Positions 1 to 64,000 of a stretch of 64,000 nt of DNA are shown in pieces (the stretch's first letter is position 1; the number at the start of each line of letters is the position of its first letter). The DNA is taken from NCBI GenBank assembly GCA_027071355.1, contig JALSUJ010000337.1:1-64000 (forward strand), written 5' to 3'. The translations under genes and the position numbers were made by a program. The DNA comes from Gammaproteobacteria bacterium (GTDB lineage Bacteria; Pseudomonadota; Gammaproteobacteria; GRL18). Below the pieces are notes generated by a model. That model was given only the letters and a program-made list of their open reading frames with translations, made no database searches and was not told the DNA's origin.

Positions 1-1315
1 AGGTATTCCGGTTGTTATAGCAATAACCATCTTCCATCATGATCTGCGGCATGGCTCGCCACAGTAAATAGAAAATGTCATCCGCATAACCGCCCATCAA
101 AGTTCCGGTCAGTAAAATGGTTTTTTTAACCAGAGAGGCTAAAACCCCCATTGCCTGACCTTGTGCAGAACCCTGATTTTTATACTCATGTGCCTCATCA
201 ACCAGAAGGTTAGAAAAATAACCCGTAGGAAGATAGCGTTTAATGAACTCAGTCGGCTGATAACCGCCTTGTCCAAAACCAAACTCCAGTTTGGCTAATG
301 CCCGCTCAATGCGCCGTGCCTGGTTATCTGAAAAAACCAGTTCCCCGTTTTCATCCATAAGATTAACGAATTCATAGATGTTATCGGACAGCATATTGCC
401 AAGCAGTTCATCACCAAAGCAGGCCAGCAGCTTTTCGGCTGATTTTGGTCCAATGGTTGGCAGTTGCTGCATGGCCTGACTGATCAGCTCCCGGCGTGAC
501 TTCTGCCGGTTATTTTTTCTGATCAAAGACCATAAAGACGAACCACAATGATGGCAGTTTTGTTGTACTTTCTGTGAAAAAGCAGAAAAGGCAATACGAT
601 CACCCTCATCATCAACCACAAACGTGCCGCAATCCGGGCAGGCCGCATATTCATAAGTACGGATCAGCGTTTTTTTGCATTGCGGATCGCTCTGGTTCTG
701 AGCAATACGCACATGATGTTTTCTGGCAACCACACTGCTTTGCCAGTTAAACCCCATACGCATACGCACCCGACCAATGACATAGAACTCAACAACATCA
801 TCCTCATCATTATCCGCTTTACCCAGGGCATCACGAATAGCCAGTAACCGAGCCAGGGTGTCCGGCCCGTTTAATACCCAGACACGGGCATCAGGTACCG
901 TTTCCATGATCTCTCTTCGCCATTTATAAACCAGATGGGGAGGGGAGATCACCAATGTCCGTTTATAACCTTCTGCATCCAGTATGGCTGCGGTTACAAT
1001 CGACATCAGGGTCTTACCAGTCCCCATTTCACCATTGATCACTGCGGCTTTATGACCTTTATCAATCAGCAAATGTGAAACTGACTGGATCAGATCACGC
1101 TGGGCATCAAAAGGTGAACGCAGCATGGTATCCATCAGGATTTCTCTGGACTCATTAGGCGTTCCATCAAAAACCGGTGGGTTTTGATCCTGGACAGCCT
1201 GCATCAGGCCGCTTCCAAAATCGTTAATAAAATCAGTTAATGTAATAACCGATTCATTTTGAAAACCTTCCTCAGACTGAGGTTGATTTTCCAGTATTTC
1301 AGCAGTATTATTCAT
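1..1315 (-). CDS. SNF2/DEAD-like helicase of ICE type (3' end cut by window edge)
   Basis: The frame is open from the ATG at 1315 to the window edge, giving the first 438 residues; the C-terminus lies outside. A Walker A motif (NGEMGTGKT) is near residue 95, followed by helicase Ia-like sequence (LVISPPHLVYKWRREI). A Walker B of DEAH type (LLVDEAHEY) lies near residue 395 and an LLTGT motif III follows. Between them is a zinc-ribbon-like insert with two CxxC pairs (CPDCG, CHHCG). This is the N-terminal RecA lobe of a superfamily 2 helicase of the kind found in ICE accessory regions; its role there is unknown. It is the last gene of the operon that starts near 2.2 kb. The start is fixed by AAGGAG eight bases upstream and by its own start-site hairpin pair. 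Confidence 0.85.
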   Translation of the reverse strand, partial: MNNTAEILENQPQSEEGFQNESVITLTDFINDFGSGLMQAVQDQNPPVFDGTPNESREILMDTMLRSPFDAQRDLIQSVSHLLIDKGHKAAVINGEMGTGKTLMSIVTAAILDAEGYKRTLVISPPHLVYKWRREIMETVPDARVWVLNGPDTLARLLAIRDALGKADNDEDDVVEFYVIGRVRMRMGFNWQSSVVARKHHVRIAQNQSDPQCKKTLIRTYEYAACPDCGTFVVDDEGDRIAFSAFSQKVQQNCHHCGSSLWSLIRKNNRQKSRRELISQAMQQLPTIGPKSAEKLLACFGDELLGNMLSDNIYEFVNLMDENGELVFSDNQARRIERALAKLEFGFGQGGYQPTEFIKRYLPTGYFSNLLVDEAHEYKNQGSAQGQAMGVLASLVKKTILLTGTLMGGYADDIFYLLWRAMPQIMMEDGYCYNNRNT

Positions 1316-1380
1316 ATTGCATCTCCTTGATTGGGAGACACACTGACCCAACCGGGAAAGTGTATTTCCCAGTCTGGGTT
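1316..1380 (-). promoter_or_regulatory. start-site RNA switch of the helicase gene
   Basis: Read as RNA, a hairpin with arms ACCCAGACTGGGAAA and TTTCCCGGTTGGGT is followed by AGTGTGTCTCCC and then the Shine-Dalgarno AAGGAGATGC. TCTCC can pair with GGAGA and hide the Shine-Dalgarno. The same segment can instead pair with GGGAAATACACT in the upstream hairpin. This is one member of the repeated switch family. Confidence 0.7.
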
Positions 1381-1407
1381 TTAATTTCAGTTACCGTGGC
1401 AAAGTCC

Positions 1408-1608
1408 ATGCTTCATCACAATAACCACCTACGTTTAACACCAAAAGAACAAAAACAACTGACCGGTCTAACCGGGAGTGATCCCTCTTTTATCAAGAGT
1501 AAATCCCAGCTCAATCAGTTTGTTCAATCTCATTTAGTGAATTATCCCGGCAGAAGTGCCGAAGAAAAACTTCTCAGAAAACTACTTGAGTCATTTCTTA
1601 TTCATTGA
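1408..1608 (+). CDS. possible small protein on the opposite strand
   Basis: A 66-residue frame with protein-like, hydrophilic composition (LTPKEQKQL, PGRSAEEKLLRKLLE) fills the gap between two minus-strand genes, where the minus strand has no open frame. It overlaps the 3' end of the convergent gene by 18 bases. No clear ribosome binding site precedes ATG 1408 and I do not recognise the protein. It may be chance coding. Confidence 0.3.
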   Translation: MLHHNNHLRLTPKEQKQLTGLTGSDPSFIKSKSQLNQFVQSHLVNYPGRSAEEKLLRKLLESFLIH

Positions 1609-1776
1609 TTCGAGCGTGTTTAATGCCCGAACATAAATATAAGAAAGTTCATCACGAAGTTCTGTATTATCATCCAGATGCTGCTTGATAAATTCAGCAT
1701 AATCCGGATCATCGGCCAGTTCTTTAAGCTGTCTTTGACAGCGAACCAACCAGTTAAGGTCAATTAGATTAACCAT
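1591..1776 (-). CDS. small ICE accessory protein, paralogue of its neighbour
   Basis: A 61-residue acidic protein starting MVNLIDLNWLVRC. The next gene upstream starts MINLIELQWMSRC, so the two are paralogues. The start at ATG 1776 is chosen because AGGAG sits ten bases upstream and the open frame beyond it is only leader sequence. It is the second gene of the operon headed by the leader at 2.2 kb and has its own start-site hairpins. Function unknown. Confidence 0.65.
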   Translation of the reverse strand: MVNLIDLNWLVRCQRQLKELADDPDYAEFIKQHLDDNTELRDELSYIYVRALNTLESMNKK

Positions 1777-1845
1777 AAAGGATCTCCTGAGCAGGAGACA
1801 TACAGAACCCCAAAACAGGGAAGTGTATATCCCTGTTTTGGGGTT
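1777..1845 (-). promoter_or_regulatory. start-site RNA switch
   Basis: A perfect hairpin with arms AACCCCAAAACAGGGA and TCCCTGTTTTGGGGTT is followed by a second perfect hairpin, TCTCCTGCTCAGGAGA, whose 3' arm is the Shine-Dalgarno. The pre-Shine-Dalgarno segment TGTATGTCTCC is also largely complementary to GGGATATACA in the first hairpin, giving mutually exclusive folds. Confidence 0.75.
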
Positions 1846-1856
1846 AAAAGAACAAC

Positions 1857-2036
1857 TCAAAGAACGTGAGTCAGATGTTTTGTCGCCATCACATATAAAT
1901 AAGGATAACGACTGATTAAAGCCGGATAGTGGTTAAACATATCCTGGGCTTTCAATGCCATAATGCTGGCACCATTATTACGATCCGGATGAGTCAGACA
2001 TCGGCTCATCCACTGCAGCTCTATCAGGTTTATCAT
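1857..2036 (-). CDS. small ICE accessory protein, first gene of its operon
   Basis: A 59-residue protein starting MINLIELQWMSRC, paralogous to the 61-residue protein encoded just downstream. ATG 2036 is preferred over two upstream ATGs because GGAGATGCCA places the Shine-Dalgarno at normal distance and because of the alignment with the paralogue. It follows the pseudoknotted leader at 2.2 kb and heads the operon leading to the helicase. Function unknown. Confidence 0.65.
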   Translation of the reverse strand: MINLIELQWMSRCLTHPDRNNGASIMALKAQDMFNHYPALISRYPYLYVMATKHLTHVL

Positions 2037-2254
2037 TGGCATCTCCATTAAAAAAACAGGAAATACTCCCTGCCGGGAACATTCCCTGCAGGGTAAAACA
2101 AACCATTCGTAACTTACTCAATAGGTTCAATATCAAGCGTCTGTGATTTCAAGTTACACGCACAGACTGTTTAAAGGCGTTGCTAAAGAAGTAGCAACCA
2201 CTTTCAAATCAGCTTTCTGAATAATTCACTATTAAGGTAAATTATTTAGAAAGC
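2037..2254 (-). promoter_or_regulatory. operon leader RNA, copy A: pseudoknot plus start-site switch
   Basis: Hairpin I is GTTGCTA/TAGCAAC (2179-2198). Hairpin II is GTCTGTG/CACAGAC (2139-2167). The loop of II contains GTAACTT, which pairs perfectly with AAGTTAC at 2109-2115, forming a pseudoknot. A long hairpin (2211-2254, GCTTTCTAAATAATT with AATTATTCAGAAAGC) precedes hairpin I. The usual CCCTGC...GCAGGG-type hairpin (2067-2094) and a Shine-Dalgarno-pairing segment follow. Confidence 0.75.
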
Positions 2255-2257
2255 CTG

Positions 2258-2283
2258 CCCCACAAGAAGTGGGGTAGGGTATT
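2258..2283 (-). promoter_or_regulatory. GC hairpin with TACCCTACCC motif upstream of leader A
   Basis: CCCCACTTCTTGTGGGG forms a hairpin next to TACCCTACCCC. The motif CCCTACCC also lies upstream of two other leaders (near 5690 and 7005), so it may be part of the operon promoters; the hairpin may instead end transcription from the preceding operon. Confidence 0.4.
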
Positions 2284-2345
2284 CCATAGGTATTAAATCG
2301 CTTCCAGTTCAACCGGACTCCCATTGGGTGAATTTAATAATAGAT

Positions 2346-2771
2346 TTAGGCGATATTTACAGCATCAATCACCAGGCATAATGCATCATTTTCATTGTAT
2401 GTAAAATTCAGTTTAAACAAGGCCAGTTCAGGTTCTGCTATAGACTGAAATTTACGCACAATAATGCTGCTATTAAAATAAAGCTCTTTTTCAGGAAGCT
2501 CATTTTTATTGATTTCAATAAGATTCAGAGCATTCAATAAGATCTGATCCTCTCTCTCATGTTGTGATTGTTGAACATTAAAAAATTCATTTTCACCATC
2601 ATTCCATACGATATAGCGTTTCCAGACATAAATGGTAACATACACATTCAAATCACTGGCTAAACCCAGAAATTGAGCGGAATGAGTAACCTCTATAAAT
2701 TGTTTGCTTTGTATGACTTCCAGTTGCATTTTTTTTGGTTCACCATCACTTGTATTGTTAAAAAAGCTCAT
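2346..2771 (-). CDS. hypothetical ICE accessory protein
   Basis: A 141-residue soluble protein with no signal peptide or membrane segment and no motif I recognise. ATG 2771 is preferred over the ATG six bases upstream, because the latter overlaps the Shine-Dalgarno GGAGATG. It is the last gene of the operon beginning at 5.43 kb, after the methyltransferase, and has its own near-perfect start-site switch. Confidence 0.65.
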   Translation of the reverse strand: MSFFNNTSDGEPKKMQLEVIQSKQFIEVTHSAQFLGLASDLNVYVTIYVWKRYIVWNDGENEFFNVQQSQHEREDQILLNALNLIEINKNELPEKELYFNSSIIVRKFQSIAEPELALFKLNFTYNENDALCLVIDAVNIA

Positions 2772-2835
2772 TTGCATCTCCTTTTTTTAAAAAAAAGGGA
2801 TACACACCCTGTTGGGATGTGTATCCCAACAGGGT
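2772..2835 (-). promoter_or_regulatory. start-site RNA switch, clearest example
   Basis: The hairpin ACCCTGTTGGGAT/ATCCCAACAGGGT is perfect. GGGATACACA in its 5' arm and loop is exactly complementary over ten bases to TGTGTATCCC downstream. That downstream segment, with its T run, can alternatively pair with AAAAAAAGGAGATGC containing the Shine-Dalgarno. The folds exclude each other. Confidence 0.8.
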
Positions 2836-2896
2836 TAAAAAATACCTGCTCAATTTACTGAGTCTCTGACTTTCAAGGTATTAACAGAAATAATAA

Positions 2897-4300
2897 TCAG
2901 ACAACATCCATTAGTTTATTGCCACAATTAAATGTACTGGGATCAATACTGAGCAGGGATTTTCCAATCGCCTGACCCAATGTTTTAACCAGTTTATAAA
3001 TAACAGATTGTCCTAAAATCTCATGAGCCGTTCTTTGACTTAAATCCGACACCAGATATTCAGGTATAGTTTTAAGCCTGGCATGTTCATTAACTGTAAA
3101 CTGCCTGAGTAAATTAGGATCAGAAGGGTGTAGTAGTTTTGGTTCAGTGGATCGAACCTTACTGTAACCACGACCAATAACTGGAGTTGAAACAGAAGAT
3201 TTATCAACTATCTGCATTTTAAATGAGTGGCCTTTGGCTTTATCATTTATCTGCTTTTGTTTTAAACCTTTCATTTCTGACCACATTGGACTGTCACCAG
3301 GTATATCATCCAGGATTTCTGCTACACACGAAACACCCGTTACCGGCTTATCCATAAGATCCCAGTCAAACTCAAGACCTTGTGTGGGACAGATCATAAA
3401 CATGCGTTCCCTGTTCTCCAGTGCACCATAGTGGCGACCATTAAGAACACGAACCGCATTGTCTGTCTGATAACCCCAGCCCTGAAGTACATCCAGGATC
3501 ACATATAAAGACACCGTATTGGCATACTGCTTTACATTTTCCAGGATCACAATGGCTGGATTGATCCGCTGAATATGAGACAGAAAACTATAAAACAGAC
3601 GACCAGCAGATCCATGTTGCTCTGCGAAAGCCAGTTTGTTTTTAGCACGACCGGCAAGACTGGCACCAGTACAAGGCAAACCTGCCTCGTATAAAACCAC
3701 CGAACTTAATAAGGCCGTTTCTACCTCATCCATAGAACCTTCGATAGCCAGGCTTCCAGCTGACCAGATGGGACTGTTTCGCATGGAAGATTCCAGGTAT
3801 TTATGCTCTTTTTCAATGGCAAATAACAGATCACCTCTAAATCCAGCATCTGACAGGCCATCATGGATTGCAGTGGACATAATGCCACCACCATGAGCAT
3901 TACTGCCAATAGTTACAACACGCTGGGAAATCGCCTGTTTTATGGCTTGCAGCCGTTGTGCGATCAGCTTGTCTATTGGATGATAAGTGATCACAATTAG
4001 TCCGTTGATATAAAATGTAATTCTGGCACGTTCAAAATGACCAAAAAAATCAGTAATGGCCTGGTTGATAATATCAACTAAAGGCTGAACCACCATGGCA
4101 TTACGTTGTTTTTTTCTGGATACTTTAAATGTACCTGAATCATCCAATACCAATCTTATTTGATCAGTATCCACTTCCACTTTAAAAGCAGCACCGATAT
4201 TGAAACCGGCATCCTCTAAACTCTGTCCTTGTAACCAGAGTCGCTTTCTGGATTTATGCAAACCTATCTTACGATAGGCCACATACAATTGATTATTCAT
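2897..4300 (-). CDS. SymE-like domain fused to C5-cytosine DNA methyltransferase
   Basis: This 467-residue protein would transfer a methyl group from SAM to cytosine in DNA. Residues about 1-60 (SRKRLWLQGQSLEDAGF, then GAAFKVEV) resemble the SymE/AbrB-fold toxin-like domain. The rest has C5-methyltransferase motifs: GLPCTGAS with the catalytic Cys near residue 210, LENVKQY (ENV motif) near 255, and a C-terminal LRQFTVNEHARLKTIP block. Such fusions occur in ICEs; self-modification against host restriction or gene control are plausible roles, and the target is unknown. It lies between two unknown proteins in one operon and has its own start-site switch. No cognate endonuclease is nearby. Confidence 0.85.
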   Translation of the reverse strand: MNNQLYVAYRKIGLHKSRKRLWLQGQSLEDAGFNIGAAFKVEVDTDQIRLVLDDSGTFKVSRKKQRNAMVVQPLVDIINQAITDFFGHFERARITFYINGLIVITYHPIDKLIAQRLQAIKQAISQRVVTIGSNAHGGGIMSTAIHDGLSDAGFRGDLLFAIEKEHKYLESSMRNSPIWSAGSLAIEGSMDEVETALLSSVVLYEAGLPCTGASLAGRAKNKLAFAEQHGSAGRLFYSFLSHIQRINPAIVILENVKQYANTVSLYVILDVLQGWGYQTDNAVRVLNGRHYGALENRERMFMICPTQGLEFDWDLMDKPVTGVSCVAEILDDIPGDSPMWSEMKGLKQKQINDKAKGHSFKMQIVDKSSVSTPVIGRGYSKVRSTEPKLLHPSDPNLLRQFTVNEHARLKTIPEYLVSDLSQRTAHEILGQSVIYKLVKTLGQAIGKSLLSIDPSTFNCGNKLMDVV

Positions 4301-4374
4301 TTTTTATCTCCTGATAATACAAACCAGAAGATCAGCTTACCCATAACAGGAAAGCCGATCCCTGTTTGGGTAAG
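4301..4374 (-). promoter_or_regulatory. start-site RNA switch of the methyltransferase gene
   Basis: The hairpin CTTACCCAAACAGG/CCTGTTATGGGTAAG is followed by AAGCTGATCTTCT. That segment can pair with the Shine-Dalgarno AGGAGAT or with GGGATCGGCTT in the hairpin. The pairing partners differ from other copies but remain complementary. Confidence 0.7.
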
Positions 4375-4388
4375 TTAAATGAGGTGAA

Positions 4389-5429
4389 CTATGCCACCTG
4401 GTTATTTTCCTCAAGCTGTTTTTTAAAAAAGCCTAAAGTATTTGGTTTAAAATGAAGATCCAGCTCCACATTATTTTCTATTAGCTCGGCAATAGAGATA
4501 TAGCCATACTCAGGAAAGCCCATATTGGCCACGCCATAAGCCTGGTTTTGTTCAGCCAGCATATCCTTTTCAGAAATATACCAGTCAAACCCACCGTAAA
4601 AATAATGCAGATAAGCGATTGCATCTTCACCCTTATCTTCCTGCCCACCTGTTTGAGGCATGGATTGGATAAGTTGCGTCGTTTCAACCAGCTGATCAAT
4701 AAAATATTGACCTTCTTCACCACAAGTAGCTTCCAGCATAAAATTAAGCTGCCTTTCACCCATAAACGCCTGTAAATATTTTGCTGCTTTACGGGCATCC
4801 TGTAATGAATTTGGCGATGGTTCCGCTACTTGTAGGATCTCAGGTTTACTCTCACCCTCTTTAAGGGTCAGAATACCGTCCTTAATGGCGCTTTCCATAA
4901 GATCCTCAACATCACTGCGGATTAGATCCAGCTTAATGGCATGAATGGCTTCACCAGTTAAATAACGCAACCAACCCTGTTCTTCAAAGGTTTTTAAAAC
5001 GTATTTTTTCCAGTGATCAAGCAAGGGTAAATGACAGGCTTCTTTGATGATTTCCCAGGTATCCGGCTGTTCTTCTTTATCACGATAAATTAACAGGGCC
5101 TTGTTGTTTAAACTGTCAGGCTTATCAGCTAATTTGTCGTAAATAAATACATGAGACAGGGAACCGAATATTTTGGACTGAGCACGACCATTAACTTTGG
5201 TCAGTTCCTCAATATCAGGAATATCAACATAAACCGTTTGATCAGTATCGAGGTTTTCAAGATGAATTTCTCGTAAACCTTGTTCTGATTTAGGCAGGGT
5301 CAATCGGGCAAAAAATTCCTGCAAGGCAGTATCTCTTCCCCAGACCGATAAAAAGATCAGTTTGGACTGATCCAGTAAAAACGCATCAACGTAGAGATCA
5401 GCGATCTCATCTATTTTATAAAGGTTCAT
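4389..5429 (-). CDS. hypothetical ICE protein with DUF2958-like C-terminus
   Basis: A 346-residue soluble protein, first gene of the operon led by leader B. The last 80 residues (AIAYLHYFYGGFDWYISEKD, then GYISIAELIENNVELDLHF) resemble DUF2958, a small domain common on mobile elements, but I call this only tentatively. The N-terminal 250 residues are unrecognised. The start at 5429 is set by AAGGAGATGCT just upstream. Confidence 0.7.
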   Translation of the reverse strand: MNLYKIDEIADLYVDAFLLDQSKLIFLSVWGRDTALQEFFARLTLPKSEQGLREIHLENLDTDQTVYVDIPDIEELTKVNGRAQSKIFGSLSHVFIYDKLADKPDSLNNKALLIYRDKEEQPDTWEIIKEACHLPLLDHWKKYVLKTFEEQGWLRYLTGEAIHAIKLDLIRSDVEDLMESAIKDGILTLKEGESKPEILQVAEPSPNSLQDARKAAKYLQAFMGERQLNFMLEATCGEEGQYFIDQLVETTQLIQSMPQTGGQEDKGEDAIAYLHYFYGGFDWYISEKDMLAEQNQAYGVANMGFPEYGYISIAELIENNVELDLHFKPNTLGFFKKQLEENNQVA

Positions 5430-5636
5430 AGCATCTCCTTAACATAATAAAAAAGGAATGCCTAAACCCATTTGTTGGGAATAAACATCCCAACTGGGTT
5501 AAAAAACAAGAAAAAACCAATGATGGCCAGACAGCATTTCATTTTCTCAAACTGTCTTTAAGGGCGCAGAATAACTCTGCAGTAAAAAAACGGGTTATGT
5601 AATAACCTTAAAATAATTAAGAATATTACATAACCA
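5430..5636 (-). promoter_or_regulatory. operon leader RNA, copy B
   Basis: Hairpin I is GCAGAGTTATTCTGC (5566-5580). Hairpin II is GACAG/CTGTC (5530-5556), whose loop AGAAAA can pair with TTTTCT at 5509-5514. A long hairpin precedes it (5591-5636, GGTTATGTAATA with TTATTACATAACC). The start-site hairpin AACCCAGTTGGGA/TCCCAACAAATGGGTT and a Shine-Dalgarno-pairing segment (GGCATTCCTT) follow. Confidence 0.7.
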
Positions 5637-5657
5637 GACTTAACAGGGTAAAAATAA

Positions 5658-5698
5658 CCCCTTCTGATCCATTTTTTGGATCAGAAAAGGGTAGGGCA
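5658..5698 (-). promoter_or_regulatory. hairpin and TGCCCTACCC motif upstream of leader B
   Basis: CTGATCC/GGATCAG forms a strong hairpin directly after TGCCCTACCC. The same motif lies upstream of leaders A and C. It could be part of the promoter, or a terminator of the preceding operon; the sequence does not decide. Confidence 0.4.
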
Positions 5699-5709
5699 AC
5701 AAATATTGA

Positions 5710-5889
5710 TCAGGAGGCTGGAACCAGCTCCCAGTTGATTTCCAGAGTACAGATACGTTTTTCAATAAACTGTTTCAGTGTATCTTTATCGTTCTGCTCG
5801 GAAGAATGATTAAATAAAATAACCGCTTTATGCAGTTGCTGGCAGTTAGCGGAAATCTCTGTTTGAGTAAATGTTTGTAAAGTATTCAT
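5710..5889 (-). CDS. small ICE protein (QLHKAV motif)
   Basis: A 59-residue protein containing QLHKAVILFN. The first gene of the same operon (46 residues, at 6.7 kb) has QLHEAVKLFN, so they are probable paralogues flanking another paralogous pair. The Shine-Dalgarno is weak (AGAGGA). Last gene of the operon headed by leader C. Function unknown. Confidence 0.6.
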   Translation of the reverse strand: MNTLQTFTQTEISANCQQLHKAVILFNHSSEQNDKDTLKQFIEKRICTLEINWELVPAS

Positions 5890-5994
5890 GATCGGATCCT
5901 CTAATAATTAAATTAATGTTACAAAGTCCCCTAAACAGCCTTATAGCTTTATAAAAATCCAAAGCTGCTTAGGTGGACCCTGCAACAGGATCCG
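5890..5994 (-). promoter_or_regulatory. atypical hairpins before a small gene
   Basis: Two inverted repeats, GGATCCTGTTGCAGGGTCC and CCTAAGCAGC/GGCTGTTTAGG, precede the gene. GGATCC recurs in the Shine-Dalgarno region (AGAGGATCC), so pairing with the first repeat is possible. This is a divergent or degenerate member of the switch family. Confidence 0.4.
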
Positions 5995-6007
5995 TCAGTT
6001 TTAAAAA

Positions 6008-6199
6008 TTAAGTTTTAATATAAACCAGGGCAATTTGAGCAGCCACTCCAAGAATAACGGTTCCGATCCAGAACCATTTTTGCCATTGCCAATGGTTTTC
6101 CTGCTCAACCCGATGTTTAATTTGTGAATAGAGATCCACTTTATTTAACTCCTCAATTTTTAAATCAGTAATATCATCAATATTTACAGATTTTGACAT
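6008..6199 (-). CDS. small membrane protein, tandem paralogue 2
   Basis: A 63-residue protein: a conserved soluble N-terminus (MSKSVNIDDITDLKIEEL) and one C-terminal membrane helix (about residues 43-62). It is nearly identical over the first 35 residues to the 69-residue protein encoded upstream, and the DNA is also close, so the duplication looks fairly recent. Function unknown. Confidence 0.65.
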   Translation of the reverse strand: MSKSVNIDDITDLKIEELNKVDLYSQIKHRVEQENHWQWQKWFWIGTVILGVAAQIALVYIKT

Positions 6200-6282
6200 C
6201 TTGTTACATATCCTCCATTTTGATAATTAAAAGGGGATATGCAAATATCCATCAGGGATTTGTATATCCCCGTCGGGTTTCG
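6200..6282 (-). promoter_or_regulatory. start-site RNA switch with altered Shine-Dalgarno partner
   Basis: GGGGATATACAAAT in the first hairpin is complementary, apart from one base, to ATTTGCATATCCCC downstream. That segment also pairs with GGATATG of the Shine-Dalgarno region. Here the common GGAGATG is GGAGGATATG and the partner has changed with it. Confidence 0.75.
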
Positions 6283-6309
6283 TCCAGTTACGGACTTATT
6301 TATGTTAAA

Positions 6310-6519
6310 TTACTTAAAATAGAGAGCAGCAACGCCCAGTATGGCAGTTATGACTATAGTTCCCAGCCAGTACCATTTCTGGTTTTCCATTGATCGCCGT
6401 TGAGCTTCCCAATGGTTTTCCTGCTCAACCCGATGTCTTATTTGTGAATAGAGATCCACTTTATTAAGCTCCTCGATTTTTAAATCAGTAATATCATCAA
6501 TATTTACAGATTTTGACAT
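6310..6519 (-). CDS. small membrane protein, tandem paralogue 1
   Basis: A 69-residue protein with a soluble N-terminus (MSKSVNIDDITDLKIEEL) and one C-terminal membrane helix (about 49-68). ATG 6519 is chosen because the homologous neighbour starts at the same residue; the longer frame is leader sequence. It differs from the neighbour by a short insert before the helix. Confidence 0.65.
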   Translation of the reverse strand: MSKSVNIDDITDLKIEELNKVDLYSQIRHRVEQENHWEAQRRSMENQKWYWLGTIVITAILGVAALYFK

Positions 6520-6598
6520 TTTATTGCATACTCCCAATTTTAGAATTAAAAAAGGAATGCAATCAACCGCCGGGATGATAAAACATCCCAGCGGATTC
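6520..6598 (-). promoter_or_regulatory. start-site RNA switch
   Basis: The hairpin CCGCTGGGATG/CATCCCGGCGG is followed by TTGCATTCC, which can pair with the Shine-Dalgarno region GGAGTATGCAA, or with GGGATG of the hairpin. TTGCAT/ATGCAA is a pair not seen in other copies. Confidence 0.7.
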
Positions 6599-6604
6599 AG
6601 GGTA

Positions 6605-6745
6605 TTACACAACTTTCAGTGCAATTTCCCCCAGTTTTTTCTTAATGGCCACCTCAATATCAATGGCAAGTTTCTCTTTTTCCGGATTACCTGCAGGCAA
6701 ACGGTTAAAAAGTTTTACAGCTTCGTGTAATTGTGAATTACTCAT
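6605..6745 (-). CDS. small ICE protein, first gene of its operon
   Basis: A 46-residue protein (MSNSQLHEAVKLFNRL at the start, lysine-rich C-terminus) preceded by GGAGATGCAATT. It resembles the 59-residue protein at the far end of the same operon. No function can be assigned. Confidence 0.6.
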   Translation of the reverse strand: MSNSQLHEAVKLFNRLPAGNPEKEKLAIDIEVAIKKKLGEIALKVV

Positions 6746-6970
6746 AATTGCATCTCCAAAAAAAGGGATGCATTCAATAACCCATTGGGATCATTAAAAG
6801 CATCCCAATGGGTAAATTCATCCAAACGAATGGACGAACAGTTAATTGATCAGAAATAAACTGATCGCACAAGAGAAATAAGCCGATATGACTTGCTGTT
6901 TGAGTTTTCTAATTAAAGAAAACTTTCTCTCACAACAGCTAAAAGGCGCAACTAAACTGAAGTTGCCACA
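6746..6970 (-). promoter_or_regulatory. operon leader RNA, copy C
   Basis: Hairpin I is GCAACT/AGTTGC (6948-6966). Hairpin II is GCTGTT/AACAGC (6895-6939), whose large loop contains AGAGAAA, an exact partner of TTTCTCT at 6872-6878. A GATCAG/CTGATC hairpin lies between. The start-site hairpin ACCCATTGGGAT/ATCCCAATGGGT is perfect, and GCATCCC can pair with GGAGATGC or with GGGATGC in that hairpin. Confidence 0.78.
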
Positions 6971-6975
6971 GTGAA

Positions 6976-7246
6976 AATCATTTTTTTATAAAGTTCTGGA
7001 GCAGGGTAGGGCATAAAGCACAGTGATACCTGACAAAAGTTTGTAAAAAAAGGACTGACGTATAGGATTGAACCAGAGGCCCTATATTAATATAGCTCTA
7101 GGACAGTAAATAAACTGATTAAGATAGATTAAGTAGAATAGATAATATAAAGACAAGTCGAAAAAAACGTATGGCCTATTGCACGACTCTGCACATACAT
7201 CTTAAAAATATCAAAAAAAAAGCTAACTTTCAAGTAAATAACAGAA
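6976..7246. other. intergenic stretch with promoter-like motif
   Basis: No gene is visible. On the minus strand TGCCCTACCC near 7004-7013 precedes leader C, as it does leaders A and B. The remainder is AT-rich and contains CCTATATTAATATAGCTCTAGG-like partial dyads. The promoter for the operon beginning at 6.75 kb should lie here. Confidence 0.4.
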
Positions 7247-7276
7247 AATAGCCCAAGAATTACAACTCAGGCTATT
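7247..7276 (-). terminator. stem-loop after the 156-residue gene
   Basis: AATAGCC and GGCTATT pair around a 16-base loop just after the stop at 7286 and are followed on the minus strand by TTTTC. Likely the transcription end of the operon headed by leader D. Confidence 0.55.
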
Positions 7277-7285
7277 CCACAAAAA

Positions 7286-7756
7286 TTAAGAACCTGCGGA
7301 CAGTGCTTTACGATGCCGTTTAAAACGACAATGAGCAGTCAGAGCCATAGACTCTCTGTATTTGACTCTCAAATCAAAAAAAGCATCTGGATCATCATTT
7401 AAAACACCATCTTCCAGAGACTGCCACAGATGTGCATAATTATCATGCAACTGTTCAACAATCAGTGCATCAGGTGATTTACTACCAATACAATCCAACA
7501 TATAAACATTTATCGTATGATCATGTAGTTCCCAATGATTCATGATCACATTAAAATTGGCTTCTTTTAATTCCTGATAGGACCATGAAAAACAAATTTC
7601 ATGGCCATCATCATCCAACACTGTATTATCAAAGACCGTGTTCTCAGCATCTTCAAAATGTTTTTCCAGGTTAAAGTGACGTACAAACTGGCCATCAATC
7701 TCAAGACAATCAGCAAGAGCTAATGCCTCATATAAATCACAACATTTTTCATTCAT
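7286..7756 (-). CDS. hypothetical ICE accessory protein
   Basis: A 156-residue acidic soluble protein with a basic C-terminus (CRFKRHRKALSAGS). No recognised domain. It is the last gene of the operon that starts with DUF3275, behind two methyltransferase-like genes, and has its own start-site switch. Confidence 0.65.
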   Translation of the reverse strand: MNEKCCDLYEALALADCLEIDGQFVRHFNLEKHFEDAENTVFDNTVLDDDGHEICFSWSYQELKEANFNVIMNHWELHDHTINVYMLDCIGSKSPDALIVEQLHDNYAHLWQSLEDGVLNDDPDAFFDLRVKYRESMALTAHCRFKRHRKALSAGS

Positions 7757-7827
7757 ATTAATATCTCTCTTATAAATTTAAGAAAGACGATCAAACCCAT
7801 CAGGGTTAAGATCGCCCAATGGGTTAA
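7757..7827 (-). promoter_or_regulatory. start-site RNA switch
   Basis: AACCCAT/ATGGGTT encloses a loop carrying CGATC, complementary to GATCG in the segment GATCGTCTTTCTT. That segment pairs fully, with wobbles, to AAGAGAGAT containing the ribosome binding site. Confidence 0.65.
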
Positions 7828-7909
7828 AATTCAGTTCATAATGAACCAGGTTATGAAAAACTGTCTAAACAATTAAAAAATAGATACGCATCATGGATGA
7901 TCATTGAAG

Positions 7910-8569
7910 TCAGTGTGAACACATCACAATTTCAAAACCAGATGGTGTTTTCAGCGATAAAACTGTGCTGAAAAAAGGAGCAACCTCCTCATTTAATTCC
8001 TCCGCTGTAAACCCTCTTTGAAAGGTACCGGATTTTGTCCGGATACCATCATCATAAGGTTCAGCTGTCTGATAAAGCTGTTTCATAGCGGATTCACGTT
8101 TAGAGCGTACTGAGATAAAGGCTGTTCCGGTGATTTTCACCAGTTCAGCTATCATCTGCAGAGTCATTAAACGCTGGGTTTTAGGTAAAACATTCAGCAC
8201 ATAAGTGCAAAATACAAAGTCATAAGTGCTTTTTTGCAATACCTGGGGGTAATTGGCGTGAACAAAATCAAATTCACTACAAGGTTGGCCTGTCACCTCT
8301 GAAATTGTTTTTGAGTCCAGATCAGCTTTTCCTTTGCCTAAATGAAGAGCAAGCCCCTGAAATAACAGGTTATGCTTGATCACAAACTTCAGTGGTGCTG
8401 ATGCCGACCGTCTATAAATAGCCGTCTTACCAGCAATACGAAAAGGTTCATTCAGCGTTGTCTGAGCACCTGACTTGAGATCACGACTGATTTGTTTAAT
8501 ATCAGTGAAATTACTCAAAGCCTGGGGATCAATACTTTCCAATAATGGCCTTTCAAATAAATAATTCAT
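7910..8569 (-). CDS. methyltransferase-like protein
   Basis: A 219-residue protein resembling the methyltransferase family first noted next to DNA phosphorothioation genes: an N-terminal TAIYRRSASAPLKFVI block, a degenerate SAM-binding loop (LHLGKGKADLDSKTI) near residue 80, and a conserved central FVFCTYVLNVLPKTQR. A class I SAM-dependent enzyme is likely; the substrate is unknown and no dnd genes are present. It sits two genes after the DUF6094 methyltransferase in the same operon. Confidence 0.65.
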   Translation of the reverse strand: MNYLFERPLLESIDPQALSNFTDIKQISRDLKSGAQTTLNEPFRIAGKTAIYRRSASAPLKFVIKHNLLFQGLALHLGKGKADLDSKTISEVTGQPCSEFDFVHANYPQVLQKSTYDFVFCTYVLNVLPKTQRLMTLQMIAELVKITGTAFISVRSKRESAMKQLYQTAEPYDDGIRTKSGTFQRGFTAEELNEEVAPFFSTVLSLKTPSGFEIVMCSH

Positions 8570-8636
8570 AAAAACTCCAAATTTAAAATAATTAAAAGGA
8601 GCCTACCCTGATAGGAGTAAGCTCCCAACAGGGTTG
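8570..8636 (-). promoter_or_regulatory. start-site RNA switch
   Basis: The hairpin ACCCTGTTGGGAG/CTCCTATCAGGGT is followed by GGCTCCTTTT, which can pair with AAATTTGGAG (Shine-Dalgarno) or with GGGAGCTT in the hairpin. Confidence 0.6.
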
Positions 8637-8651
8637 AAATTAAGGTTCAAA

Positions 8652-8897
8652 TCAGTCGAACATTGAACCGCGATAATAAAATCCCCAAATTCGATATGAC
8701 AGCAAATCATTGATCTGCTGCTCATCAAAACCCAGGGTCTTAAAAAAATCAGTAATACACTGATCAGAATCACAAGTATCCACATAATCAACAAAAAACT
8801 GTTTAATACCGGGTGCAACATAAGCATTAAATTGATCTTTTACCGCTTTGCTTTTAACGGGATCCAACTCAAAAAATATCACCTCTGCAGTATCCAT
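8652..8897 (-). CDS. hypothetical small protein coupled to the methyltransferase gene
   Basis: An 81-residue acidic protein, 15 bases after the DUF6094 gene and with GGAG just before the ATG. Unlike most genes here it has no separate hairpin switch, so it is probably translated together with its upstream neighbour. Not recognised. Confidence 0.6.
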   Translation of the reverse strand: MDTAEVIFFELDPVKSKAVKDQFNAYVAPGIKQFFVDYVDTCDSDQCITDFFKTLGFDEQQINDLLSYRIWGFYYRGSMFD

Positions 8898-8912
8898 TCT
8901 TTATTTACTCCC

Positions 8913-10037
8913 TTATTGAATGGTCACAATCGAGCCATAATTTTCCCCTGGGGTAAAATCAAAGGCCCGGATCACTGGTACAAACTTATCGGTGGCCGTT
9001 CGGATCTCAGATACTACAGAGCCATCATCATTTTTATTATAGGTTGTTTTAACGTCCTTCTTTTTATGGGTATCTCCTTTGATCACAAAGGTTTTAGATC
9101 CATCATCAGAAGTTACTATGCCATTGATATAACCGGCTGCGAGCATTAATGCCACATGCCAGTCGGTCAATTTGCGTAGAGGTTGACGCTTTTTCACCAT
9201 AATATTCTGAAATAAGGTATCAAAACGCTCCCATAATACTCCTTGCTCTGCAATTTCATCCTGCAGTTGCTTTGGATCCAACTTAACGTATTCAAATGTC
9301 AGTTTTTGATCATGAACAACCGGGATCATATACTTTTGTGTATCTTGCAGATCACTGTCTGGTAAAACCAGAGGAACCCTATCTCCCTGTCCTATAGACA
9401 GGAGATATTGCTTCATCTTTTTTATACCATCGTCTGAATTATGAGCACTCTGACAACGAACACCCATGATCACGATTTGTTTAAAATCATCCACAGCCGC
9501 TTTAAATACACGAATATGCATGTAATGTCGGGCAAGCCAGGACGATAACTGCTTATCCAGAATATAGAACGGGATAATAGTGATCCCAATTCCTCCAAAT
9601 TGTAATAACTGGATGGTTTTCTGATAAAACAGCTTTTCCAATCGGGCACGACCCTGTTTTTGATCGCTGTAGTTGACCTGATCGGAAACCAGATCGCCAT
9701 ACGGTGGATTAAAAAACATCAGTGAATACTGCCGACGACCCAACAGGCAGTCGTTAATATCACCATGGATCACTTGTCCCAACAGGTTTTTTGAATGCCA
9801 GGCACGTTCCTCATCAATTTCCACACCATAGGTCTGACACTGTAAAGTATCAGAGTCCAGGTAATGAGCCACTTCCGCCAGAGCCGTACCTTCGCCACAA
9901 CAAGGATCTAACAATCGAATAGTTCCCTGCCTGGGGGCTTTTAATTGACGCAAGATACCGGCAATGGTCCCCTCATCAGTAGGAAAATACCCTTTTTTAA
10001 TAAAATTTCTGGCCAGTCGTTGAAACATTAACGCCAT
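8913..10037 (-). CDS. DUF6094-type class I DNA methyltransferase
   Basis: A 374-residue protein with the SAM-binding motif LLDPCCGEGTAL near residue 45, an acidic motif II (YGVEIDEERA) and the catalytic NPPY motif near residue 110 (MFFNPPYGDL). The order is that of amino-methyltransferases acting on adenine or cytosine N4 in DNA. This family (DUF6094) is regular cargo of PFGI-1-type ICEs. The C-terminal half carries a charged stretch (KKKDVKTTYNKN) that may bind nucleic acid. It follows DUF3275 in the operon of leader D. Confidence 0.85.
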   Translation of the reverse strand: MALMFQRLARNFIKKGYFPTDEGTIAGILRQLKAPRQGTIRLLDPCCGEGTALAEVAHYLDSDTLQCQTYGVEIDEERAWHSKNLLGQVIHGDINDCLLGRRQYSLMFFNPPYGDLVSDQVNYSDQKQGRARLEKLFYQKTIQLLQFGGIGITIIPFYILDKQLSSWLARHYMHIRVFKAAVDDFKQIVIMGVRCQSAHNSDDGIKKMKQYLLSIGQGDRVPLVLPDSDLQDTQKYMIPVVHDQKLTFEYVKLDPKQLQDEIAEQGVLWERFDTLFQNIMVKKRQPLRKLTDWHVALMLAAGYINGIVTSDDGSKTFVIKGDTHKKKDVKTTYNKNDDGSVVSEIRTATDKFVPVIRAFDFTPGENYGSIVTIQ

Positions 10038-10092
10038 AATTTATCTCCTTAAAATACAAAACAGGGATCACTTAAAAAGAAATCCCCAGATT
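10038..10092 (-). promoter_or_regulatory. degenerate start-site switch
   Basis: GGGGATTTCTTTTTAAGTGATCCC forms a shorter hairpin than in other copies. GATCCCT can pair with AAGGAGAT of the Shine-Dalgarno. The alternative pairing is weak. Confidence 0.45.
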
Positions 10093-10101
10093 TAACAGAA
10101 C

Positions 10102-10659
10102 TTACTTAATCCAGAGCTGACGCTTAACATCAAACGTATAACCCAATTTACGCAGTTCATCCCTTTGTTGACGAAACAACTGACGATCCACAAGGGGATC
10201 CAGTTTTACTTCATCACCTGATTGGTTAGTCACCTGAATGTCACCAAAAACGCCTTGATTAACCGTGCTGTCAGTCAAAGGTTTGGTTTTTTCCGGTTTA
10301 CCCTGATCAAGTTTTGGCTGTTCAGTCTGAACGGATACTGGATTTTTTTGAGAGGCTTGCGCTTCATCAATAGGATCCGGTTCCAGTACTGAGGGCATTG
10401 TTTTTTCCTGAGACTCAACAATACTGACTGAATCCAGGACAGCCCGGATCTCAACCCGAACAGCACCCCCCCAGGTATAAGAACTGGGGAAGATTTTTGA
10501 GACAATAAATTCACCGCTGTATTCCCCTTCTGAATATTGTTCCAGCATGGGATCTTTAACGCTAAATTCACCGATATGGGTTAGCAAAGTGCCTACCGTA
10601 AAATCACCATTTCGACCATGAATAACCTTGGTCTTTAAGGTGCCTTCTAATTTAATCAT
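10102..10659 (-). CDS. DUF3275 family ICE protein
   Basis: A 185-residue protein whose first 110 residues match DUF3275: LEGTLKTKVIHGRNGDFTVG, then GEFSVKD, then SSYTWGGAVRVEIRA. A low-complexity linker rich in Pro, Gln and Lys follows. The C-terminus (LRKLGYTFDVKRQLWIK) resembles that of the DUF3577 protein at 14.2 kb. DUF3275 is an ICE family of unknown function. ATG 10659 is chosen over the ATG six bases upstream, which overlaps GGAGATG. First gene of the operon of leader D. Confidence 0.85.
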   Translation of the reverse strand: MIKLEGTLKTKVIHGRNGDFTVGTLLTHIGEFSVKDPMLEQYSEGEYSGEFIVSKIFPSSYTWGGAVRVEIRAVLDSVSIVESQEKTMPSVLEPDPIDEAQASQKNPVSVQTEQPKLDQGKPEKTKPLTDSTVNQGVFGDIQVTNQSGDEVKLDPLVDRQLFRQQRDELRKLGYTFDVKRQLWIK

Positions 10660-10914
10660 TTTCATCTCCTTATTGATTTATAAATCAGGAGACATTGACC
10701 CAATGGGATCATTGTCTCCCATTGGGAAACCGCCTTATAAAGCGGTTAAAAACATAACTCACCTGATATAAATATCAGGCGTCTGTGATTTCAAGTTACA
10801 GGCACAGACTTAAAGGGCGTTACTAAGGCAGTAGTAACCACTGTTAAAATCATTGACACCACTGGTACGAGTTTTTTTACCGCTTTGTTTTGTTTCAAAA
10901 CGGTAAAAAAACTC
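10660..10914 (-). promoter_or_regulatory. operon leader RNA, copy D
   Basis: Hairpin I is GTTACTA/TAGTAAC (10819-10838); compared with copy A both arms have changed together. Hairpin II is GTCTGTG/CACAGAC (10781-10809), and its loop TAACT can pair with AGTTA encoded at 10755-10759. A CCTGATA/TATCAGG-type hairpin lies between. A very strong hairpin precedes it (10869-10914, GAGTTTTTTTACCG with CGGTAAAAAAACTC). The start-site hairpin ACCCAATGGGA/TCCCATTGGG follows; TCAATGTCTCC pairs with GGGAGACAATGA or with the Shine-Dalgarno. Confidence 0.78.
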
Positions 10915-10937
10915 CCCCTTTGCAGGGGAAGCGGAGA

Positions 10938-10960
10938 TGTCGGGTTTTTAGGCAACCCGA
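10938..10960. terminator. GC stem-loop between operons
   Basis: TCGGGTT and AACCCGA pair around a short loop directly after the 24-codon gene. It may end the transcript of the operon headed by leader E, or be part of the leader D promoter region. It lacks a clear T run. Confidence 0.4.
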
Positions 10961-10964
10961 AGCC

Positions 10965-11039
10965 TTAAATATAACCAGTGATCTTTGCAATAATAAAACC
11001 CGCAATGATCAACCAGGCAAATACAGCGTTATTACTCAT
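10965..11039 (-). CDS. possible 24-residue membrane peptide
   Basis: A short frame (MSNNAVFAWLIIAGFIIAKI, four more residues) that is almost entirely one membrane helix. AGAGG precedes the ATG. It lies at the end of the operon, 57 bases after the PAPS-reductase-like gene. Similar tiny membrane proteins occur at 15.0 and 15.4 kb. Real translation is unproven. Confidence 0.45.
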   Translation of the reverse strand: MSNNAVFAWLIIAGFIIAKITGYI

Positions 11040-11096
11040 AACAAGACCTCTTACATAGGATTAAAAGACATCCCAGAACGGGACAAGAGAAGATGA

Positions 11097-12119
11097 TCAG
11101 GTTGGTCCGACAGATTCGCCATATGCGCCTGCAGGTAAAACCCAATTATTTTGAAAAACAGGTTCATTAAATTCAGTGGACAGTGCAATCTGGATCCACC
11201 TGTGATCGCAATCATACGCCACACCTTTTTGAGCCTGTTGTCGAACAGACAGTTTCCGGTGAATGGTAACACCGAACTGCTCTTCATAATCAGCAATGCG
11301 ATTAAAGTGTTCCGGAGCGTATTTTTGTATGGTGGCCCATTGATTGGGACTCCCAAAAATACACGACAGACAACTGCATCGACCAAAGCCGCAATAATAG
11401 GCCGGATGAGCGGTGATTTTCCACCGCTCTAAAATGGCCCAGACTTCTGATTCTGACCACTGGTGAACAGGCCTCCAGTGATCAATATAACGACGAACCC
11501 GTTTACCACAACGGTTATCAGTACGATGAGGTTCAAACACCTCATATTTAGCACGAGCGGCACTTTCCTGTGCCCGTTCACCTGTAACTACCAGATAACG
11601 CCCCGTAGTAAAACGTGCCTGAGAAGTGATCAGACGAGCACCAACATCCACTTTCAGATAACCGCTGCACCACCGAGTCCGTAGATCCGCTGACACTTGT
11701 GGAAATTTCAGACGGGTCCCTAATGTCCCCCGAACTCCACCAGTTTTATGGAACTGAAAATGCTCATCCTGATGCCAAATCGCACCGGTACGCTGCTCAT
11801 CCCTTAACATTTCACGCTCGAACCCACCAGAGCGATAGCTCCAGTAAAGTTTCAAACCTAATGCCTGGCTGAGTTTTTCGGTATAGGCTTCTGTTACAGG
11901 CCAGTCCATCAAAGATGAACCTTCCATACCGTCCACACAGTGATGATGCAGTTCTATACGTTCCGGATTGACACCCTGTTCCAGTAAATGCAAGACACAG
12001 GCTGTTGAATCTTTTCCGGAAGAAAAAAATACAATAAAACCGTCATAACTGGCCAGTTCAATTTCTGGTTCTGGTTTATTATTGCTTTCAAACTCATACG
12101 CTAAATTACTGTTGTGCAT
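11097..12119 (-). CDS. phosphoadenosine phosphosulfate reductase-like ATP pyrophosphatase
   Basis: A 340-residue protein with the PP-loop motif (VFFSSGKDSTACV) near residue 31 of the adenine-nucleotide alpha hydrolase/PAPS reductase superfamily. A Cys cluster (CGFGRCSCLSC) lies near residue 260 and could bind a metal or Fe-S cluster. Family members on mobile elements, such as DndC-like proteins, often modify nucleic acids rather than reduce sulfate; which applies here cannot be seen. It follows radC in the operon of leader E. Confidence 0.8.
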   Translation of the reverse strand: MHNSNLAYEFESNNKPEPEIELASYDGFIVFFSSGKDSTACVLHLLEQGVNPERIELHHHCVDGMEGSSLMDWPVTEAYTEKLSQALGLKLYWSYRSGGFEREMLRDEQRTGAIWHQDEHFQFHKTGGVRGTLGTRLKFPQVSADLRTRWCSGYLKVDVGARLITSQARFTTGRYLVVTGERAQESAARAKYEVFEPHRTDNRCGKRVRRYIDHWRPVHQWSESEVWAILERWKITAHPAYYCGFGRCSCLSCIFGSPNQWATIQKYAPEHFNRIADYEEQFGVTIHRKLSVRQQAQKGVAYDCDHRWIQIALSTEFNEPVFQNNWVLPAGAYGESVGPT

Positions 12120-12178
12120 AAGAACACCCTCAAAAAAAAGGGTGTTCTCCCCCTATTGAGGTGAAAACACCCCAATGG
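12120..12178 (-). promoter_or_regulatory. start-site RNA switch with fully changed arms
   Basis: The ribosome-binding segment here is AGGGTGTTC, not GGAGATG. It pairs perfectly over nine bases with GAACACCCT just upstream, and GAGAACACCC also pairs over ten bases (one G-U) with GGGTGTTTTC in the first hairpin. All three strands have changed together, which is strong evidence for both folds. Confidence 0.8.
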
Positions 12179-12249
12179 GAACAAAACAATTTTAATCAAT
12201 TCTCAAAACCTAAAAGAGATTGATTAAACCGATAAGATACCTGTATTAC

Positions 12250-12747
12250 CTAGACACATCCTCGCTCCGCTAAGGAAACAACTTCATCACAACCGATGAT
12301 TAAATGATCCAGCAGGCGAATACCAACAAAGCCCAGAGCTTCTTTAAGTCGAGAGGTAATATGCTCATCAGCATGGCTGGACTCAGCGACACCTGACGGA
12401 TGATTATGTGCCACAATCATTGCAGCGGCATTATAGGCCAGAGCTTCTTTTACTACTTCACGTGGATAGACACTGGCACCATCAATCGTGCCTCGAAAAA
12501 GCACCTTATAAAGGATCAGCCGATTACGGTTATCCAGAAACAGGGCAACAAACACCTCATGTTCCAGGGCAGAGATTTTATATTTCAAAAATTCTCTTAC
12601 TTTATCCGGTTCGGTAAATACATCCTTATTTTTCACCTGTTCAAGCACTATTTCTGTGGCTTTACTCAGAATATCCTCATTGGTTACAGGCTCATTAACC
12701 AGGTAAAAACCGGGATTATCCATCAACTGAAAAGGACTCATACTCAT
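12250..12747 (-). CDS. radC: RadC-like JAB-domain protein
   Basis: A 165-residue protein with the RadC JAMM metal-binding signature (IVAHNHPSGVAESSHAD) near residue 115 and the typical start of the domain (EVFVALFLDNRNRLI). The N-terminal helix-hairpin-helix of chromosomal RadC is absent, as is usual for ICE and phage copies. The family was once linked to DNA repair; its role on mobile elements is unsettled. AGGAG lies nine bases before ATG 12747. Confidence 0.9.
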   Translation of the reverse strand: MSMSPFQLMDNPGFYLVNEPVTNEDILSKATEIVLEQVKNKDVFTEPDKVREFLKYKISALEHEVFVALFLDNRNRLILYKVLFRGTIDGASVYPREVVKEALAYNAAAMIVAHNHPSGVAESSHADEHITSRLKEALGFVGIRLLDHLIIGCDEVVSLAERGCV

Positions 12748-12818
12748 AGTGATACTCCTGTAAAATAATAACAGGCAGCATACGTCCCGACCGGAGCATC
12801 ATGCCCCTGTCGGGTTAA
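12748..12818 (-). promoter_or_regulatory. start-site hairpins of radC
   Basis: CCCGACAGGGGC and GCTCCGGTCGGG form the first hairpin. CCTGT and ACAGG, the latter part of the Shine-Dalgarno ACAGGAG, form the second. The alternative pairing is weaker than in other copies. Confidence 0.6.
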
Positions 12819-12852
12819 TAATAAAATAATAAAATAAATATCAAGAACTAAT

Positions 12853-13086
12853 TTAACTATGTTCTCGTTGTGACCAGGTACGATTTTTTAAAGCTGATTC
12901 AGCTAAAAATTTTGTTTGAAAATATTCAGACTCACGAGATACCGGGCCGCCATCATTAAACGTACCGAGATACCAACCGGCTGCTGACTTTAAAACCCGT
13001 AACTCAAGAGTAAGTCCCAAAATTTCTTTAGCTAACAGACCATAAGGTACTCTGGTTAGTTTTCCATTAATGTGATTAAGCATCAT
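12853..13086 (-). CDS. hypothetical small ICE protein
   Basis: A 77-residue protein with a WYLGTFNDGGPVSRESEYF core that I associate with small conserved plasmid and ICE proteins of unknown function. AGGA lies close to two adjacent ATG codons (13086 and 13083). It sits between the exported protein and radC. Confidence 0.6.
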   Translation of the reverse strand: MMLNHINGKLTRVPYGLLAKEILGLTLELRVLKSAAGWYLGTFNDGGPVSRESEYFQTKFLAESALKNRTWSQREHS

Positions 13087-13138
13087 TTTTCCTAAAATTA
13101 CATTTTGTTAAGTTATATCGATCAGTAACTAAAAATAA

Positions 13139-13163
13139 GTGAATATCCAGATAGGATATTCAC
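13139..13163 (-). promoter_or_regulatory. intercistronic hairpin
   Basis: GTGAATATCC and GGATATTCAC pair perfectly. The hairpin occupies the place of the start-site hairpin of other genes, but a Shine-Dalgarno-pairing segment is not evident. It follows the stop of the upstream gene closely. Confidence 0.45.
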
Positions 13164-13173
13164 TCAAACTCAG

Positions 13174-13500
13174 TTATTGGATAATATGGTTCTGCACCAG
13201 ATAACGAGCGGTATAACGGCTTAATTCCACCATATCGTCCTCATTACCTTCTAATAGCGCAGCACAGTCCTTATTATCAAAACAAGCTGGAACCAGCTCT
13301 TTTTTTAGTACACGGCAATACTGAACCGTTTCTAAAGTAGTCGATGTCATTTTAATTTTGAGATCACACCACTCATTCACCGCATTTATAATTGCTAATT
13401 GAATAACACTATCTTGCTCACTGGCATGAGCCGGAGCAATAGAGTGAAATGTAGTCACAAATATTAATGCTAATACCATAAAAAGTTTAATTGAAGTCAT
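13174..13500 (-). CDS. exported hypothetical protein
   Basis: A 108-residue protein with a clear signal peptide (hydrophobic residues 5-22, cleavage expected after HSIAPAHA) and four Cys in the mature part that could form disulfides. Probably periplasmic. First gene of the operon of leader E, with AAGGAG upstream. Not recognised. Confidence 0.65.
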   Translation of the reverse strand: MTSIKLFMVLALIFVTTFHSIAPAHASEQDSVIQLAIINAVNEWCDLKIKMTSTTLETVQYCRVLKKELVPACFDNKDCAALLEGNEDDMVELSRYTARYLVQNHIIQ

Positions 13501-13762
13501 AAGTATCTCCTTAAATTATAAAAAAGGGGATGCACATACAATTATCCACGGGGATAAAAAATGTCATCCCCGATGGGTTAAGTCATCCAAGTTAATGGAC
13601 AGTTAAAATAGGCCGAAAATCAGCCACACAAGAGAAAAAGCCGGTTAAGGCTTGCGGTTTGGGTTTATAAAAAACCTTCTCTCACAACCGCTAAAGGCGC
13701 AACTAAACTGAAGTTGCTACAGTAAAAATACTCAGGTTTAAAATATTTAAACCAAAATACTC
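13501..13762 (-). promoter_or_regulatory. operon leader RNA, copy E
   Basis: Hairpin I is GCAACT/AGTTGC (13699-13717). Hairpin II is GCGGTT/AACCGC (13654-13691), a changed but complementary version of the GCTGTT/AACAGC of copy C. Its loop AGAGAA pairs with TTCTCT at 13631-13636. A hairpin precedes it (13727-13762, GGTTTAAA/TTTAAACC core). A start-site hairpin (GGGGAT/ATCCCC core, 13543-13580) and the TGCATCCCCTT/AAGGAGAT segment follow. Confidence 0.75.
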
Positions 13763-14165
13763 TTACTCCTACTACTTATTGTTGATTAAAAAATAAGGTA
13801 AGCAGCCTGTTTGTTAAAATCAGCCAAACAGGCCGAGGTTAAATAAAAATTATAAATAAAAAACACCAGTACAGATAAAATTTGAATCAATACCTGGCTG
13901 TTAAATAAACCACTCTCTACGACAAAAGAATTCTGTCACCTCATAACAGTTCATCCTCTGCTTGCGGATTGAATTAATTAATAGAGCTTCCGCAACTATA
14001 ACCGGGCGTGGATTTACACATGACCACACAAAAGGATCTCAATAGGTCTGATTGAGCACAGTGGGAGTTATATAGGACATTTAAGGCAAGTGTCCTGACG
14101 AAATAAACTGTCTGAAAATCCGACAATTCATTCGGGCAGGTACACCTGATGCGATCATTGACAAT
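13763..14165. other. structured intergenic region without a clear gene
   Basis: Several hairpins are visible: GCCTGTTTG/CAAACAGGC (about 13803-13832), TTGCGGA/TCCGCAA (about 13962-13991), TCAAT/ATTGA (about 14039) and GGACA/TGTCC (about 14075). A 93-codon frame covers part of it but has Cys-rich, non-protein-like composition. The promoter of the operon of leader E should be here. A structured RNA cannot be excluded. Confidence 0.4.
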
Positions 14166-14196
14166 AATATTTCGGCACCATGGGTACCGAAATATT
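14166..14196 (-). terminator. stem-loop after the DUF3577 gene
   Basis: AATATTTCGG and CCGAAATATT pair perfectly around GTACCCATGGTG-like loop sequence, 22 bases after the stop at 14218. Only a short T-rich tail follows, so termination is likely but not certain. Confidence 0.5.
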
Positions 14197-14217
14197 AAAG
14201 TATTAAGATGAGACCGA

Positions 14218-14853
14218 TTAAGCTGCCACTGATTTCTGCCAGCTTTTTCGTTCATTGTTCCAGCGGTAACCCTGCTGTTTCAATGTCCCTTTTTTTGCCA
14301 GGAAATCCGGATCTTCTTTGGAAAGAAAAACCTCTGAAAATTTATCCTGATCCTGAACCATAACCGACGAATTATCCATAACAGGGGGGACAGACTGATC
14401 AACAGATTGATTATTCTGAATGTCACTCTGTTGTTCCTGTTTCTGTTCAACAGCGGATAAATGTTGTGGCTTGTAAACCAGTTCATTGTTGATTTTAAGC
14501 CAGTTCAGCTTGATCAGACGACCTTTAAGCATCACGCCGGTCTGACCCTGTTTATTACCTGATTGATAGGTAAAAGTTTCGGGGTAAATATCCCCAATCT
14601 TGAACCCGACCAATACTTTGGTATCTTTATCCGTTTCATCCATACAATTTAGCAACACATTGAGTGCCTCTTCATTAACAATACGCACATCAAAATAAGT
14701 GTATAAAGTATTGTCAGTATTACCTCTTAGTGCTGCAATAGTGCAAGAATAAAATGATTGCCCCTGGTTTGGCTTAACCTGACGAAAACGATTCAGGTAT
14801 CCAATACCAGAAGTATGCAGATCAAAGTATTTGGTTTCAGTTTGAGTAGTCAT
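14218..14853 (-). CDS. DUF3577 (STY4534 family) ICE replication-associated protein
   Basis: A 211-residue protein. Residues 8-110 match DUF3577: KYFDLHTSGIGYLNRFRQVK, then SFYSCTIAALRG, then YFDVRIV. A Gln/Ser-rich linker follows, and the C-terminal LKQQGYRWNNERKSWQKS resembles the end of the DUF3275 protein at 10.1 kb. The family is named after STY4534 of Salmonella SPI-7 and annotated as ICE replication-linked without direct proof. ATG 14853 follows AGGAGAT by five bases. Confidence 0.88.
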   Translation of the reverse strand: MTTQTETKYFDLHTSGIGYLNRFRQVKPNQGQSFYSCTIAALRGNTDNTLYTYFDVRIVNEEALNVLLNCMDETDKDTKVLVGFKIGDIYPETFTYQSGNKQGQTGVMLKGRLIKLNWLKINNELVYKPQHLSAVEQKQEQQSDIQNNQSVDQSVPPVMDNSSVMVQDQDKFSEVFLSKEDPDFLAKKGTLKQQGYRWNNERKSWQKSVAA

Positions 14854-14939
14854 GGTACATCTCCTAAAGTAGTCATAAAAAAAAGGGATGCACACACAAT
14901 TATCCACTGGGATAAAAGATGTTCATCCCAGGTGGGTTA
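14854..14939 (-). promoter_or_regulatory. start-site RNA switch of the DUF3577 gene
   Basis: CCCACCTGGGAT and ATCCCAGTGG form the first hairpin. GTGTGCATCCCT follows and can pair with AGGAGATGT (Shine-Dalgarno) or with GGGATG in the hairpin. Confidence 0.6.
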
Positions 14940-14957
14940 AAAATAAATAGAGTTTAG

Positions 14958-15047
14958 TTAGTCAGAATGTTTATCAACATACCAGCCAACTAAAGCAATC
15001 ACTATTCCAATAGATAAGATAATTAAAGTTTGAGTGACTTCATTCAT
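14958..15047 (-). CDS. 29-residue single-span membrane peptide
   Basis: MNEVTQTLIILSIGIVIALV then GWYVDKHSD: one membrane helix with charged ends. The start codon overlaps the stop of the upstream gene (TAATG) and AGGAGG lies eleven bases upstream, so it is probably translationally coupled. The pair resembles the pair at 15.33-15.66 kb. Function unknown. Confidence 0.6.
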   Translation of the reverse strand: MNEVTQTLIILSIGIVIALVGWYVDKHSD

Positions 15048-15235
15048 TATCTTTTCCTCCTTAATAATAACGCAATTCCGATAGCTAAACTGCCTGTAAC
15101 AGATAAAGCAATGGCCGGGAAAAGGGTTATTTTTGAATCAATAAAGGTACCAATAATTAAACCAATTATTACTGCGGTACCAATATTATCGAAAACAGTC
15201 GCCAGACCGTTTCTTTGAGCTTTATTAAATTTCAT
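15047..15235 (-). CDS. small two-helix membrane protein (copy 2)
   Basis: A 62-residue protein with two membrane helices (about 17-33 and 40-58) and a basic C-terminus (LLLRRKR). It is similar to the 71-residue protein two genes upstream in the motif LA.xF..IG..xIIGL. ATG 15235 follows AGGAGG by eleven bases. Function unknown. Confidence 0.65.
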   Translation of the reverse strand: MKFNKAQRNGLATVFDNIGTAVIIGLIIGTFIDSKITLFPAIALSVTGSLAIGIALLLRRKR

Positions 15236-15310
15236 CCGTAGCACACCTCCTTTCAAAAGATTAAAAGAGATGCATGCGACCTCACTGGAGATGCATAGAT
15301 CTCCAGTGAG
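15236..15310 (-). promoter_or_regulatory. start-site RNA switch without CCC/GGG arms
   Basis: CTCACTGGAGA and TCTCCAGTGAG form a perfect hairpin. GCATGCATCTC follows, complementary in part to GAGATCTATGC of the hairpin and to the Shine-Dalgarno AAAGGAGGTGTGC. The arms differ from the usual CCC/GGG type but the layout is the same. Confidence 0.65.
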
Positions 15311-15329
15311 AAAAAAATTTAGTTAAACA

Positions 15330-15443
15330 TTACTTAGAATGTTTGTGTTTTTGCTCCTCATCACCATTTTTAACAGCCCAGGCAAACAGGATGATTAAAA
15401 ACGTGATTGAGAACATACTTATTGAAAACCAGTCCCATTCCAT
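15330..15443 (-). CDS. 37-residue single-span membrane peptide
   Basis: MEWDWFSISMFSITFLIILF followed by AWAVKNGDEEQKHKHSK: one membrane helix and a charged tail. It starts directly after the stop of the upstream gene (TAGATG), with AAGGAG upstream, so coupling is likely. Function unknown. Confidence 0.6.
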   Translation of the reverse strand: MEWDWFSISMFSITFLIILFAWAVKNGDEEQKHKHSK

Positions 15444-15659
15444 CTAGTTTTCTCCTTCAAAATACATTCCCAATAGAAAAAATTCAATGCCACTGATACC
15501 TGCACTAAGAGCCTGTAACATGGACATATCCTTTAATTCTAAAAGAATGTTTACCAACAACCCAATAATAAGGGTTTTACCAATATCCTTAAACAAATTA
15601 GCCAATGAGGCTTTGTGTTTTTTGTTCAAAGATATTTTAACGAACTTTTTAATGTTCAT
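15444..15659 (-). CDS. small two-helix membrane protein (copy 1)
   Basis: A 71-residue protein with a basic N-terminus (NIKKFVKISLNKKHK) and two membrane helices (about 28-41 and 48-65). It is a paralogue of the protein at 15.05-15.24 kb (LANLFKDIGKTLIIGL here, LATVFDNIGTAVIIGL there). First gene of the operon of leader F. Its role is unknown. Confidence 0.65.
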   Translation of the reverse strand: MNIKKFVKISLNKKHKASLANLFKDIGKTLIIGLLVNILLELKDMSMLQALSAGISGIEFFLLGMYFEGEN

Positions 15660-15846
15660 GTTATCTCCTTACAGTATAGCATTTGAACACGCTGATAAAG
15701 GAGATCACTACCCTGATGGGATGAACTCCCATCAGGGTAAAAGCATTAAGCCAAAACTTAACAAAATGACAAAACGGATCAAACGGACTGATGTCCGGTG
15801 TCTGAAACTGATCCACAAGACACATTTGCAACTACACTGAAGTTGC
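15660..15846 (-). promoter_or_regulatory. operon leader RNA, copy F
   Basis: Hairpin I is GCAACT/AGTTGC (15828-15846). Hairpin II is GTGTCT/AGACAC (15798-15823). Its loop GGATCA is an exact partner of TGATCC at 15776-15781, giving a pseudoknot with different bases from other copies. The start-site hairpin ACCCTGATGGGA/TCCCATCAGGGT is perfect. AGTGATCTCCTT can pair with AAGGAGAT of the Shine-Dalgarno. Confidence 0.78.
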
Positions 15847-16060
15847 CACAGTAAAATACTATTCACTATTCACTGGCAGTACACTACAGAAAGCACGGAA
15901 TAATACATTACAGACAAATGCAAGAAAAATAAGATGAGCGACTGAGTAGTCACAGTATAAAGAACGGATTTAACCAGATATATAAGACAAGTCACTACCC
16001 GAACAGGTCACTGCTTTATATTGATGACTCACAAGCAGTTGTTACAGTATTAATAATTTT

Positions 16061-16089
16061 AATGTAGCAAAAATTAAATATCAACTCAA
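16061..16089 (-). promoter_or_regulatory. candidate promoter for leader F
   Basis: On the minus strand TTGAGT, 17 bases, TACATT fits a weak sigma-70 promoter about 200 bases upstream of hairpin I. The surrounding DNA is very AT-rich. Confidence 0.4.
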
Positions 16090-16208
16090 GTTGAATAGTT
16101 CATATTTTGTATAAATTGTAATCAATTTGTAATAAATAATTGATGAAACGTTATTTTCTATAAAAAAAGACGGGTTATACAGAACTTATTCACAGGGGTT
16201 GTGGAAAA
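16090..16208. other. AT-rich stretch with two opposed DnaA-box-like sequences
   Basis: TTATTCACA (16186-16194) and, on the other strand, TTTTCCACA (16200-16208) each differ by one base from the DnaA box TTATCCACA and point toward each other. The 100 bases to the left are about 80 percent A+T with small repeats such as AATTGTAATCAATT. The arrangement suggests a replication origin; it is not proof. Confidence 0.45.
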
Positions 16209-16495
16209 ATTTAAGCAACCCGGTCTTTAACCTGAGATGGAGTCGAATTCATCCAGGCAAAAACCGGATCGAAGTTAAATCACTCAAAGTGATTTTGTAC
16301 ACCCACCGATGTACATTTAAACTGCCCGGCCATTAATGTGTTCTGATTTGGAGTCTGAGTATTAGAACTCCAAAGCGGGCATTATCAAGCCGCATAAATC
16401 TGCACTTACCGGCTCACAGCAGATCCACACTGTTCATGTGCACCTGAACAGTAAAGGACCGGTAAATTCGTACCGGAACGAGTGTGAGCCTTTAT
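16209..16495. other. dense hairpin cluster (candidate oriT/oriV or structured RNA)
   Basis: Consecutive inverted repeats fill almost the whole stretch: ATCCAGG/CCGGAT (16251-16269), AATCACT/AGTGATT (16278-16294), GTACA/TGTAC (16297-16314), GCCCG/CGGGC (16324-16380) enclosing TTTGGAGT/ACTCCAAA (16347-16374), and GGCTCACA/TGTGAGCC (16411-16490) enclosing CTGTTCA/TGAACAG (16430-16451). No coding frame is convincing. It could be a transfer or replication origin, or a folded RNA read leftward. Confidence 0.55.
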
Positions 16496-16707
16496 TATAG
16501 CACAAATTAAATATGAACAACTATGCAGGTCATAATCAACCAATTCCAAAAAAATTCATATCATCTATTCAATCCAGATATTGAATTTTTCCTGTTTTAA
16601 AAACCCTTCTTTTACAGCCAGAATTGCAATCTATCTCATCTACAAAAGAATTTGCAATGGTTATGATCTGCCAATCTGGTTTTTTGGGGCAATTAATAAT
16701 TTTCATC

Positions 16708-17457
16708 TTATAAATAACCCGTATTCACTTTTTTGCGGATCACACTTGAATATTTTGGTTCAAAGCCAGTAATGCCGCCTACACAATAATTGACATAAAC
16801 TCTGGTCTTGTTTTTACCCGCTTTTTCCAGTTCCAGGCTTAACCATCCGATATAATACCCAGTATCCAGATCCACCTCCTCTTTCATGAGGTAATGAACC
16901 CCTGGCTCCACAATATGACGATAACCATTATCCATCTGTGAAACCCATCCAGCAGCATCGGCTGGATCAACACCCCTGGAACGAATAATTTCGTTTTTAG
17001 TCATAAAACCAAAAGCACGCTTGTAACGCACATATGCAACATCCACATCCACCGGGACATCTTTGTGATATTTTATGCGTTTATGACAATATTTATTCAG
17101 TTCAGGCTTTGCCTGACTCCGAGTATTTTTAGATTGAGAAACAGGAGTTGATGTTGACTGAGTGTTATCTTCATACCCTATCAACTCAGTTCCCATAATG
17201 GCTCCGCCCACTGCTCCGGCAATAGTCATTAAAGTCTGGCCTGTACCGCTGCCAAACTGATTACCAACAATACCACCCAACAAACCTCCGCCAACCGCTG
17301 CTGTGGTTTTATTCACTTTGGGTAAACCATTGGTTGACGACGTTGTCTTACCCTGATTTGTATTTGCTGGATTAGTTTGACATCCGGACAATAACGCAAC
17401 AAATACAGCGCCTATTAACAACAAAGACACAAAAGAACAATATTTATAACTCAACAT
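16708..17457 (-). CDS. lipoprotein with glycine-zipper domain
   Basis: A 249-residue protein with a signal peptide ending in the lipobox LLSGC (lipidated Cys about residue 26). A Gly-rich segment (AVGGGLLGGIVGNQFGSGTG, then GAVGGAIMG, about residues 54-90) matches the 17-kDa-antigen glycine zipper seen in outer-membrane lipoproteins. The C-terminal 130 residues are unrecognised (GVDPADAAGWVSQMDNGYRH). Likely in the cell envelope; a surface or exclusion role is possible but not shown. Confidence 0.75.
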   Translation of the reverse strand: MLSYKYCSFVSLLLIGAVFVALLSGCQTNPANTNQGKTTSSTNGLPKVNKTTAAVGGGLLGGIVGNQFGSGTGQTLMTIAGAVGGAIMGTELIGYEDNTQSTSTPVSQSKNTRSQAKPELNKYCHKRIKYHKDVPVDVDVAYVRYKRAFGFMTKNEIIRSRGVDPADAAGWVSQMDNGYRHIVEPGVHYLMKEEVDLDTGYYIGWLSLELEKAGKNKTRVYVNYCVGGITGFEPKYSSVIRKKVNTGYL

Positions 17458-17550
17458 AAAACATCCTTAAATTTAATTTACAATTTACCCAGTGATCTCT
17501 TTATTCCTCCCAAAAGAATCCACGTCTTTTAAGTAAAAATACCGGGTTTA

Positions 17551-18132
17551 CTAATGATCAATCTCACGAACCCCTTTTTGAATTCGTAAAATTTCCACAC
17601 GTTCACGAATAACATTACGGATCCCTTTGGGATCTTTAATGGCAGATAAACTTAGTCTGGGATGACTCTTATCAGAGGTTTCCAGAACCAGCGTTCCCAA
17701 TGAAAAAAATCTCTGAAAAAAAGGTTCATCTATCTGATAATCTTTGATCCGATACAATTCCAGTTCATTATGAATTCGATGTAAAACACCGGTCGAAGTA
17801 ATAAGACGCTCATGTGTCAGTTGATAATTTGTATTACGGGTTGTTATATACAAACTGAATAACTTCCACAAAGGAACAATCAGTATTAATAACTTGACAA
17901 ACAAATACATTGATAGCGTTGAAGTTGCAAACAAATACCTTGATAGCGTTGAAGGGGAACCATCAGGGATCGTCACTGGTAACGTTATTTTAGGAAAAGC
18001 CGACGATAGATCCGTAATATTTAAAAATACCACGGCTGCAATCAACGACAATGACCAGAAAAGATAACCATCCAGATTAGAGTAATGTGATGGTGTTCCC
18101 TGCCATAGTACAGCCTTATTCTTTTGTTCCAT
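17551..18132 (-). CDS. PH-domain (YdbS-like) membrane protein
   Basis: A 193-residue protein with two membrane segments (about 25-42 and 75-95) followed by a bacterial PH domain: TNYQLTHERLITSTGVL, then ELYRIKDYQIDEPFFQRFF. The sequence between the helices contains an imperfect tandem repeat at both DNA and protein level (SRYLFATSTLSMYLF, 17896-17955). Such proteins sit in the inner membrane; the ligand is unknown. Confidence 0.75.
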   Translation of the reverse strand: MEQKNKAVLWQGTPSHYSNLDGYLFWSLSLIAAVVFLNITDLSSAFPKITLPVTIPDGSPSTLSRYLFATSTLSMYLFVKLLILIVPLWKLFSLYITTRNTNYQLTHERLITSTGVLHRIHNELELYRIKDYQIDEPFFQRFFSLGTLVLETSDKSHPRLSLSAIKDPKGIRNVIRERVEILRIQKGVREIDH

Positions 18133-18144
18133 TTTTATTCAACC

Positions 18145-18480
18145 TTAATTAATTTGAACAGAACTCCGTATCATCTCTGAGGTCAGATCATATTCTTTAT
18201 CCTGATCAAGGGGCGCCAGAAGATTTTCTTTGATCTTCGATGAATAAGAATCAAAATCCGGATTGGCCTCATACTCAAAGATCCTGGCCGCAATCGCATA
18301 GGCTAAGTTAGTTGGACCGCTGCCTGTATAACCCCAGGCAATTCCACCCTGGTATGGATATAAATCATAACGGGTAGGTAACAATTCCACTGAGTTATTC
18401 TCATCTCGACATAAAGTGTTTTCTTCACTTTGACACAAAGCAACCGCAGCCCCTTCAACAAAACGTAATAATATTTTCAT
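18145..18480 (-). CDS. DUF6166-like protein
   Basis: A 111-residue protein with the block YPYQGGIAWGYTGSGPTNLAYAIAARI that I associate with DUF6166. It is soluble, with no known activity. AAAGGATG precedes the ATG and the gene ends 12 bases before the PH-domain gene. Confidence 0.65.
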   Translation of the reverse strand: MKILLRFVEGAAVALCQSEENTLCRDENNSVELLPTRYDLYPYQGGIAWGYTGSGPTNLAYAIAARIFEYEANPDFDSYSSKIKENLLAPLDQDKEYDLTSEMIRSSVQIN

Positions 18481-18542
18481 AAGTTCATCCTTTAATAAAC
18501 AAAGGGATTGGCAAGTACAAAGCCAGTTCCGTGAGCATGGTT

Positions 18543-18707
18543 TTACTTTACTAAAACCTGGATATATTTTTGTGGAATATCATTTGTAATGAGCATATAG
18601 CCTCGTGGCTGCCACCCAATTTTTAATTCGTCACGAACCATTATGCCAAGATCGCTTGCAGACCGTGCCTCCACAACCTTATAATCTGATATCTTTTTTA
18701 TACTCAT
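18543..18707 (-). CDS. DUF1737-like small protein
   Basis: A 54-residue protein (SDYKVVEARSASDLGIMV, then LKIGWQPRGYMLI) matching the short DUF1737 pattern of alternating beta strands and a GWQP-G turn. Domain function unknown. GGAAATTT lies upstream of ATG 18707. Confidence 0.6.
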   Translation of the reverse strand: MSIKKISDYKVVEARSASDLGIMVRDELKIGWQPRGYMLITNDIPQKYIQVLVK

Positions 18708-18740
18708 AATAAAAATTTCCTGTTCTGTTACAAATTGATA

Positions 18741-19109
18741 TTAATTTTTTTCTTCAATAGGCTTAATATCACCATGTTTCACTAATTCTATATAAAGCAA
18801 TTTGAGATGTTTATCACTTTTATCATGATAACTTCTAATATCAATCAGTGTTCTAACTATTGTAAATATAGCAGTTGTTATTAACCCAAATATGATCAGC
18901 CCAAACAGGTCAAACATTGAAGATCCTGATATTGGCTCTGGGAAAAAATGATGCCAAAGTAATAACAAGCTAACAGTCATCAATGTAATCCCTATAATTC
19001 TTTTTATCATCGCAAATAAAAGCAAGTTTCGTATTGCTGTGAAACATCCTTTCCTTTCGGGCACTTTGATTTTAACTTTTCTTGTTTTTTCCACTCTATA
19101 ATTTCCCAT
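18741..19109 (-). CDS. hypothetical membrane protein
   Basis: A 122-residue protein with a basic N-terminus (RVEKTRKVKIKVPERKG) and two membrane helices (about 35-52 and 66-88). No motif is recognised. It lies between topoisomerase and DUF1737 genes. Confidence 0.55.
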   Translation of the reverse strand: MGNYRVEKTRKVKIKVPERKGCFTAIRNLLLFAMIKRIIGITLMTVSLLLLWHHFFPEPISGSSMFDLFGLIIFGLITTAIFTIVRTLIDIRSYHDKSDKHLKLLYIELVKHGDIKPIEEKN

Positions 19110-19157
19110 AAAATAAACATCAAGAATGAGATAAAAAAATACTTCTGGTTACAATAC

Positions 19158-21191
19158 TTAATTTCCCAGTTTCATTCGATTTTGATCCCGGTTTGCATTC
19201 TGATCAAAGACCAGGGTTAACTTACCCTCATTCATGCGAGCATGAGCGTTATAATATTTCTGTGTTTTTTTGGATTTGAGTTTCTCAATTAAAATGGTTT
19301 TACCTGAAAATAATTCTACGGCCAGTTTTTTTCCGATCCGTTTGCCAAAGCTCTGTTTCCACAAGGTGGCCTGGCAATGGTTACAGCGATAGTTTTTTTC
19401 CATTTCAAGCACCCTGCCCTGTCCACATAATCCGCATTCACCTATTGACTGAGCCTCTTCGCGATGTTTTAAGGGGGTTTTTAAATCTTCAGATAACTTC
19501 TCTAAATCCGTCAAAATATCATTATGCACCTGTGAAACCACATCCAGATAACGTTTTTTCTGCCGGGCAATAGCATCCAGCCAGATCTCCATCTGTGCCG
19601 TGTATTGATGATCCATAAACGCCAGTCCCATGGCCAGTAATCGTTCAATGATTTTTACGCCTATGTCAGTCGGTACCAGTTTGCGTTTTTCCAGTTTAAC
19701 GTACTGATGCCTGAACAGGGTCTGAATGATACTGGCATAGGTTGATGGCCGTCCGATCCCTTTACTCTTGAGAGCCTTGATCAGACTAGCCTCACTGTAC
19801 AATACCGGGGGCTTGGTGTTTTTAACCTGCAGCTGACACTCACAGACATATCGCTGACCAACCTTAATGCTGTCCGGCAACAAACTGCGGGTTTCTGCTT
19901 CATCGGTTTTTTTCTCATCATTATCATTTGGATCCGATTTTAACCAGCCCCGCCAGCCCTGAATGCCAGTCGCAACCCGGCCACTGGCCAGAAACTGAAC
20001 CGGCTGACCGACCACCTGCACATCACCGTGCAGCAGAACACGAGTCTGATCAAATTCGGCATCCGCCATTTGAGACGCCACAAACCGCTCATAAATCAAA
20101 CGATACAAGCGGATCTGATCAGAAGCATGTTTATCCTGACACTCTTCTGTTTGCAGTTGTGGTTTATCCAGCTCTATTGGACGAATACACTCATGCCCCT
20201 CCTGGGCATCCTTACCGCTTCGCCAGACATTAATTTTTTGAGCCAGTGGTAAATTATTCTGTTCAATGAACTGTCGCAGTTCAGATAATGATTGAGGATC
20301 GGGATTAGGGTTGTCTGTTCGCATATAACTGATCCAGCCGGAGGCATAAAGCGACTGAGCCAGTTTCATGGTGTACCCAGTATCAAAACCTAAGATACGT
20401 GAGGCAGCCTGTTGTAAAGAAGCCGTTTCAAAAGCCGCAGGAGCTTTCTGATAAACCTTGTTTTTTGCAACATCTAACACTTGCAGCTGCCGGGTTTGTG
20501 CTGCCTGTTCAGCCACGCCCCGTTCAGTCCAGATTTTTTGATTACTTTCCCCTTGCTCACTCAACAGGGGTTTAAAATACCATTTAGCGTTCCATTCAGG
20601 GGTGTCTGAAACGTTTGCAAGAACATCATAGTGCTCTATCGGCTTAAAATTACTTATAGCCTGAAATCGCTCCACAATAAGTCTGAGCGCAACTGACTGA
20701 ACCCGTCCAGCAGACAGACCGTGACCCAGTACCGGTGATACGGTATAACCCACCAGACGATCAATCACCCGACGAGCCTCCTGGGCTGCCACTAGATGAT
20801 AGTCAATACTGCCCCTGGACTGGATCCCCCGCTGTATCTCAGCCTTGTTAATGGCCTTAAAGGTAGCCCGGTAAACCGGTTTACCGGTTTGTTTTAAACC
20901 CAGCACCCGTTCCAGATGCCAGCCGATGGCCTCACCCTCCCTATCCGGATCGGTTCCGATATAAATGGCCTGACAGGACTTAACTGCTTTTTTTAGCCTG
21001 CTGATCACTTTGGATTTTTTAGGATCATTCTCATAATGCGGTTTATAATCCGGGGCTGCTACACCCATTTCATGTTTTGGCAGATCACAAAAATGTCCGA
21101 CAGACGCTTCAACCTGCCAGTCACTGCCCAGGTAGTGTTTAATTTTTTTGATCTTGTTGGGTGATTCAACAATTAACAAATTCCGTGTCAT
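19158..21191 (-). CDS. type IA DNA topoisomerase (ICE TopA-like)
   Basis: A protein of 677 residues that relaxes or decatenates DNA through a 5'-phosphotyrosine link. It opens with the Toprim domain (LLIVESPNKIKKIKHYLG; acidic triad DPDREGEAIGWH near residue 95). RVIDRLVGY and SAGRVQSVALRLIVERF follow, and the active-site Tyr is in WISYMRTDNPNP near residue 310. A C-terminal four-Cys zinc ribbon (CGLCG, then CNHC) is present. ATG 21191 is chosen over 21236 because the family begins with this motif and AGCAGG precedes it. Topoisomerases of this type accompany the replication block of PFGI-1-like ICEs. Confidence 0.92.
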   Translation of the reverse strand: MTRNLLIVESPNKIKKIKHYLGSDWQVEASVGHFCDLPKHEMGVAAPDYKPHYENDPKKSKVISRLKKAVKSCQAIYIGTDPDREGEAIGWHLERVLGLKQTGKPVYRATFKAINKAEIQRGIQSRGSIDYHLVAAQEARRVIDRLVGYTVSPVLGHGLSAGRVQSVALRLIVERFQAISNFKPIEHYDVLANVSDTPEWNAKWYFKPLLSEQGESNQKIWTERGVAEQAAQTRQLQVLDVAKNKVYQKAPAAFETASLQQAASRILGFDTGYTMKLAQSLYASGWISYMRTDNPNPDPQSLSELRQFIEQNNLPLAQKINVWRSGKDAQEGHECIRPIELDKPQLQTEECQDKHASDQIRLYRLIYERFVASQMADAEFDQTRVLLHGDVQVVGQPVQFLASGRVATGIQGWRGWLKSDPNDNDEKKTDEAETRSLLPDSIKVGQRYVCECQLQVKNTKPPVLYSEASLIKALKSKGIGRPSTYASIIQTLFRHQYVKLEKRKLVPTDIGVKIIERLLAMGLAFMDHQYTAQMEIWLDAIARQKKRYLDVVSQVHNDILTDLEKLSEDLKTPLKHREEAQSIGECGLCGQGRVLEMEKNYRCNHCQATLWKQSFGKRIGKKLAVELFSGKTILIEKLKSKKTQKYYNAHARMNEGKLTLVFDQNANRDQNRMKLGN

Positions 21192-21258
21192 AAACCTGCT
21201 ATCCCTGTGAAGTGAATATGAGCCGATACGCTCCATGAAAAAGGATTATATTTGGCTT

Positions 21259-21648
21259 TTATTTATTGGCCAGCTTGATATTACGCTGCAACATCCAGAC
21301 ATTATGCTCGTTCAAACGATAGGACAACGCCCCCCTGGCATTCTCATCCGGGCCACCCTGGATTTGTGAGGTCAGTTCAAAATCATAATTGATCCGATCT
21401 TCACTAATGGGATTTACATGAGTCACTTTAAAGGATTTAACCGTGTACAACGGTTTGTTATGATAAGCTCGGCTGATCTGCGTTTTAGCCAGCCAGTCCT
21501 TAAAATCCAGTTCAATTTTTTTATCTGACGGGCCGATCCGGGAAGTCTGAGAAGTCTGAGAAGTCTGAGAAGTCTTATCACTGCAGCCTGACATGAGAAT
21601 GACTACAGAAAATAACAGAGAAAAAAGATAGATATTCAGTTTGATCAT
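21259..21648 (-). CDS. small lipoprotein with TSQ repeats
   Basis: A 129-residue protein with signal peptide and lipobox (LMSGC). A short run of SQT repeats follows the Cys, encoded by nine-base tandem repeats at 21543-21575. The rest (FKDWLAKTQ to the end) is unrecognised. ATG 21648 follows AAGGACG. The position next to topA and ssb is its only functional hint. Confidence 0.65.
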   Translation of the reverse strand: MIKLNIYLFSLLFSVVILMSGCSDKTSQTSQTSQTSRIGPSDKKIELDFKDWLAKTQISRAYHNKPLYTVKSFKVTHVNPISEDRINYDFELTSQIQGGPDENARGALSYRLNEHNVWMLQRNIKLANK

Positions 21649-21825
21649 AATTATCGTCCTTGAGTAATTTTTAACAATGTAAATAAATTTAAGTGCCTCG
21701 TCTAGCACACATCATACATCCTGCATGATCATGATCCGGTTTGACCCAAACGATTATATAACTAATCATCCAATCTCTAAAGATAACCCCGGATCATAAA
21801 CAGGTGCCATGATAATATAATTTTT

Positions 21826-22287
21826 TTAAAAATCCGGTTCCCCACTCATATCAAAGGCATCATCGTTACTATGAGTTACAGTGCTCTGTGATTTCTGTGA
21901 TTTCTGTGATTGCGGGTCTTTTTTGTCTTTAACCTGGTATTGAATAGTCTCAATACCCAGTAAATCCGGTGCAATATAACTGGCTTCAAGCACCAGTTTT
22001 GTATTGGTCACATCGTCTTTTTCCCAGACTTGCTGTTTCAGTGAGCCTTCAGCGTATACGCGGGCACCTCTGGACAAAATTTTGGCCACTCGTTCAGCCT
22101 GTGGACCAAATACAGCGGTATCGAGCCAGAAACCACCATTATCCACATAATCACCATTTTCCAGACGTTTATCCCGATTAAAACGGATAGAAAAATTCGC
22201 TACTGCCCGCTGCCCGTCTTTGGTCTCAATATATTTCAATTCTGGTGTTTTACCTAGATTACCCGTTCCTTTAAAATCATTCGACAT
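21826..22287 (-). CDS. ssb: single-stranded DNA-binding protein
   Basis: A 153-residue protein with an OB fold: NLGKTPELKYI, then RAVANFSIRFNRDKR, then WLDTAVFGPQAERVAK and GARVYAEGSLK. The tail holds a QKS repeat encoded by nine-base units (TTTCTGTGA three times near 21888) and ends in an acidic DMSGEPDF tip instead of the canonical DDDIPF. It would coat transferred single strands. A 15-base inverted repeat lies in its promoter region. Confidence 0.9.
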   Translation of the reverse strand: MSNDFKGTGNLGKTPELKYIETKDGQRAVANFSIRFNRDKRLENGDYVDNGGFWLDTAVFGPQAERVAKILSRGARVYAEGSLKQQVWEKDDVTNTKLVLEASYIAPDLLGIETIQYQVKDKKDPQSQKSQKSQSTVTHSNDDAFDMSGEPDF

Positions 22288-22371
22288 AACAAATCCTTTT
22301 TAATATTAAATATAAAAATAACATTATTCACAAATAATAATAGCGACTTACTCACAGTCTTTGCAACAGAC

Positions 22372-22396
22372 AATCAGATATTCAAATAATCTGATT
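22372..22396. promoter_or_regulatory. palindrome AATCAGAT-N9-ATCTGATT upstream of ssb
   Basis: The same arms and nine-base spacing occur at 34.18 kb and 43.92 kb (and with one extra base at 34.29 kb). It lies in the promoter region of ssb and downstream of csrA. A shared regulator site is possible. Confidence 0.45.
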
Positions 22397-22399
22397 TAA

Positions 22400-22459
22400 A
22401 ATACTATATATTGTATGTGTCAAGTTAATATTAAATAAAAAATAACAATATATAGTATT
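22400..22459. promoter_or_regulatory. 15-base perfect inverted repeat upstream of ssb
   Basis: AATACTATATATTGT (22400-22414) and ACAATATATAGTATT (22445-22459) are exact inverted copies 30 bases apart in AT-rich DNA between csrA and ssb. They could be paired operators or a long hairpin ending the csrA transcript unit. Confidence 0.45.
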
Positions 22460-22497
22460 TAATATATCTAGCTACTATTGGAATAATAGCTTATCGC

Positions 22498-22686
22498 TTA
22501 AACAGAACTATCAACCTGAATATTTTGTTGATGCTTCAAATCATAAATCTCAGACCGGTCCACTGAAACAGATGCTGGAGCCTCAATTCCCAATTTGACC
22601 TGCACACCCTTCTGCTCCAGAACAACCACCGTAATATCATCACCAATACGAATACTCTGACCTGAATTTCTTTGTAAAATTAACAT
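22498..22686 (-). CDS. csrA: CsrA/RsmA-type RNA-binding regulator
   Basis: A 62-residue protein matching CsrA from the start: [20 protein letters not shown], with [13 protein letters not shown] and V.RSEIYD. The beta-strand 5 region ([15 protein letters not shown]) with the conserved Arg is intact. CsrA dimers bind GGA motifs in RNA, often at Shine-Dalgarno sequences. ATG 22686 is preferred over the upstream in-frame ATG because the family starts MLIL and AAGG lies upstream. Its presence on a mobile element full of structured leaders with GGAG at the start sites is notable. Confidence 0.92.
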
Positions 22687-22712
22687 AATGCATCCTTTCA
22701 TTTAATTAAAAA

Positions 22713-23234
22713 TTAACGAACCAACTCCATTTGTGACCCATCAGCACAACCGCAGGCATCATAAAATAGACCTACACTCCTATGCTGAAAATTCAATACA
22801 CTGAACATGGTATTTAAAACTAACCGGCAACGATCATACTCCTTTAACGTATTGAGCATAGCCGGCCCAAACATCGACAGTAATTGTTTATGACGATTAT
22901 CCTCACGAAACAATCGGTTGATCATATTATTATCCTTGTTACGGTAAATCTTACGACTGACACGCCAGACTACGGTACAACGTAAACGGTCATTGGAAAA
23001 CTGTTTTTTGTTATACAGATACAACGGCATGGTTCGGTACGTATAATTATAATCGGCAATCAACTGCTCCATTAACGCCAACACCTTATCTTTACGATCC
23101 TGCAAATCTAACAATGAATAATTAATACCTCCCTTATCCCTTAAAAGGCCTTTTATAAAAGGCTCACTATTTTGCTCAAAGTACTGATAAATACTCAAAA
23201 GTGTACCCGACTGATACTCAGTATTTAATGACAT
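22713..23234 (-). CDS. DUF3158-like ICE protein
   Basis: A 173-residue soluble protein with an N-terminal SEPFIKGLLRDKGGIN block and TVVWRVSRKIYR in the middle. Length and position (between PFL_4669-like and ssb genes) agree with DUF3158, but similarity by eye is modest. Function unknown. Confidence 0.55.
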   Translation of the reverse strand: MSLNTEYQSGTLLSIYQYFEQNSEPFIKGLLRDKGGINYSLLDLQDRKDKVLALMEQLIADYNYTYRTMPLYLYNKKQFSNDRLRCTVVWRVSRKIYRNKDNNMINRLFREDNRHKQLLSMFGPAMLNTLKEYDRCRLVLNTMFSVLNFQHRSVGLFYDACGCADGSQMELVR

Positions 23235-23257
23235 ATTAACAACTGCTCCAGTTCCAT

Positions 23258-24310
23258 TTATTTTGATCCATCAATAACTGGCCCAGGAATTTTCTTCTTT
23301 GTTACAACTTTCACTGTTCCAGTTTTTTTGGGGTTATTAATTGCCGCAGTCACCTTACTGGCCTGACGACGTATTGATGCCTGTCTGGTCATATCAATGA
23401 TCTGTTGACGTTTAGCGGGTAATGGGGGGGCCATCTCTGCACGAACCAGTCCCTCTAAAACAGCCTGTGGCAGTACGATATTCATTTTTGAGGCAGCATC
23501 CTGGGCTTTAGGATTATTGGCTGCTATATCATCTCGTTTAACCTGGGTGCGTTTATAACGCAGGCTCAGTTCAAACGCGCAACGAATACGCCCTGCTGCA
23601 TTATTCAAATACCGCCTGGACTGATCACGTTCCAGTGCAGCGGCATGACGTAATGATAATATCTGCCGAGCCAGATGATCATATTCCAGCAACGTCAATG
23701 CAGCCTTATGTGTAAACTCTGGTGCAAATTTCAATGACAACTCAATCGGCTGAGTCGATTCCTGTAAAGTGATCCGATAACCACGTTGGGCCAGTTGCTC
23801 TAATTTTTGCTGCATCTCAGCACTAAAACCACGGATTGTTTCATTGGCTAAATTCAGTGCCTGTTCAATTTCCAGTAAAAAATAATCGGCATACGGATCA
23901 TCCCGACCAGCACCCAACCATATCTGATTCATCTGACCAGCAAAACGGATCAGGCCGGTGACCGGTTTAATACCATTTGCGTCATCCCTACGCCGCCCAT
24001 GATACAGACGATGAGCCTGACGGGTATGCAACAGAATTTTAACATCACCCACCATTTTTCCCGGTGTCAGCCGAGCCGCCACATCTTCCTCATTCTTAAA
24101 ACGGATCCCTCTGTTCTGGGCCACCTGTTTTGACATAAAGGGCACATCAGCCCTGGCATCATATTTCTTTCTCAGTTCAGCCTCTTCTTCCTGAGCCATA
24201 AAATCATCGTCTAACTCATCGTCCATGTCGTCATTAAAATAATTAGTCGGTTGAACTTTTTTTGGAGCAGTTCCCTGTTCCTCGTTTTTATTGTGCATTG
24301 CTGCCTCCAT
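23258..24310 (-). CDS. PFL_4669-family ICE protein (TIGR03761-like)
   Basis: A 350-residue protein with family features: PGKMVGDVKILLHTRQAHRL near residue 85, GRRRDDANGIKPVTGLIRFA, and DDPYADYFLLEIEQAL. The N-terminus is acidic and disordered and the C-terminus very basic (KVTAAINNPKKTGTVKVVTK). The family is specific to PFGI-1-type ICEs and lies in the replication/partition block; no activity is known. AAGGAGATC precedes ATG 24310. Confidence 0.82.
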   Translation of the reverse strand: MEAAMHNKNEEQGTAPKKVQPTNYFNDDMDDELDDDFMAQEEEAELRKKYDARADVPFMSKQVAQNRGIRFKNEEDVAARLTPGKMVGDVKILLHTRQAHRLYHGRRRDDANGIKPVTGLIRFAGQMNQIWLGAGRDDPYADYFLLEIEQALNLANETIRGFSAEMQQKLEQLAQRGYRITLQESTQPIELSLKFAPEFTHKAALTLLEYDHLARQILSLRHAAALERDQSRRYLNNAAGRIRCAFELSLRYKRTQVKRDDIAANNPKAQDAASKMNIVLPQAVLEGLVRAEMAPPLPAKRQQIIDMTRQASIRRQASKVTAAINNPKKTGTVKVVTKKKIPGPVIDGSK

Positions 24311-24455
24311 GTTTGATCTCCTTATAGTATCGCTGGTAAAGCTAAAAAATAATCAGTCTTATCCAGACTGAATGGTTAAAATAAAAATAGTTATAAAACC
24401 CACTATCCAATACACCTTAAAATAACCCCAATTAAAAACTGGTATAAGAGTTTGA

Positions 24456-24803
24456 TCAATTTTGGGGTACCAGCAAAGATTTAATAGCCGGTAATTGATG
24501 TTCTGTTAATTGACGATTTAAAATCCGGGGATTAACCTTGTAATAAAAAGGGAATCTTTGTCCAGATTCTGTGTCTTTAAAAATTAGTTCCTGCTGATAT
24601 AGATAATTTAATGCGATATTCAAAGTCACATTGGTGAACTCAGGGATGTAACTGACCAGCGTCCGGGTACTCATACAGAACCAGCCGAAGAGTTTTCTTA
24701 CGGGTAAACAGACTGAAACCTGTTCACCATCCAAATATTCCACCAGATACAGCGAATCGCTGTAAAAGGTGATGGTTAAAGCCTGTTTTTCTGGTATTTT
24801 CAT
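24456..24803 (-). CDS. hypothetical, possible DNA-binding regulator
   Basis: A 115-residue soluble protein with helix-rich middle (TLNIALNYLYQQELIF) suggestive of a winged helix, but I do not recognise it. ATG 24803 is chosen since the upstream part of the frame overlaps a perfect palindrome. Two CTGTAAT...ATTACAG palindromes lie just upstream, so it may be autoregulated or be controlled by a neighbour. Confidence 0.5.
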   Translation of the reverse strand: MKIPEKQALTITFYSDSLYLVEYLDGEQVSVCLPVRKLFGWFCMSTRTLVSYIPEFTNVTLNIALNYLYQQELIFKDTESGQRFPFYYKVNPRILNRQLTEHQLPAIKSLLVPQN

Positions 24804-24828
24804 AATTCTTTTCAATCCTAACCAAAAA

Positions 24829-24847
24829 CTGTAATGAGTCATTACAG
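24829..24847. promoter_or_regulatory. 19-base perfect palindrome (operator 1)
   Basis: CTGTAATGAGTCATTACAG lies about 26 bases before the start of the gene at 24456-24803. A second site with the same arms is 82 bases away, centre to centre. Confidence 0.6.
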
Positions 24848-24910
24848 AAACCAATCATATGACTTGCATGAAAACTATAATTGCTCAGTACAAAATTTTG
24901 AATTCTGTAC

Positions 24911-24929
24911 TGTAATAACTCATTACAGA
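24911..24929. promoter_or_regulatory. 19-base palindrome (operator 2)
   Basis: CTGTAATAACTCATTACAG has the arms of operator 1 and overlaps a further CAGTACA/TGTACTG dyad (about 24887-24913). The pair brackets the promoter of the gene at 24456-24803. Confidence 0.6.
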
Positions 24930-24934
24930 ATTAT

Positions 24935-26311
24935 TTATAACCCCACTTTCATTTTGGCTTTTAATTCAGCCAGAGCTTCAATCCCTTTTTTCCTCACCTG
25001 TGGATTAGATGTTTTTTTGTCGGCTGAGTTTTTATCCGCTCTGCCTGCCGTCGCTGCCGCTGCCTGGCGGGCATTTTTCTCCCGAACACTACGGGCATTT
25101 TTAACACTCAGCCCGTATGAATCCACCGTAAACTCGCCCGAGAATACGGCACTGCGTAGTTTGTTCATGAATCCCAACAGATTGTAAATCTGCCCCTGCC
25201 CGGTTTTCTGATAGCTCTGCAACCGCCCCAGCAGCTGATCCAGCACATCCTGGCGAACCTGCCCAGGGATACTCATCAGAACAGATTGGGCTATGGGGTA
25301 TTCGTAGGGCAGAATAAATTTTTTTAATTTTTCTAAATCTTTTAAATTTTTTTCAGAAAACGCTTGATCTGTTGTTGTAGTTGTTGTATTTGATAATCTT
25401 TTATTATTATTACTACTACAACTACTACTTTTACCGGCCCCAAATTCTGGGGTCGGAGAAAGATCGCATGGTTGAGCCATTTCTGTCCGGCCCCAGTTTT
25501 TGGGGCCGGTAGATTTTTTACCGGCATCAAATTCTGGGGCCGGTAAATTTTCCCGGCCCCAAAAACTGGGGCCGGTAGAAATTAAGTCACTTTTTTCATC
25601 CGACGGGGCAAAATTTTCACAATTTTCGTTCTCCTTTTCATTAAAATAAGCCTGACTTTCTATCTGGGAAAAGTTTTGAGCGTAATATTGGTAGTCATTA
25701 TTCCAGTTATCAGGCTCATTTTTTGTGCGTTGCAGAGCTTCCAGGCGGGCATTATGCTGTTCAATTTGTGAGCGTTTAAATGTATCTTCTTCATTATTAA
25801 TTTGTTCATAAAACGTAATATGCGCTGCCATGGCATTATTTTTTATATGGCGAGTTTTGGAATTGAGTGATTGTTTTACAAAATCCAGGTATTGTGGATC
25901 CAGTTGCAGGGTGTCGGCAATCGTCATTGGCTCGGTATGAATAGCGTAAATATTACCCCGGTTCATTTGTTTTTGATCCCGAACCCGTTCGCACAGGGTT
26001 AGCCAGCGATTAAGCCTGAGAACCTGCATACTGCTCCAGATAGTCGTTTCACTGCACTGGATAGTGTTGGCCAGTTGTTTATGAGTTGGCAGCTTACCGG
26101 GTAAAACAGGATTAGCTATGCCGATGCGTAATAGCATCCAGACGCGCACATCTATTGCATTAAGTGATGAGTCAATGATCAAAGTTCTGGGAATGGGGTC
26201 CTGTGTTTCCCCCATAAATAATAACGCACCGGTATCATCATCCGGTCTCTTATTCAGAACATCCTGACGGGCTTTTTCTATATATTGCCTGATTTGATTA
26301 AGATTGTTCAT
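24935..26311 (-). CDS. STY4528-family ICE protein (replication-linked)
   Basis: A 458-residue protein. Residues 1-190 match the STY4528 family: ALLFMGETQDPIPRTLIID, LNAIDVRVWMLLRI, then a helix-turn-helix-like LPTHKQLANTIQCSETTIW. The middle is a disordered linker with repeated GP..WGR and PEF.AGK peptides encoded by four GC-rich palindromes. The C-terminal LLGFMNKLRSAVFSGEF block is conserved. The winged-helix-like N-terminus suggests DNA binding; a part in ICE replication is assumed, not proven. Confidence 0.8.
   Translation of the reverse strand: MNNLNQIRQYIEKARQDVLNKRPDDDTGALLFMGETQDPIPRTLIIDSSLNAIDVRVWMLLRIGIANPVLPGKLPTHKQLANTIQCSETTIWSSMQVLRLNRWLTLCERVRDQKQMNRGNIYAIHTEPMTIADTLQLDPQYLDFVKQSLNSKTRHIKNNAMAAHITFYEQINNEEDTFKRSQIEQHNARLEALQRTKNEPDNWNNDYQYYAQNFSQIESQAYFNEKENENCENFAPSDEKSDLISTGPSFWGRENLPAPEFDAGKKSTGPKNWGRTEMAQPCDLSPTPEFGAGKSSSCSSNNNKRLSNTTTTTTDQAFSEKNLKDLEKLKKFILPYEYPIAQSVLMSIPGQVRQDVLDQLLGRLQSYQKTGQGQIYNLLGFMNKLRSAVFSGEFTVDSYGLSVKNARSVREKNARQAAAATAGRADKNSADKKTSNPQVRKKGIEALAELKAKMKVGL
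25434..25575. repeat. four CCGGCCCCA-N5-TGGGGCCGG palindromes inside a gene
   Basis: Copies at 25434-25456, 25487-25509, 25521-25543 and 25553-25575, each 23 bases. Two are perfect dyads (centres AGTTTTT and AAAAACT), two carry arm mismatches. They stand out as GC-rich in AT-rich DNA and lie in the disordered linker of the STY4528-like protein. They could be iteron-like binding sites, hairpins or a spreading palindromic element. Confidence 0.7.
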
Positions 26312-26368
26312 AATATTGATTTTTATACACTTGTTATAAAATTTGTTTTTTTGTCTCTATTACTTTTA

Positions 26369-26926
26369 TTAGTACAGTCCTATAGCTTTGTGATGGACAC
26401 AAATAGAGCTGATGGGAATGTGTAGTTTTTTTGATGTAAATAGATATTTTTCCAGAACCGGCATCTTTTCAGGCATTTTTTCCCAAAGATGGTCTATTTC
26501 AAAAGCTTGTTCAATACTGGGACTTTTAGGTGTACCGATATTTTTAAGTCCCAACTTTTTTCGACGACGAGTAAATTCCTGTTTATCCAGTGTCGTGTAC
26601 TGTTCGATAAAACTGAGGGTCGCTCCATTAATTAGCAGCTGATCATAAGTGCTTTGTTTATGCAGTTCCTGTTCAAATGACTGGATGGCCAGTTCTAGAA
26701 CCCGGTTATTAAATGAGGTTTCAACAAACGGAACGGTAAACTGACAAAGACGAGTCAGTTCATTTTGAGTAAAACGATCAATTCTGCGCACAAACTGAGT
26801 ATCTATACCCAGGGCATTTAATCGAATTTCATCGTTCTGGTGGTACAATTCAATGGCCAGTTTCAAAATGGACTCTGAAATATTCAAATACAATGTATTT
26901 ACGGTATCAACGTTGCTGTTATACAT
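26369..26926 (-). CDS. DUF2857 family ICE protein
   Basis: A 185-residue protein with the DUF2857 layout: LRLNALGIDTQFVRRIDRFT in the N-terminal half and LINGATLSFIEQYTTLDKQE, then FTRRRKKLGL in the second, ending near LWEKMPEK. The family is found only next to parB in these elements. GGGAG precedes the ATG. Function unknown; the second half may be a helix-turn-helix. Confidence 0.75.
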   Translation of the reverse strand: MYNSNVDTVNTLYLNISESILKLAIELYHQNDEIRLNALGIDTQFVRRIDRFTQNELTRLCQFTVPFVETSFNNRVLELAIQSFEQELHKQSTYDQLLINGATLSFIEQYTTLDKQEFTRRRKKLGLKNIGTPKSPSIEQAFEIDHLWEKMPEKMPVLEKYLFTSKKLHIPISSICVHHKAIGLY

Positions 26927-26959
26927 AAAAACTCCCTTTTTTTGTTATTAAGTTCCTGG

Positions 26960-28624
26960 TTAAATCTCTTCAAAATCTTTAGATTCTTTAAATTCCTCAA
27001 ACAGTCTAAGTACAGGGGTTACATCTTCCGGATAAAACGCCTGTGCTGTCTGTAATAACTGAGAAATCGACTGTTCAATATTGTTAATATGGATCTGCAA
27101 ATTTGGATCACTGAAGCGCATCAGATGAAAATGATTGTTCAGAGAAAAGAAGCTGTCGGTTGATAGTTCACTGCCCGATGTGGCCAAATCGTTGGGGATC
27201 GGCCATTGTTCGCCCGTCTGCATCAGTTGGTGTAAACTGAGCTGTTTCAGGTAAAGCCAGATACTGTTGCGAGAAATGTAATCGGGATGATCAATAACAT
27301 TTAATTCGGCCTGAAGGATGTTGCCATCATTATCCCTTATAGGATCGATATAAAATCCCAGCCCATAAAAACGGTTGTGGATCACAAAATCCATCAGCTT
27401 AAATTGCATGGCCAGTGCCATAACGTTGACATAGACGTTATATCGTTGTTCCTCAAGCATTTTCTCTGTAACGGGTTCTGGTTCAGAGGCATTATTTTTT
27501 TTACCTGAATCTGACTTTGGTTTTGGTTCTGTATCGGTATCAGAATTAGCCTGATTTTCAGTTGTGGGATCTGTGGGTAGAGTGAGTGTTTCCATACGAT
27601 TTATATCCACCACGTTGTTACTGGTTTGAGCAAAGGGTTGTTGTTGCTCTGCTAATTCTTCAGGGGTAAGGGGAGGGTTTCTGACAAGGTTTTCATGACC
27701 GCCATTAAGGATGACATCAATTTCAGCGGTGACCGTAAAGTATTCAATACCCAGTAAATCACTGATCAACTGATCGGCATATCGACGAATGGCATCAATA
27801 TTCAGTTCATGATCATCATTAAAGAGCAGGGTTTCCTGCCAGATGGCTTCTAATTGTTCAGAGGATATGTTTTGTGAATTGCAGAAGTTACCATAGGCTC
27901 GTTGAATTGCTCTTAACTTAGTTATTTTAGGACTACCTAAACCACTCCAGAGGGCTTTTTTAAGATACTCGTTTAATTCGGCAGTATAAAGCATTAAAGA
28001 GACTGTTGTATGGGCAATAGACCAGCCTGATTCAGTGATTTTCTGGGCCAGTTTCCGTGAGCTGAGTGGTTTTTTTTCGCCTTCATTAAAAAACGCCTGC
28101 AGCTCTTTAACCGCCATGGCTTTTTCAATGTAAATCATGTCTCCCCGTTCTTCATTTTCAACCATGTGGCCGATCAGGGCGTTGGTTTCACCCGCCCAGG
28201 GCTTGTAATTCCATTCAAAACGGTAAAATTGTTCTGCCTTCAGACGTAAAGCCTGGGCTTCATCATTATTGCCTTCAGATTCAGCTTGCTGGGCCAGTTG
28301 TGAATATTCCCTATACAATTCACTTAAAATAGCCAGACGAGTATTACCACCGCTGCGGATCATGAATGGTTCATCCGCACTGCGTCTGGTAATGGTAGGT
28401 TCATCATCCAGACCTCGGTTACGAATGGATTCTTTTATTGATTCGTAGTTAGGATTCAGGGTTTGGCGAGGGTTTTTATCGTAAGGTACGACATCATCCA
28501 GTGTCACTACGATCCGACAGGGCAAAGGGGGTAATAACGTTGATGCAGGTGGTGTCTCTGATTCAAAGTTGGGTTCATTTAAAAAATCACTGATATGATC
28601 AGGATCCAGATTTAATTTAGGCAT
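26960..28624 (-). CDS. parB: ParB family partition protein, ICE type
   Basis: A 554-residue protein with a ParB/Srx domain at residues 30-110 (VPYDKNPRQTLNPNYESIKE, then TITRRSADEPFMIRSGGNTRL) and a central helix-turn-helix region (SSRKLAQKITESGWSIAHTT). The long C-terminal half is typical of ICE ParB. Its start overlaps the stop of parA (TGAAATG), so it is coupled. ParB would bind a parS-like site and stabilise the excised circle. Confidence 0.88.
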   Translation of the reverse strand: MPKLNLDPDHISDFLNEPNFESETPPASTLLPPLPCRIVVTLDDVVPYDKNPRQTLNPNYESIKESIRNRGLDDEPTITRRSADEPFMIRSGGNTRLAILSELYREYSQLAQQAESEGNNDEAQALRLKAEQFYRFEWNYKPWAGETNALIGHMVENEERGDMIYIEKAMAVKELQAFFNEGEKKPLSSRKLAQKITESGWSIAHTTVSLMLYTAELNEYLKKALWSGLGSPKITKLRAIQRAYGNFCNSQNISSEQLEAIWQETLLFNDDHELNIDAIRRYADQLISDLLGIEYFTVTAEIDVILNGGHENLVRNPPLTPEELAEQQQPFAQTSNNVVDINRMETLTLPTDPTTENQANSDTDTEPKPKSDSGKKNNASEPEPVTEKMLEEQRYNVYVNVMALAMQFKLMDFVIHNRFYGLGFYIDPIRDNDGNILQAELNVIDHPDYISRNSIWLYLKQLSLHQLMQTGEQWPIPNDLATSGSELSTDSFFSLNNHFHLMRFSDPNLQIHINNIEQSISQLLQTAQAFYPEDVTPVLRLFEEFKESKDFEEI

Positions 28625-28625
28625 T

Positions 28626-29507
28626 TCAGGACTCCACGGACTGATTGTTTATGTTTGATTCTGTATTATTCATATTTTTTTTATCCCAGACTGGGATAAT
28701 GTCTGAAAGGTGAGGTTCCAGCTCATGAACCAGTGCTAACATAGCGTCATGGGCACTGGGAGTATTTCCCTGCCGTTTGACCTCAATGCGGTGTACCGGG
28801 AGCTTGAACCCTGCAGATTTTTTATAACTGGATAAGCTGGCAATAACCGTTTGTAGTATTTTGACCTGGCCATCAGACTGGGCATGGAATTGCTTTCTGA
28901 GTGACTGGGCAATTATTTTGGCATGATTGGTTCTGTCCTGACGATAAATTAAACCGTGTAAAGAAGGGATTGCGGGTCTGATACTTCGCAGTGAAACAGG
29001 TAACTCCAGATTTTTCAGCATTCTTACAGTGCCCCGAATAAATTCTTTAGAATCAATATAATCAGGTGGAATAGGGGAGATCAGCTCATCTGATGCTAAA
29101 ATGACGGATTCCTGTAAAATGCCGCCTGCACCTTGTGTATCAATGATAATGTAATCATATAAATCCTGTATATGAGTTAACATACCGCCAAAATAATGGA
29201 CGTGGGAGGAGGATTGTCGTAACCAGGTCAGAATATCCTGTTCAGGATCATTTGAGTAAATAATATGTAAATCGGGAATATTGGTTTGTGAAATACAGCT
29301 TTCAGGATTTGCGTTCATTAACGCTTCTCGCAAACCAAGCGGAGATTTATGAGTAATTTGATAAAAATTGGATAATGATTGTTGAAAGTCTGCATCGATC
29401 AGCAGAACTCTTTGATTCATATCTGCCAGTATACCGCCTAGATTGGCTGCGATAGTGGTTTTTCCAACACCACCTTTGGTAGATACAATTCCGTATGTTT
29501 TGGACAT
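28626..29507 (-). CDS. parA: ParA family partition ATPase
   Basis: A 293-residue protein with the deviant Walker A STKGGVGKTTIAAN at residue 9, a motif LIDADFQQSLSNF at 37 and Walker B YIIIDTQGAGG near 125. It drives ParB-dependent positioning. It is the first gene of the large minus-strand replication/partition block; in integrated ICEs of this type parA lies next to one att end, and the tRNA-derived att core is 149 bases upstream here. Confidence 0.92.
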   Translation of the reverse strand: MSKTYGIVSTKGGVGKTTIAANLGGILADMNQRVLLIDADFQQSLSNFYQITHKSPLGLREALMNANPESCISQTNIPDLHIIYSNDPEQDILTWLRQSSSHVHYFGGMLTHIQDLYDYIIIDTQGAGGILQESVILASDELISPIPPDYIDSKEFIRGTVRMLKNLELPVSLRSIRPAIPSLHGLIYRQDRTNHAKIIAQSLRKQFHAQSDGQVKILQTVIASLSSYKKSAGFKLPVHRIEVKRQGNTPSAHDAMLALVHELEPHLSDIIPVWDKKNMNNTESNINNQSVES

Positions 29508-29655
29508 CAGTATAACTCCTAAAAAATCAGTTAATAAGCAGAAAACTTGAGTTTCTATTCTGATTTCAAGATGTTATAAAGAAGAGTTTATTTAGCTAGG
29601 AGTAATTTTATTCTGCTAAATTATTAAATGCATGGGTATGGGGTAAAGGTAAATT

Positions 29656-29711
29656 AGAGCAACTGACTTGTAATCAGTAGGTCCCGAGTTCGACTCTTGG
29701 TGCCGGCACCA
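29656..29711 (+). other. attachment core: 3' part of a tRNA-Thr gene
   Basis: The sequence matches a tRNA-Thr(UGU) from the D-arm end to CCA: anticodon arm ACTGACTTGTAATCAGT, T-arm GTTCGAC, acceptor strand TGCCGGC plus ACCA. The matching 5' acceptor strand GCCGGCA is absent upstream, so it is not a whole tRNA. Such 3' fragments are att cores of tRNA-integrating elements. It lies between parA and the integrase gene, as expected for attP of an excised circle or a tandem junction. Confidence 0.85.
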
Positions 29712-29816
29712 TTTTTAATAATTTACGATTAATGCATTAAATATAGCAATATACTTTATATCTTTACTAAGTCCTGTTAAATACTCATGAACTGCCTTGA
29801 ATCAGAACACATATCA

Positions 29817-30740
29817 CTATTCTGAGTGTTTATTTTTAATTGTCAAGTTTTCTTCTAATAATTTTAACAATTCCATTTGTGATCCTAAGTTTTTTTTAAG
29901 GTATTGTTGAGTAACCTTAATATTTGTGTGGCCAAGTATATTGGATAATACCGATACATTAATATTCGGGTGATTACCTATATTTGTGGCCATTGTATGG
30001 CGAAATCGGTGAGGTGAGACCTGGATCCCAGTTTTTTTGGCAAATCGTTTGTAAAAACCCGTGATTTGATTTTCGTTTGTTTCATTCCCGGCGTATTTTG
30101 AATTGAATAATGTTATATTAAAAACCTGACTGTCAATTTTATAATACCCCGTTTTTTTATGCTGAAGCTGTAATTGATGTAAGTCATCAATCAGCGAGGG
30201 AAGCAGTGGAAAATCACGTTCCTGACGGTTTTTACTGCCCAGGCCACGAAGTGTTAATCTTTTTTTCTTAAAATCAATATCGCACCATTGAATATAAACC
30301 AGTTGTCGTCGTCTGATACCAGTCAGATAGAGAAAACGAGTGACCATGAGCCAGAACCAGTTAGGATAGTAAAATTCAGGATTTTCGCTGATGATTTGAA
30401 TAATATTCTGTATGCTGCCATGAGAAATTGTTTTGCATCTTTTCTGGTAAACAGGCGAAAAACAAATGTCTGCAAAAGGATCATCTATAATAATTTTTTT
30501 TTTGAGTGCAAATTTAAATAATGCTTTCATGTGTCTTAGATAGGTATTCCATGTCACAGGGCTGGCTTGTTGCAGTATTTCATCCTTCCATTGTTTTATA
30601 TGTAAATAGTTAATGTTATTAACAGGGATATCATGACAATAATTTGAGAATAAATGAACAATGGATTGGTAGTTTTTTGCGGTTCTGGGGTTGTTGATCT
30701 TAATGCACAGGTAGTATTCCAGTAATTCATTGATTTTCAT
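29817..30740 (-). CDS. int: tyrosine recombinase/integrase
   Basis: A 307-residue protein with an N-terminal SAM-like core-binding domain and a catalytic domain: first Arg in TGIRRRQLVYIQW (near 145), HRFRH (near 240), and LGHTNIKVTQQYL with the His and the nucleophile Tyr (near 270). It is shorter than the 400-plus residue P4-type integrases, closer to XerC/D-like site-specific recombinases. It reads toward the tRNA-Thr fragment and is the obvious candidate to cut it. Confidence 0.9.
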   Translation of the reverse strand: MKINELLEYYLCIKINNPRTAKNYQSIVHLFSNYCHDIPVNNINYLHIKQWKDEILQQASPVTWNTYLRHMKALFKFALKKKIIIDDPFADICFSPVYQKRCKTISHGSIQNIIQIISENPEFYYPNWFWLMVTRFLYLTGIRRRQLVYIQWCDIDFKKKRLTLRGLGSKNRQERDFPLLPSLIDDLHQLQLQHKKTGYYKIDSQVFNITLFNSKYAGNETNENQITGFYKRFAKKTGIQVSPHRFRHTMATNIGNHPNINVSVLSNILGHTNIKVTQQYLKKNLGSQMELLKLLEENLTIKNKHSE

Positions 30741-30821
30741 AATATTAACTCCATCTATATGTGATTTGTATAAAGTAAATCCCGGAGCTATAATTATATT
30801 GATATTAAGGTTTTAACAGTG

Positions 30822-30977
30822 GTTGCTACTGTCTTAGTAACGCCCTTAAACACTTGTGCATCTTGAAATAAAGTGTTGTCTAAACAGACATAAGATGTGA
30901 CTTTACGACCCATTGGGGAATTATCCTCAATGGGCGTTCTCCTGGGTTTAAATCATTAATGACAGGAGAAATAAGAA
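30822..30977 (+). promoter_or_regulatory. operon leader RNA, copy G (plus strand)
   Basis: Hairpin I is GTTGCTA/TAGTAAC (30822-30841) followed by GCCCTTAA. Hairpin II is AACACTT/AAGTGTT (30849-30877), with arms unlike copies A and D, and its loop CATCTT pairs with AAGATG at 30892-30897. The start-site hairpin CCCATTG/CAATGGG and TTCTCCTG, which can pair with CAGGAGAA holding the Shine-Dalgarno, follow. This far copy on the other strand shows the element moves or is conserved as a unit. Confidence 0.78.
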
Positions 30978-31472
30978 ATGGCAGAAAACATGATTGTTTT
31001 TGATTCCTTATCCTATGCAAACAAATTAGAAGAAGTGGGTTTTACCCGGGAGCAGGCAGAAGTGCAGGCGACCATATTGACCGACTATATGGATTCTACT
31101 TTGGTCAGCAAAAAGGATATGATCAACAGTACCAATGATCTTAAACGTGACATTGAAGGGGTGCGTGCAGAACTCAAGCGAGACATAGCGGAAACGCATG
31201 TTAAGATTGAGGCATTGCGTACAGAACTTAAGCGTGACATTGCAGATACGCATGTTAAGATTGAGGCCTGTCGTACAGAACTTAAGCGTGACATTGAAGA
31301 AACGCATGTTAAGATTGAGGCCTGTCGTACAGATCTCAAGCGAGATATTGAAAAGTTGCGTATGGAAATGAGTCTGAAAATTGACCAATTAGGTGATCGA
31401 ATGACCATAAAGCTGGGTAGTATTATGGTGGTCGGGATCGCTGCTATGGTTGCTATTCAGAAATTACTATAA
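30978..31472 (+). CDS. DUF1640-like coiled-coil protein with internal repeats
   Basis: A 164-residue protein. The start (FDSLSYANKLEEVGFTREQA) fits DUF1640/CCDC90-like proteins. Residues 50-130 are coiled coil built of about four 17-residue repeats (ELKRDIAETHVKIEA-type), also visible as DNA repeats of about 51 bases at 31143-31345. One C-terminal membrane helix (about 146-162) anchors it. Function unknown. It stands alone between integrase and relaxase with a full leader RNA. Confidence 0.75.
   Translation: MAENMIVFDSLSYANKLEEVGFTREQAEVQATILTDYMDSTLVSKKDMINSTNDLKRDIEGVRAELKRDIAETHVKIEALRTELKRDIADTHVKIEACRTELKRDIEETHVKIEACRTDLKRDIEKLRMEMSLKIDQLGDRMTIKLGSIMVVGIAAMVAIQKLL
31143..31345 (+). repeat. 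tandem ~51-base repeats within a coiled-coil gene
   Basis: Near-identical units coding for CRTELKRDIEETHVKIEA-like heptads. Unit count may vary between strains through slippage or recombination, in frame. Confidence 0.7.
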
Positions 31473-31478
31473 AATCGT

Positions 31479-31509
31479 ACAAACAGCCCGTATTTTCAGG
31501 GCTGTTTGT
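31479..31509 (+). terminator. Rho-independent-type terminator
   Basis: ACAAACAGCCC and GGGCTGTTTGT pair perfectly around nine bases directly after the coiled-coil gene, with T-rich flanks on both strands. It may also serve the convergent relaxase gene. Confidence 0.75.
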
Positions 31510-31567
31510 ATCTTAATAACCTGACCATTATCACCAAGTGGTCTATATTTGAATCTGTTTGAAGCTA

Positions 31568-33520
31568 CTACCCAATATGCGTCAGTTTTTTATTAACCGG
31601 CGGTATATCCCCCTCATCAAAAAATATCTTATAGGGTAGTAAATAGCCGTTCATAAAACTGCTTTTATGATTGCCATTGATCTGAAATTTATGAATATTA
31701 ACATGATTTTCAGTTCTAATATGCAGTTTCAATTTATGAAACTGGGACTGAACCACCTTCCAGGTGGGTTTACTGCCAGTTAATTGTTCATATTTCATTT
31801 TCTGACAAAACTTTTTAATGATCACCGGGGAGATCAGAACAACACCTTGTGCCACTATATGCACCGGGGTATCTGCCCGGTTGACTCGAAATGACTTGTC
31901 TGCAATAGATCCTTTAATCCACTGAATAAAAAACTGGGCAACTTGCGGGTCATTGGGCTGAGGCGCACTTTGAGGATCGCTGATAATTGCGCCAGAATCC
32001 AGTGGCTGATGCACTTTAGGTTGCGCCAGTTCTGAATTCTCTGATCCAGAAACTGCGCCAGATTGTTTATTTTCGATAGTTGAAACAGTGCCGTGCTGCT
32101 GAATGACCGGATCCGGTGTGTGTAAAGCACCGGGCAGGGAATGTTCTTCTGTATTGGGTGACTCAGAGGTGTTATTAGATAAATCAAATGGATCGGGATC
32201 CTGTTGAGACTCGGATGATCTTGAAGGTTTGTTTTTCTGGGTGTCTGTATCTGTGACAGTATCTTGTGGTGTTGGACTGCCATCATTATTTTCATGATGG
32301 TGATCAGATAAGGGTGTCTGTGACAGTGTTTTAATATCACTGTCCTGTGACAGTATCTTGATTTCACCTTTAAGATCCGATGGCAAATGTCCGACTTTAA
32401 ACAGTCGGGTCGCCTCAAAGACCATGACGGTCAGTTTTAGATCATAATCCTCACCCATGATATGGGCTTTCCAGATGGCTCCACCCTCGGTATTATCCAG
32501 TGCGTAGCCATACTCCTGCCAGGTATCGTATAAACGGGTCGGATCGGTTGGAATATCCGTGGCACCCTGATCGGCCAGATACTGTTGAACAGCCTGTGCT
32601 ACGGTACGACAAACCAGATAGGCTCTGCCCTGATAAATCCATGCAGCGGCACCATTGCGATTGATTTTCAGTGTGCCGTCCTGTAACAAGTGTCGTAAAG
32701 CGGTCATTAACCGATCAATCATAGGTAACTGGAAAGCACCTGGGAAGCGTTTCTGATGGCCACCGAGTTTCAGATCGGCAGCGGTAGAGTCCCGATCAGC
32801 CTGACGCACAATCTCACCAATCTCACCACATTCGTAAGGATCGTTATTGAGCCAGGCAATCAGCTGTTTCATTAACTTCATGTCCTGTAATAGCCAGTGT
32901 CGGGCTGAACGAGGCAGTAAGTCCATCAAAGATACTGATAATTGATGGTACAGCTGATAATCGGCCACCTGAAAATCAACCCGGTAAGATAGAGTATCGG
33001 ATGGTATTTTACCCAGATAAGGCGACCAGGGTGAGGTCTGACCGTTTTTCAGGTTCAGTGTGATCCGAACCAGAGCCAGTGTTTTACCTATATCGTGTAA
33101 TAGCGCTGCTGCAAACAGACCGTATCGCCAGACCTGATCGAGTTTGGCCCGTTCTTCCGGACCCACGCCCAGAGGTAATTGCCAGGCTTTGGCAATACGC
33201 ATGGCATTGGCGCAGACTTCTATGGTGTGAGTCAGTAAACCACCGGGGCCGGCATGATGATGTGATGCTGAGGCAGGGATCAGTTGAATGGTTTCTGCCG
33301 CATTATTAATGGCGGTCTGATACAGACTGTTCCAGTATCGATCATTAACAGAGGCCAGACGTTTAATGGCCAGAATACGGTGTTCCAGTTCCAGAAAATG
33401 GATCAGTTCTGGCGCAGTCATAGGCGGCAGATTCAGTGGATCCAGCGGGTCTGTTTTTTGCCCGGATATATTTGGCGCAAAGTGTTTATTTAGCCCAAAA
33501 AAAGAGAGTAGTTTAGCCAT
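31568..33520 (-). CDS. MobH-family conjugative relaxase
   Basis: A 650-residue protein of the TraI_2/MobH type that nicks oriT DNA. The N-terminal domain has the HD-hydrolase-like metal site: HHHAGPGGLLTHTIEV near residue 90 and LLHDIGK near residue 135. A disordered linker (residues about 400-520) precedes the C-terminal TraI_2_C domain (TPVHIVAQGVVLISPVIIKK). MobH relaxases are the standard partners of PFGI-1-type T4SS. It is transcribed away from the transfer operon, after a 138-residue unknown gene. Confidence 0.9.
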   Translation of the reverse strand: MAKLLSFFGLNKHFAPNISGQKTDPLDPLNLPPMTAPELIHFLELEHRILAIKRLASVNDRYWNSLYQTAINNAAETIQLIPASASHHHAGPGGLLTHTIEVCANAMRIAKAWQLPLGVGPEERAKLDQVWRYGLFAAALLHDIGKTLALVRITLNLKNGQTSPWSPYLGKIPSDTLSYRVDFQVADYQLYHQLSVSLMDLLPRSARHWLLQDMKLMKQLIAWLNNDPYECGEIGEIVRQADRDSTAADLKLGGHQKRFPGAFQLPMIDRLMTALRHLLQDGTLKINRNGAAAWIYQGRAYLVCRTVAQAVQQYLADQGATDIPTDPTRLYDTWQEYGYALDNTEGGAIWKAHIMGEDYDLKLTVMVFEATRLFKVGHLPSDLKGEIKILSQDSDIKTLSQTPLSDHHHENNDGSPTPQDTVTDTDTQKNKPSRSSESQQDPDPFDLSNNTSESPNTEEHSLPGALHTPDPVIQQHGTVSTIENKQSGAVSGSENSELAQPKVHQPLDSGAIISDPQSAPQPNDPQVAQFFIQWIKGSIADKSFRVNRADTPVHIVAQGVVLISPVIIKKFCQKMKYEQLTGSKPTWKVVQSQFHKLKLHIRTENHVNIHKFQINGNHKSSFMNGYLLPYKIFFDEGDIPPVNKKLTHIG

Positions 33521-33533
33521 TTACCATGCTGCC

Positions 33534-33950
33534 TCAGTTCAGAGAACGATCCTGTTCAAATCGTTCAGAAAACCAGCGCATTAAAATATCTGGCGCAGGA
33601 TGTGAATCATGTCCTTCGTAGATAAAAATCTTTTCACCGCTTGAAAAATCAGCAAATGAGTTTTTTGTGGGGTCCCAGTAAACCGCAGGTTTGCCTTTAT
33701 AAAAGCGATAATTAAAACAGAACATTTTCTGAAATCGTAAAACCGCCTGTGAGGTGAGCAGAGAGTCTTTAAAATGCAGGGATTTTAGCACTTCGAGCAT
33801 ACTATCGAGTATATTATGACGTTCATCTTCAATCGCCCCGTTGTAATTATTGATCAATAATTTTAGGGTAGGCATCCAGTGTTGTCTGTGGATGCGTTGG
33901 AGTTGTTGTTGTATCAGTTGCAGTTTCAATTTATCCGATCCCTTGTTCAT
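33534..33950 (-). CDS. hypothetical protein upstream of the relaxase
   Basis: A 138-residue soluble, basic and helix-rich protein ending 13 bases before the relaxase start, so it is co-transcribed. It might assist relaxase action, but no motif supports this. I do not recognise it. Confidence 0.6.
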   Translation of the reverse strand: MNKGSDKLKLQLIQQQLQRIHRQHWMPTLKLLINNYNGAIEDERHNILDSMLEVLKSLHFKDSLLTSQAVLRFQKMFCFNYRFYKGKPAVYWDPTKNSFADFSSGEKIFIYEGHDSHPAPDILMRWFSERFEQDRSLN

Positions 33951-34027
33951 GTAGTCCTAGTTCCGCTTTGAGTTTATTAACATCGAATGTCAGGGCAATA
34001 TTAGCCTTTTTCTGGAACTGGTTTTAC

Positions 34028-34127
34028 CCTTACAGTCCTTTTACCTTTAATAAAACTTTCCCTTAATGTCCTTTACCATCCCCCTCTCTACCGACCATAA
34101 GGGAGAGAGGGGCCTTTTTGATAGGCC
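34028..34127. other. candidate oriT region
   Basis: Two direct repeats, CCCTTACAGTCCTTTTACC (34028-34046) and CCCTTAATGTCCTTTACC (34061-34078), are followed by a strong inverted repeat CCCCTCTCT/GAGAGAGGGG (about 34082-34113) and GGCCT/AGGCC. The spot between the divergent relaxase and transfer operons is a usual place for an oriT. The hairpin could also be a bidirectional terminator. Confidence 0.4.
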
Positions 34128-34180
34128 CATTACCATTGGTTTGTGCCTTTTTACCTCTTTTTTTTGTTCAATGCAAAATC

Positions 34181-34205
34181 AATCAGATGAAATGGATATC
34201 TGATT
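34181..34205. repeat. palindromic repeat, copy 1 (AATCAGAT-N9-ATCTGATT)
   Basis: Arms AATCAGAT and ATCTGATT with centre GAAATGGAT. The centre is identical in the copies at 34293 and 43917. It lies upstream of the transfer operon. Confidence 0.65.
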
Positions 34206-34292
34206 CCAGGTTTATATTTTTAAACAAATATGCTTGGGTGAATACCTCTGGGTTGCATTGCATATCATATATTACATTTCATGTCAATGCGG

Positions 34293-34318
34293 AATCAGAT
34301 GAAATGGATATCCTGATT
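34293..34318. repeat. palindromic repeat, copy 2
   Basis: Same arms and centre as copy 1 with one extra C in the right arm (ATCCTGATT). It lies 65 bases before the first transfer gene and may act in its control. Confidence 0.6.
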
Positions 34319-34382
34319 CAAGGCTGACTTTTTTTTGGCGTTTGTTTAATATCGGTTTCGACAACAAATTGGAGAGGTTGAT

Positions 34383-34829
34383 ATGCAAATCAGGAATGCA
34401 GTGATGCTTATTATCGGAATTCATCTTATCGGCGTATCTATGGTGCAGGCCGATAATAATCATGGGTTGATACAGACGGATCGGTATTCAGCCGTTGAGC
34501 CTGAACCTACAGTTGGACAGGAAGCCCCATTACAAACCATTGTGACCGTTAAATTCCCCCGTCAGGTGCGTAATGTAGGTCAGGCTATTTCTTATACCCT
34601 TAAAAGAAGTGGTTATCGTCTGGCTCCACAGTGGGCGAGTGATCCCAATATGTCCGTTTTAATGCAGTTACCGCTACCGGAAGTCCATCGTGTGTTGGGA
34701 CCCATGACCGTAAAACAGGCATTAACTACGTTATCTGGTTCAGTTTTTATGCTGGTAACTGATCCCGTTCATCGCTACGTTTCATTTGAGGTGATACCGC
34801 AATACCGTTCACTCGTTTCTCAAAAATAA
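34383..34829 (+). CDS. PilL N-terminal-like ICE transfer protein (TIGR03748-like)
   Basis: A 148-residue exported protein (signal peptide to about residue 23, VQADN) with the conserved TVKFPRQVRNVGQAISYTLK, SGYRLAP and LPLPEVHRVLGPMTVKQALTTL blocks of the PilL-like family that opens these transfer operons. The fold resembles secretin N-terminal domains. Likely periplasmic, with an unproven part in T4SS assembly. GGAGAGG precedes the ATG. Confidence 0.85.
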   Translation: MQIRNAVMLIIGIHLIGVSMVQADNNHGLIQTDRYSAVEPEPTVGQEAPLQTIVTVKFPRQVRNVGQAISYTLKRSGYRLAPQWASDPNMSVLMQLPLPEVHRVLGPMTVKQALTTLSGSVFMLVTDPVHRYVSFEVIPQYRSLVSQK

Positions 34830-34841
34830 GGATATATAAGG

Positions 34842-35681
34842 ATGTCAGCAGAAAAACTGGATGTTTCAGAAGAAGAAATAGAGATCATTGATTTTCAGTC
34901 TGATGATCGAAATAGTGCACAGGATCAACCACCAAAACCTGTTCCAGCCAATATTAAATGGATGCTGGTAGCACTGGTGATCATTTTGTTGGTGGGTGGT
35001 GGCAGTTTGTATGGCTTTAGTAAAAAACCACATAAAAAAGCTTCAACAGCCGTTTCTTTAGATGGTGAAACCGAAACTGTTTTACCCATTGATGCACTGA
35101 AACGTGATGATTTGGCACAATCTATAAAAGATACTGTAAAAAATAAAAAGGTCAGGCCGCTGACTATAGGTCCGGTGACTGAACAGGATAAATTGAAAGA
35201 ACAGATCGAAAGTATGAATCTTCAGGTGGATGACATTACGTCCCGAATAAAATCACTGGAAACACAAAATCATGATTTAACCCGCCACGTTGAACAGATC
35301 CTCCAAATTGCCAAAGCTATGCCCAGTAAAGATGATCTGGCTAATATCCGGCACGATCTGGAAAACATGATGCAAAAAAATTCAGAAGAACTGCAAAAAT
35401 CTATCAATGAGAAAACAAAACAGGTTGCTAAAAAGACGCCCAGGCATAATAAAAAACGTTCGTATAAACGATACAAACTGCCCTTCAAACTGGTTTCAAT
35501 CGACCAATGGGATGGTCTTGACTATGCCGCCATCCAGGCAAATAACATTGGCAGTATAGAGAATCTTCGTCTGGGTGATATACGTTTTGGCTGGAAAGTG
35601 ACACGTATAGATGCGTTAAATTCAATGGTTGAATTTAAACAGATCAAAACCGGACGAACAATAAAACAAACTGCAATTTAA
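34842..35681 (+). CDS. membrane-anchored coiled-coil transfer protein
   Basis: A 279-residue bitopic protein: acidic cytoplasmic N-terminus, one membrane helix (about 40-58), a long periplasmic coiled coil (QIESMNLQVDDITSRIKSL onward, about 125-195), then a globular basic C-terminus. The design is like PilO/P-type inner-membrane partners. It follows the PilL-like gene by 12 bases. I cannot assign a named family. Confidence 0.7.
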   Translation: MSAEKLDVSEEEIEIIDFQSDDRNSAQDQPPKPVPANIKWMLVALVIILLVGGGSLYGFSKKPHKKASTAVSLDGETETVLPIDALKRDDLAQSIKDTVKNKKVRPLTIGPVTEQDKLKEQIESMNLQVDDITSRIKSLETQNHDLTRHVEQILQIAKAMPSKDDLANIRHDLENMMQKNSEELQKSINEKTKQVAKKTPRHNKKRSYKRYKLPFKLVSIDQWDGLDYAAIQANNIGSIENLRLGDIRFGWKVTRIDALNSMVEFKQIKTGRTIKQTAI

Positions 35682-35692
35682 AGGAAATAATA

Positions 35693-36001
35693 ATGGGAGT
35701 TTTGATTTTAGCTTTAGTGGCAGTTTTTGCGGTATCAAACAGTGATCATTTCAGCGCTGCAGCGATGGATGAACCGGCACAGGTTCAATACAGTGATACT
35801 GATGAAGGCGATATAGCCCAGATATTTGCACAACCTGAAAGAACAGAAGAAAAGAATTTTGTGGTGATTGTGGAACGTCCGGCATCAGAGGACTGTTTTG
35901 GATCCAGACAGGGTGATGTGATGGTGCGTGATCTCACTGTACCGTATCAGCAGCGACGCTATATTCGCAGTGATGGCAGTTTTTGTACACCGATCCAATA
36001 A
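35693..36001 (+). CDS. small exported protein of the transfer operon
   Basis: A 102-residue protein with a short hydrophobic N-terminus (GVLILALVAVFAVS) and two Cys in the C-terminal part (EDCFGSRQGD, SFCTPIQ) likely to form a disulfide. Probably periplasmic. AAGGAAAT precedes the ATG. Not recognised. Confidence 0.6.
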   Translation: MGVLILALVAVFAVSNSDHFSAAAMDEPAQVQYSDTDEGDIAQIFAQPERTEEKNFVVIVERPASEDCFGSRQGDVMVRDLTVPYQQRRYIRSDGSFCTPIQ

Positions 36002-36044
36002 GATTGACATAACGATTCATAGGAAAAGGAACAAGGGAGAATAT

Positions 36045-36839
36045 ATGAACAAGGGATTGACGACAGGGATGTTCATTTCATTGTGCCTGATCTCATTATC
36101 AGGCAGGGGTTCTGAACTACATAGGGGATCTGAACTAAAGAGTCAGGCACAAAAAATAGTGGCTCATCAATACCGCTCTGATAAAAGCAGTGACTATCAG
36201 CTGAGTCAATTAAACACAAAGCCATACGAAGTCTGGGGGCTGACAAAGAAGGACTGGGCAATTTATCAAACTCTGATGCAGGGTTCTCGGGGCATACTGT
36301 CACCCCATCTGGATCCAATCACCGCATTGGGCGTTGAGGCGTCCGGTGAGGTGGAGCGTCAAAGATATGCAGAGCTTCATGTCAAGTTTGAAAAACAGCG
36401 GGTAGAAAAAGAACTGGCGTTTCAGCGTTCAGTGGATGCGGCCTGGGATCGTTTATACCCTAAAGCCCAGCTGATCGATATGGAAAAAATCAAAAATATC
36501 CAGAATAGATCCTCAGTCAACAGCACAGCAGGACGGTTATTATTTTTCACAAGCATAAAAAGCCGCTGTATTAAGTGTGAACAGGCGTTAAACGTCTTAC
36601 TGGAGCAGACAAAACAGGGCAGGGACCTCGATATTTTTCTATTAGATGCAAAAAATGATAATGCCATTCGCAGCTGGGCGAAGACGCATCAAATCCCACG
36701 GGAAAAAGTCATTGCACGTTCTATTACCCTTAATCATGACCAGGGTCGGCTGGCCATGATCAGTCAGTTTACCGGCCAGGTACCGTATGTGGCGGTAAAA
36801 GTAGGGCACAACCGTTATCAGGAAATAGACGTACATTGA
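36045..36839 (+). CDS. ICE transfer protein TIGR03759-like
   Basis: A 264-residue exported protein with family blocks: LTKKDWAIYQTLMQGSRG, then LDPITALGVEA and RQRYAELHVKFEKQRVEKEL. The second half is thioredoxin-like (LLFFTSIKSRCIKCEQALN with CIKC, then IFLLDA). ATG 36045 is preferred because GGGAGA precedes it and a signal peptide follows. The CxxC suggests a redox or scaffold role in the periplasm, by analogy only. Confidence 0.82.
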   Translation: MNKGLTTGMFISLCLISLSGRGSELHRGSELKSQAQKIVAHQYRSDKSSDYQLSQLNTKPYEVWGLTKKDWAIYQTLMQGSRGILSPHLDPITALGVEASGEVERQRYAELHVKFEKQRVEKELAFQRSVDAAWDRLYPKAQLIDMEKIKNIQNRSSVNSTAGRLLFFTSIKSRCIKCEQALNVLLEQTKQGRDLDIFLLDAKNDNAIRSWAKTHQIPREKVIARSITLNHDQGRLAMISQFTGQVPYVAVKVGHNRYQEIDVH

Positions 36840-36841
36840 TC

Positions 36842-37387
36842 ATGAAAAGGGTTTTACTGGCAGGCTGTTTATTACTCTGGATGTTTACAGTACAGACAGT
36901 GCAGGCTGAACCTATACCGGTTGGGTATCGGAAGATTGCACAGCAGTATCAGGTTCCAGTTAAAGTGTTTTATGCCGTATTGACACAGGAATCCGGGTTA
37001 AGTACCCGGCATGGTTTTAAACCCTGGCCCTGGACCTTGAATATTGCCGGTAAGGGCAAACGGTATGCGACCCGAAAAGCCGCCTATAAAGCATTAAAGC
37101 AGGCAGTTTCCAGAGGGATCACATTGATTGATATTGGGGCAGGACAGGTCAACTGGCGATACCACAAAGATAAACTGGGTAGCTTGTGGCAGGCATTAGA
37201 GCCGTATCACAACCTGAAGGTGGCCGCACGAATACTGAGGCAGGAGTTTGAAAAAACCGGGCATGAAGATTGGTGGGAGGCCGTAGGGCGGTATCATTCA
37301 CCGGGCCATAAACCGGAGCAGATAGCACGGGCAAAACACTATGAGCGCCGGGTAAAAAAACGTTTCAGACAAATTGACAGAGCATAA
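36842..37387 (+). CDS. lytic transglycosylase (SLT domain)
   Basis: A 181-residue exported protein: signal peptide to about residue 21 (VQAEP), then an SLT fold with the catalytic Glu in LTQESGLS near residue 50, INWRYHK-type GAGQVNWRYH, and a C-terminal GRYHSPG. It would open peptidoglycan for the transfer channel. An in-frame TTG six bases upstream is less likely than ATG 36842. Confidence 0.85.
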   Translation: MKRVLLAGCLLLWMFTVQTVQAEPIPVGYRKIAQQYQVPVKVFYAVLTQESGLSTRHGFKPWPWTLNIAGKGKRYATRKAAYKALKQAVSRGITLIDIGAGQVNWRYHKDKLGSLWQALEPYHNLKVAARILRQEFEKTGHEDWWEAVGRYHSPGHKPEQIARAKHYERRVKKRFRQIDRA

Positions 37388-37405
37388 ATGATAAGGGTCG
37401 AAGGA

Positions 37406-37942
37406 ATGACAAAAAAATATTTATCTATCCGTTTCATCATACTGTTGCTTTTAATCAGCGGTTCATCGCAGGTTTTGGCGCAGTTAATTGAAATAGCCAA
37501 TTACGGCGGCGTTTCCACTGAACAATATTTCAAGCGGATCACAATGGATGATCCACAACAAAATTCATCCATTGGACAACCTTTAAATAAGGCGCAATTG
37601 GCAGCGTTGGCCAAAAAACGCTTCCCGATCAAGAGTCGTTTACTCAAACCAGGCAAGCTGCGTTCTCACCATTGGCGCAGTGCCAAATTTATGAGTACAC
37701 AAATCGCCATGCTGGGATATGATCGTCTGTCAGTGCAATGGTTACAGAAAAATAAAAAAAAGCTGGAACAGCAAAAAGTCATCATTATGGTGGTCAATGT
37801 CAAGACGCAGAAACAGTTTAATAAAATCAAAGCCTTTCTACCGGACAATCAGGTTATGGCCATGTCCGGGGATGATGTCGCCCAACAATTACAGATCAAA
37901 TATTATCCAGTGCTCATCAATGCACGGGGGATCGAACAATGA
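37406..37942 (+). CDS. ICE transfer protein TIGR03765-like (PFL_4695)
   Basis: A 178-residue exported protein with signal peptide (ISGSSQVLAQ). IANYGGVSTEQYFKRITM and FPIKSRLLKPGKL match the family; the C-terminal half resembles a thioredoxin-like TrbC (KYYPVLINARGIEQ). An upstream ATG at 37388 adjoins the previous stop, but AAGGG sits better before 37406. The end overlaps the coupling-protein start by four bases. Confidence 0.8.
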   Translation: MTKKYLSIRFIILLLLISGSSQVLAQLIEIANYGGVSTEQYFKRITMDDPQQNSSIGQPLNKAQLAALAKKRFPIKSRLLKPGKLRSHHWRSAKFMSTQIAMLGYDRLSVQWLQKNKKKLEQQKVIIMVVNVKTQKQFNKIKAFLPDNQVMAMSGDDVAQQLQIKYYPVLINARGIEQ

Positions 37943-40164
37943 GGTTGAACAGTTATCCTATTGATGCTCTGTTAAGACCACCGGTAGAACTGTACAGTGC
38001 TACCGTTTTCTGGGGCAGTGCAGTGATTTGTGTTCTGGCTCCCTGGGCTTTAATGATGTCGGCTGAAATTGGTTATGTCATGGCGGTTATTATGGCGTAT
38101 ATGGGTTATCAGCGTACTTCACAGGCGTTACGGGTATTACGTTATCAGCGCAATATACGCCGGGTACCGGGCTTTAAAATGCGCCCGGATGAGGTACCGG
38201 TCAGCCAGAAAAAAATGTATCTTGGCAAAGGCTTTCGCTGGACACAGAAGCATACCCAGCGATTAAAAGATACTCAGCGTCCCGAAGTTCAGCATTATAT
38301 CCAGCCGCCAGCGTATTTACAGTGGGTTCGACAAAAAGAAGTACAGTGGGAATATACACCGGTATTAAAGGAAGTCATGAAGTTGACGGCCCGTTCAGCC
38401 TGGTGGAACCCGGTTGCGCCTTATCCACCGGTCGGTGGTCTGGCTCAGATCCATGCGGTTGAACCGGATGAAGTCAACGTTCTGTCCGATCTCGGTGAAC
38501 GGGTAGGGCATACACTGGTATTGGGTACCACCCGGGTCGGTAAAACCCGACTGGCTGAAATTCTGATCACTCAGGATATTCATCGAGGCGGTAATGCGGT
38601 CATTGTGTTTGATCCCAAAGGGGATGCCGAACTGCTGCGACGGATGTATCTGGAAGCCAGGCGCACCGGACGGCTGGATAAATTCTATGTCTTTCATTTG
38701 GGACACCCTGATATCTCTGCAAGATATAACCCGGTCGGGGATTTTTCTCGCATAACCGAAGTGGCTTCAAGAATTTCACGCCAGTTACCTGGGGAAGGTC
38801 AATCGGCAGCCTTCAGAGAATTTGTCTGGCGATACGTCAATGTGATAGCCAAAGCGGCTAGTGCCCTGGGACGCCGTATTGATTATGACATGATCATGCT
38901 TTACGGCCAGGATATTGAACCATTGTTGATTGATTATCTGGAATTTGTTCTGACCCAGAAAATAGGTAATAAGGACTGGCAAAAACCGGTTCAAACGGTA
39001 AAAACCATGTATGACGAAGGTGATTTGAAAAAGCCCAGACAAATGCAGGATCGTTCCAACCTTGCCCATGCTCTGATCAAATACGCTAAAGATATGAATG
39101 TTGTGAATCCCGTGGCCGCAGCATTATTAAAGACCTTTGAATATGACAAATCCTATTTTGACAAACTGGTGGCATCCTTGCTGCCGCTGATGGAGAAGTT
39201 GACTACGGGAGCTGTGGCCGAGCTGATCTCGCCGGATTATCTGGATCCGGATGACCCACGCCCAATTTTTGACTGGAAACAGGTGATCACTTCTGAATCA
39301 ATTGTTTATGTAGGATTAGATGCCCTGACTGATTCTGAAGTGGCTGCTGCAGTGGGTAATTCCATGTTTGCCGATTTAACCTCTCAGGCCGGTAAAATTT
39401 ACAAGCATGGTCTGGATATCGGGATGCCAGAAAATGACCTGCCAGCCGCTGACAAAAAAACCGTCACCTGTATTCATGCCGATGAATTTAATGAGCTGAT
39501 GGGGGATGAATTTATTCCCTTATTAAACAAGGCTGGGGGAGCCAACTTTCAGGTAACCGCCTATACCCAGGTCTGGGCGGATGTGGAGGCACGGGTCGGC
39601 AGTAAGGCCAAAGCCTCACAGGTTGCCGGTAACTTCAATACCATGATCATGTTACGGGTAAAAGATGAAGAAACGGCTGAGATGATGACCATGCAGTTAC
39701 CAAGAGTGGAAATTCAGACCATGATGCAAGTCTCAGGAGCCAATGACTCATCCGATCCCGGTAGTGAAGTGGATTTTACCTCACGCAACGAAGATCGTAT
39801 TTCAGTGACCCAGGAAGCGATGCTTGAACCCAATATTATTATGGCCTTACCCAAAGGCCAGGCGTTTGCCATGTTGGAAGGGGGCAATTTATGGAAAATT
39901 CGTATGCCCATGCCGGATGATTCAGCCGATGAGGGGATGCCCAAAGCCTTGCAGGCCATTGCCAATGACATGAGCAGGCGTTACCGCTCATCCGATCACT
40001 GGTGGCAAACATCGGATAACAGCGTTTACAGCAGTCCTTATTACGATGAAAAGCCTATTGTTGTTGAGAAGTATGAGGTTCAACGCCCATTTAAGACTAT
40101 GAGTGGAAGTAATATGGACATCGATACCAATATGGATGATGTTCTGGCGGGAATGGAGGATTAA
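37939..40164 (+). CDS. traD: TraD-type coupling protein (T4CP, TIGR03743-like)
   Basis: A 741-residue inner-membrane ATPase that links the relaxosome to the T4SS. Two membrane helices near residues 20-60, Walker A GTTRVGKTRLAE near residue 195, VIVFDPKGDAELL after it and Walker B-like ICLHADEFNE-type CIHADEFNEL near residue 520. The family is that of SXT TraD. Start overlaps the preceding gene (ATGA). Confidence 0.92.
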   Translation: MRLNSYPIDALLRPPVELYSATVFWGSAVICVLAPWALMMSAEIGYVMAVIMAYMGYQRTSQALRVLRYQRNIRRVPGFKMRPDEVPVSQKKMYLGKGFRWTQKHTQRLKDTQRPEVQHYIQPPAYLQWVRQKEVQWEYTPVLKEVMKLTARSAWWNPVAPYPPVGGLAQIHAVEPDEVNVLSDLGERVGHTLVLGTTRVGKTRLAEILITQDIHRGGNAVIVFDPKGDAELLRRMYLEARRTGRLDKFYVFHLGHPDISARYNPVGDFSRITEVASRISRQLPGEGQSAAFREFVWRYVNVIAKAASALGRRIDYDMIMLYGQDIEPLLIDYLEFVLTQKIGNKDWQKPVQTVKTMYDEGDLKKPRQMQDRSNLAHALIKYAKDMNVVNPVAAALLKTFEYDKSYFDKLVASLLPLMEKLTTGAVAELISPDYLDPDDPRPIFDWKQVITSESIVYVGLDALTDSEVAAAVGNSMFADLTSQAGKIYKHGLDIGMPENDLPAADKKTVTCIHADEFNELMGDEFIPLLNKAGGANFQVTAYTQVWADVEARVGSKAKASQVAGNFNTMIMLRVKDEETAEMMTMQLPRVEIQTMMQVSGANDSSDPGSEVDFTSRNEDRISVTQEAMLEPNIIMALPKGQAFAMLEGGNLWKIRMPMPDDSADEGMPKALQAIANDMSRRYRSSDHWWQTSDNSVYSSPYYDEKPIVVEKYEVQRPFKTMSGSNMDIDTNMDDVLAGMED

Positions 40165-40166
40165 TT

Positions 40167-40895
40167 ATGGCAGAACAACCCGTTAATAGAACATCACAGC
40201 CTCCGGTAAAACAGGGGGTGATAGGTAACACCCTGTCCCTGATCACTAAAATTTTTTTCATATTAATTTTGTCTCTGTTTTTTTCCATTGCGGTGGAATG
40301 GGTTGGTATGACCTTTTTCTGGGATCAACCGGGCAGTGAACATGCCCAGGGTATGCTGAATACTGAAATTGAATATCTGGATCAGGATTTCAGACGTAGC
40401 TTGATCACTTCCTCTCCGGCGCGTTTTGCCAGGGAACTGGCGGACACCTCCTATTACTATTTATTTGAATGGACCGGGTTGATGAAATTCTTTCAATGGG
40501 CTTCCAGTGAACCCACTTCTCAGCTGCAGGGCTATGCTCATCTGATCGCCACGACGTTATGGGATTATATTCTGGCCATGATAGCTGTGACGCAGGTATT
40601 TGCAGTGCGTCTGGCTATTTTAATTCTGGCGACTCCGGTGTTTGTTCTGGCTTTGGTGGCGGGATTTACGGATGGACTGGTGCAAAGGGATTTAAGGCGA
40701 TGGGGTGGGGGACGTGAGTCAGCATTTTTGTATCATCATGCCAAAAAAGTGGTGGTACCGTCACTGATTTCAGCCTGGGTGGTGTATTTATCCATGCCCT
40801 TCAGTGTCCATCCCTCATTGATCATTGTGCCATTTACATTGATGGCGGCTATTGCGGTTGCGGTTTCCTCAGCAACCTTTAAAAAATATTTATAA
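40167..40895 (+). CDS. ICE membrane protein TIGR03747-like
   Basis: A 242-residue protein with about four membrane helices (30-50, 130-175, 195-215, 218-235) and the conserved GFTDGLVQRDLRRWGGGRES loop. It always follows the coupling protein in these ICEs and probably sits with it in the inner membrane. Confidence 0.85.
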   Translation: MAEQPVNRTSQPPVKQGVIGNTLSLITKIFFILILSLFFSIAVEWVGMTFFWDQPGSEHAQGMLNTEIEYLDQDFRRSLITSSPARFARELADTSYYYLFEWTGLMKFFQWASSEPTSQLQGYAHLIATTLWDYILAMIAVTQVFAVRLAILILATPVFVLALVAGFTDGLVQRDLRRWGGGRESAFLYHHAKKVVVPSLISAWVVYLSMPFSVHPSLIIVPFTLMAAIAVAVSSATFKKYL

Positions 40896-40907
40896 GGATA
40901 TACGCAC

Positions 40908-41219
40908 ATGAAACGACAAATGAAAGCAGCTATTTTTAGTGTCATGCTGGTAACACTTTTTATGACCGGCCAACAGGCTATGGCTCAGGAAGATTTAGAG
41001 CATGAATATCTGGCCTTGCTGGCTAATGAAATTGAGGCTCTGAAAGCGATTTTACACAAGGCAGAACTGAACCAGGATAAAGATGCCCGGGTGAAGTTTC
41101 AGTATGACTGGCTGCGTTCCGATCTGGCTCAAATGAAACAGGGTGTTCTGGCTCATATTAATGCGCCTCGCAACCAACCCAGAAAAGTAGCGCCATTAAA
41201 AGGAGAGTATCGTCAATGA
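40908..41219 (+). CDS. RAQPRD family ICE protein
   Basis: A 103-residue exported protein (signal peptide ending MAQED) with a coiled-coil middle and the motif region NAPRNQPRKV corresponding to the RAQPRD signature. Periplasmic, unknown role. Overlaps the next gene by four bases. Confidence 0.82.
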   Translation: MKRQMKAAIFSVMLVTLFMTGQQAMAQEDLEHEYLALLANEIEALKAILHKAELNQDKDARVKFQYDWLRSDLAQMKQGVLAHINAPRNQPRKVAPLKGEYRQ

Positions 41220-41569
41220 AACACTTATTGATAATACTTTGTCTGTTAGTCATAACTTTAAGCAGTACCTGTGTCATGGCTCTGGACAGTACCCAAGAAG
41301 CTGTAATGAATAAAGCAATCTCCGGTAGTTCAGGAAGTTTAAGTATTAAAAGCACCAGTTCATCTACGGCAACTTATACCGGAGTAAAGGCTGTACGCCT
41401 TGGGATCACCCTGGTTATTGCTGCATTTTATTTTTTATTTGTGGCCTGGCTGGCCAAATCCCAATATGTTGCCTGGGCAGAGGGTGATATAAATGCAAAA
41501 GAAGGCTTTGGCTCGATTGTCATTGCCACATTAATGCTTCTGCTGATTGTTTTTATTTTAACCACGTAA
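41216..41569 (+). CDS. DUF3262/TIGR03758-like ICE membrane protein
   Basis: A 117-residue protein: signal-like N-terminus and two further membrane helices (about 60-80 and 95-115), with the conserved KSQYVAWAEGDI link. Small pilin-like or VirB3-like proteins of T4SS have this size. The family is specific to these ICEs. Confidence 0.8.
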   Translation: MKHLLIILCLLVITLSSTCVMALDSTQEAVMNKAISGSSGSLSIKSTSSSTATYTGVKAVRLGITLVIAAFYFLFVAWLAKSQYVAWAEGDINAKEGFGSIVIATLMLLLIVFILTT

Positions 41570-41607
41570 CTTAACTCAAAACTCAAAACCAAAAGAGGAA
41601 ATAAGCA

Positions 41608-41970
41608 ATGAAAATCCTAAAAGGACTTATGAAGAAAAAAATGACTGTGTTGATCACCGCTTTGGCTCTGCTGCCACTACAGGCGATGGCTGCAATGCCC
41701 ACGGCGGTGGACAGTGGTGGTTCTGGTGCTGCGACCAGTGGTGACTGGCTGGCTTTGCTAACGGGGTATCTGGATAAAGGAACCGATTTGATTGCCTGGG
41801 GTGTCGCCATTCTTGGTTTTATTGTTCTGTCTGTGGTGACATTAGGTAAATTTAATGAGGCCCGTAAGGGTAAGGCTGAATGGTCAGAAGTGGGCCTGAC
41901 TGCCGGGGTGGGTGTCGTGATCTTGCTGTTTATGGTCTTTCTGGCCACCGAAGCGACCAAAGTCATATAA
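41608..41970 (+). CDS. pilin-like DUF2976/TIGR03745 protein, copy 1
   Basis: A 120-residue protein with a long signal peptide (to MAAMPTAVD) and two membrane helices (about 60-80, 95-115), as in VirB2/TrbC-type pilins. It shares a nearly identical central block (GAATSGDWLALLTGYLDKG) with the next gene. Candidate conjugative pilin subunit. Confidence 0.82.
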   Translation: MKILKGLMKKKMTVLITALALLPLQAMAAMPTAVDSGGSGAATSGDWLALLTGYLDKGTDLIAWGVAILGFIVLSVVTLGKFNEARKGKAEWSEVGLTAGVGVVILLFMVFLATEATKVI

Positions 41971-41998
41971 ATCATTAAGCATGTCATTAAGCGTGAGT

Positions 41999-42022
41999 CA
42001 GCTTCCCTTTCGGGGGAAGCTG
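41999..42022 (+). promoter_or_regulatory. hairpin between the two pilin-like genes
   Basis: CAGCTTCCC and GGGGAAGCTG pair around TTTC. It is in mid-operon and without a T run, so mRNA processing or stability control is more likely than termination. Confidence 0.5.
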
Positions 42023-42050
42023 AATTAATGACTATAGCGGAGCATTCAAT

Positions 42051-42455
42051 ATGAATACTAAGCCCTATCAGATTAAAAAATTGACTATTTTGATGGCTAC
42101 TGTGGCAACACTCTGTCCATCAAAATGGTTAATGGCTGCAATGCCCACGGCGGTGGACAGTGGTGCATCTGGTGCAGCGACCAGTGGTGACTGGCTGGCT
42201 TTGCTAACGGGGTATCTGGATAAAGGGGTCGATCCCATAGCCTGGGGTATTGTGATCATGACGTTTATTGTGGTGGCGGTTGCAGTGCTGGCTAAATTTA
42301 ATGAGGCAAGACGTAATCCCAGACCTCCGGTGGGGATGTTTGGTATTCCCGGTACAAAAACGGAATATGCAGAGGTTTGGCTGACCGCTGTTGTTGGGGC
42401 GGTTATTTTATTATTTGTGATCTTTATTGTGACCCAGGCCACCGGGATCATTTAG
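42051..42455 (+). CDS. pilin-like DUF2976/TIGR03745 protein, copy 2
   Basis: A 134-residue paralogue of the preceding gene. The segment from AAMPTAVDSG to LDKG is almost identical, while the second half differs and carries an insert (PRPPVGMFGIPGTKTEYAE). Two pilin-like genes in tandem are not the usual state of this operon. Confidence 0.8.
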   Translation: MNTKPYQIKKLTILMATVATLCPSKWLMAAMPTAVDSGASGAATSGDWLALLTGYLDKGVDPIAWGIVIMTFIVVAVAVLAKFNEARRNPRPPVGMFGIPGTKTEYAEVWLTAVVGAVILLFVIFIVTQATGII

Positions 42456-42477
42456 GTTTAATGCATATCAGGAATTA

Positions 42478-42855
42478 ATGGTTATGGACGTGGGAACACA
42501 GACAGAAGAAGAGCGAACAGTCTATGAACGGATCAATAACGAACCGGTTATTTTTCGTGGATTGTCCAGCAGCGAATTAAAACTGGGACTGATAGTTAGC
42601 ATTATTGTGTTATTGCCTATTTGTACACTATTGGGTTACTGGATGGATCGGGTGCTGGTTGGGATCGGCAGTATTGGTATTTTTACCATGATTTCAATTA
42701 TGTATATGGGGACATTTTTTCAGCGGATCAAACGAGGCCGTCCGGATGGTTTTTATCAGCAGAGAATGGCCTTGTTGTTATCCCGACTGGGTTTAAAAAA
42801 ATTGAATGTAATGAAATACAGCGGACGCTGGAGTGTGGGTCGTACAACATACTGA
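42478..42855 (+). CDS. DUF3487/TIGR03750-like ICE protein
   Basis: A 125-residue protein with ERINNEPVIFRGLSSSEL at the start and two membrane helices (about 38-75), a TraL/VirB3-like layout. A second ATG lies six bases downstream; AGGA suits either. Confidence 0.82.
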   Translation: MVMDVGTQTEEERTVYERINNEPVIFRGLSSSELKLGLIVSIIVLLPICTLLGYWMDRVLVGIGSIGIFTMISIMYMGTFFQRIKRGRPDGFYQQRMALLLSRLGLKKLNVMKYSGRWSVGRTTY

Positions 42856-42874
42856 TCAACAGGGAGTAAAAAGA

Positions 42875-43522
42875 ATGTCATTTGCAAAAAATGCGCTGGA
42901 TAACGAGATTTTTAAAAAGAAAGTCTGGCGGGGGATCTCAATTTTTTTTGGTTTTCTACTGGTACTGGGGATGCTGGTTCACCAGTCACGACTGCACGAT
43001 ATTACTGTGCATATTCCACCGGAACTCAGCAATACGGTCGTACAAAAAGCCAATCATATCCCCAGACCCAATGTGTATTTATTTACTGCCAATATACTCC
43101 AGGCACTGAATAACTGGGACAAAAACGGGGAAGAAGATTTTAAGCGTAATATTGAAGCCTATAAATATTATCTGACTCCGGCATTTAAAGATCAGTTATT
43201 AAGCCTGTATGAGGCAAAGAAAAAGAAAGGGGAGTTGAGTGAGCGTGTCCGGGGTGTACAGGAAATATTTGGTCATCAATACAATGAAAGTCGAGTAAAG
43301 AAACTGGCGTTTAATGTCTGGCAAGTGGACATTGATTTGAATGTACGCGAATGGCTTCGGGGTATGAATGTGAAGAATTTTGATATGCAGTTTCCAATAC
43401 GGGTCGTGCGTTATGACATTAATCGTCAACTCAATCCCTGGGGAATGGCTCTGGATGGTTTTGTCAGAATGCCTCAGCGACTGAAATCAGATAAACAGGA
43501 TATTGCAGACAATCAGCATTAA
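42875..43522 (+). CDS. DUF2895/TIGR03746-like ICE protein (VirB8/TraE-like)
   Basis: A 215-residue bitopic protein with one membrane helix (about 17-33) and a periplasmic domain with HIPPELSN and PRPNVYLFTANILQALN. Layout equals the TraE/VirB8 scaffold. ATG 42875 follows AGGGAG. Confidence 0.82.
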   Translation: MSFAKNALDNEIFKKKVWRGISIFFGFLLVLGMLVHQSRLHDITVHIPPELSNTVVQKANHIPRPNVYLFTANILQALNNWDKNGEEDFKRNIEAYKYYLTPAFKDQLLSLYEAKKKKGELSERVRGVQEIFGHQYNESRVKKLAFNVWQVDIDLNVREWLRGMNVKNFDMQFPIRVVRYDINRQLNPWGMALDGFVRMPQRLKSDKQDIADNQH

Positions 43523-43557
43523 TTAAAGAAATTAAAGACAAGAAGGGATGCAGCATT

Positions 43558-43917
43558 ATGGGAAATATTTTATTAGTTGATACCACCGAGATGGTAACAG
43601 AAATTATTGGTGATCAACTCGAAGCACATTTGGGCGGTTATCAGGTGATCCGTTCGAATAACTATCAACAGGCTCAGCAATATCTGTCTGAATTCAAGAT
43701 TGACTATTTGATCACAGAGTATTATCTCGATGAGGGTGTTTACGGTACGGTACTGCTGGAAGCGTTTGATGGACCTGGCCTGTTGCTGTCATTTGATGAT
43801 ATTCAATACAAAGCGGAGGCAGTGGGGGCTGGATTTATACAGAAAAATCAGGGTTCTCTGAATCGTTTGATCCATGACTGGATCATCACTCAGCCTTGTA
43901 ATATGACGGTGCATTGA
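43558..43917 (+). CDS. degenerate CheY-like receiver protein inside the transfer operon
   Basis: A 119-residue single receiver-like domain. The N-terminal acidic site (ILLVDTTE) keeps one Asp. The phospho-acceptor position in IDYLITEYYLDEG has Glu instead of Asp. The late Lys (FIQKNQG) is kept. It therefore probably cannot be phosphorylated in the normal way; Glu may mimic the active state. A receiver is foreign to this T4SS operon. The similar intact receiver at 59.8 kb may be related. Confidence 0.65.
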   Translation: MGNILLVDTTEMVTEIIGDQLEAHLGGYQVIRSNNYQQAQQYLSEFKIDYLITEYYLDEGVYGTVLLEAFDGPGLLLSFDDIQYKAEAVGAGFIQKNQGSLNRLIHDWIITQPCNMTVH

Positions 43918-43947
43918 ATCAGATGAAATGGATATCTGATTCAATGC
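43911..43947. repeat. palindromic repeat, copy 3, with 14-base arms
   Basis: GCATTGAATCAGAT and ATCTGATTCAATGC pair perfectly around GAAATGGAT, overlapping the receiver gene stop. The core equals the copies at 34.18 and 34.29 kb. A second hairpin (CCACC/GGTGG, 43991-44009) follows before the next gene. Terminator, processing site or operator are possible. Confidence 0.65.
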
Positions 43948-44034
43948 AGACTTTTTTATAGGACTTCGATAGACTTTTAGAGCATTAAAACCACCGGTTA
44001 AACAGGTGGCCGATTGAGCAAAAGGAGAATAAAC

Positions 44035-44946
44035 GTGTTAGTGACAGGGAAGTGGTTCAAAACTTCATTCATCACTCTGACTATGGCGACTGCTGCAGCA
44101 ATCGCTACGGCCAGTTCAGCTGATCCTGTGGGTCCTGTGGATCCTGTAATAGTACAGAGTGATCAACCCATTGAGCAAACGGCGTTTGAACGGATATTCT
44201 GGAATAAAACCCCCATACCGGTAACACTTACAACCAACAAAGAACGATTGATCCATTTTCCGGACATGGTAAGAGTTAAACCACCAGAAGGGATCACGGC
44301 TGATCAATTAAAAATCACAGTGATTGATAACGTGGCATATCTTAAAGCCAGTAAGGACTTTAAGACCTCACGGATGCGGGTTCAGGCATTTAATCACAGC
44401 CTGGGCAGCTTTGATGGCGGTAAAGTGTATTTGATCGATCTCTCGGCAACCAGACACGGCGGTACAGAGCCGGTTCAGATCATAGACAAATCGTATAAAA
44501 AAACGATTAACACCCCCTCGATACCATCGGCATCACAGACAGTCAGCTCTCCAACAAATGCAGTAACACCACCAGTCGCTGTTAATATGGTGGATCTGGT
44601 GCGTTTTGCCTCACAACAGCTGTACGCTCCAGAGCGTCTGGCACAAAAAAATCCCAATATATTTCGGACCCCTCTTAGAGTTAAAAAACTACCTCTGTTT
44701 TATCGAGGAGGCGAGTTGGACGCGACCCCCCTGGTTTCCTGGAAAGGAGGAGGGTTGTATGTGACTGCTGTAAAAATTCAAAATAAGACCAACATTCCAC
44801 TGGTATTAGATCCGCGAAAGTTTCGGGGGCAATGGCGTTCGAGAACCTTGCAGCATACGGTATTAGGTCAATATCAGACAGTCACAGACACCACAACGGT
44901 TTATCTGGTATCGGACAGACCGTTTCATGAATCGCTCTGGTTTTAA
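44035..44946 (+). CDS. TIGR03749-like ICE transfer protein (TraK/VirB9-like)
   Basis: A 303-residue exported protein starting at GTG 44035, seven bases after AAAGGAG. IPVTLTTNKERLIHFPDMVR near the mature N-terminus and the C-terminal LPLFYRGG, NKTNIPLVLDPRKFRGQW blocks fit the family, a counterpart of TraK in the outer-membrane core complex. An upstream in-frame TTG has no ribosome site. Confidence 0.82.
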   Translation: MLVTGKWFKTSFITLTMATAAAIATASSADPVGPVDPVIVQSDQPIEQTAFERIFWNKTPIPVTLTTNKERLIHFPDMVRVKPPEGITADQLKITVIDNVAYLKASKDFKTSRMRVQAFNHSLGSFDGGKVYLIDLSATRHGGTEPVQIIDKSYKKTINTPSIPSASQTVSSPTNAVTPPVAVNMVDLVRFASQQLYAPERLAQKNPNIFRTPLRVKKLPLFYRGGELDATPLVSWKGGGLYVTAVKIQNKTNIPLVLDPRKFRGQWRSRTLQHTVLGQYQTVTDTTTVYLVSDRPFHESLWF

Positions 44947-44977
44947 GTGAAACAGGTATTACAAAGGAATTGATTTT

Positions 44978-46402
44978 ATGGCTGATACACGAACAAATCC
45001 CGTTTTAAAGTGGGTGGCTCTGGGAGTGATTGTTTTAGGCGGTGTGCTGCTGTTTAAAGGCAGCAATCATAATGACGATGAAACGGCTCAGACATCGAAA
45101 AGTAAACTGGATCAGGATGAAGCCTTGCAGCGTGAACTCGCGGCAATGAATATAGATGCGGATTCTCCAACGGAAACCATTCGTACTCTGATCGCTCATG
45201 TGAAATCACAGGAACAACAAACCAGAAAAGTTGTTCAGTTAAACGAAGAGTTACGTCAGGAAAATCAGGCGACGGATAAAAAAGTAGAGAATGAGGTAAA
45301 AGTTAAAGTCCACAAGATGCAGCAGGAAATGGAAACTAAAAACAGTCATCTGTTACAGGGTGTCACGGGTCGAATGAATGAACTGGCGGGTATGTTAAAA
45401 AACCAGACCGCTCAGGCGGTGGGTGTGGGCCTGGAAAATAAAGGGGATATACCGGTGGGCCTGGGTTTTGATGGTTTTTCCAATACTGATCAGGGATGGG
45501 TTTTACCGCTGGATCTGCCTGAAGCGGATGAACAGGGTGTTATCCATTTGCCGGATGTCTCTCACGATAATGAACAGGATCTGTTCAGCGATTTGGACAA
45601 TCCGGTTAAACAGGCGGTATCTGAAGTGAAAAAAATTGCCTGGTACACGGTTCCGGAAAATGCCACTTTAATGGGGGCTACTTCCATGACCGGCATGATT
45701 GGACGCATACCGGTTAATGGTCAGGTGACAGCGCCTTATCCCTTTAAAATCATTGTCAGTAGTTACAACCTGGCGACCAATGGCCATCATATTCCGGGCC
45801 TGGATGGAATGATCTTTTCCGGGATCGCCACAGGTGATTTAATGCTCAGTTGCATATCAGCCAAATTATACAGCGTAACCTATACCTTTGATGACGGAAC
45901 GATACTGACACAAAGAGAAGATGGAAACAGCACCGGTGGTGGAGGAAAGGGAGGAGGTGGACAGGGTGCCGCGGTACAAAGACGAGGACTGGGCTGGCTG
46001 TCCGATGAGTGGGGTAATCCCTGTATTAAAGGAGAGTTGATCACGAATGCGCCCACCTTTCTGGCTAGTATGTTTGGTTTAAGTGCCGCAGAAGGCTATG
46101 CCCGGGCGGTAGCGGATAATGAAACCACCAGTGTGGTGACCAGTTCCGGATCTGTGGTGGATTCAACAACCGGCAGTGCCACCAAACGAGCTGGAGGTGA
46201 AGCGGTAGCGGATGGCGTGGCGGGTATTAAACAATGGATGGTTGCCCGGCAACAGGATTCATTTGATGCCATTTTTGTGCCCTCAGGAACCAAAGTAGCC
46301 GTACACATCGACACACAACTAGAAATTGATTATGACCCCAGGGGAAGGAAATTAGCGTATGAACATCAAAATCAACCCGGTTATACCCGTCAGCTTGATT
46401 AG
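44978..46402 (+). CDS. traB: TIGR03752-like ICE protein (TraB/VirB10-like)
   Basis: A 474-residue protein: one membrane helix (about 9-25), coiled coil (55-145), then a VirB10-like beta domain (YTVPENATLMGATSMTGMIG, then GLDGMIFSGIATGDLMLSCI). A Gly-rich linker (about 320-330) is encoded near 45940. It would span the envelope and sense ATP use. Confidence 0.85.
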   Translation: MADTRTNPVLKWVALGVIVLGGVLLFKGSNHNDDETAQTSKSKLDQDEALQRELAAMNIDADSPTETIRTLIAHVKSQEQQTRKVVQLNEELRQENQATDKKVENEVKVKVHKMQQEMETKNSHLLQGVTGRMNELAGMLKNQTAQAVGVGLENKGDIPVGLGFDGFSNTDQGWVLPLDLPEADEQGVIHLPDVSHDNEQDLFSDLDNPVKQAVSEVKKIAWYTVPENATLMGATSMTGMIGRIPVNGQVTAPYPFKIIVSSYNLATNGHHIPGLDGMIFSGIATGDLMLSCISAKLYSVTYTFDDGTILTQREDGNSTGGGGKGGGGQGAAVQRRGLGWLSDEWGNPCIKGELITNAPTFLASMFGLSAAEGYARAVADNETTSVVTSSGSVVDSTTGSATKRAGGEAVADGVAGIKQWMVARQQDSFDAIFVPSGTKVAVHIDTQLEIDYDPRGRKLAYEHQNQPGYTRQLD

Positions 46403-46778
46403 TCTGACTCTGTTTATGACAGCCGGTTGTTCATCTGTGACTACAGCCGAACTACCAACGGATGGACCAAAAATGCAGGAAGTGTATGAAAATCACGCCA
46501 GTGAGTCAGGTACACAGGCGATTGATCAATCAAGGCAGGCACTGGGCACTCATCAGGGGCGTTCTATTCACAATGGGGATACTGATCTACAGGGTTATAC
46601 CCGAACGGCCCATACGGAGATAGATGAATTATTCCCCCGCTTGCCCAATCCTACGTTGATCATGTATGTGGATCCGCATTTAACGGATGCGGGAAATCCG
46701 GTGCCGGGTTATTCAACCGCTTTTACCCTGTATAAGACAGAGCAATATGCCTTACCGGGTGAGGCACCCATACACTAA
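46359..46778 (+). CDS. TIGR03751-like ICE lipoprotein (VirB7/TraV-like)
   Basis: A 139-residue lipoprotein with lipobox MTAGC (Cys about 24) and the conserved FPRLPNPTLIMYVDPHL block. It starts inside the end of the TraB-like gene (44-base overlap) and probably completes the outer-membrane core. Confidence 0.85.
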   Translation: MNIKINPVIPVSLISLTLFMTAGCSSVTTAELPTDGPKMQEVYENHASESGTQAIDQSRQALGTHQGRSIHNGDTDLQGYTRTAHTEIDELFPRLPNPTLIMYVDPHLTDAGNPVPGYSTAFTLYKTEQYALPGEAPIH

Positions 46779-46853
46779 AGGGTGTGCTCAATAAAATAAG
46801 CCAGTCATTTGATCTTAATGATTTTGATAAGGAACTCAACAGGAAAATAAGGG

Positions 46854-49691
46854 ATGAACACAGAAGCAAAAACAGCAGAATCAATGGTATCGATCGTAAC
46901 GACGGTCAATAAGGCCGTTAAAAACTTCTTTGGCATTGAAACTGAGGTACAACCACAAGCCCGGTTTAATCGGAGAAAAACGGATAAACCTCTTACTGTG
47001 GCTCAGGTGAAAGAGAAATATAAATTGCCCCGTTCTTTTACTGACAGGCTGCCCTGGGTGGAATATCTGTCTGAGTCCCGTTGCTTCTTGCTGGATGACT
47101 ATAAAAGTGTGGGTGCGGTTTATGACATTAAGCCCACGGCTTGTGAGGGACGGCCAGAGCATTTTTTAAAGATCTTGCAGGAAAATATTAAAAATATGCT
47201 CTGTAGTATTCCAGAGCGTGATCATAATCCCTGGACGATGCAGATTTATGTGCAGGATGATGACAGTTTATTACAAACTTATGAACATCTGGAACAATCT
47301 ATCCCTGAGTCGATCCGCAATACAGAATTCACACAGCAGTGGTTAAAGATCCAGAAACAGCACCTGGATGATATTTCTCATACCTCCTCATTATTTTATG
47401 ACGATCTCGTGACCGATAACGACTGGAGTGGAAAAACTCATCGGGTGCGCCTGGTGTTTTATCGCCGTCAGGGAAAAAATGAAAAATTACGCCGGGGATT
47501 AACCCCGGAAATTGAACTCAATAACACCCTGAAAAAAGTAGAAGCCATGCTTAAATCAGCAGGCGTACAGGCAAAACGTTCAGGCGGTAAAGATTTCTTT
47601 TACTGGATGCTGCGCTGGTTTAATCCCAGACCACCAATCACCAAAGGAGATCCGGACCAATTTGAACAACTGGTGAAATATCATGATGAGGATTTACCTG
47701 CATTTCATGATTTTGCGGAAGGTTTGTTATTTTCCATGCCTCGCTCAGATGATGAGCAGCAGTGCTGGTATTTTGATGATATTGCTCATCGTATTGTTAC
47801 GGTAGAACGGTTAAAACGGGTACCGGTGGCCGGTCATGTGACGGCAGAGCGTCAGCAAAATGAATTTAACTTTGCTTTTATGGACAGAATGCCCACCGGA
47901 ACCGCCTATTGCATGACCATTATTTTCAGGCCGCAGGATATCATCGCTAATCATTTAAGCGGCATTATCAATGCCTCGGTAGGCAGTGAGGACAATTCCA
48001 TTCTGGCAGCAGAGGAAGCGGCTCATGCAAAACGTCAAATTGCGCTGAAAAACAATTTTTATCCCGTTAATCTGTCTTTTTATATTAAAGCTGATAACGC
48101 ACAGGCACTGGATGAACTGACTTATGAACTGGATTCTTTATTGATCAGTAATGATCTGCAGCCCATTGACCTGAATAGCGATTTATTGACGATTGACAGT
48201 TATTTACGCAACTTGCCCATGGCCTATGAAGTTGAGTTTGATGATTTTTCAAGACGCTCACGCTTAATGCACTCTTTGGATATTGCGGCATTAAGCCCAT
48301 TTTTTGGCCGTTCAACGGGTACTGGGTCAACGGGTTTAAATGAATTTAACCGGGGTGGAGAGGCATTATTTATCGATCCATTTCGGGATAGAAAACAGAA
48401 CGCCCATCTTTTAACCCTCGGACCGACCGGAGCCGGTAAAAGTGCTTATCTGGTTAAAATCATCCGTGCGATGTTTGCTATTCACCGTCCCCGGATCTTT
48501 ATTGTTGAATCCGGTAACAGTTTTGGTTTGCTGGCGGAGGACTTTAAACATCTGGGAGTCAGTGTTAATCAGTTGAGTCTGAAACCGGGTACTAAAATTT
48601 CGATTCCCCCGTTCCGCGATGCAATCAGGTTGCTCAAGACCATTACTCGAAAACAGGTGGTTGAACTGGATGATGAGGATGATCAGGACCCAGCCCAAAA
48701 AACAGGACAGGACCAGGGAGCGGAAACACGGGATCAACTGGGTGAAATGGAAATTGCTGCCAAGATCATGATCACGGGCGGGGATGAAAAAGAACGTTTC
48801 AGTAAATCAGATCGACTCATCGTGCGTCAGGGAATATACCGGGCGGCAGAGCAGGTCGCCAGTGAAGGGCGCAGCCAGACCATGATCACTGATGTGGTTA
48901 ATGGGATCCGTGCCGTTTCTCATGAAGAGTTGACCCAAAAGAACAATCGTAATAAAGGAGAAAGAGCATCGGAACTGGCTGATGCTATGGAACTGTTCTG
49001 TGACGGCTTTACGGGAGAATTGTTTAATCAGGAAGGCGACTACTGGCCGGAGGTGGATGTTACCGTGCTGGACCTGGCATATCTGACCAAGGAAGGTTAT
49101 GAGACCGAACTGGCAGTTGCCTATACCGGTTTGATGAATGCCATTAATAATATTATTGAGAAATACGAATACGATCCCCGGCCTACCATTGTATTGACTG
49201 ATGAAGGGCACGTTATTACTAAAAACCCGTTGCTGGCACCGTATGTTGTAAAAATCACAAAAATGTGGAGAAAATTGGGGGCCTGGTACTGGATTGCGAC
49301 TCAGAACATGAAGGATTTTCCCAATGCAGCAGAAACCATGCTCAATATGATCGAATGGTGGGTGTGCCTGGCCATGCCAACGGATGAAATTGAGCAGATC
49401 GCCCGATTTAAAACACTCAACAAAGAGCAAAAAATGATGATGTTATCGGCTCAGAAATCGCCGCCCAAATTTACTGAGGGCGTGATCATGAGTAAGGATC
49501 ATAATATTTTATTTCGCAATGTGCCGCCTGCTATTGATTTAGCGCTGGCCATGACTGAAAAAGATGAAAAATCTGAACGCTATGAATTAATGCGTCAACA
49601 TAACCTGGATACGGAGCTGGATGCGGCGTATATGAAAGCTGAATTGATCCGTGATCAGCGATTACAACGAAGTGAAAGGGAGTTGCAATGA
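46854..49691 (+). CDS. traC: VirB4/TraC-type conjugation ATPase (TIGR03744-like)
   Basis: A 945-residue ATPase that powers pilus assembly and DNA transfer. The N-terminal TraC_F-like domain (to about 500) precedes Walker A LGPTGAGKSAYL near residue 525; Walker B-like TIVLTDEGHV lies near residue 780. An acidic insert (ELDDEDDQDPAQK) follows the Walker A region. It ends in ATGA overlap with the next gene. Confidence 0.92.
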   Translation: MNTEAKTAESMVSIVTTVNKAVKNFFGIETEVQPQARFNRRKTDKPLTVAQVKEKYKLPRSFTDRLPWVEYLSESRCFLLDDYKSVGAVYDIKPTACEGRPEHFLKILQENIKNMLCSIPERDHNPWTMQIYVQDDDSLLQTYEHLEQSIPESIRNTEFTQQWLKIQKQHLDDISHTSSLFYDDLVTDNDWSGKTHRVRLVFYRRQGKNEKLRRGLTPEIELNNTLKKVEAMLKSAGVQAKRSGGKDFFYWMLRWFNPRPPITKGDPDQFEQLVKYHDEDLPAFHDFAEGLLFSMPRSDDEQQCWYFDDIAHRIVTVERLKRVPVAGHVTAERQQNEFNFAFMDRMPTGTAYCMTIIFRPQDIIANHLSGIINASVGSEDNSILAAEEAAHAKRQIALKNNFYPVNLSFYIKADNAQALDELTYELDSLLISNDLQPIDLNSDLLTIDSYLRNLPMAYEVEFDDFSRRSRLMHSLDIAALSPFFGRSTGTGSTGLNEFNRGGEALFIDPFRDRKQNAHLLTLGPTGAGKSAYLVKIIRAMFAIHRPRIFIVESGNSFGLLAEDFKHLGVSVNQLSLKPGTKISIPPFRDAIRLLKTITRKQVVELDDEDDQDPAQKTGQDQGAETRDQLGEMEIAAKIMITGGDEKERFSKSDRLIVRQGIYRAAEQVASEGRSQTMITDVVNGIRAVSHEELTQKNNRNKGERASELADAMELFCDGFTGELFNQEGDYWPEVDVTVLDLAYLTKEGYETELAVAYTGLMNAINNIIEKYEYDPRPTIVLTDEGHVITKNPLLAPYVVKITKMWRKLGAWYWIATQNMKDFPNAAETMLNMIEWWVCLAMPTDEIEQIARFKTLNKEQKMMMLSAQKSPPKFTEGVIMSKDHNILFRNVPPAIDLALAMTEKDEKSERYELMRQHNLDTELDAAYMKAELIRDQRLQRSERELQ

Positions 49692-50233
49692 AACACCTGT
49701 TGTATCGTTTATTGACAAGAGAACAAATCTTGACAAGAAAACAAAGAGAACAAAAAGGACAATGGTGTCTGCATTTTATGATCATTACAGGGCCGCTGCT
49801 GATTTACAGTCTGTTGTTCTGGAGTGTGATGGCTCATGCCCAGTCTATGAATGTGTCATTATTGCCTGATCAAATATGGGTTTTTTATAACCAGAAAAAT
49901 CCGGTTGATTATACTCAGTTGCAACAGGCTCATCCGGTGCATCATTATGATCTGGATCAGGTCGATATTATTGAACAGCAGTTCAGTATGGGCTTATCCG
50001 CATCACCTGAGCAGGCAAGAGAGCGGGCACTGGAGCGTATCAGGAATTTACGGCCCACCCAGATTGAACAATTAAAACAGGCTTATACCGGCATTGTGAC
50101 GGCCTGGCAAATGCAGATCAAACGCTTACCGGCCATCGTTTTTGATTATGATGGGCGGCAATATGTAATTTATGGACAGCAAGATGGCCAAAGGGCCTTA
50201 CAGGAGTTTCAGCAATGGCAAAAAAATCATTAA
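49688..50233 (+). CDS. TIGR03757/DUF1525-like ICE protein
   Basis: A 181-residue protein with a long basic N-terminus before the membrane segment (about 31-52) and the family core IWVFYNQKNPVDYTQLQ, YDLDQVDIIEQQFS and LPAIVFDYDGRQYVIYG. The core is thioredoxin-like (TraW/TrbC-like). The N-terminal extension holds a small TREQILTRK repeat. Confidence 0.82.
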   Translation: MKHLLYRLLTREQILTRKQREQKGQWCLHFMIITGPLLIYSLLFWSVMAHAQSMNVSLLPDQIWVFYNQKNPVDYTQLQQAHPVHHYDLDQVDIIEQQFSMGLSASPEQARERALERIRNLRPTQIEQLKQAYTGIVTAWQMQIKRLPAIVFDYDGRQYVIYGQQDGQRALQEFQQWQKNH

Positions 50234-51369
50234 TTCAGGTGGTATTTACCATCACGCTTCTGGTGCAATCCAATCTGCTCTGGGCGGCGATTAATACCAG
50301 CCAGATTGTCAGCAGCACTTTAAGTGCTCTGAGTTGTCTGCAGTATAACCCGGTTGCAGGCATGTGTTTCTGGCTGAAGTGTGGTTTTCATGGTTGTTCA
50401 ATTAAAACCTCAACCAAGGTTAAGCACTGGAATCCTGATGTGGTGGTCAGCAGTTATACCACAACCGGTCAATCACCCTGGATAGAGTCCCGTTCATACA
50501 GCAGTGGAACCCCATGGATCCCTTTAACGAATCATTCTATGAACGACTATAAAGGTCATGAAAATCGTTATATGCAATACGAACCACCCAAGGACCTGGA
50601 TGGTGATGGCATAATGGATACTCAAGGTAATAGTGACTATTTTGATGCTGGATCACCCCCGGTTTACACCCATCAAAATGCAAATACATCAATCCAGCTC
50701 GGTGGCGGGGATGATTTTAACTCTGCACGCGGTGCCAGGAAAAAGCATGTATCCACGACATTTCGTGAAGTCGATGCCATTGGAAATCCTGCCCTGTTTA
50801 TGACCTGGATGCTCTCAGGTACGGGTTATTTGTGTCCCTCGGTAACTTATCCTTATGTACCGCATCATTTATCGGCAGCATGGGATAGCTTCAGTTGGCG
50901 TTATGCCACAATTGAAATGCTATATCCCGCTTCTTTAGTGCCTGGAATGAGAGAAATCGGTTCATGGCCAATGAATACCTGGGGTGCTGTTTATCCAAGA
51001 ACTGGTTTTGTTACCCAAAATGAAGGGCCAAAAGCGTCTGCTGTTGCCGCACAAAGAGCAGGGGACATTATTACCCGGTCATGGCAACCTCATGTGTACT
51101 GGCCATTGGGGAGTGACTGCTCACGCAATAATATGAAATGCTGGGCACCGGGGGCATTGAATGAAAAAGATCCCAATACGGGCAAGTGGCAAATGCTGGC
51201 ACCCATTGCCCAAAACTCCTGTGGTATCTTTGGACAAAATGATGTGACCAGTATTCATTCATGGGCAGATAATAAACTAGACAAATCACAAGATTTTGTA
51301 TGGAATTTATGGCGTAAATATTCATGCTGTAAACGTAAAGGCATATTTTTATATTCGATTGATTTTTGA
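50215..51369 (+). CDS. traU: TIGR03756-like ICE protein (TraU-like)
   Basis: A 384-residue exported Cys-rich protein: signal peptide (LLWAAINTSQ), CFWLKCGFHGCSIKTST-type motif near residue 55, and the usual TraU-like end WNLWRKYSCCKRKG. It acts in pilus assembly/mating in F-like systems. It overlaps the preceding gene by 19 bases. Confidence 0.88.
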   Translation: MAKKSLIQVVFTITLLVQSNLLWAAINTSQIVSSTLSALSCLQYNPVAGMCFWLKCGFHGCSIKTSTKVKHWNPDVVVSSYTTTGQSPWIESRSYSSGTPWIPLTNHSMNDYKGHENRYMQYEPPKDLDGDGIMDTQGNSDYFDAGSPPVYTHQNANTSIQLGGGDDFNSARGARKKHVSTTFREVDAIGNPALFMTWMLSGTGYLCPSVTYPYVPHHLSAAWDSFSWRYATIEMLYPASLVPGMREIGSWPMNTWGAVYPRTGFVTQNEGPKASAVAAQRAGDIITRSWQPHVYWPLGSDCSRNNMKCWAPGALNEKDPNTGKWQMLAPIAQNSCGIFGQNDVTSIHSWADNKLDKSQDFVWNLWRKYSCCKRKGIFLYSIDF

Positions 51370-51391
51370 ATCAGGACAAGGATTGTACGCA

Positions 51392-52744
51392 ATGAAACAA
51401 AAGAAAAATAAACTCAGAATAATCATCGTAACACTGGCCTCTTTAAGTTATGGCTCACTAATACAGGCATCAGATATTTCACCCAGTACCGCCGATCAGA
51501 ACTGGTATTATCAGATAGGGGGTGGTGACTTAATTACGGCTCCAGCTAATCCTAATGGCACGGCAATTTCATTGGGTGCATCGGGGGCCTGGGGCGGTAA
51601 TTTCAGTTGCGGTAATTTTAGCCTGGGGGGATCGGTCGGTTCGTTTATGAATAACATACGCAATAGTACCGATCAGGCTCTTAATCAAATGGTTTCGGCA
51701 GCCAGTGGTTTTATCGCCTCTTTACCGGCATTAATTATTCAGCGATCGAATCCAGGTCTTTATGATTTGTTTCAAAACGGTTTATTGCGAGCTGAAGAGC
51801 AATTTAATCTCAGTATTGCCAGTTGTGAAGATATGGAAAAAAATTTTACCTCTGGAGGAAATCCGTTTGATAAATTTGTGGTGCTGTCCAGGAAAAATGC
51901 CTGGGATGCTAAAAAAGCCAGTGGTGGCAATGCCATTGCGGCTAAAAAATCAGTGGCAGCAACCGGGGGCGATCTGGGCCTGCCTGGGTTAGGCGGTGTG
52001 ATGTATGCAGGAGCCGGCCAGCCGCCGTTAAATATAACCAAACAAACGGCACAGGCTGGTTATAACACGCTCATTGGTCGTAATGTGACGGCAACCGCTC
52101 CGGCTGCGGCTAATAGTGGTCGGATTGCTGAAATATGGAAAACCCCGGCAGCGTTTAAACAGTTTGCCGTGGATGTCATGGGCAGCAATGAAGTAAAAAC
52201 CTGTACCGGTTGTCAAAAGGCCAGAACCAATATGGGTAAAGGATTATTACCTCAGCTGTATAAGGAAAGACAGTCGATTGCAACAGACTTATCCGCATCG
52301 GTTGCTGCGGCAGGTACCCCTTCCTTTACTGATCTGGATAAAGTCTCTGCATCAGGGATCCGGATCACGCCGACAGTGATTGAAGCCTTAAAAAATGAAT
52401 CATCGGTTGAACAACAATTGTTTATTAGCCGATTATCCAGTGATATTGCTACAGCTAATGTACTGGAAAAAGCTGAAATATTATTACAGGCCATGGAAAC
52501 CGGTAAACGGGAACCCAATCTTTCCTCCAGTGGTACGGTGGTGGACTTTAATAACTCCAGTATTAGTGATTTGCAGGGCTATATAAAGAATATTTTGCTG
52601 AGTTCTCAAATTAGAAAAACAGTCTCAACGGATTCAGTGAAGATGTTGATGGCTCGGTATGAAGCTCGTAAATCGTACAACAATGGTGCATCAAGAAGTG
52701 TATTGCACGAATATCAAATGGAAGATGGCGCAACAGAGCAATAA
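51392..52744 (+). CDS. TIGR03755-like ICE protein (TraH-like)
   Basis: A 450-residue exported protein: signal peptide (LIQASDISPS), WYYQIGGGDLITAPANPN near the N-terminus, SCGNFSLGGSVG, and a TCTGCQKARTNMG CxxC. The layout matches TraH-like assembly factors. ATG 51392 is preferred as it starts the signal peptide. Confidence 0.85.
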   Translation: MKQKKNKLRIIIVTLASLSYGSLIQASDISPSTADQNWYYQIGGGDLITAPANPNGTAISLGASGAWGGNFSCGNFSLGGSVGSFMNNIRNSTDQALNQMVSAASGFIASLPALIIQRSNPGLYDLFQNGLLRAEEQFNLSIASCEDMEKNFTSGGNPFDKFVVLSRKNAWDAKKASGGNAIAAKKSVAATGGDLGLPGLGGVMYAGAGQPPLNITKQTAQAGYNTLIGRNVTATAPAAANSGRIAEIWKTPAAFKQFAVDVMGSNEVKTCTGCQKARTNMGKGLLPQLYKERQSIATDLSASVAAAGTPSFTDLDKVSASGIRITPTVIEALKNESSVEQQLFISRLSSDIATANVLEKAEILLQAMETGKREPNLSSSGTVVDFNNSSISDLQGYIKNILLSSQIRKTVSTDSVKMLMARYEARKSYNNGASRSVLHEYQMEDGATEQ

Positions 52745-52765
52745 GATTCAAAAAGGGAATTTATT

Positions 52766-53113
52766 ATGAAATCCGTAGGTAAGTTATTATTAATGTCAGC
52801 AGGGTTTATGTTGTTCATAGGCATTGTTCTGTTTGTTACTTTTAAAGTAATAGGGATTAATTATATTGATGGAATGATTGAAGTTAATCAATTTCTGGAA
52901 CAGAAAAAATGGGTTTTTATTGCGTTTAGAGTGTCTTTGTTAATTATGATTTTTTGGCAATGGGATACCTTCACTCAATGGCTATCCAGAGTGTTTAAAT
53001 TAGAACAGGAAAAAATTGTTCTTATTAAATCAGCTCGATGGAGAATTTTTGGCTGGTTTGTATTTTTTGAACTGGTGATCAATCAGAATTTAATGAACTA
53101 TCTGCTTAATTGA
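52766..53113 (+). CDS. small membrane protein of the transfer operon
   Basis: A 115-residue protein with three membrane helices (about 6-28, 48-66, 92-112). It lies between the TraH-like and TraG-like genes, where such ICEs often have an unnamed membrane protein. Not recognised. Confidence 0.65.
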   Translation: MKSVGKLLLMSAGFMLFIGIVLFVTFKVIGINYIDGMIEVNQFLEQKKWVFIAFRVSLLIMIFWQWDTFTQWLSRVFKLEQEKIVLIKSARWRIFGWFVFFELVINQNLMNYLLN

Positions 53114-53138
53114 TACCAGGGAAAGAGGAGAAACGAAT

Positions 53139-54722
53139 ATGAGTGCAGGCAGCTATCCAGAGCTTTTTTTACAGTATTTTGCATGGGGTATGTATAACAC
53201 TCTATGGGATGTGTTTGTTAACCTGGGGATTGTTTATATACCCTTCGGGTTCTATTTGTATGAGGCCTATACCTCAACAAAGGAAAAGAGCAGCCACAAA
53301 ATGAATGCCAGTCGGGTATTGGCCTATCTGGAAATGAAACTTTTTATTGGTATAGCGGTTTTGACTCTGGCGGGAGTGCCAACGATTAACATGAATCTGA
53401 CAGACATGAAATATAATAAACGAGTCTGTACGCCCGGAAACCCAACCGCCACCATGGTTCAGAAATCACCGTCTGGCTCAGGGACAGGTACTACGCTGGA
53501 TGGGATGTTTACCACCACAAACATGGGTGGTGTAACTGCGAAAATACCGGTTGCCTGGGCGGCAGTGTTTGCAGTTGGGCAGTCTATCTCAGATGGGGTT
53601 CGGATCAAAGTACCCTGTAAAACCAGTATGAAAGAAGTGGGTTATATTCTATCAACCAATACCATACAGGATCCTGCTGTTCGCAAAGAAGTGGGTTTAT
53701 TTAAAAAAGGTTGTTTTGAGCAGGCCAGGGCCAAACTTGATGCAGAAACCCCGACCACTTATACCTCCGCCATGCAAAAAGATGGTGATGCTGGTTGGCT
53801 GGGTTCAAAATTTTTTATGTCTGAATCGGGCTATTACGACAAAATGCAGCCACCGGCTAGTATTAAAGGTTTTGCATTTGATCCCAACGGGCGAGATAAA
53901 GGCTGGTGGAATGGCGATACCGGTACCAAACCTCAATGGGGTAGACCCTATTGTAAAGACTGGTATCAAAATAGTTTACGAGCCAAAATACTCAATTCCA
54001 TAAAACCAACTATGAAAACCCAGTTATTATCTGCGTTTGCATCATGGGATTCATTGATCCACAACACCACAGAAGCAAAAGATGTATTGATCCGCTCTTT
54101 AATTAATAAAAGTGATATTAATGTAATTAATAGTCCAGAAAGCAAAGTAGAACAGTTGATGGGATTTGGTGATTATTCCACTGTGGATGGATTTGGATCG
54201 GCTGGAGGAGGACTGGCCAGTTTTGGAGCTACTATTGGGGCCGGGCTGTTTAATGGGGCTTTTTACCCGACCATGATCATTTTGAAAAAAATGTTACCAC
54301 TGGTGCAAGCATTGGTTCTGGCTGGATTGATCATGTTTTTGCCTTTTTTACTGATACTGTCGCAATACGGTATTAAAGAAGTATTTACCATGAGTGCTTT
54401 AATAGTATCTATTAAATTCTGGCCGGTAATATGGGCCGTAGGTGGATGGATGGAAGCCTCATTACAGGAAGCTTTTATGCCATCCTTGCAGGGTCTGATT
54501 GGTGGGGCAGAGAAAATTGCCTCGATTAATGATAACGTCCTGGATTATGCCATTGGTGCCTGGTATGTCATGGGGCCAGTGGTATTGTCTACTGTGATTA
54601 CTATGGCGGGGTATCAGGTTGGGAGTATTGTGCAAACTGCAGCAGACGGTAATAATTCCGGTAAGGGCGCAGGAAATGAAGCTGGCGGTATGGGGAAGAA
54701 ATTAACCAGTAAAGTAAAATAG
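53139..54722 (+). CDS. traG: TraG-like inner-membrane transfer protein
   Basis: A 527-residue protein with N-terminal TraG_N features (LFLQYFAWGMYNTLWDVFV, then GFYLYEAY), several membrane helices at each end and a central periplasmic domain with paired Cys. It functions in mating-pair stabilisation in F-like systems. It closes the transfer operon. Confidence 0.85.
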   Translation: MSAGSYPELFLQYFAWGMYNTLWDVFVNLGIVYIPFGFYLYEAYTSTKEKSSHKMNASRVLAYLEMKLFIGIAVLTLAGVPTINMNLTDMKYNKRVCTPGNPTATMVQKSPSGSGTGTTLDGMFTTTNMGGVTAKIPVAWAAVFAVGQSISDGVRIKVPCKTSMKEVGYILSTNTIQDPAVRKEVGLFKKGCFEQARAKLDAETPTTYTSAMQKDGDAGWLGSKFFMSESGYYDKMQPPASIKGFAFDPNGRDKGWWNGDTGTKPQWGRPYCKDWYQNSLRAKILNSIKPTMKTQLLSAFASWDSLIHNTTEAKDVLIRSLINKSDINVINSPESKVEQLMGFGDYSTVDGFGSAGGGLASFGATIGAGLFNGAFYPTMIILKKMLPLVQALVLAGLIMFLPFLLILSQYGIKEVFTMSALIVSIKFWPVIWAVGGWMEASLQEAFMPSLQGLIGGAEKIASINDNVLDYAIGAWYVMGPVVLSTVITMAGYQVGSIVQTAADGNNSGKGAGNEAGGMGKKLTSKVK

Positions 54723-54728
54723 CAATAA

Positions 54729-54757
54729 ACATAAAGCCCAGTTACCGGGCTTTATGT
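54729..54757. terminator. bidirectional terminator after the transfer operon
   Basis: ACATAAAGCCC and GGGCTTTATGT pair perfectly around AGTTACC between convergent genes, with A/T runs on both sides. Confidence 0.85.
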
Positions 54758-54764
54758 TTAGGAT

Positions 54765-55175
54765 TCAGTACCAGCGACCATAATAATTAAAATATTCTTC
54801 AGTACCTGGCGTTAGTACACTAACACTATCATCCATAAATGAAACAGTAGGTTCTTCATCATCAGGCAATAAATCAGCCAGAAAAACAATCAGTCCGCCG
54901 ATGACAGTTAAAACGCCATGAAAGGCTCTGGAGCGCAGAAAGCGGGGCAGGTATATCAATAAAGTGAGACCCAGCAGTAAGCCTCCGGCCAGAAAACTGA
55001 GCAGTCCGACTCGTAACAGCAGATCCCAGAATGAGAACGGGTGTGGAGCAACCGGAGACAGCCCGGACTCAGACATGGCTGCAAACAGAGCAAATCCGCC
55101 AATACTGAGCAGCAACCCCCAGCGCAGGGACAGCCTGGTCAGTTTGTAAATCTTGTAAATTATTTTGGTTTTCAT
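54765..55175 (-). CDS. hypothetical membrane protein
   Basis: A 136-residue protein with about three membrane helices (16-35, 48-75, 83-102), an RSRAFHG loop and an acidic tail. No known domain. It may be envelope cargo; nothing more can be said. Confidence 0.55.
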   Translation of the reverse strand: MKTKIIYKIYKLTRLSLRWGLLLSIGGFALFAAMSESGLSPVAPHPFSFWDLLLRVGLLSFLAGGLLLGLTLLIYLPRFLRSRAFHGVLTVIGGLIVFLADLLPDDEEPTVSFMDDSVSVLTPGTEEYFNYYGRWY

Positions 55176-55206
55176 GGTTATTTCCTCTACTTCCCTATAG
55201 TTTTTC

Positions 55207-55587
55207 CTATTTTGCTTTATATGAAGGGTAGGCTGGAGAATTAGGTCTGACTGTAACTTTGTTCCATGGACAGTCCACTAATAAATCTAATCCTTCCAAC
55301 ACCATTTGACCGATTAATGGTTCAACACCATAATCACTGATCAGAACAGGATTACCTGTTGTACGGTCTTTAAATTTAAAAGCGACAACATTGACTCGCT
55401 CCATTTCAGTGGTTGAATCATCGGCCAAATACACAATGGCTTTACTGTCTGCGACTAAACCAATAGCCTCGGCAACATCTTTACCAATGATTGATACAAC
55501 GGCACCACTATCAACCAGAGCATCAAGCTGAATTGATTTTCCATTGGCAGGATTTGTTAATGTGAAATCCCCTCTAACTTCGCCCAT
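55207..55587 (-). CDS. retropepsin-like aspartic protease domain protein
   Basis: A 126-residue single-domain protein with the catalytic ALVDSGAVVSII (DSG) motif at residue 24 and the second-half hydrophobic block QMVLEGLDLLVD. It would work as a homodimer, like other clan AA proteases. No transmembrane segment. The neighbouring antitoxin-like gene is on the same strand 133 bases upstream. Confidence 0.75.
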   Translation of the reverse strand: MGEVRGDFTLTNPANGKSIQLDALVDSGAVVSIIGKDVAEAIGLVADSKAIVYLADDSTTEMERVNVVAFKFKDRTTGNPVLISDYGVEPLIGQMVLEGLDLLVDCPWNKVTVRPNSPAYPSYKAK

Positions 55588-55720
55588 GATTGATATCCTT
55601 TAATTTTAATTTATTGATTATATAAATTAATTACATCAATAGAAAATGAACACCACCTCTGTATCCATTGCTACACAAGTTTAGCTTGCCAATCGCATTG
55701 CGACTTTCTGGGTTTTAGGT

Positions 55721-55909
55721 CTATTGGTTTGACCACTGACTGAATTTATCCTCAACTTCTTTTTGGGTTAAAGTACCTTCAGTATTTGCTCTGGTTATTC
55801 CTTTCTGGATTTTTTCTGTAACATACAAATGGTATTGAACATCCTCCAGAGTACAATCTTCAGGTAGCTTTTCCAGTAATAACTGTACTTCTTCTTTTGC
55901 GCTATTCAT
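55721..55909 (-). CDS. RelB/addiction-module-like small protein without a toxin
   Basis: A 62-residue acidic protein (LLLEKLPEDCTLEDVQYHLY, then VTEKIQKGITRANTEG, TLTQKEVEDKFSQW), a pattern common to small antitoxins next to RelE-type toxins. No toxin frame adjoins it; the next gene downstream is the aspartic protease. It may be an orphan antitoxin, or the protease may be its partner. Confidence 0.6.
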   Translation of the reverse strand: MNSAKEEVQLLLEKLPEDCTLEDVQYHLYVTEKIQKGITRANTEGTLTQKEVEDKFSQWSNQ

Positions 55910-56214
55910 ATATTCTCAATTTTTACTTTGTGCTGTAAATGCCAGCACTGTTATTCGCAAGCCATGCACACAGGGTTTCCCTGATCTTTTCCCGGCTTTA
56001 ATCCTAAATAAATCAGTTGAATCGTAGCGAGAATGATCAGAGTGCTGGAGATACCAGGATTTACAGGTTATTTTGGCTTTATTCGTAGTCACCCTACGGG
56101 TGAAGTCAAAATATTCTGGAAAGTCTTGTAGATTCAGTGCTATGGACATTCGCAGTAGGTTCAACTGATTTATTTAGGTTAATGGTAATGTATTTTTTAT
56201 AATCAATCATTTCT
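55910..56214. other. stretch without a convincing gene
   Basis: An 82-codon minus-strand frame (55916-56164) exists but has no ribosome site and odd composition. A TCACCCTACGGGTGA dyad lies at about 56088-56102. The segment may be the remains of another gene or element. Confidence 0.35.
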
Positions 56215-56427
56215 CTACCTGTACCACTCCTGAGTACCACACTGGCAACTGGCGAATGGCTCGCCATAGTGCGGTTCAATGGGGTATCCACATTGTTCAC
56301 AAGCGCCCTGCTTGCGGATCTCATAATCATCTGACTTCCAGGAGGGCGGTTCCTCATAGACTTCGTTATCCGGATATACATAAACATCCATCAAATATTC
56401 ACTGGAAGGACTACAGTTCTTATCCAT
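56215..56427 (-). CDS. small zinc-ribbon protein
   Basis: A 70-residue protein with CEQCGYPIEPHYGEP and CQCGTQEWY, a four-Cys zinc ribbon in the C-terminal half, after an acidic Tyr-rich N-terminus. GAGAG precedes ATG 56427. Function unknown. Confidence 0.6.
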   Translation of the reverse strand: MDKNCSPSSEYLMDVYVYPDNEVYEEPPSWKSDDYEIRKQGACEQCGYPIEPHYGEPFASCQCGTQEWYR

Positions 56428-56446
56428 AAGCTAATTGCTCTCCTGT

Positions 56447-56719
56447 TTAATACGGTTTTCTGTAATTCAGACACCAGAACCAGACCGGCACAATCAATGC
56501 TGCCAACAGCCATTGTGAGCAGCTTAAATGAGCCTGTTCAAAATTGGCTTTGTAATAATAACTGATCTCCACTGAACCCTTGCTGAACCAGGCTCCGGAA
56601 GCAATCAACATAATAAACAGTCCCGGACTCATGGCAGGGGTCAGTATCAGTATAACCGGCAACCAGATGACACTGCTCAGAGTCAGTAATTTATACTGGT
56701 TCTTTTCAAATACCGTCAT
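56447..56719 (-). CDS. small membrane protein
   Basis: A 90-residue protein with two or three membrane helices (about 12-45 and 67-83). ATG 56719 follows AAGGTGG; an upstream GTG overlaps that site. Twenty bases separate it from the zinc-ribbon gene, so they probably form one operon. Not recognised. Confidence 0.5.
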   Translation of the reverse strand: MTVFEKNQYKLLTLSSVIWLPVILILTPAMSPGLFIMLIASGAWFSKGSVEISYYYKANFEQAHLSCSQWLLAALIVPVWFWCLNYRKPY

Positions 56720-56809
56720 CGGCTCCACCTTATTATTATACGATTATAAATTGTACTGCTTATAATTCGTAGTATAGTCTGAATAACCCTCTATTCAATC
56801 AAAAGTCTT

Positions 56810-57211
56810 TTATGTTGTTCTGACTTCTGAAAGAAGCTCAGGATGTCTGTCTAAAATTTTAAGTAATTTAACAAGAGAAAGTGTAGGTTTAGTTTTTCCT
56901 GTTTCATAACGAGAAAACGCATTCACACCACCACCAAATATCTCTGCAGCCTCCTTCTGATCCAGGTGTAATTTTTTACGAACTTCAATGATAAAAGAAG
57001 GATCAACAATAGCAGCATTTACTTGTTTATGAAACTCAATCATCATATCCATTGTGCGTCGAGACTCCTCTGCATCCAGAATGGATTCACCACAGGCTGT
57101 ACAGTAATCACCCGTTACAGCAGATAAAACAGTGGTTTCACCTTTATATGTATAGGTCTGATCTCTGGTGTCATGTACCAGCTCAGCCGCTCCACAAACA
57201 GGACATTTCAT
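56810..57211 (-). CDS. mqsA: MqsA antitoxin
   Basis: A 133-residue protein with the MqsA zinc domain (CPVCGAAELVHDT, CTACGESIL) and a C-terminal helix-turn-helix (LHLDQKEAAEIFGGGVNAFSRYETG) as in E. coli MqsA. It neutralises MqsR and represses the operon. Of three adjacent ATGs, 57211 has the best distance to AAGGAG. It overlaps the end of mqsR. Confidence 0.93.
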   Translation of the reverse strand: MKCPVCGAAELVHDTRDQTYTYKGETTVLSAVTGDYCTACGESILDAEESRRTMDMMIEFHKQVNAAIVDPSFIIEVRKKLHLDQKEAAEIFGGGVNAFSRYETGKTKPTLSLVKLLKILDRHPELLSEVRTT

Positions 57212-57213
57212 CA

Positions 57214-57510
57214 TCATAACTCCTTAAATGAAATAATGACCAGGTCATCAACTACATTCAATTTTAAATAAATATCTCCAGCTTCTGTTTTTGGTCTGTA
57301 CACATCCTGCCAAACCTTATGATCAGAATATGTGGTCATGCTTTTATAAAAATCAGAAGGATTAAGTGACATCACAATTTTACATATACCATTAAAGTCT
57401 ATTCCCAAAACCGCAGCACCTTGCCGGGCACTTTGTGTGGAACGCACACGTCCTTCTTTAACCAGAGACTTAACAATAGAAAGTTTACAATGAGGCGTTC
57501 TTTTTTCCAT
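57214..57510 (-). CDS. mqsR: MqsR toxin (GCU-specific mRNA interferase)
   Basis: A 98-residue protein collinear with E. coli MqsR: MEKRTPHCKLSIVKSLV start, SDFYKSMTTYSDHKVWQDVY core (catalytic region) and a LVIISFKEL end. RNA cleavage is known for the family. The pair would select for keeping the element. No Shine-Dalgarno is seen and the predicted transcript begins at or next to the ATG. Confidence 0.93.
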   Translation of the reverse strand: MEKRTPHCKLSIVKSLVKEGRVRSTQSARQGAAVLGIDFNGICKIVMSLNPSDFYKSMTTYSDHKVWQDVYRPKTEAGDIYLKLNVVDDLVIISFKEL

Positions 57511-57516
57511 ACAATA

Positions 57517-57545
57517 AAATTAACCTATTTGGTTAATTTTGTCAA
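57517..57545 (-). promoter_or_regulatory. mqsRA promoter with palindromic operator
   Basis: TTGACA, 17 bases, TAATTT fits sigma-70. The spacer and -10 hold ATTAACC-TATTT-GGTTAAT (about 57519-57537), resembling the AACC(T)...(A)GGTT palindrome bound by MqsA. Only about six bases separate the -10 box from the ATG, so the message may be leaderless. Confidence 0.7.
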
Positions 57546-57612
57546 TTTATTGATACAACGCCTCTAAAATTAGGTACCATACAAATGTATCATGTATTAT
57601 GTTTTTTGTATC

Positions 57613-57641
57613 TTGTTTTAAATTATAAACTGTTCTATACT
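57613..57641 (+). promoter_or_regulatory. kfrA promoter
   Basis: TTGTTT, exactly 17 bases, TATACT is a good sigma-70 promoter 46 bases before the gene. An ATACAAATGTAT palindrome about 20 bases further upstream could be a KfrA operator. Confidence 0.65.
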
Positions 57642-57687
57642 GTGCTTCAATAAGAAAGAATTAATCAATCACCGGAGTACACTGGAT

Positions 57688-58692
57688 ATGGCCGAAACCG
57701 TCAGAGCTGAATCACTGGAACGTCTTGAACGAGTCAGACAGTTTGCAATTGAGCACATGGAACAAACAGGGACATTTCCAACGGCCAGACCTATCCAGAC
57801 AAAATTTTTGGAACACCAGTATCCCGGCAACCTCAACTCTATTGCCTCCGATTTAAAGATTGTTGCCAAAGACATTAGCCTCGTGTACCAGCAGAAAAAA
57901 ATGGTGGATATTGAAGGGGAGCAGATTGAGATCCCAAGAGAGGCACTGGAATATGCAGTGCGAGCCTGGCAGATGATTGAACTGCAGCAAATGAAAAAGT
58001 TTGATGGTTTCAAACAGGAAGTACAGCAGGAAGCAGATTTGGCCAAAGAAGAACGGGATGAAATCCAGGCCAAATTTATTGCCATGCAATCGGAACTGGA
58101 AGCAAAAGCGGAAGTATTGCGCCTGCGTGAAGAACAGTTGCAGGAAATGAAACAAAAAATGATTGAACAGGAGAAACAGTTACAGGCGGCCCAGGCCAGT
58201 GTCAGGGAAGTTGAATCGCAGAATAATGTACTGACCACTGAATTAAGTGTCACCAGAGAGCATCTCACGGAACAGCAGGAACAGCATACTAAAGAGGTGA
58301 AGCGACTGGATGATAAGCTCAATACATTACAGAACAAACATGAATCTCAGATAAGTGAAGTCCGGGAACAACACAATAAACTCATCGCAGAGCATGAAGC
58401 TATAAAAGCCAATAATGATGATTTAGCGAATAAACTGGCTCATGTCACAGAAGAAAGGGATCAGTTTGAGGCACAGAAGATCACACTGGTTAACGATATT
58501 AGCAGTTTAACAGCCAGCAATCAGGCACTCACAGAAGAACGAGCACAACAAAGTAACCAGATCACAGAGTTGACCAATGCGATGGATGAGTTAAATAACC
58601 GGGTTAGATCATTTCAGACCGAGTTAAAGCAGATGTCTGAGCAAAAGAAACAACCTGAACAGAAGAAACAAAAGGGTAATAAAGGAGCATAA
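57688..58692 (+). CDS. KfrA-like DNA-binding coiled-coil protein
   Basis: A 334-residue protein: N-terminal KfrA_N DNA-binding domain (residues 1-110, with FPTARPIQTKFLEHQYPG) and a long coiled coil from about 115 to the end (Glu/Gln/Lys heptads), ending in a basic tail. KfrA proteins of plasmids autoregulate and help partition. It heads an operon of small unknown genes. Confidence 0.85.
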   Translation: MAETVRAESLERLERVRQFAIEHMEQTGTFPTARPIQTKFLEHQYPGNLNSIASDLKIVAKDISLVYQQKKMVDIEGEQIEIPREALEYAVRAWQMIELQQMKKFDGFKQEVQQEADLAKEERDEIQAKFIAMQSELEAKAEVLRLREEQLQEMKQKMIEQEKQLQAAQASVREVESQNNVLTTELSVTREHLTEQQEQHTKEVKRLDDKLNTLQNKHESQISEVREQHNKLIAEHEAIKANNDDLANKLAHVTEERDQFEAQKITLVNDISSLTASNQALTEERAQQSNQITELTNAMDELNNRVRSFQTELKQMSEQKKQPEQKKQKGNKGA

Positions 58693-58694
58693 TC

Positions 58695-58943
58695 ATGGGA
58701 TTTATACTTGAAAATGAACATCAGATCATTTTACAAAATGATGAATATATAGCCGTCAGGCAGTCCGGCCATATTGAAATTTGGGATAATGAAGGCACAG
58801 AATGTTATGGTGTGGTACCAGAAAATTACACTTTAACGGATATTGAACGGATCATGTCTTTTTATCACCAGGGTTTCAACCGTGGTACTCAGTACGGACA
58901 GATCAGTAAGATGAATGAAATAAGAACGGCTTTAAGTCTTTAA
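58695..58943 (+). CDS. hypothetical small protein after kfrA
   Basis: An 82-residue protein (IAVRQSGHIEIWDNEGTECYG) without recognised domain, starting two bases after kfrA's stop region, so certainly in the same operon. Function unknown. Confidence 0.6.
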   Translation: MGFILENEHQIILQNDEYIAVRQSGHIEIWDNEGTECYGVVPENYTLTDIERIMSFYHQGFNRGTQYGQISKMNEIRTALSL

Positions 58944-58947
58944 TGCT

Positions 58948-59175
58948 ATGTACCAATACTGGCAAAGACAGAGCGATCAGCGTTTTTATGAAATATTGTT
59001 AACTCAGGATCTACTGGGTGACTGGTTGATCTGTCTGGCCTGGGGTAGCCGATATAAAAAAACAGTAAAGGGAAAAACCCTGATCTTTAAGTCTCTGCAG
59101 GGGGCACTGGAGCACCTTCCAAAGCTGGAAAAACGGCGTAAGCAACATCGTTACCAGCTCAAAAATGAGCATTAA
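58948..59175 (+). CDS. WGR-like small protein
   Basis: A 75-residue protein whose YEILLTQDLLGDWLICLAWG resembles the WGR domain (nucleic-acid-binding fold seen in PARPs and plasmid proteins), with a basic tail (KRRKQHRYQLK). It starts four bases after the preceding stop. Confidence 0.6.
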   Translation: MYQYWQRQSDQRFYEILLTQDLLGDWLICLAWGSRYKKTVKGKTLIFKSLQGALEHLPKLEKRRKQHRYQLKNEH

Positions 59176-59204
59176 AACGATCTGACAATATACAGGAGAA
59201 TATT

Positions 59205-59402
59205 ATGAAAGCACAGGATATAGCCGATCACATCCAGGGAGTCAGAGAGGGTAAACATGACTTCTCATCTTTAATCGATCAAATTGACAGGCACCGGATC
59301 AGTCAAAAAAAAGTCGTCTCTCTGGACGGTGTAAAAAATGCCAGACAATTTACAGATGAACTGGTCAGACTATGCTATTTGATTCAATCAGATCAATTCT
59401 GA
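59205..59402 (+). CDS. hypothetical small protein
   Basis: A 65-residue soluble protein preceded by AGGAG. It may belong to the kfrA operon. No recognised domain. Confidence 0.55.
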   Translation: MKAQDIADHIQGVREGKHDFSSLIDQIDRHRISQKKVVSLDGVKNARQFTDELVRLCYLIQSDQF

Positions 59403-59475
59403 GCTGATGGTTGTTGAGAAGTTTTGTTCACACCGACTCGCTTGGCTTGAAGTGTAAAAATAACGGGTAGATTAA

Positions 59476-59685
59476 ATGAATTTTGATAAAAAAATACAAG
59501 ATATTGACTTATATAAGATTGCTGAAAAGATTGTAAATAGGGTTGATGATGGCACAGGTAGAAGCTTGCACTACGAAGTAATACAGGATCTGTCGATGGA
59601 GAGTGCTAAGATTCTTGCCATTTCTTTAAAAGATCATATTTATATTGAAGATACAGGATATGATCTTTTTGAAGAATATGAATAA
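59476..59685 (+). CDS. hypothetical small acidic protein
   Basis: A 69-residue acidic protein ending LFEEYE. No clear ribosome site and no recognised family. AT content is higher than in the preceding genes, which suggests different origin. Confidence 0.45.
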   Translation: MNFDKKIQDIDLYKIAEKIVNRVDDGTGRSLHYEVIQDLSMESAKILAISLKDHIYIEDTGYDLFEEYE

Positions 59686-59793
59686 TATAAAGAAATCATA
59701 GTGAACATGGCTCCTCTCCGCTTTGAGTTAAGATTTTCACTCATCAAAGCTGAGAACGTGAATATATTAAATTTAAGGAAAAAGGAAAACAAA

Positions 59794-60168
59794 ATGTCAA
59801 AATTAAAAATTTTAATGCTGGACGATCAGCAAGGTCCAATATACGCGAATATCATTATCAATTATTGTGAAATTGATTGTGATATGAAAATTGTGACTGA
59901 TTTAGCCTCTGCCGAGACTGCCCTGGAACAATCTCATTATGATTTTATTTTCATTGATTATAACCTTGGCAACGGAAGTTACGGTTACCAAATCATGGAT
60001 ACAGTTAATAAAACGCAGGAAAAAATTACTACTGTATTGCTCACCAGTGAAAGTGCCGACTTTGTTGAAGAAAAAAGAAAAAAACATGGTATTGAATATT
60101 ACATTGATAAAAATTATACAAATATCATGGATATGGTTAATAGATTTCAAAAAATCTTACAAAATTAA
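59794..60168 (+). CDS. single-domain response regulator (CheY-like)
   Basis: A 124-residue receiver with intact acidic pair (ILMLDDQQ), phospho-acceptor Asp in FIFIDYNLGNGSYG near residue 54, conserved Ser/Thr (LLTSES) and Lys (YIDKNYT). No output domain, so it must act by protein contact. AAGGAAAA precedes ATG 59794. No histidine kinase is in the window. Compare the degenerate receiver at 43.6 kb. Confidence 0.8.
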   Translation: MSKLKILMLDDQQGPIYANIIINYCEIDCDMKIVTDLASAETALEQSHYDFIFIDYNLGNGSYGYQIMDTVNKTQEKITTVLLTSESADFVEEKRKKHGIEYYIDKNYTNIMDMVNRFQKILQN

Positions 60169-60187
60169 TGCGATATGGAAGTGAAAA

Positions 60188-60520
60188 ATGAAATTAGGCA
60201 GAAATGATCCCTGCTTCTGTGGAAGTGGAAAAAAATACAAAAAGTGCTGCATGAATCTGATGGTTAAAAAAAGAGAAAAACCAAAAGTACCAGAATTTTT
60301 AACCTGTAATGATTGTGGTAGCCATGCTCCAAAAGAATTATTCACATATTTAGATACTAAAGATATAGAGGGTATTAATATGGGGATTAGTGCAATATGT
60401 CCAAACTGTGGTTCTTTAACTTACGGGTTCAGCGGAGATCCTGAAGAGGTTCAGAGAATCCTTGCTATGCTGGATGAAGATTTAGAAGGTAGTGGAAATT
60501 TAGGATTTAATAAGACTTAA
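60188..60520 (+). CDS. SEC-C motif protein with second zinc ribbon
   Basis: A 110-residue protein beginning with the SEC-C motif (GRNDPCFCGSGKKYKKCC), followed by CNDCG and CPNCG forming another zinc ribbon. SEC-C zinc fingers bind protein or ribosome partners; the specific role is unknown. Twenty bases after the receiver gene. Confidence 0.75.
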   Translation: MKLGRNDPCFCGSGKKYKKCCMNLMVKKREKPKVPEFLTCNDCGSHAPKELFTYLDTKDIEGINMGISAICPNCGSLTYGFSGDPEEVQRILAMLDEDLEGSGNLGFNKT

Positions 60521-60540
60521 TTAAAATGGCTTATCCATTG

Positions 60541-60656
60541 CTATCAATAGAGTAAACCCATTTGATAGCATCCTAAACCACCATTTTTGCCTATCACATA
60601 AGTTGTTTTTTTACTTTTGATAGATTAAACTCATAATATCTAAAATCTATTGATAG
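60541..60656. promoter_or_regulatory. cluster of TGATAG/CTATCA sites (candidate res site)
   Basis: TGATAG or its complement occurs five times (near 60541, 60563, 60591, 60618, 60651) in alternating orientation just before the serine recombinase gene. Resolvase sites consist of such paired short inverted repeats. Confidence 0.5.
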
Positions 60657-60667
60657 GTTTATCAGAA

Positions 60668-61246
60668 ATGTCACTTGTCGGATACGCCAGAGTCAGCACT
60701 GTCGATCAGGATTATGAATTACAGGTAGAAGCATTAAAAAAAGTAGGTTGTAAAAAGATATTCTCAGAAAAGAAAACCGGTACCACTATAAAGGAACGCA
60801 GTGAACTGCAACAGTGCCTCGAATACCTCAGAGAAGGGGATACCCTGGTGGTTACACGGATTGACCGACTGGCTCGCAGCCTGAGAGATCTACAAAATCT
60901 GGTTCATAGTTTAAAAGAGGAAGGTATAGAATTAAAAGCACTGGAACAGCCTGTTGATACCGGAACTGCTGCAGGTAAGGCTTTTCTTGATATGTTGGGG
61001 GTTTTCGCAGAATTTGAAACCAATCTCAGACGAGAACGACAACTAGAAGGGATCGCTAAAGCAAAAAAAGAAGGTAAATATAAAGGCAGAAAACCAACGG
61101 CCAGAAAAAAAGCTGACCAGGTCCTAAGTTTGATCCAACAGGGTAAAACCAGGCAAACTGTTGCTGATGAACTTGGTATTGGGGTGGCCAGTGTATATCG
61201 AATATTGGCTGATGCTAAATACATGGAAAAAAAACATGCAAAGTAA
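60668..61246 (+). CDS. serine recombinase (resolvase/invertase)
   Basis: A 192-residue protein with catalytic Ser in [11 protein letters not shown] (Ser about residue 9), RIDRLARSL (Arg near 67) and [20 protein letters not shown] at the E-helix, then a C-terminal helix-turn-helix ([20 protein letters not shown]). It would resolve multimers of a circular element. ATG 60668 matches the family start. The 3' end overlaps the start of the broken yfbR. Confidence 0.9.
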
Positions 61247-61834
61247 ATTTTTCGCCTATTTGAGCCGTCTGCGTTGGATCAAACGCTGGGGACTAAAACG
61301 TAATATTGAATCAGAGAATGTTATGGAGCATTCCTGGGAGCTTGCCACCATTGCTCATGCCCTGGCAATTATTAAGAACCACTATTTTAACGGCCATGTT
61401 AATACTAGGTTTTAGTCACTCACTCACTTGTTTGTAAATAATTTTTTCGTATTAACGGCGATCTCCCGACCCCGATAAAATACCATTCCCCAATGATCAC
61501 TGAGTCATATCACAATATTGAACGTCAGGCGGTCAAAGAGCTGGTTAAGTTGCTTCCAGATGAATTACATGAAGATTTTAATTATTTTATTGATGAAGAG
61601 CAGCAGGAGCAGGAAGTCAGGGAGATCATTAAATCAGCAGATATTATATCGGCGTATCTAAAATGCCAGTATGAATTAAACAATGGTAATAATGAATTTA
61701 CTATTGCTGCCAGAACAATTGAGGAAAAGTTGAATTCTTATGATGCTCCGGAAGTACAGTATTTTATGGATGTGTTTGTTTCATCGTATGAAATGACACT
61801 GGATGATCTGCTTAAAACTGAAGGAAACAGTTAA
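61236..61834 (+). pseudogene. yfbR: broken yfbR-like 5'-deoxynucleotidase
   Basis: The N-terminus ([20 protein letters not shown], then [20 protein letters not shown]) and C-terminus (GDLPTPIKYHSPMITESYHN through MDVFVSSYEMTLDDLL) match YfbR. In between, the catalytic stretch expected to read like LLAMYHDASE is replaced by 45 unrelated bases with an in-frame TAG (61413). VLT follows in the first frame and a one-base loss shifts the rest. The HD metal site is therefore gone. A C-terminal fragment could start at ATG 61493. Confidence 0.8.
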
Positions 61835-62253
61835 TGCCTGGTTTATTTATACAAAGTGAAGACTGGTGTCAATCAAAAAAAAGACATATTGATGATGAAA
61901 CGCTTTGTGATTTTTTAAGAATATTGGAATATGAAGCAGAGCGTATGAGGCTGTTTGAAGAGGCGGGAATAGAGGATACAGGCTCTCCGGTAGAAGCTCT
62001 TTATGTTTATTTGCTGGATGCGCTGGGAGTACCGGAAGATGGACATATTAAGCTATTTCCAGAGGGAGACGATGGAAAGTTAATCGAATACAGATTTATA
62101 AGAGACTGGTTTGAAAAGCTTATTTTCAGTGATTTTATACTAGAAAATGATAAATATCAGTGGGATTATATGGATGTCATTGAAATGATAAAAAAAGAAA
62201 TCAAAGAGGATCTGAATAATAATTATGTTATAGCCAATGGAAACAGAACATAA
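61834..62253 (+). CDS. hypothetical acidic protein
   Basis: A 139-residue acidic soluble protein. Its ATG shares the last base of the yfbR stop (TAATG), so coupling is likely. No recognised domain; an immunity-type protein is possible from size and charge only. Confidence 0.55.
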   Translation: MPGLFIQSEDWCQSKKRHIDDETLCDFLRILEYEAERMRLFEEAGIEDTGSPVEALYVYLLDALGVPEDGHIKLFPEGDDGKLIEYRFIRDWFEKLIFSDFILENDKYQWDYMDVIEMIKKEIKEDLNNNYVIANGNRT

Positions 62254-62406
62254 TTCCGTGAACAAGACGGGCATATTCTTCTCTTACATGATAGTTGATG
62301 TCAGAAACTCTCATGTGTGTTCGTTAATATCCATCGGAACACACTCATCACAGTATTATTTTAATACAGGTTGTGATTTATCAACTTTCACACATTTCTA
62401 AATAAG

Positions 62407-62790
62407 TTAGTCGTGATTAAAAAAATATCGAACACTGACGGGAAACGGCCAGTTTAAAGCAACTTCACATAGCCATGGATTCTCAATTTTATAATTAATA
62501 TCTTGTGCTAATTCACATTCCAGTCGGTTAATTTCTATGAGACTTAACACCTCATCAGATATTGCTTCTTCAAACCTTTTCTGGTGTTCGGGAAGATTAA
62601 CTGCGTATAAGGCGTTGGCAAAAACCTGACTATATGGTGCTGGACCAGTGAGAAAAATAAACATCGTCAGCGATATCAGACACAAACCAAGCCCGAAAAG
62701 TACAAGTATCTCTTTGAAATAAAAATCATTCTGATAAAACTTCCGTTTTTCTTTACGTTGTTTTAAATTTGCTAATTTTTGAACTTCCAT
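62407..62790 (-). CDS. hypothetical membrane protein
   Basis: A 127-residue protein with basic N-terminus (LKQRKEKRKF), one membrane helix (about 27-48) and a soluble C-terminal half. The start region (MEVQKL) is repeated exactly in the DNA at 63.9 kb. Not recognised. Confidence 0.5.
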   Translation of the reverse strand: MEVQKLANLKQRKEKRKFYQNDFYFKEILVLFGLGLCLISLTMFIFLTGPAPYSQVFANALYAVNLPEHQKRFEEAISDEVLSLIEINRLECELAQDINYKIENPWLCEVALNWPFPVSVRYFFNHD

Positions 62791-62967
62791 GATATTTTTC
62801 CTCTAGTTGTATCTGTTTCCATTAATCAAGTTGGTTTAAGAAATAATCTATGTTTGTTATTTACCAACAAAACAAGCTAAAGAGATTTTTTTAAAGGATA
62901 AAACTGCACAAAGTGCAAAGATCTGGTTTAATTTACACTTTACTCATATACTTCCCTTATAACTAAT

Positions 62968-63216
62968 TTATGATTTTATAGCTTCAGTTAGGTCGAGTTT
63001 TGCAATTGTTCTGTAGCGTAATTGTCGATTTTCCATGTAATTTTGGTCTATCTCTTGACAGTATCTATCTGCTAATTTAATAGCTTCCTTATTACCTTCT
63101 GAACTAGCACCTTCTGCAAATTTCTCTATTAAAAGAGCGGCAAGTTCAGAAGATTCCAGTCCGTCAGCAACAGCTTTTTTACGTGTTTCTGCGAAATCAG
63201 TTACCGATGTATACAT
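62968..63216 (-). CDS. hypothetical small protein
   Basis: An 82-residue acidic helical protein (ESSELAALLIEKFAEGASSE). It lies in a group of unknown minus-strand genes behind a truncated frame at the window edge. No family recognised. Confidence 0.5.
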   Translation of the reverse strand: MYTSVTDFAETRKKAVADGLESSELAALLIEKFAEGASSEGNKEAIKLADRYCQEIDQNYMENRQLRYRTIAKLDLTEAIKS

Positions 63217-63229
63217 AACCCTATTACTC

Positions 63230-63472
63230 CTATTTCATCTGATCATGTAATGACTTCATCTGCTCAATAAGTATTTTTAAGTGGTGTTTACTAACCAAAG
63301 CATCATTAAATGGTAAAATTTTAAATTCTGACTTTCTAAGCTTAAGTTTTGCGTAGTCGTAACCATTAATATTTTCAATTGTTCCTGTTAATGAATATCC
63401 ACACTTCATCCCAGGTTTATCTGATTGTGTTTGAGATAACCCAGAACCAAATTTATTATCAATTATATCCAT
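63230..63472 (-). CDS. hypothetical small protein
   Basis: An 80-residue protein with a beta-rich middle (CGYSLTGTIENINGYDYAKL). It precedes the 82-residue gene by 13 bases and is probably co-transcribed. No family recognised. Confidence 0.5.
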   Translation of the reverse strand: MDIIDNKFGSGLSQTQSDKPGMKCGYSLTGTIENINGYDYAKLKLRKSEFKILPFNDALVSKHHLKILIEQMKSLHDQMK

Positions 63473-63493
63473 ACATTATTTTTCCTTTAGAAT

Positions 63494-63886
63494 TTATATT
63501 GAAGATACTGTAGAAACCACTACCTCTTCCCCATCAATAATTCTTGTATAAACACGATTAGTAAGCTCTGCAATACTGGAATCTATTTCATTCCGCATGA
63601 GCACAAGAGATTGATGAAGCTTTTCTTCAACAAAACTTTGCGCTTCTTCAAGTTTTATACATTCAGTCGGAAGCCATTCAATATCTTCTAATTTAACTTC
63701 ATTCCCTGTAATTATAGGACTCGTAAAATACCAACTTCCATCATTTAATGTTCCATTCCATGAGAGTCGCGCCCAAATATTACTAATGGTAAGAGTCCAA
63801 TCGCTTGGTGTTTTATCACTCAATTCAAATGGTTTGTTATTCGTTTTGTAGAACCAGTACTCAAAAGAGTTTTTCCATTCTTTCAT
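63494..63886 (-). CDS. hypothetical, possible immunity-type protein
   Basis: A 130-residue soluble protein rich in Trp (FEYWFYKTNN, DWTLTISNIWARLSW). The start overlaps a six-codon frame MEVQKL. It directly follows the end of a larger frame cut by the window edge, the usual place of an immunity gene behind a polymorphic toxin, but neither is recognised. Confidence 0.5.
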   Translation of the reverse strand: MKEWKNSFEYWFYKTNNKPFELSDKTPSDWTLTISNIWARLSWNGTLNDGSWYFTSPIITGNEVKLEDIEWLPTECIKLEEAQSFVEEKLHQSLVLMRNEIDSSIAELTNRVYTRIIDGEEVVVSTVSSI

Positions 63887-63910
63887 AATTTTTGAACTTC
63901 CATAAATTTT

Positions 63911-64000
63911 TCAACCAATAGTATTAACAGGAATGCCAAAAGACTCAACTTCTTTTTTAGCTCTTAAATCATCTTTTGTTGCTTTAACAGCAGCAAACGT
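63911..64000 (-). CDS. C-terminal end of a gene cut by the window edge
   Basis: The open frame from the right edge ends with FAAVKATKDDLRAKKEVESF then GIPVNTIG and TGA at 63911-63913. It could be the C-terminal domain of a large secreted or polymorphic toxin, but 29 residues do not allow a call. Confidence 0.4.
   Translation of the reverse strand, partial: TFAAVKATKDDLRAKKEVESFGIPVNTIG

Follow-up and report, generated by a model that had tools for sequence, protein, structure and literature searches.

Replicated three-strand leaders at the start codons of ICE genes as candidate translational RNA switches

Related RNA systems and the leader family

Translational riboswitches and attenuators that employ anti-Shine-Dalgarno and anti-anti-Shine-Dalgarno strands place one RNA segment (B) either on the Shine-Dalgarno sequence (SD) or on a second segment (A), and preQ1-I and SAM-II are small riboswitches of the H-type pseudoknot kind. 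The leaders described here share the SD/B/A logic of the first group but have no conserved ligand pocket, show no leader peptide, and occur once per gene. Their second fold could be an H-type pseudoknot near the SD, similar in size to those of preQ1-I and SAM-II, although this pseudoknot would free the SD and the invariant loop residues are absent. The radC RNA motif, a cis-regulatory RNA (RF01754; Weinberg et al. 2010, PMC2864571), also lies in front of genes in this ICE family, with several copies per element; it is, however, a sequence-conserved fold of ~150 nt found at operon heads, whereas the leaders stand before operon-internal genes as well and are conserved in pairing instead. RsmQ, a CsrA homologue of mobile elements, binds GGA/AnGGA at the tops of hairpins (PMC9928087). 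Leaders regulated by CsrA/Rsm proteins resemble ours in their small hairpins, in the GGA at the SD and in the presence of csrA on this ICE, but our leaders also occur in complete elements that have no ICE-borne csrA, and GGA is not conserved in their A strands.

In the window (the whole 64,000-nt stretch of DNA analysed), a covariance model recognises a leader in front of 16 minus-strand start codons within 1313-15738 (E<1e-4, 28-51 bits); most window leaders belong to its training set, and the matches in other loci largely do not. From 5' to 3', a leader consists of an ACCC-n-GGG(A) hairpin (hairpin 1), strand B, a T-rich and G-poor spacer, the SD and the start codon, with B able to pair with either the SD or A, which comprises the 5' arm and loop of the hairpin. 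Two further matches are weak, a variant at 15235 is recognised by eye, and one leader lies beyond the reported block. The observation made in a sequence-only reading of this DNA (about 18 leaders in 14.5 kb) is confirmed and extends far beyond what was described there; its four quoted examples (2771, 12119, 6199 and 10659) are all located in the sequence, and its description of the leaders as replicated and gene-specific holds. Within the block, 18-19 of ~25 cistrons carry a leader, the genes starting at 5889, 8897, 11039, 13086, 15047 and 15443 having none. A three-helix grammar score of at least 55 is reached by 14 of the 19 window leaders versus 0.26% of dinucleotide shuffles. CM denotes the covariance model in the following list.

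1313-1379, minus: leader of SNF2/ResIII-type helicase gene, start 1315 (CM 35.6 bits, E=1.5e-6; Pfam SNF2-rel_dom)
1774-1844, minus: small-ORF leader, start 1776 (CM 28.4 bits)
2034-2094, minus: small-ORF leader, start 2036 (CM 45.6 bits)
2769-2835, minus: ORF leader, start 2771 (CM 51.5 bits, E=2.8e-10); A 2818-2827, B 2797-2806, SD 2778-2781
4298-4371, minus: leader of C5 DNA methylase gene, start 4300 (CM 31.1 bits; PF00145)
5427-5499, minus: ORF leader, start 5429 (CM 40.1 bits)
6207-6278, minus: ORF leader, start 6199 (CM 29.3 bits and fold); SD segment GGAGGATATG, CM match stopping 8 nt before the start codon
6517-6603, minus: ORF leader, start 6519 (weak, CM 17.8 bits, E=0.021; fold)
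6743-6813, minus: short-ORF leader, start 6745 (CM 32.6 bits)
7754-7824, minus: ORF leader, start 7756 (CM 28.4 bits)
8567-8634, minus: ORF leader, start 8569 (CM 37.9 bits)
10035-10083, minus: leader of DUF6094 methyltransferase gene, start 10037 (degenerate, lacking the outer stem; CM 16.7 bits, E=0.038)
10657-10727, minus: leader of DUF3275 gene, start 10659 (CM 35.0 bits; PF11679)
12117-12180, minus: leader of PAPS-reductase-like gene, start 12119 (CM 31.1 bits; PF01507); A 12163-12173, B 12140-12149, SD segment 12122-12131
12745-12815, minus: leader of radC gene, start 12747 (CM 37.4 bits; PF04002)
13498-13578, minus: ORF leader, start 13500 (CM 41.0 bits)
14851-14937, minus: leader of DUF3577 (STY4534-type) gene, start 14853 (CM 35.8 bits; PF12101)
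15233-15316, minus: variant leader (CTCACTGGAG arm), start 15235 (fold and A/B/SD complementarity; this CTCACTGG variant has no CM match)
15657-15738, minus: ORF leader, start 15659 (CM 38.0 bits)
22501-22686, minus: ICE-borne CsrA homologue, 62 aa (PF02599, 74 bits; tblastn)
30908-30980, plus: leader of the same type beyond the reported block, coiled-coil ORF 30978-31472 (CM 28.1 bits, E=8e-5)

Pairing, covariation and fold stability

Cognate strands pair better than permuted ones within the window alone (A:B, z=-7.5; B:SD, z=-5.7; A:A', z=-9.1), with 0 of 20000 permutations reaching the cognate value in each case. The stricter comparison of B with the hairpin loop only is weak in the window (z=1.6) and becomes strong only when relatives are included (z=-10.3). 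Across 196 non-redundant leaders from related loci and the genome of the window, cognate pairing exceeds non-cognate pairing for A:B (z=-21.9), loop:B (the z=-10.3 just given) and B:SD (z=-20.5), the A:SD control giving z=-1.3, and in 83 of 83 loci cognate strands pair better than with the other leaders of the same element. RNAalifold gave no useful structure on the alignment of mixed paralogues because stem lengths vary, and given structures, a covariance model and permutation tests were used instead. Extensions lying outside the invariant GGG/CCC/GGAG covary in an alignment made by a covariance model fitted without A:B (A-ext:B-ext, z=11.9; SD-ext:B-ext, z=8.7), and A-ext is similar to SD-ext (z=5.4), so that the claimed joint variation of A, B and SD is seen both in the 196 leaders and in this alignment. 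The middle stem pairs of hairpin 1 have covariation values of 102, 64 and 47 versus a maximum of 27 in the shuffle null. Across 50 diverse leaders, near-invariance is confined to ACCC, GG, CC, GGG, the CC of B, and the SD; what is conserved is pairing rather than sequence, the extensions of A, B and SD differing from leader to leader. A:B and B:SD compete for the same B bases (median overlap 4 nt), B pairing with the SD or, exclusively, with upstream A in a bistable anti-anti-SD/anti-SD/SD arrangement. This competition, together with the co-variation of the three strands, implies that selection maintains two folds that exclude each other.

We consider it probable that the leaders are cis-acting RNA switches, each governing translation of its own downstream gene. 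In the presumed default (fold 1), hairpin 1 (A:A') would stand beside a second hairpin in which B masks the SD, and translation would be off. In fold 2, B would lie on A and leave the SD free, so that A, a mimic of the SD segment, would act as an anti-anti-SD; a ~4-bp ACCC:GGG stem may be retained, giving an H-type pseudoknot. In line with such a switch, the SD core has a higher pairing probability in leaders (median 0.87) than at the other start codons of these loci (0.74; P=7e-15). By crude energies fold 1 is more stable than fold 2 by a median of ~10 kcal/mol, fold 2 being better in only 2.5% of leaders; a thermodynamic preference for fold 2, which had been predicted, was not seen. Switching would thus need some additional factor. 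The proposal of an on/off switch for every gene is upheld as regards two exclusive folds under selection; toggling in the cell, and the direction in which B:SD means off, are inferred. The far greater stability of fold 1, and the pairing of the SD in most leaders under nested folding, would suit a static arrangement: hairpin 1 would stabilise the mRNA or serve as a spacer, B:SD would be a fixed damper holding translation low, and A:B would never form in the cell. We regard this account as unlikely because it leaves unexplained both the match between loop and B, given that the loop bases are unpaired in fold 1, and the covariation of A-ext with B-ext.

The spacers (43% T, 7% G) bear on a different mechanism, transcription attenuation, in which A:B followed by the T-rich spacer would form an intrinsic terminator, A:A' would act as antiterminator, and antitermination would be signalled by the radC-type RNA, which lies at the operon head just 5' of a leader. 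Runs of 6-8 T often directly follow B in the window (2771, 12119, 14853), and a T-run follows B in AT-rich elements; however, at least 5 T within 8 nt after B are present in just 37% of non-redundant leaders, and a terminator needs neither complementarity between B and the SD nor a fixed spacing to the start codon, making attenuation quite improbable. Translational coupling is also disfavoured, though not decisively: upstream stop codons lie at least 9 nt before the leader and cluster at 14-18 nt, perhaps implying that upstream ribosomes stay out of it.

The radC RNA, CsrA and other candidate regulators

Identity of the leaders with the radC RNA, which the sequence-only reading had entertained, is ruled out. 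RF01754, for which a covariance-model match of at least 40 bits was taken as membership, has no match in the window (at the gathering score or at E<10) or in the genome; positive matches in relatives (L013-L016, L018, L019, L024 and L033) define a separate element of ~150 nt, 10 of 11 copies of which end 8-33 nt 5' of a leader without covering the same nucleotides, the remaining copy overlapping its leader by ~30 nt. In the records examined, its place is the operon head, with a leader immediately 3' of it. No family of Rfam 15, at gathering score or in relaxed scans, matches any leader in the window or the related loci scanned. The sequence-only reading had also considered the motif named for DUF3577; the leader of the DUF3577 gene has no Rfam 15 match in any locus scanned. 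In addition, two published accounts of ICEclc expression contain none of the words hairpin, stem-loop, untranslated or leader. The family looks like an unreported system of gene-by-gene translation control.

A common trans-acting factor or event would open hairpin 1 in the switch that we propose. The suggestion that one signal governs all leaders did not find support: the 50 diverse leaders contain no conserved ligand-binding core, which argues against a metabolite riboswitch, and no universal ICE-encoded regulator of the leaders was found, nor any ProQ/FinO regulator in the host genome. CsrA-type control, in which an ICE-borne or host CsrA would bind GGA in the SD (and in A) and the pairings would show or hide these sites, gains some support from the csrA homologue listed above, from another in relative L007, from a CsrA-like sequence carried by C241, the third contig with leaders, and from the hairpin-top binding of mobile-element homologues such as RsmQ. 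We nevertheless judge it very unlikely, since many A strands lack GGA and complete pKLC102 and ICEhin1056, both of which carry leaders, contain no csrA-like sequence. An ICE-borne CsrA as universal regulator is unsupported for the latter reason, while regulation by host CsrA is possible.

Distribution and significance

The same fold lies 5' of genes, including operon-internal ones, in dozens of related elements across Proteobacteria, at ~5-17 copies per element and one leader per gene. In the genome from which the window derives, all 36 leader matches are confined to three contigs. The DUF3275 gene itself lacks a leader in most ICEclc-type loci, but other genes there carry leaders and the idea that the family is absent from such loci was dropped; the collection scan used the closer DUF3275 set, the wide DUF3275 alignment having no conserved stretches. 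Leaders chosen by hairpin and start site only, without use of B or its pairing, number 524 in sense and 22 in antisense orientation to the gene across the genome of the window and related ICE/plasmid loci. The carriers are conjugative and the genes include anti-restriction genes, as might befit a DNA-level element such as a structure in transferred single-stranded DNA; the orientation bias, the fixed place at start codons and the SD-centred pairing, however, leave that alternative scarcely credible.

As RNA switches, the leaders would have spread by copying to the front of numerous accessory ICE genes for DNA processing and anti-restriction, the paired strands then drifting apart in sequence while selection held all three pairings. 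Tentatively, the pKLC102/ICEhin1056/ICEclc-like family may run a post-transcriptional programme in which many establishment and DNA-processing genes stay silent in the resident element until one factor that recognises the shape of their leaders, perhaps together with the radC RNA, opens them jointly when the element excises or enters a new cell. It is conceivable, on this joint-programme reading, that the switch of each gene is private in sequence and public in shape. Well-studied mobile elements bearing resistance and catabolic genes gain an apparently uncatalogued RNA family, whose regulon (DUF3577, DUF3275, RadC, anti-restriction proteins, methyltransferases and a helicase) can be read straight from the DNA. 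Since the paired strands vary from copy to copy within a constant architecture, the family also offers a natural mutational series for work on bistable RNA. The nature of the opener and its possible tie to transfer form a testable question, one that bears on the quietness of resident ICE genes and the onset of anti-defence genes after transfer.

Architecture and location of the leaders

The window, contig C337, belongs to a 4.17-Mb draft genome whose relatives suggest that it is from the Pseudomonadota, and the leader block of the window is the accessory DNA-processing part of an integrative conjugative element (ICE) of the pKLC102/ICEhin1056/ICEclc type. Minus-strand genes of this block encode an SNF2-type helicase, a C5 DNA methylase, a DUF6094 methyltransferase, DUF3275, a PAPS-reductase-like protein, RadC, and DUF3577. 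Read 5' to 3' on the minus strand, the leaders share one order of parts. A pyrimidine-rich flank comes first, then hairpin 1, with ACCC, a variable stem, and GGG(A) before its short loop and with CCC, the same variable stem, and GGG(T) after it. Strand B, with a CTCC or TCCC end, is next, and GGAG and the start codon lie beyond a G-poor, T-rich spacer. Strand A is the 5' arm and loop of hairpin 1, A' is its other arm, and B can pair either with A or with the Shine-Dalgarno segment (SD). Minimum-energy folding gives two hairpins, hairpin 1 and B:SD, in most window leaders.

The sequence-only reading held that many start codons here share one leader plan, and this is confirmed by a covariance model, R1, which was built from 50 leaders and models hairpin 1 together with a B:SD helix of 4 bp but leaves out A:B. 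R1 matches 16 leaders in the region first reported at E < 1e-4, plus two weak ones, and extends the plan to relatives. One further match lies beyond that region:

30908-30980, plus strand, R1 leader

The coiled-coil ORF at 30978-31472 (plus strand) has a three-strand leader, adjoins a tyrosine-recombinase-like ORF, and contains internal repeats (TELKRDI...HVKIEA). Small ORFs at 6008-6199 and 6310-6519 (minus strand) are adjacent close paralogues, each with a diverged leader.

Cognate pairing and covariation

Fourteen of the 19 window leaders score at least 55 in a three-helix grammar, a value reached by 0.26% of dinucleotide shuffles. Pairing with the leader's own partner is better than that with permuted partners for A:B (z = -7.5), B:SD (z = -5.7), and A:A' (z = -9.1), and 0 of 20000 permutations matched the observed value in each case; the loop-only:B test is weak on window leaders alone (z = 1.6).

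A search for DUF3275 relatives yielded 80 loci in three proteobacterial classes (alpha, beta, and gamma). The leader plan is kept, with different letters, in two congeneric genomes, in a GC-rich element of another family, in a second element of the window's own genome, and in ICE or plasmid records from Paraburkholderia, Pseudomonas (pKLC102), Comamonas, Shewanella, Haemophilus (ICEhin1056), Enterobacter, and Stutzerimonas. In one congener (L003, G001:C395) the DUF3275 orthologue is broken by two TAG codons. Leaders were selected, in related loci as well as in the window's own genome, on hairpin 1 and a start codon with SD only, B not being used, which gave 524 sense versus 22 antisense leaders; similarity filtering left 196 non-redundant. 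Cognate duplex energies among these 196 are better than non-cognate ones for A:B (z = -21.9), loop:B (z = -10.3), and B:SD (z = -20.5), the negative control A:SD giving z = -1.3, so that the claim that A, B, and SD vary together is borne out. Cognate partners are also preferred over those of same-element leaders, a comparison that controls for shared ancestry and element base composition, in 83/83 loci for A:B and B:SD and 79/83 for loop:B, although these loci, many being near-identical elements, are not independent.

In the R1 alignment (150 matches, 123 non-redundant) the central part of hairpin 1 covaries strongly, and covariation extends to the segments bordering the modelled invariant blocks (A-ext:B-ext, z = 11.9; SD-ext:B-ext, z = 8.7). 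A-ext is similar to SD-ext (z = 5.4), as expected if B must pair with both, and antiparallel A-ext:SD-ext pairing is not enriched in this alignment. Because A:B and B:SD share a median of 4 nt of B, the two helices cannot both be fully formed together. Covariation thus strongly supports a two-fold reading of these sequences.

Distribution and relation to the radC RNA

All 36 R1 matches in the whole genome (E ≤ 0.5) fall on three contigs, C337, C461, and C241, the latter two apparently being a second and a third element of the same genome; these elements (L011, L125, L126) bear their own leader arrays. In a phylum-wide sample, 19 of 399 genomes, the window's included, match at E ≤ 0.001, several with clusters. 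Leaders in complete pKLC102 and ICEhin1056 lie within the DUF3577-to-helicase or RadC block, and are absent from the conjugation, partition, and replication modules but for one weak antisense match in pKLC102. ICEhin1056 has extra leaders at 24.7-26.0 kb of its record (L131), where the genes behind them are small ORFs and one for a zincin-like metallopeptidase that we read as ArdC-like.

The suggestion that the radC RNA motif is part of the leaders is not upheld. A scan with the Rfam model RF01754 finds no match in the window (at the gathering threshold and E < 10) or in its genome. RF01754 is present in four related loci (L018, L019, L024, L033), and the radC RNA ends 8-33 nt upstream of a three-strand leader in 10 of 11 copies, with an overlap of about 30 nt in the other; this position just 5' of the leader marks it as a separate element. 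The radC RNA is sequence-conserved and stands at operon heads, whereas the three-strand leader comes next and also precedes internal genes. Their direct succession in these four loci suggests a composite operon-head leader, which the consulted passages on the published radC RNA do not describe.

Upstream of the window's operon-head leaders, in the place held by the radC RNA in relatives, lies another repeated structured element:

About 100-230 nt upstream of the leaders with 5' ends at 2094, 6813, 10727, 13578, and 15738, minus strand, TTTTTACTGTnGCAACTTCAGTTTAGTTGCGCC... plus further hairpins

Rfam does not recognize this element, which is possibly a divergent radC RNA. The leaders themselves match none of the Rfam 15 families; they are apparently a widespread RNA family uncatalogued there, with which the named DUF3577 RNA motif could be identical.

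A putative translational switch

By default, hairpin 1 and B:SD would be formed, with little or no translation. Under nested folding, the median pairing probability of the SD core is 0.87, whereas other start sites in these loci give 0.74. In the alternative state B would pair with A, in a helix of median 8 bp, leaving SD free; the ACCC:GGG stem of about 4 bp may persist some 5 nt ahead of B, giving an H-type pseudoknot. Crude energies, with a pseudoknot penalty of 7 kcal/mol, place hairpin 1 alone and the pseudoknot at equal medians, and favor the off fold by about 10 kcal/mol once B:SD is formed, so that switching would depend on a factor able to open hairpin 1 or to bind the alternative fold.

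This factor might be a shape-recognizing protein, an RNA chaperone or helicase, or the radC-type RNA. The ICE-borne CsrA homologue (22501-22686, minus strand), which adjoins ssb, is an attractive candidate regulator, but CsrA was not found in the complete elements that carry leaders. A related copy occurs in L007, a congeneric locus, and a CsrA-like sequence on C241. Small-molecule sensing seems unlikely, since the leaders have no conserved sequence core.

Leaders of internal genes start at least 9 nt, and often 14-18 nt, past the upstream stop codon, a gap that may keep them clear of the terminating ribosome. That one signal is common to all leaders is conjecture; a putative translational switch is the best explanation of the leaders.
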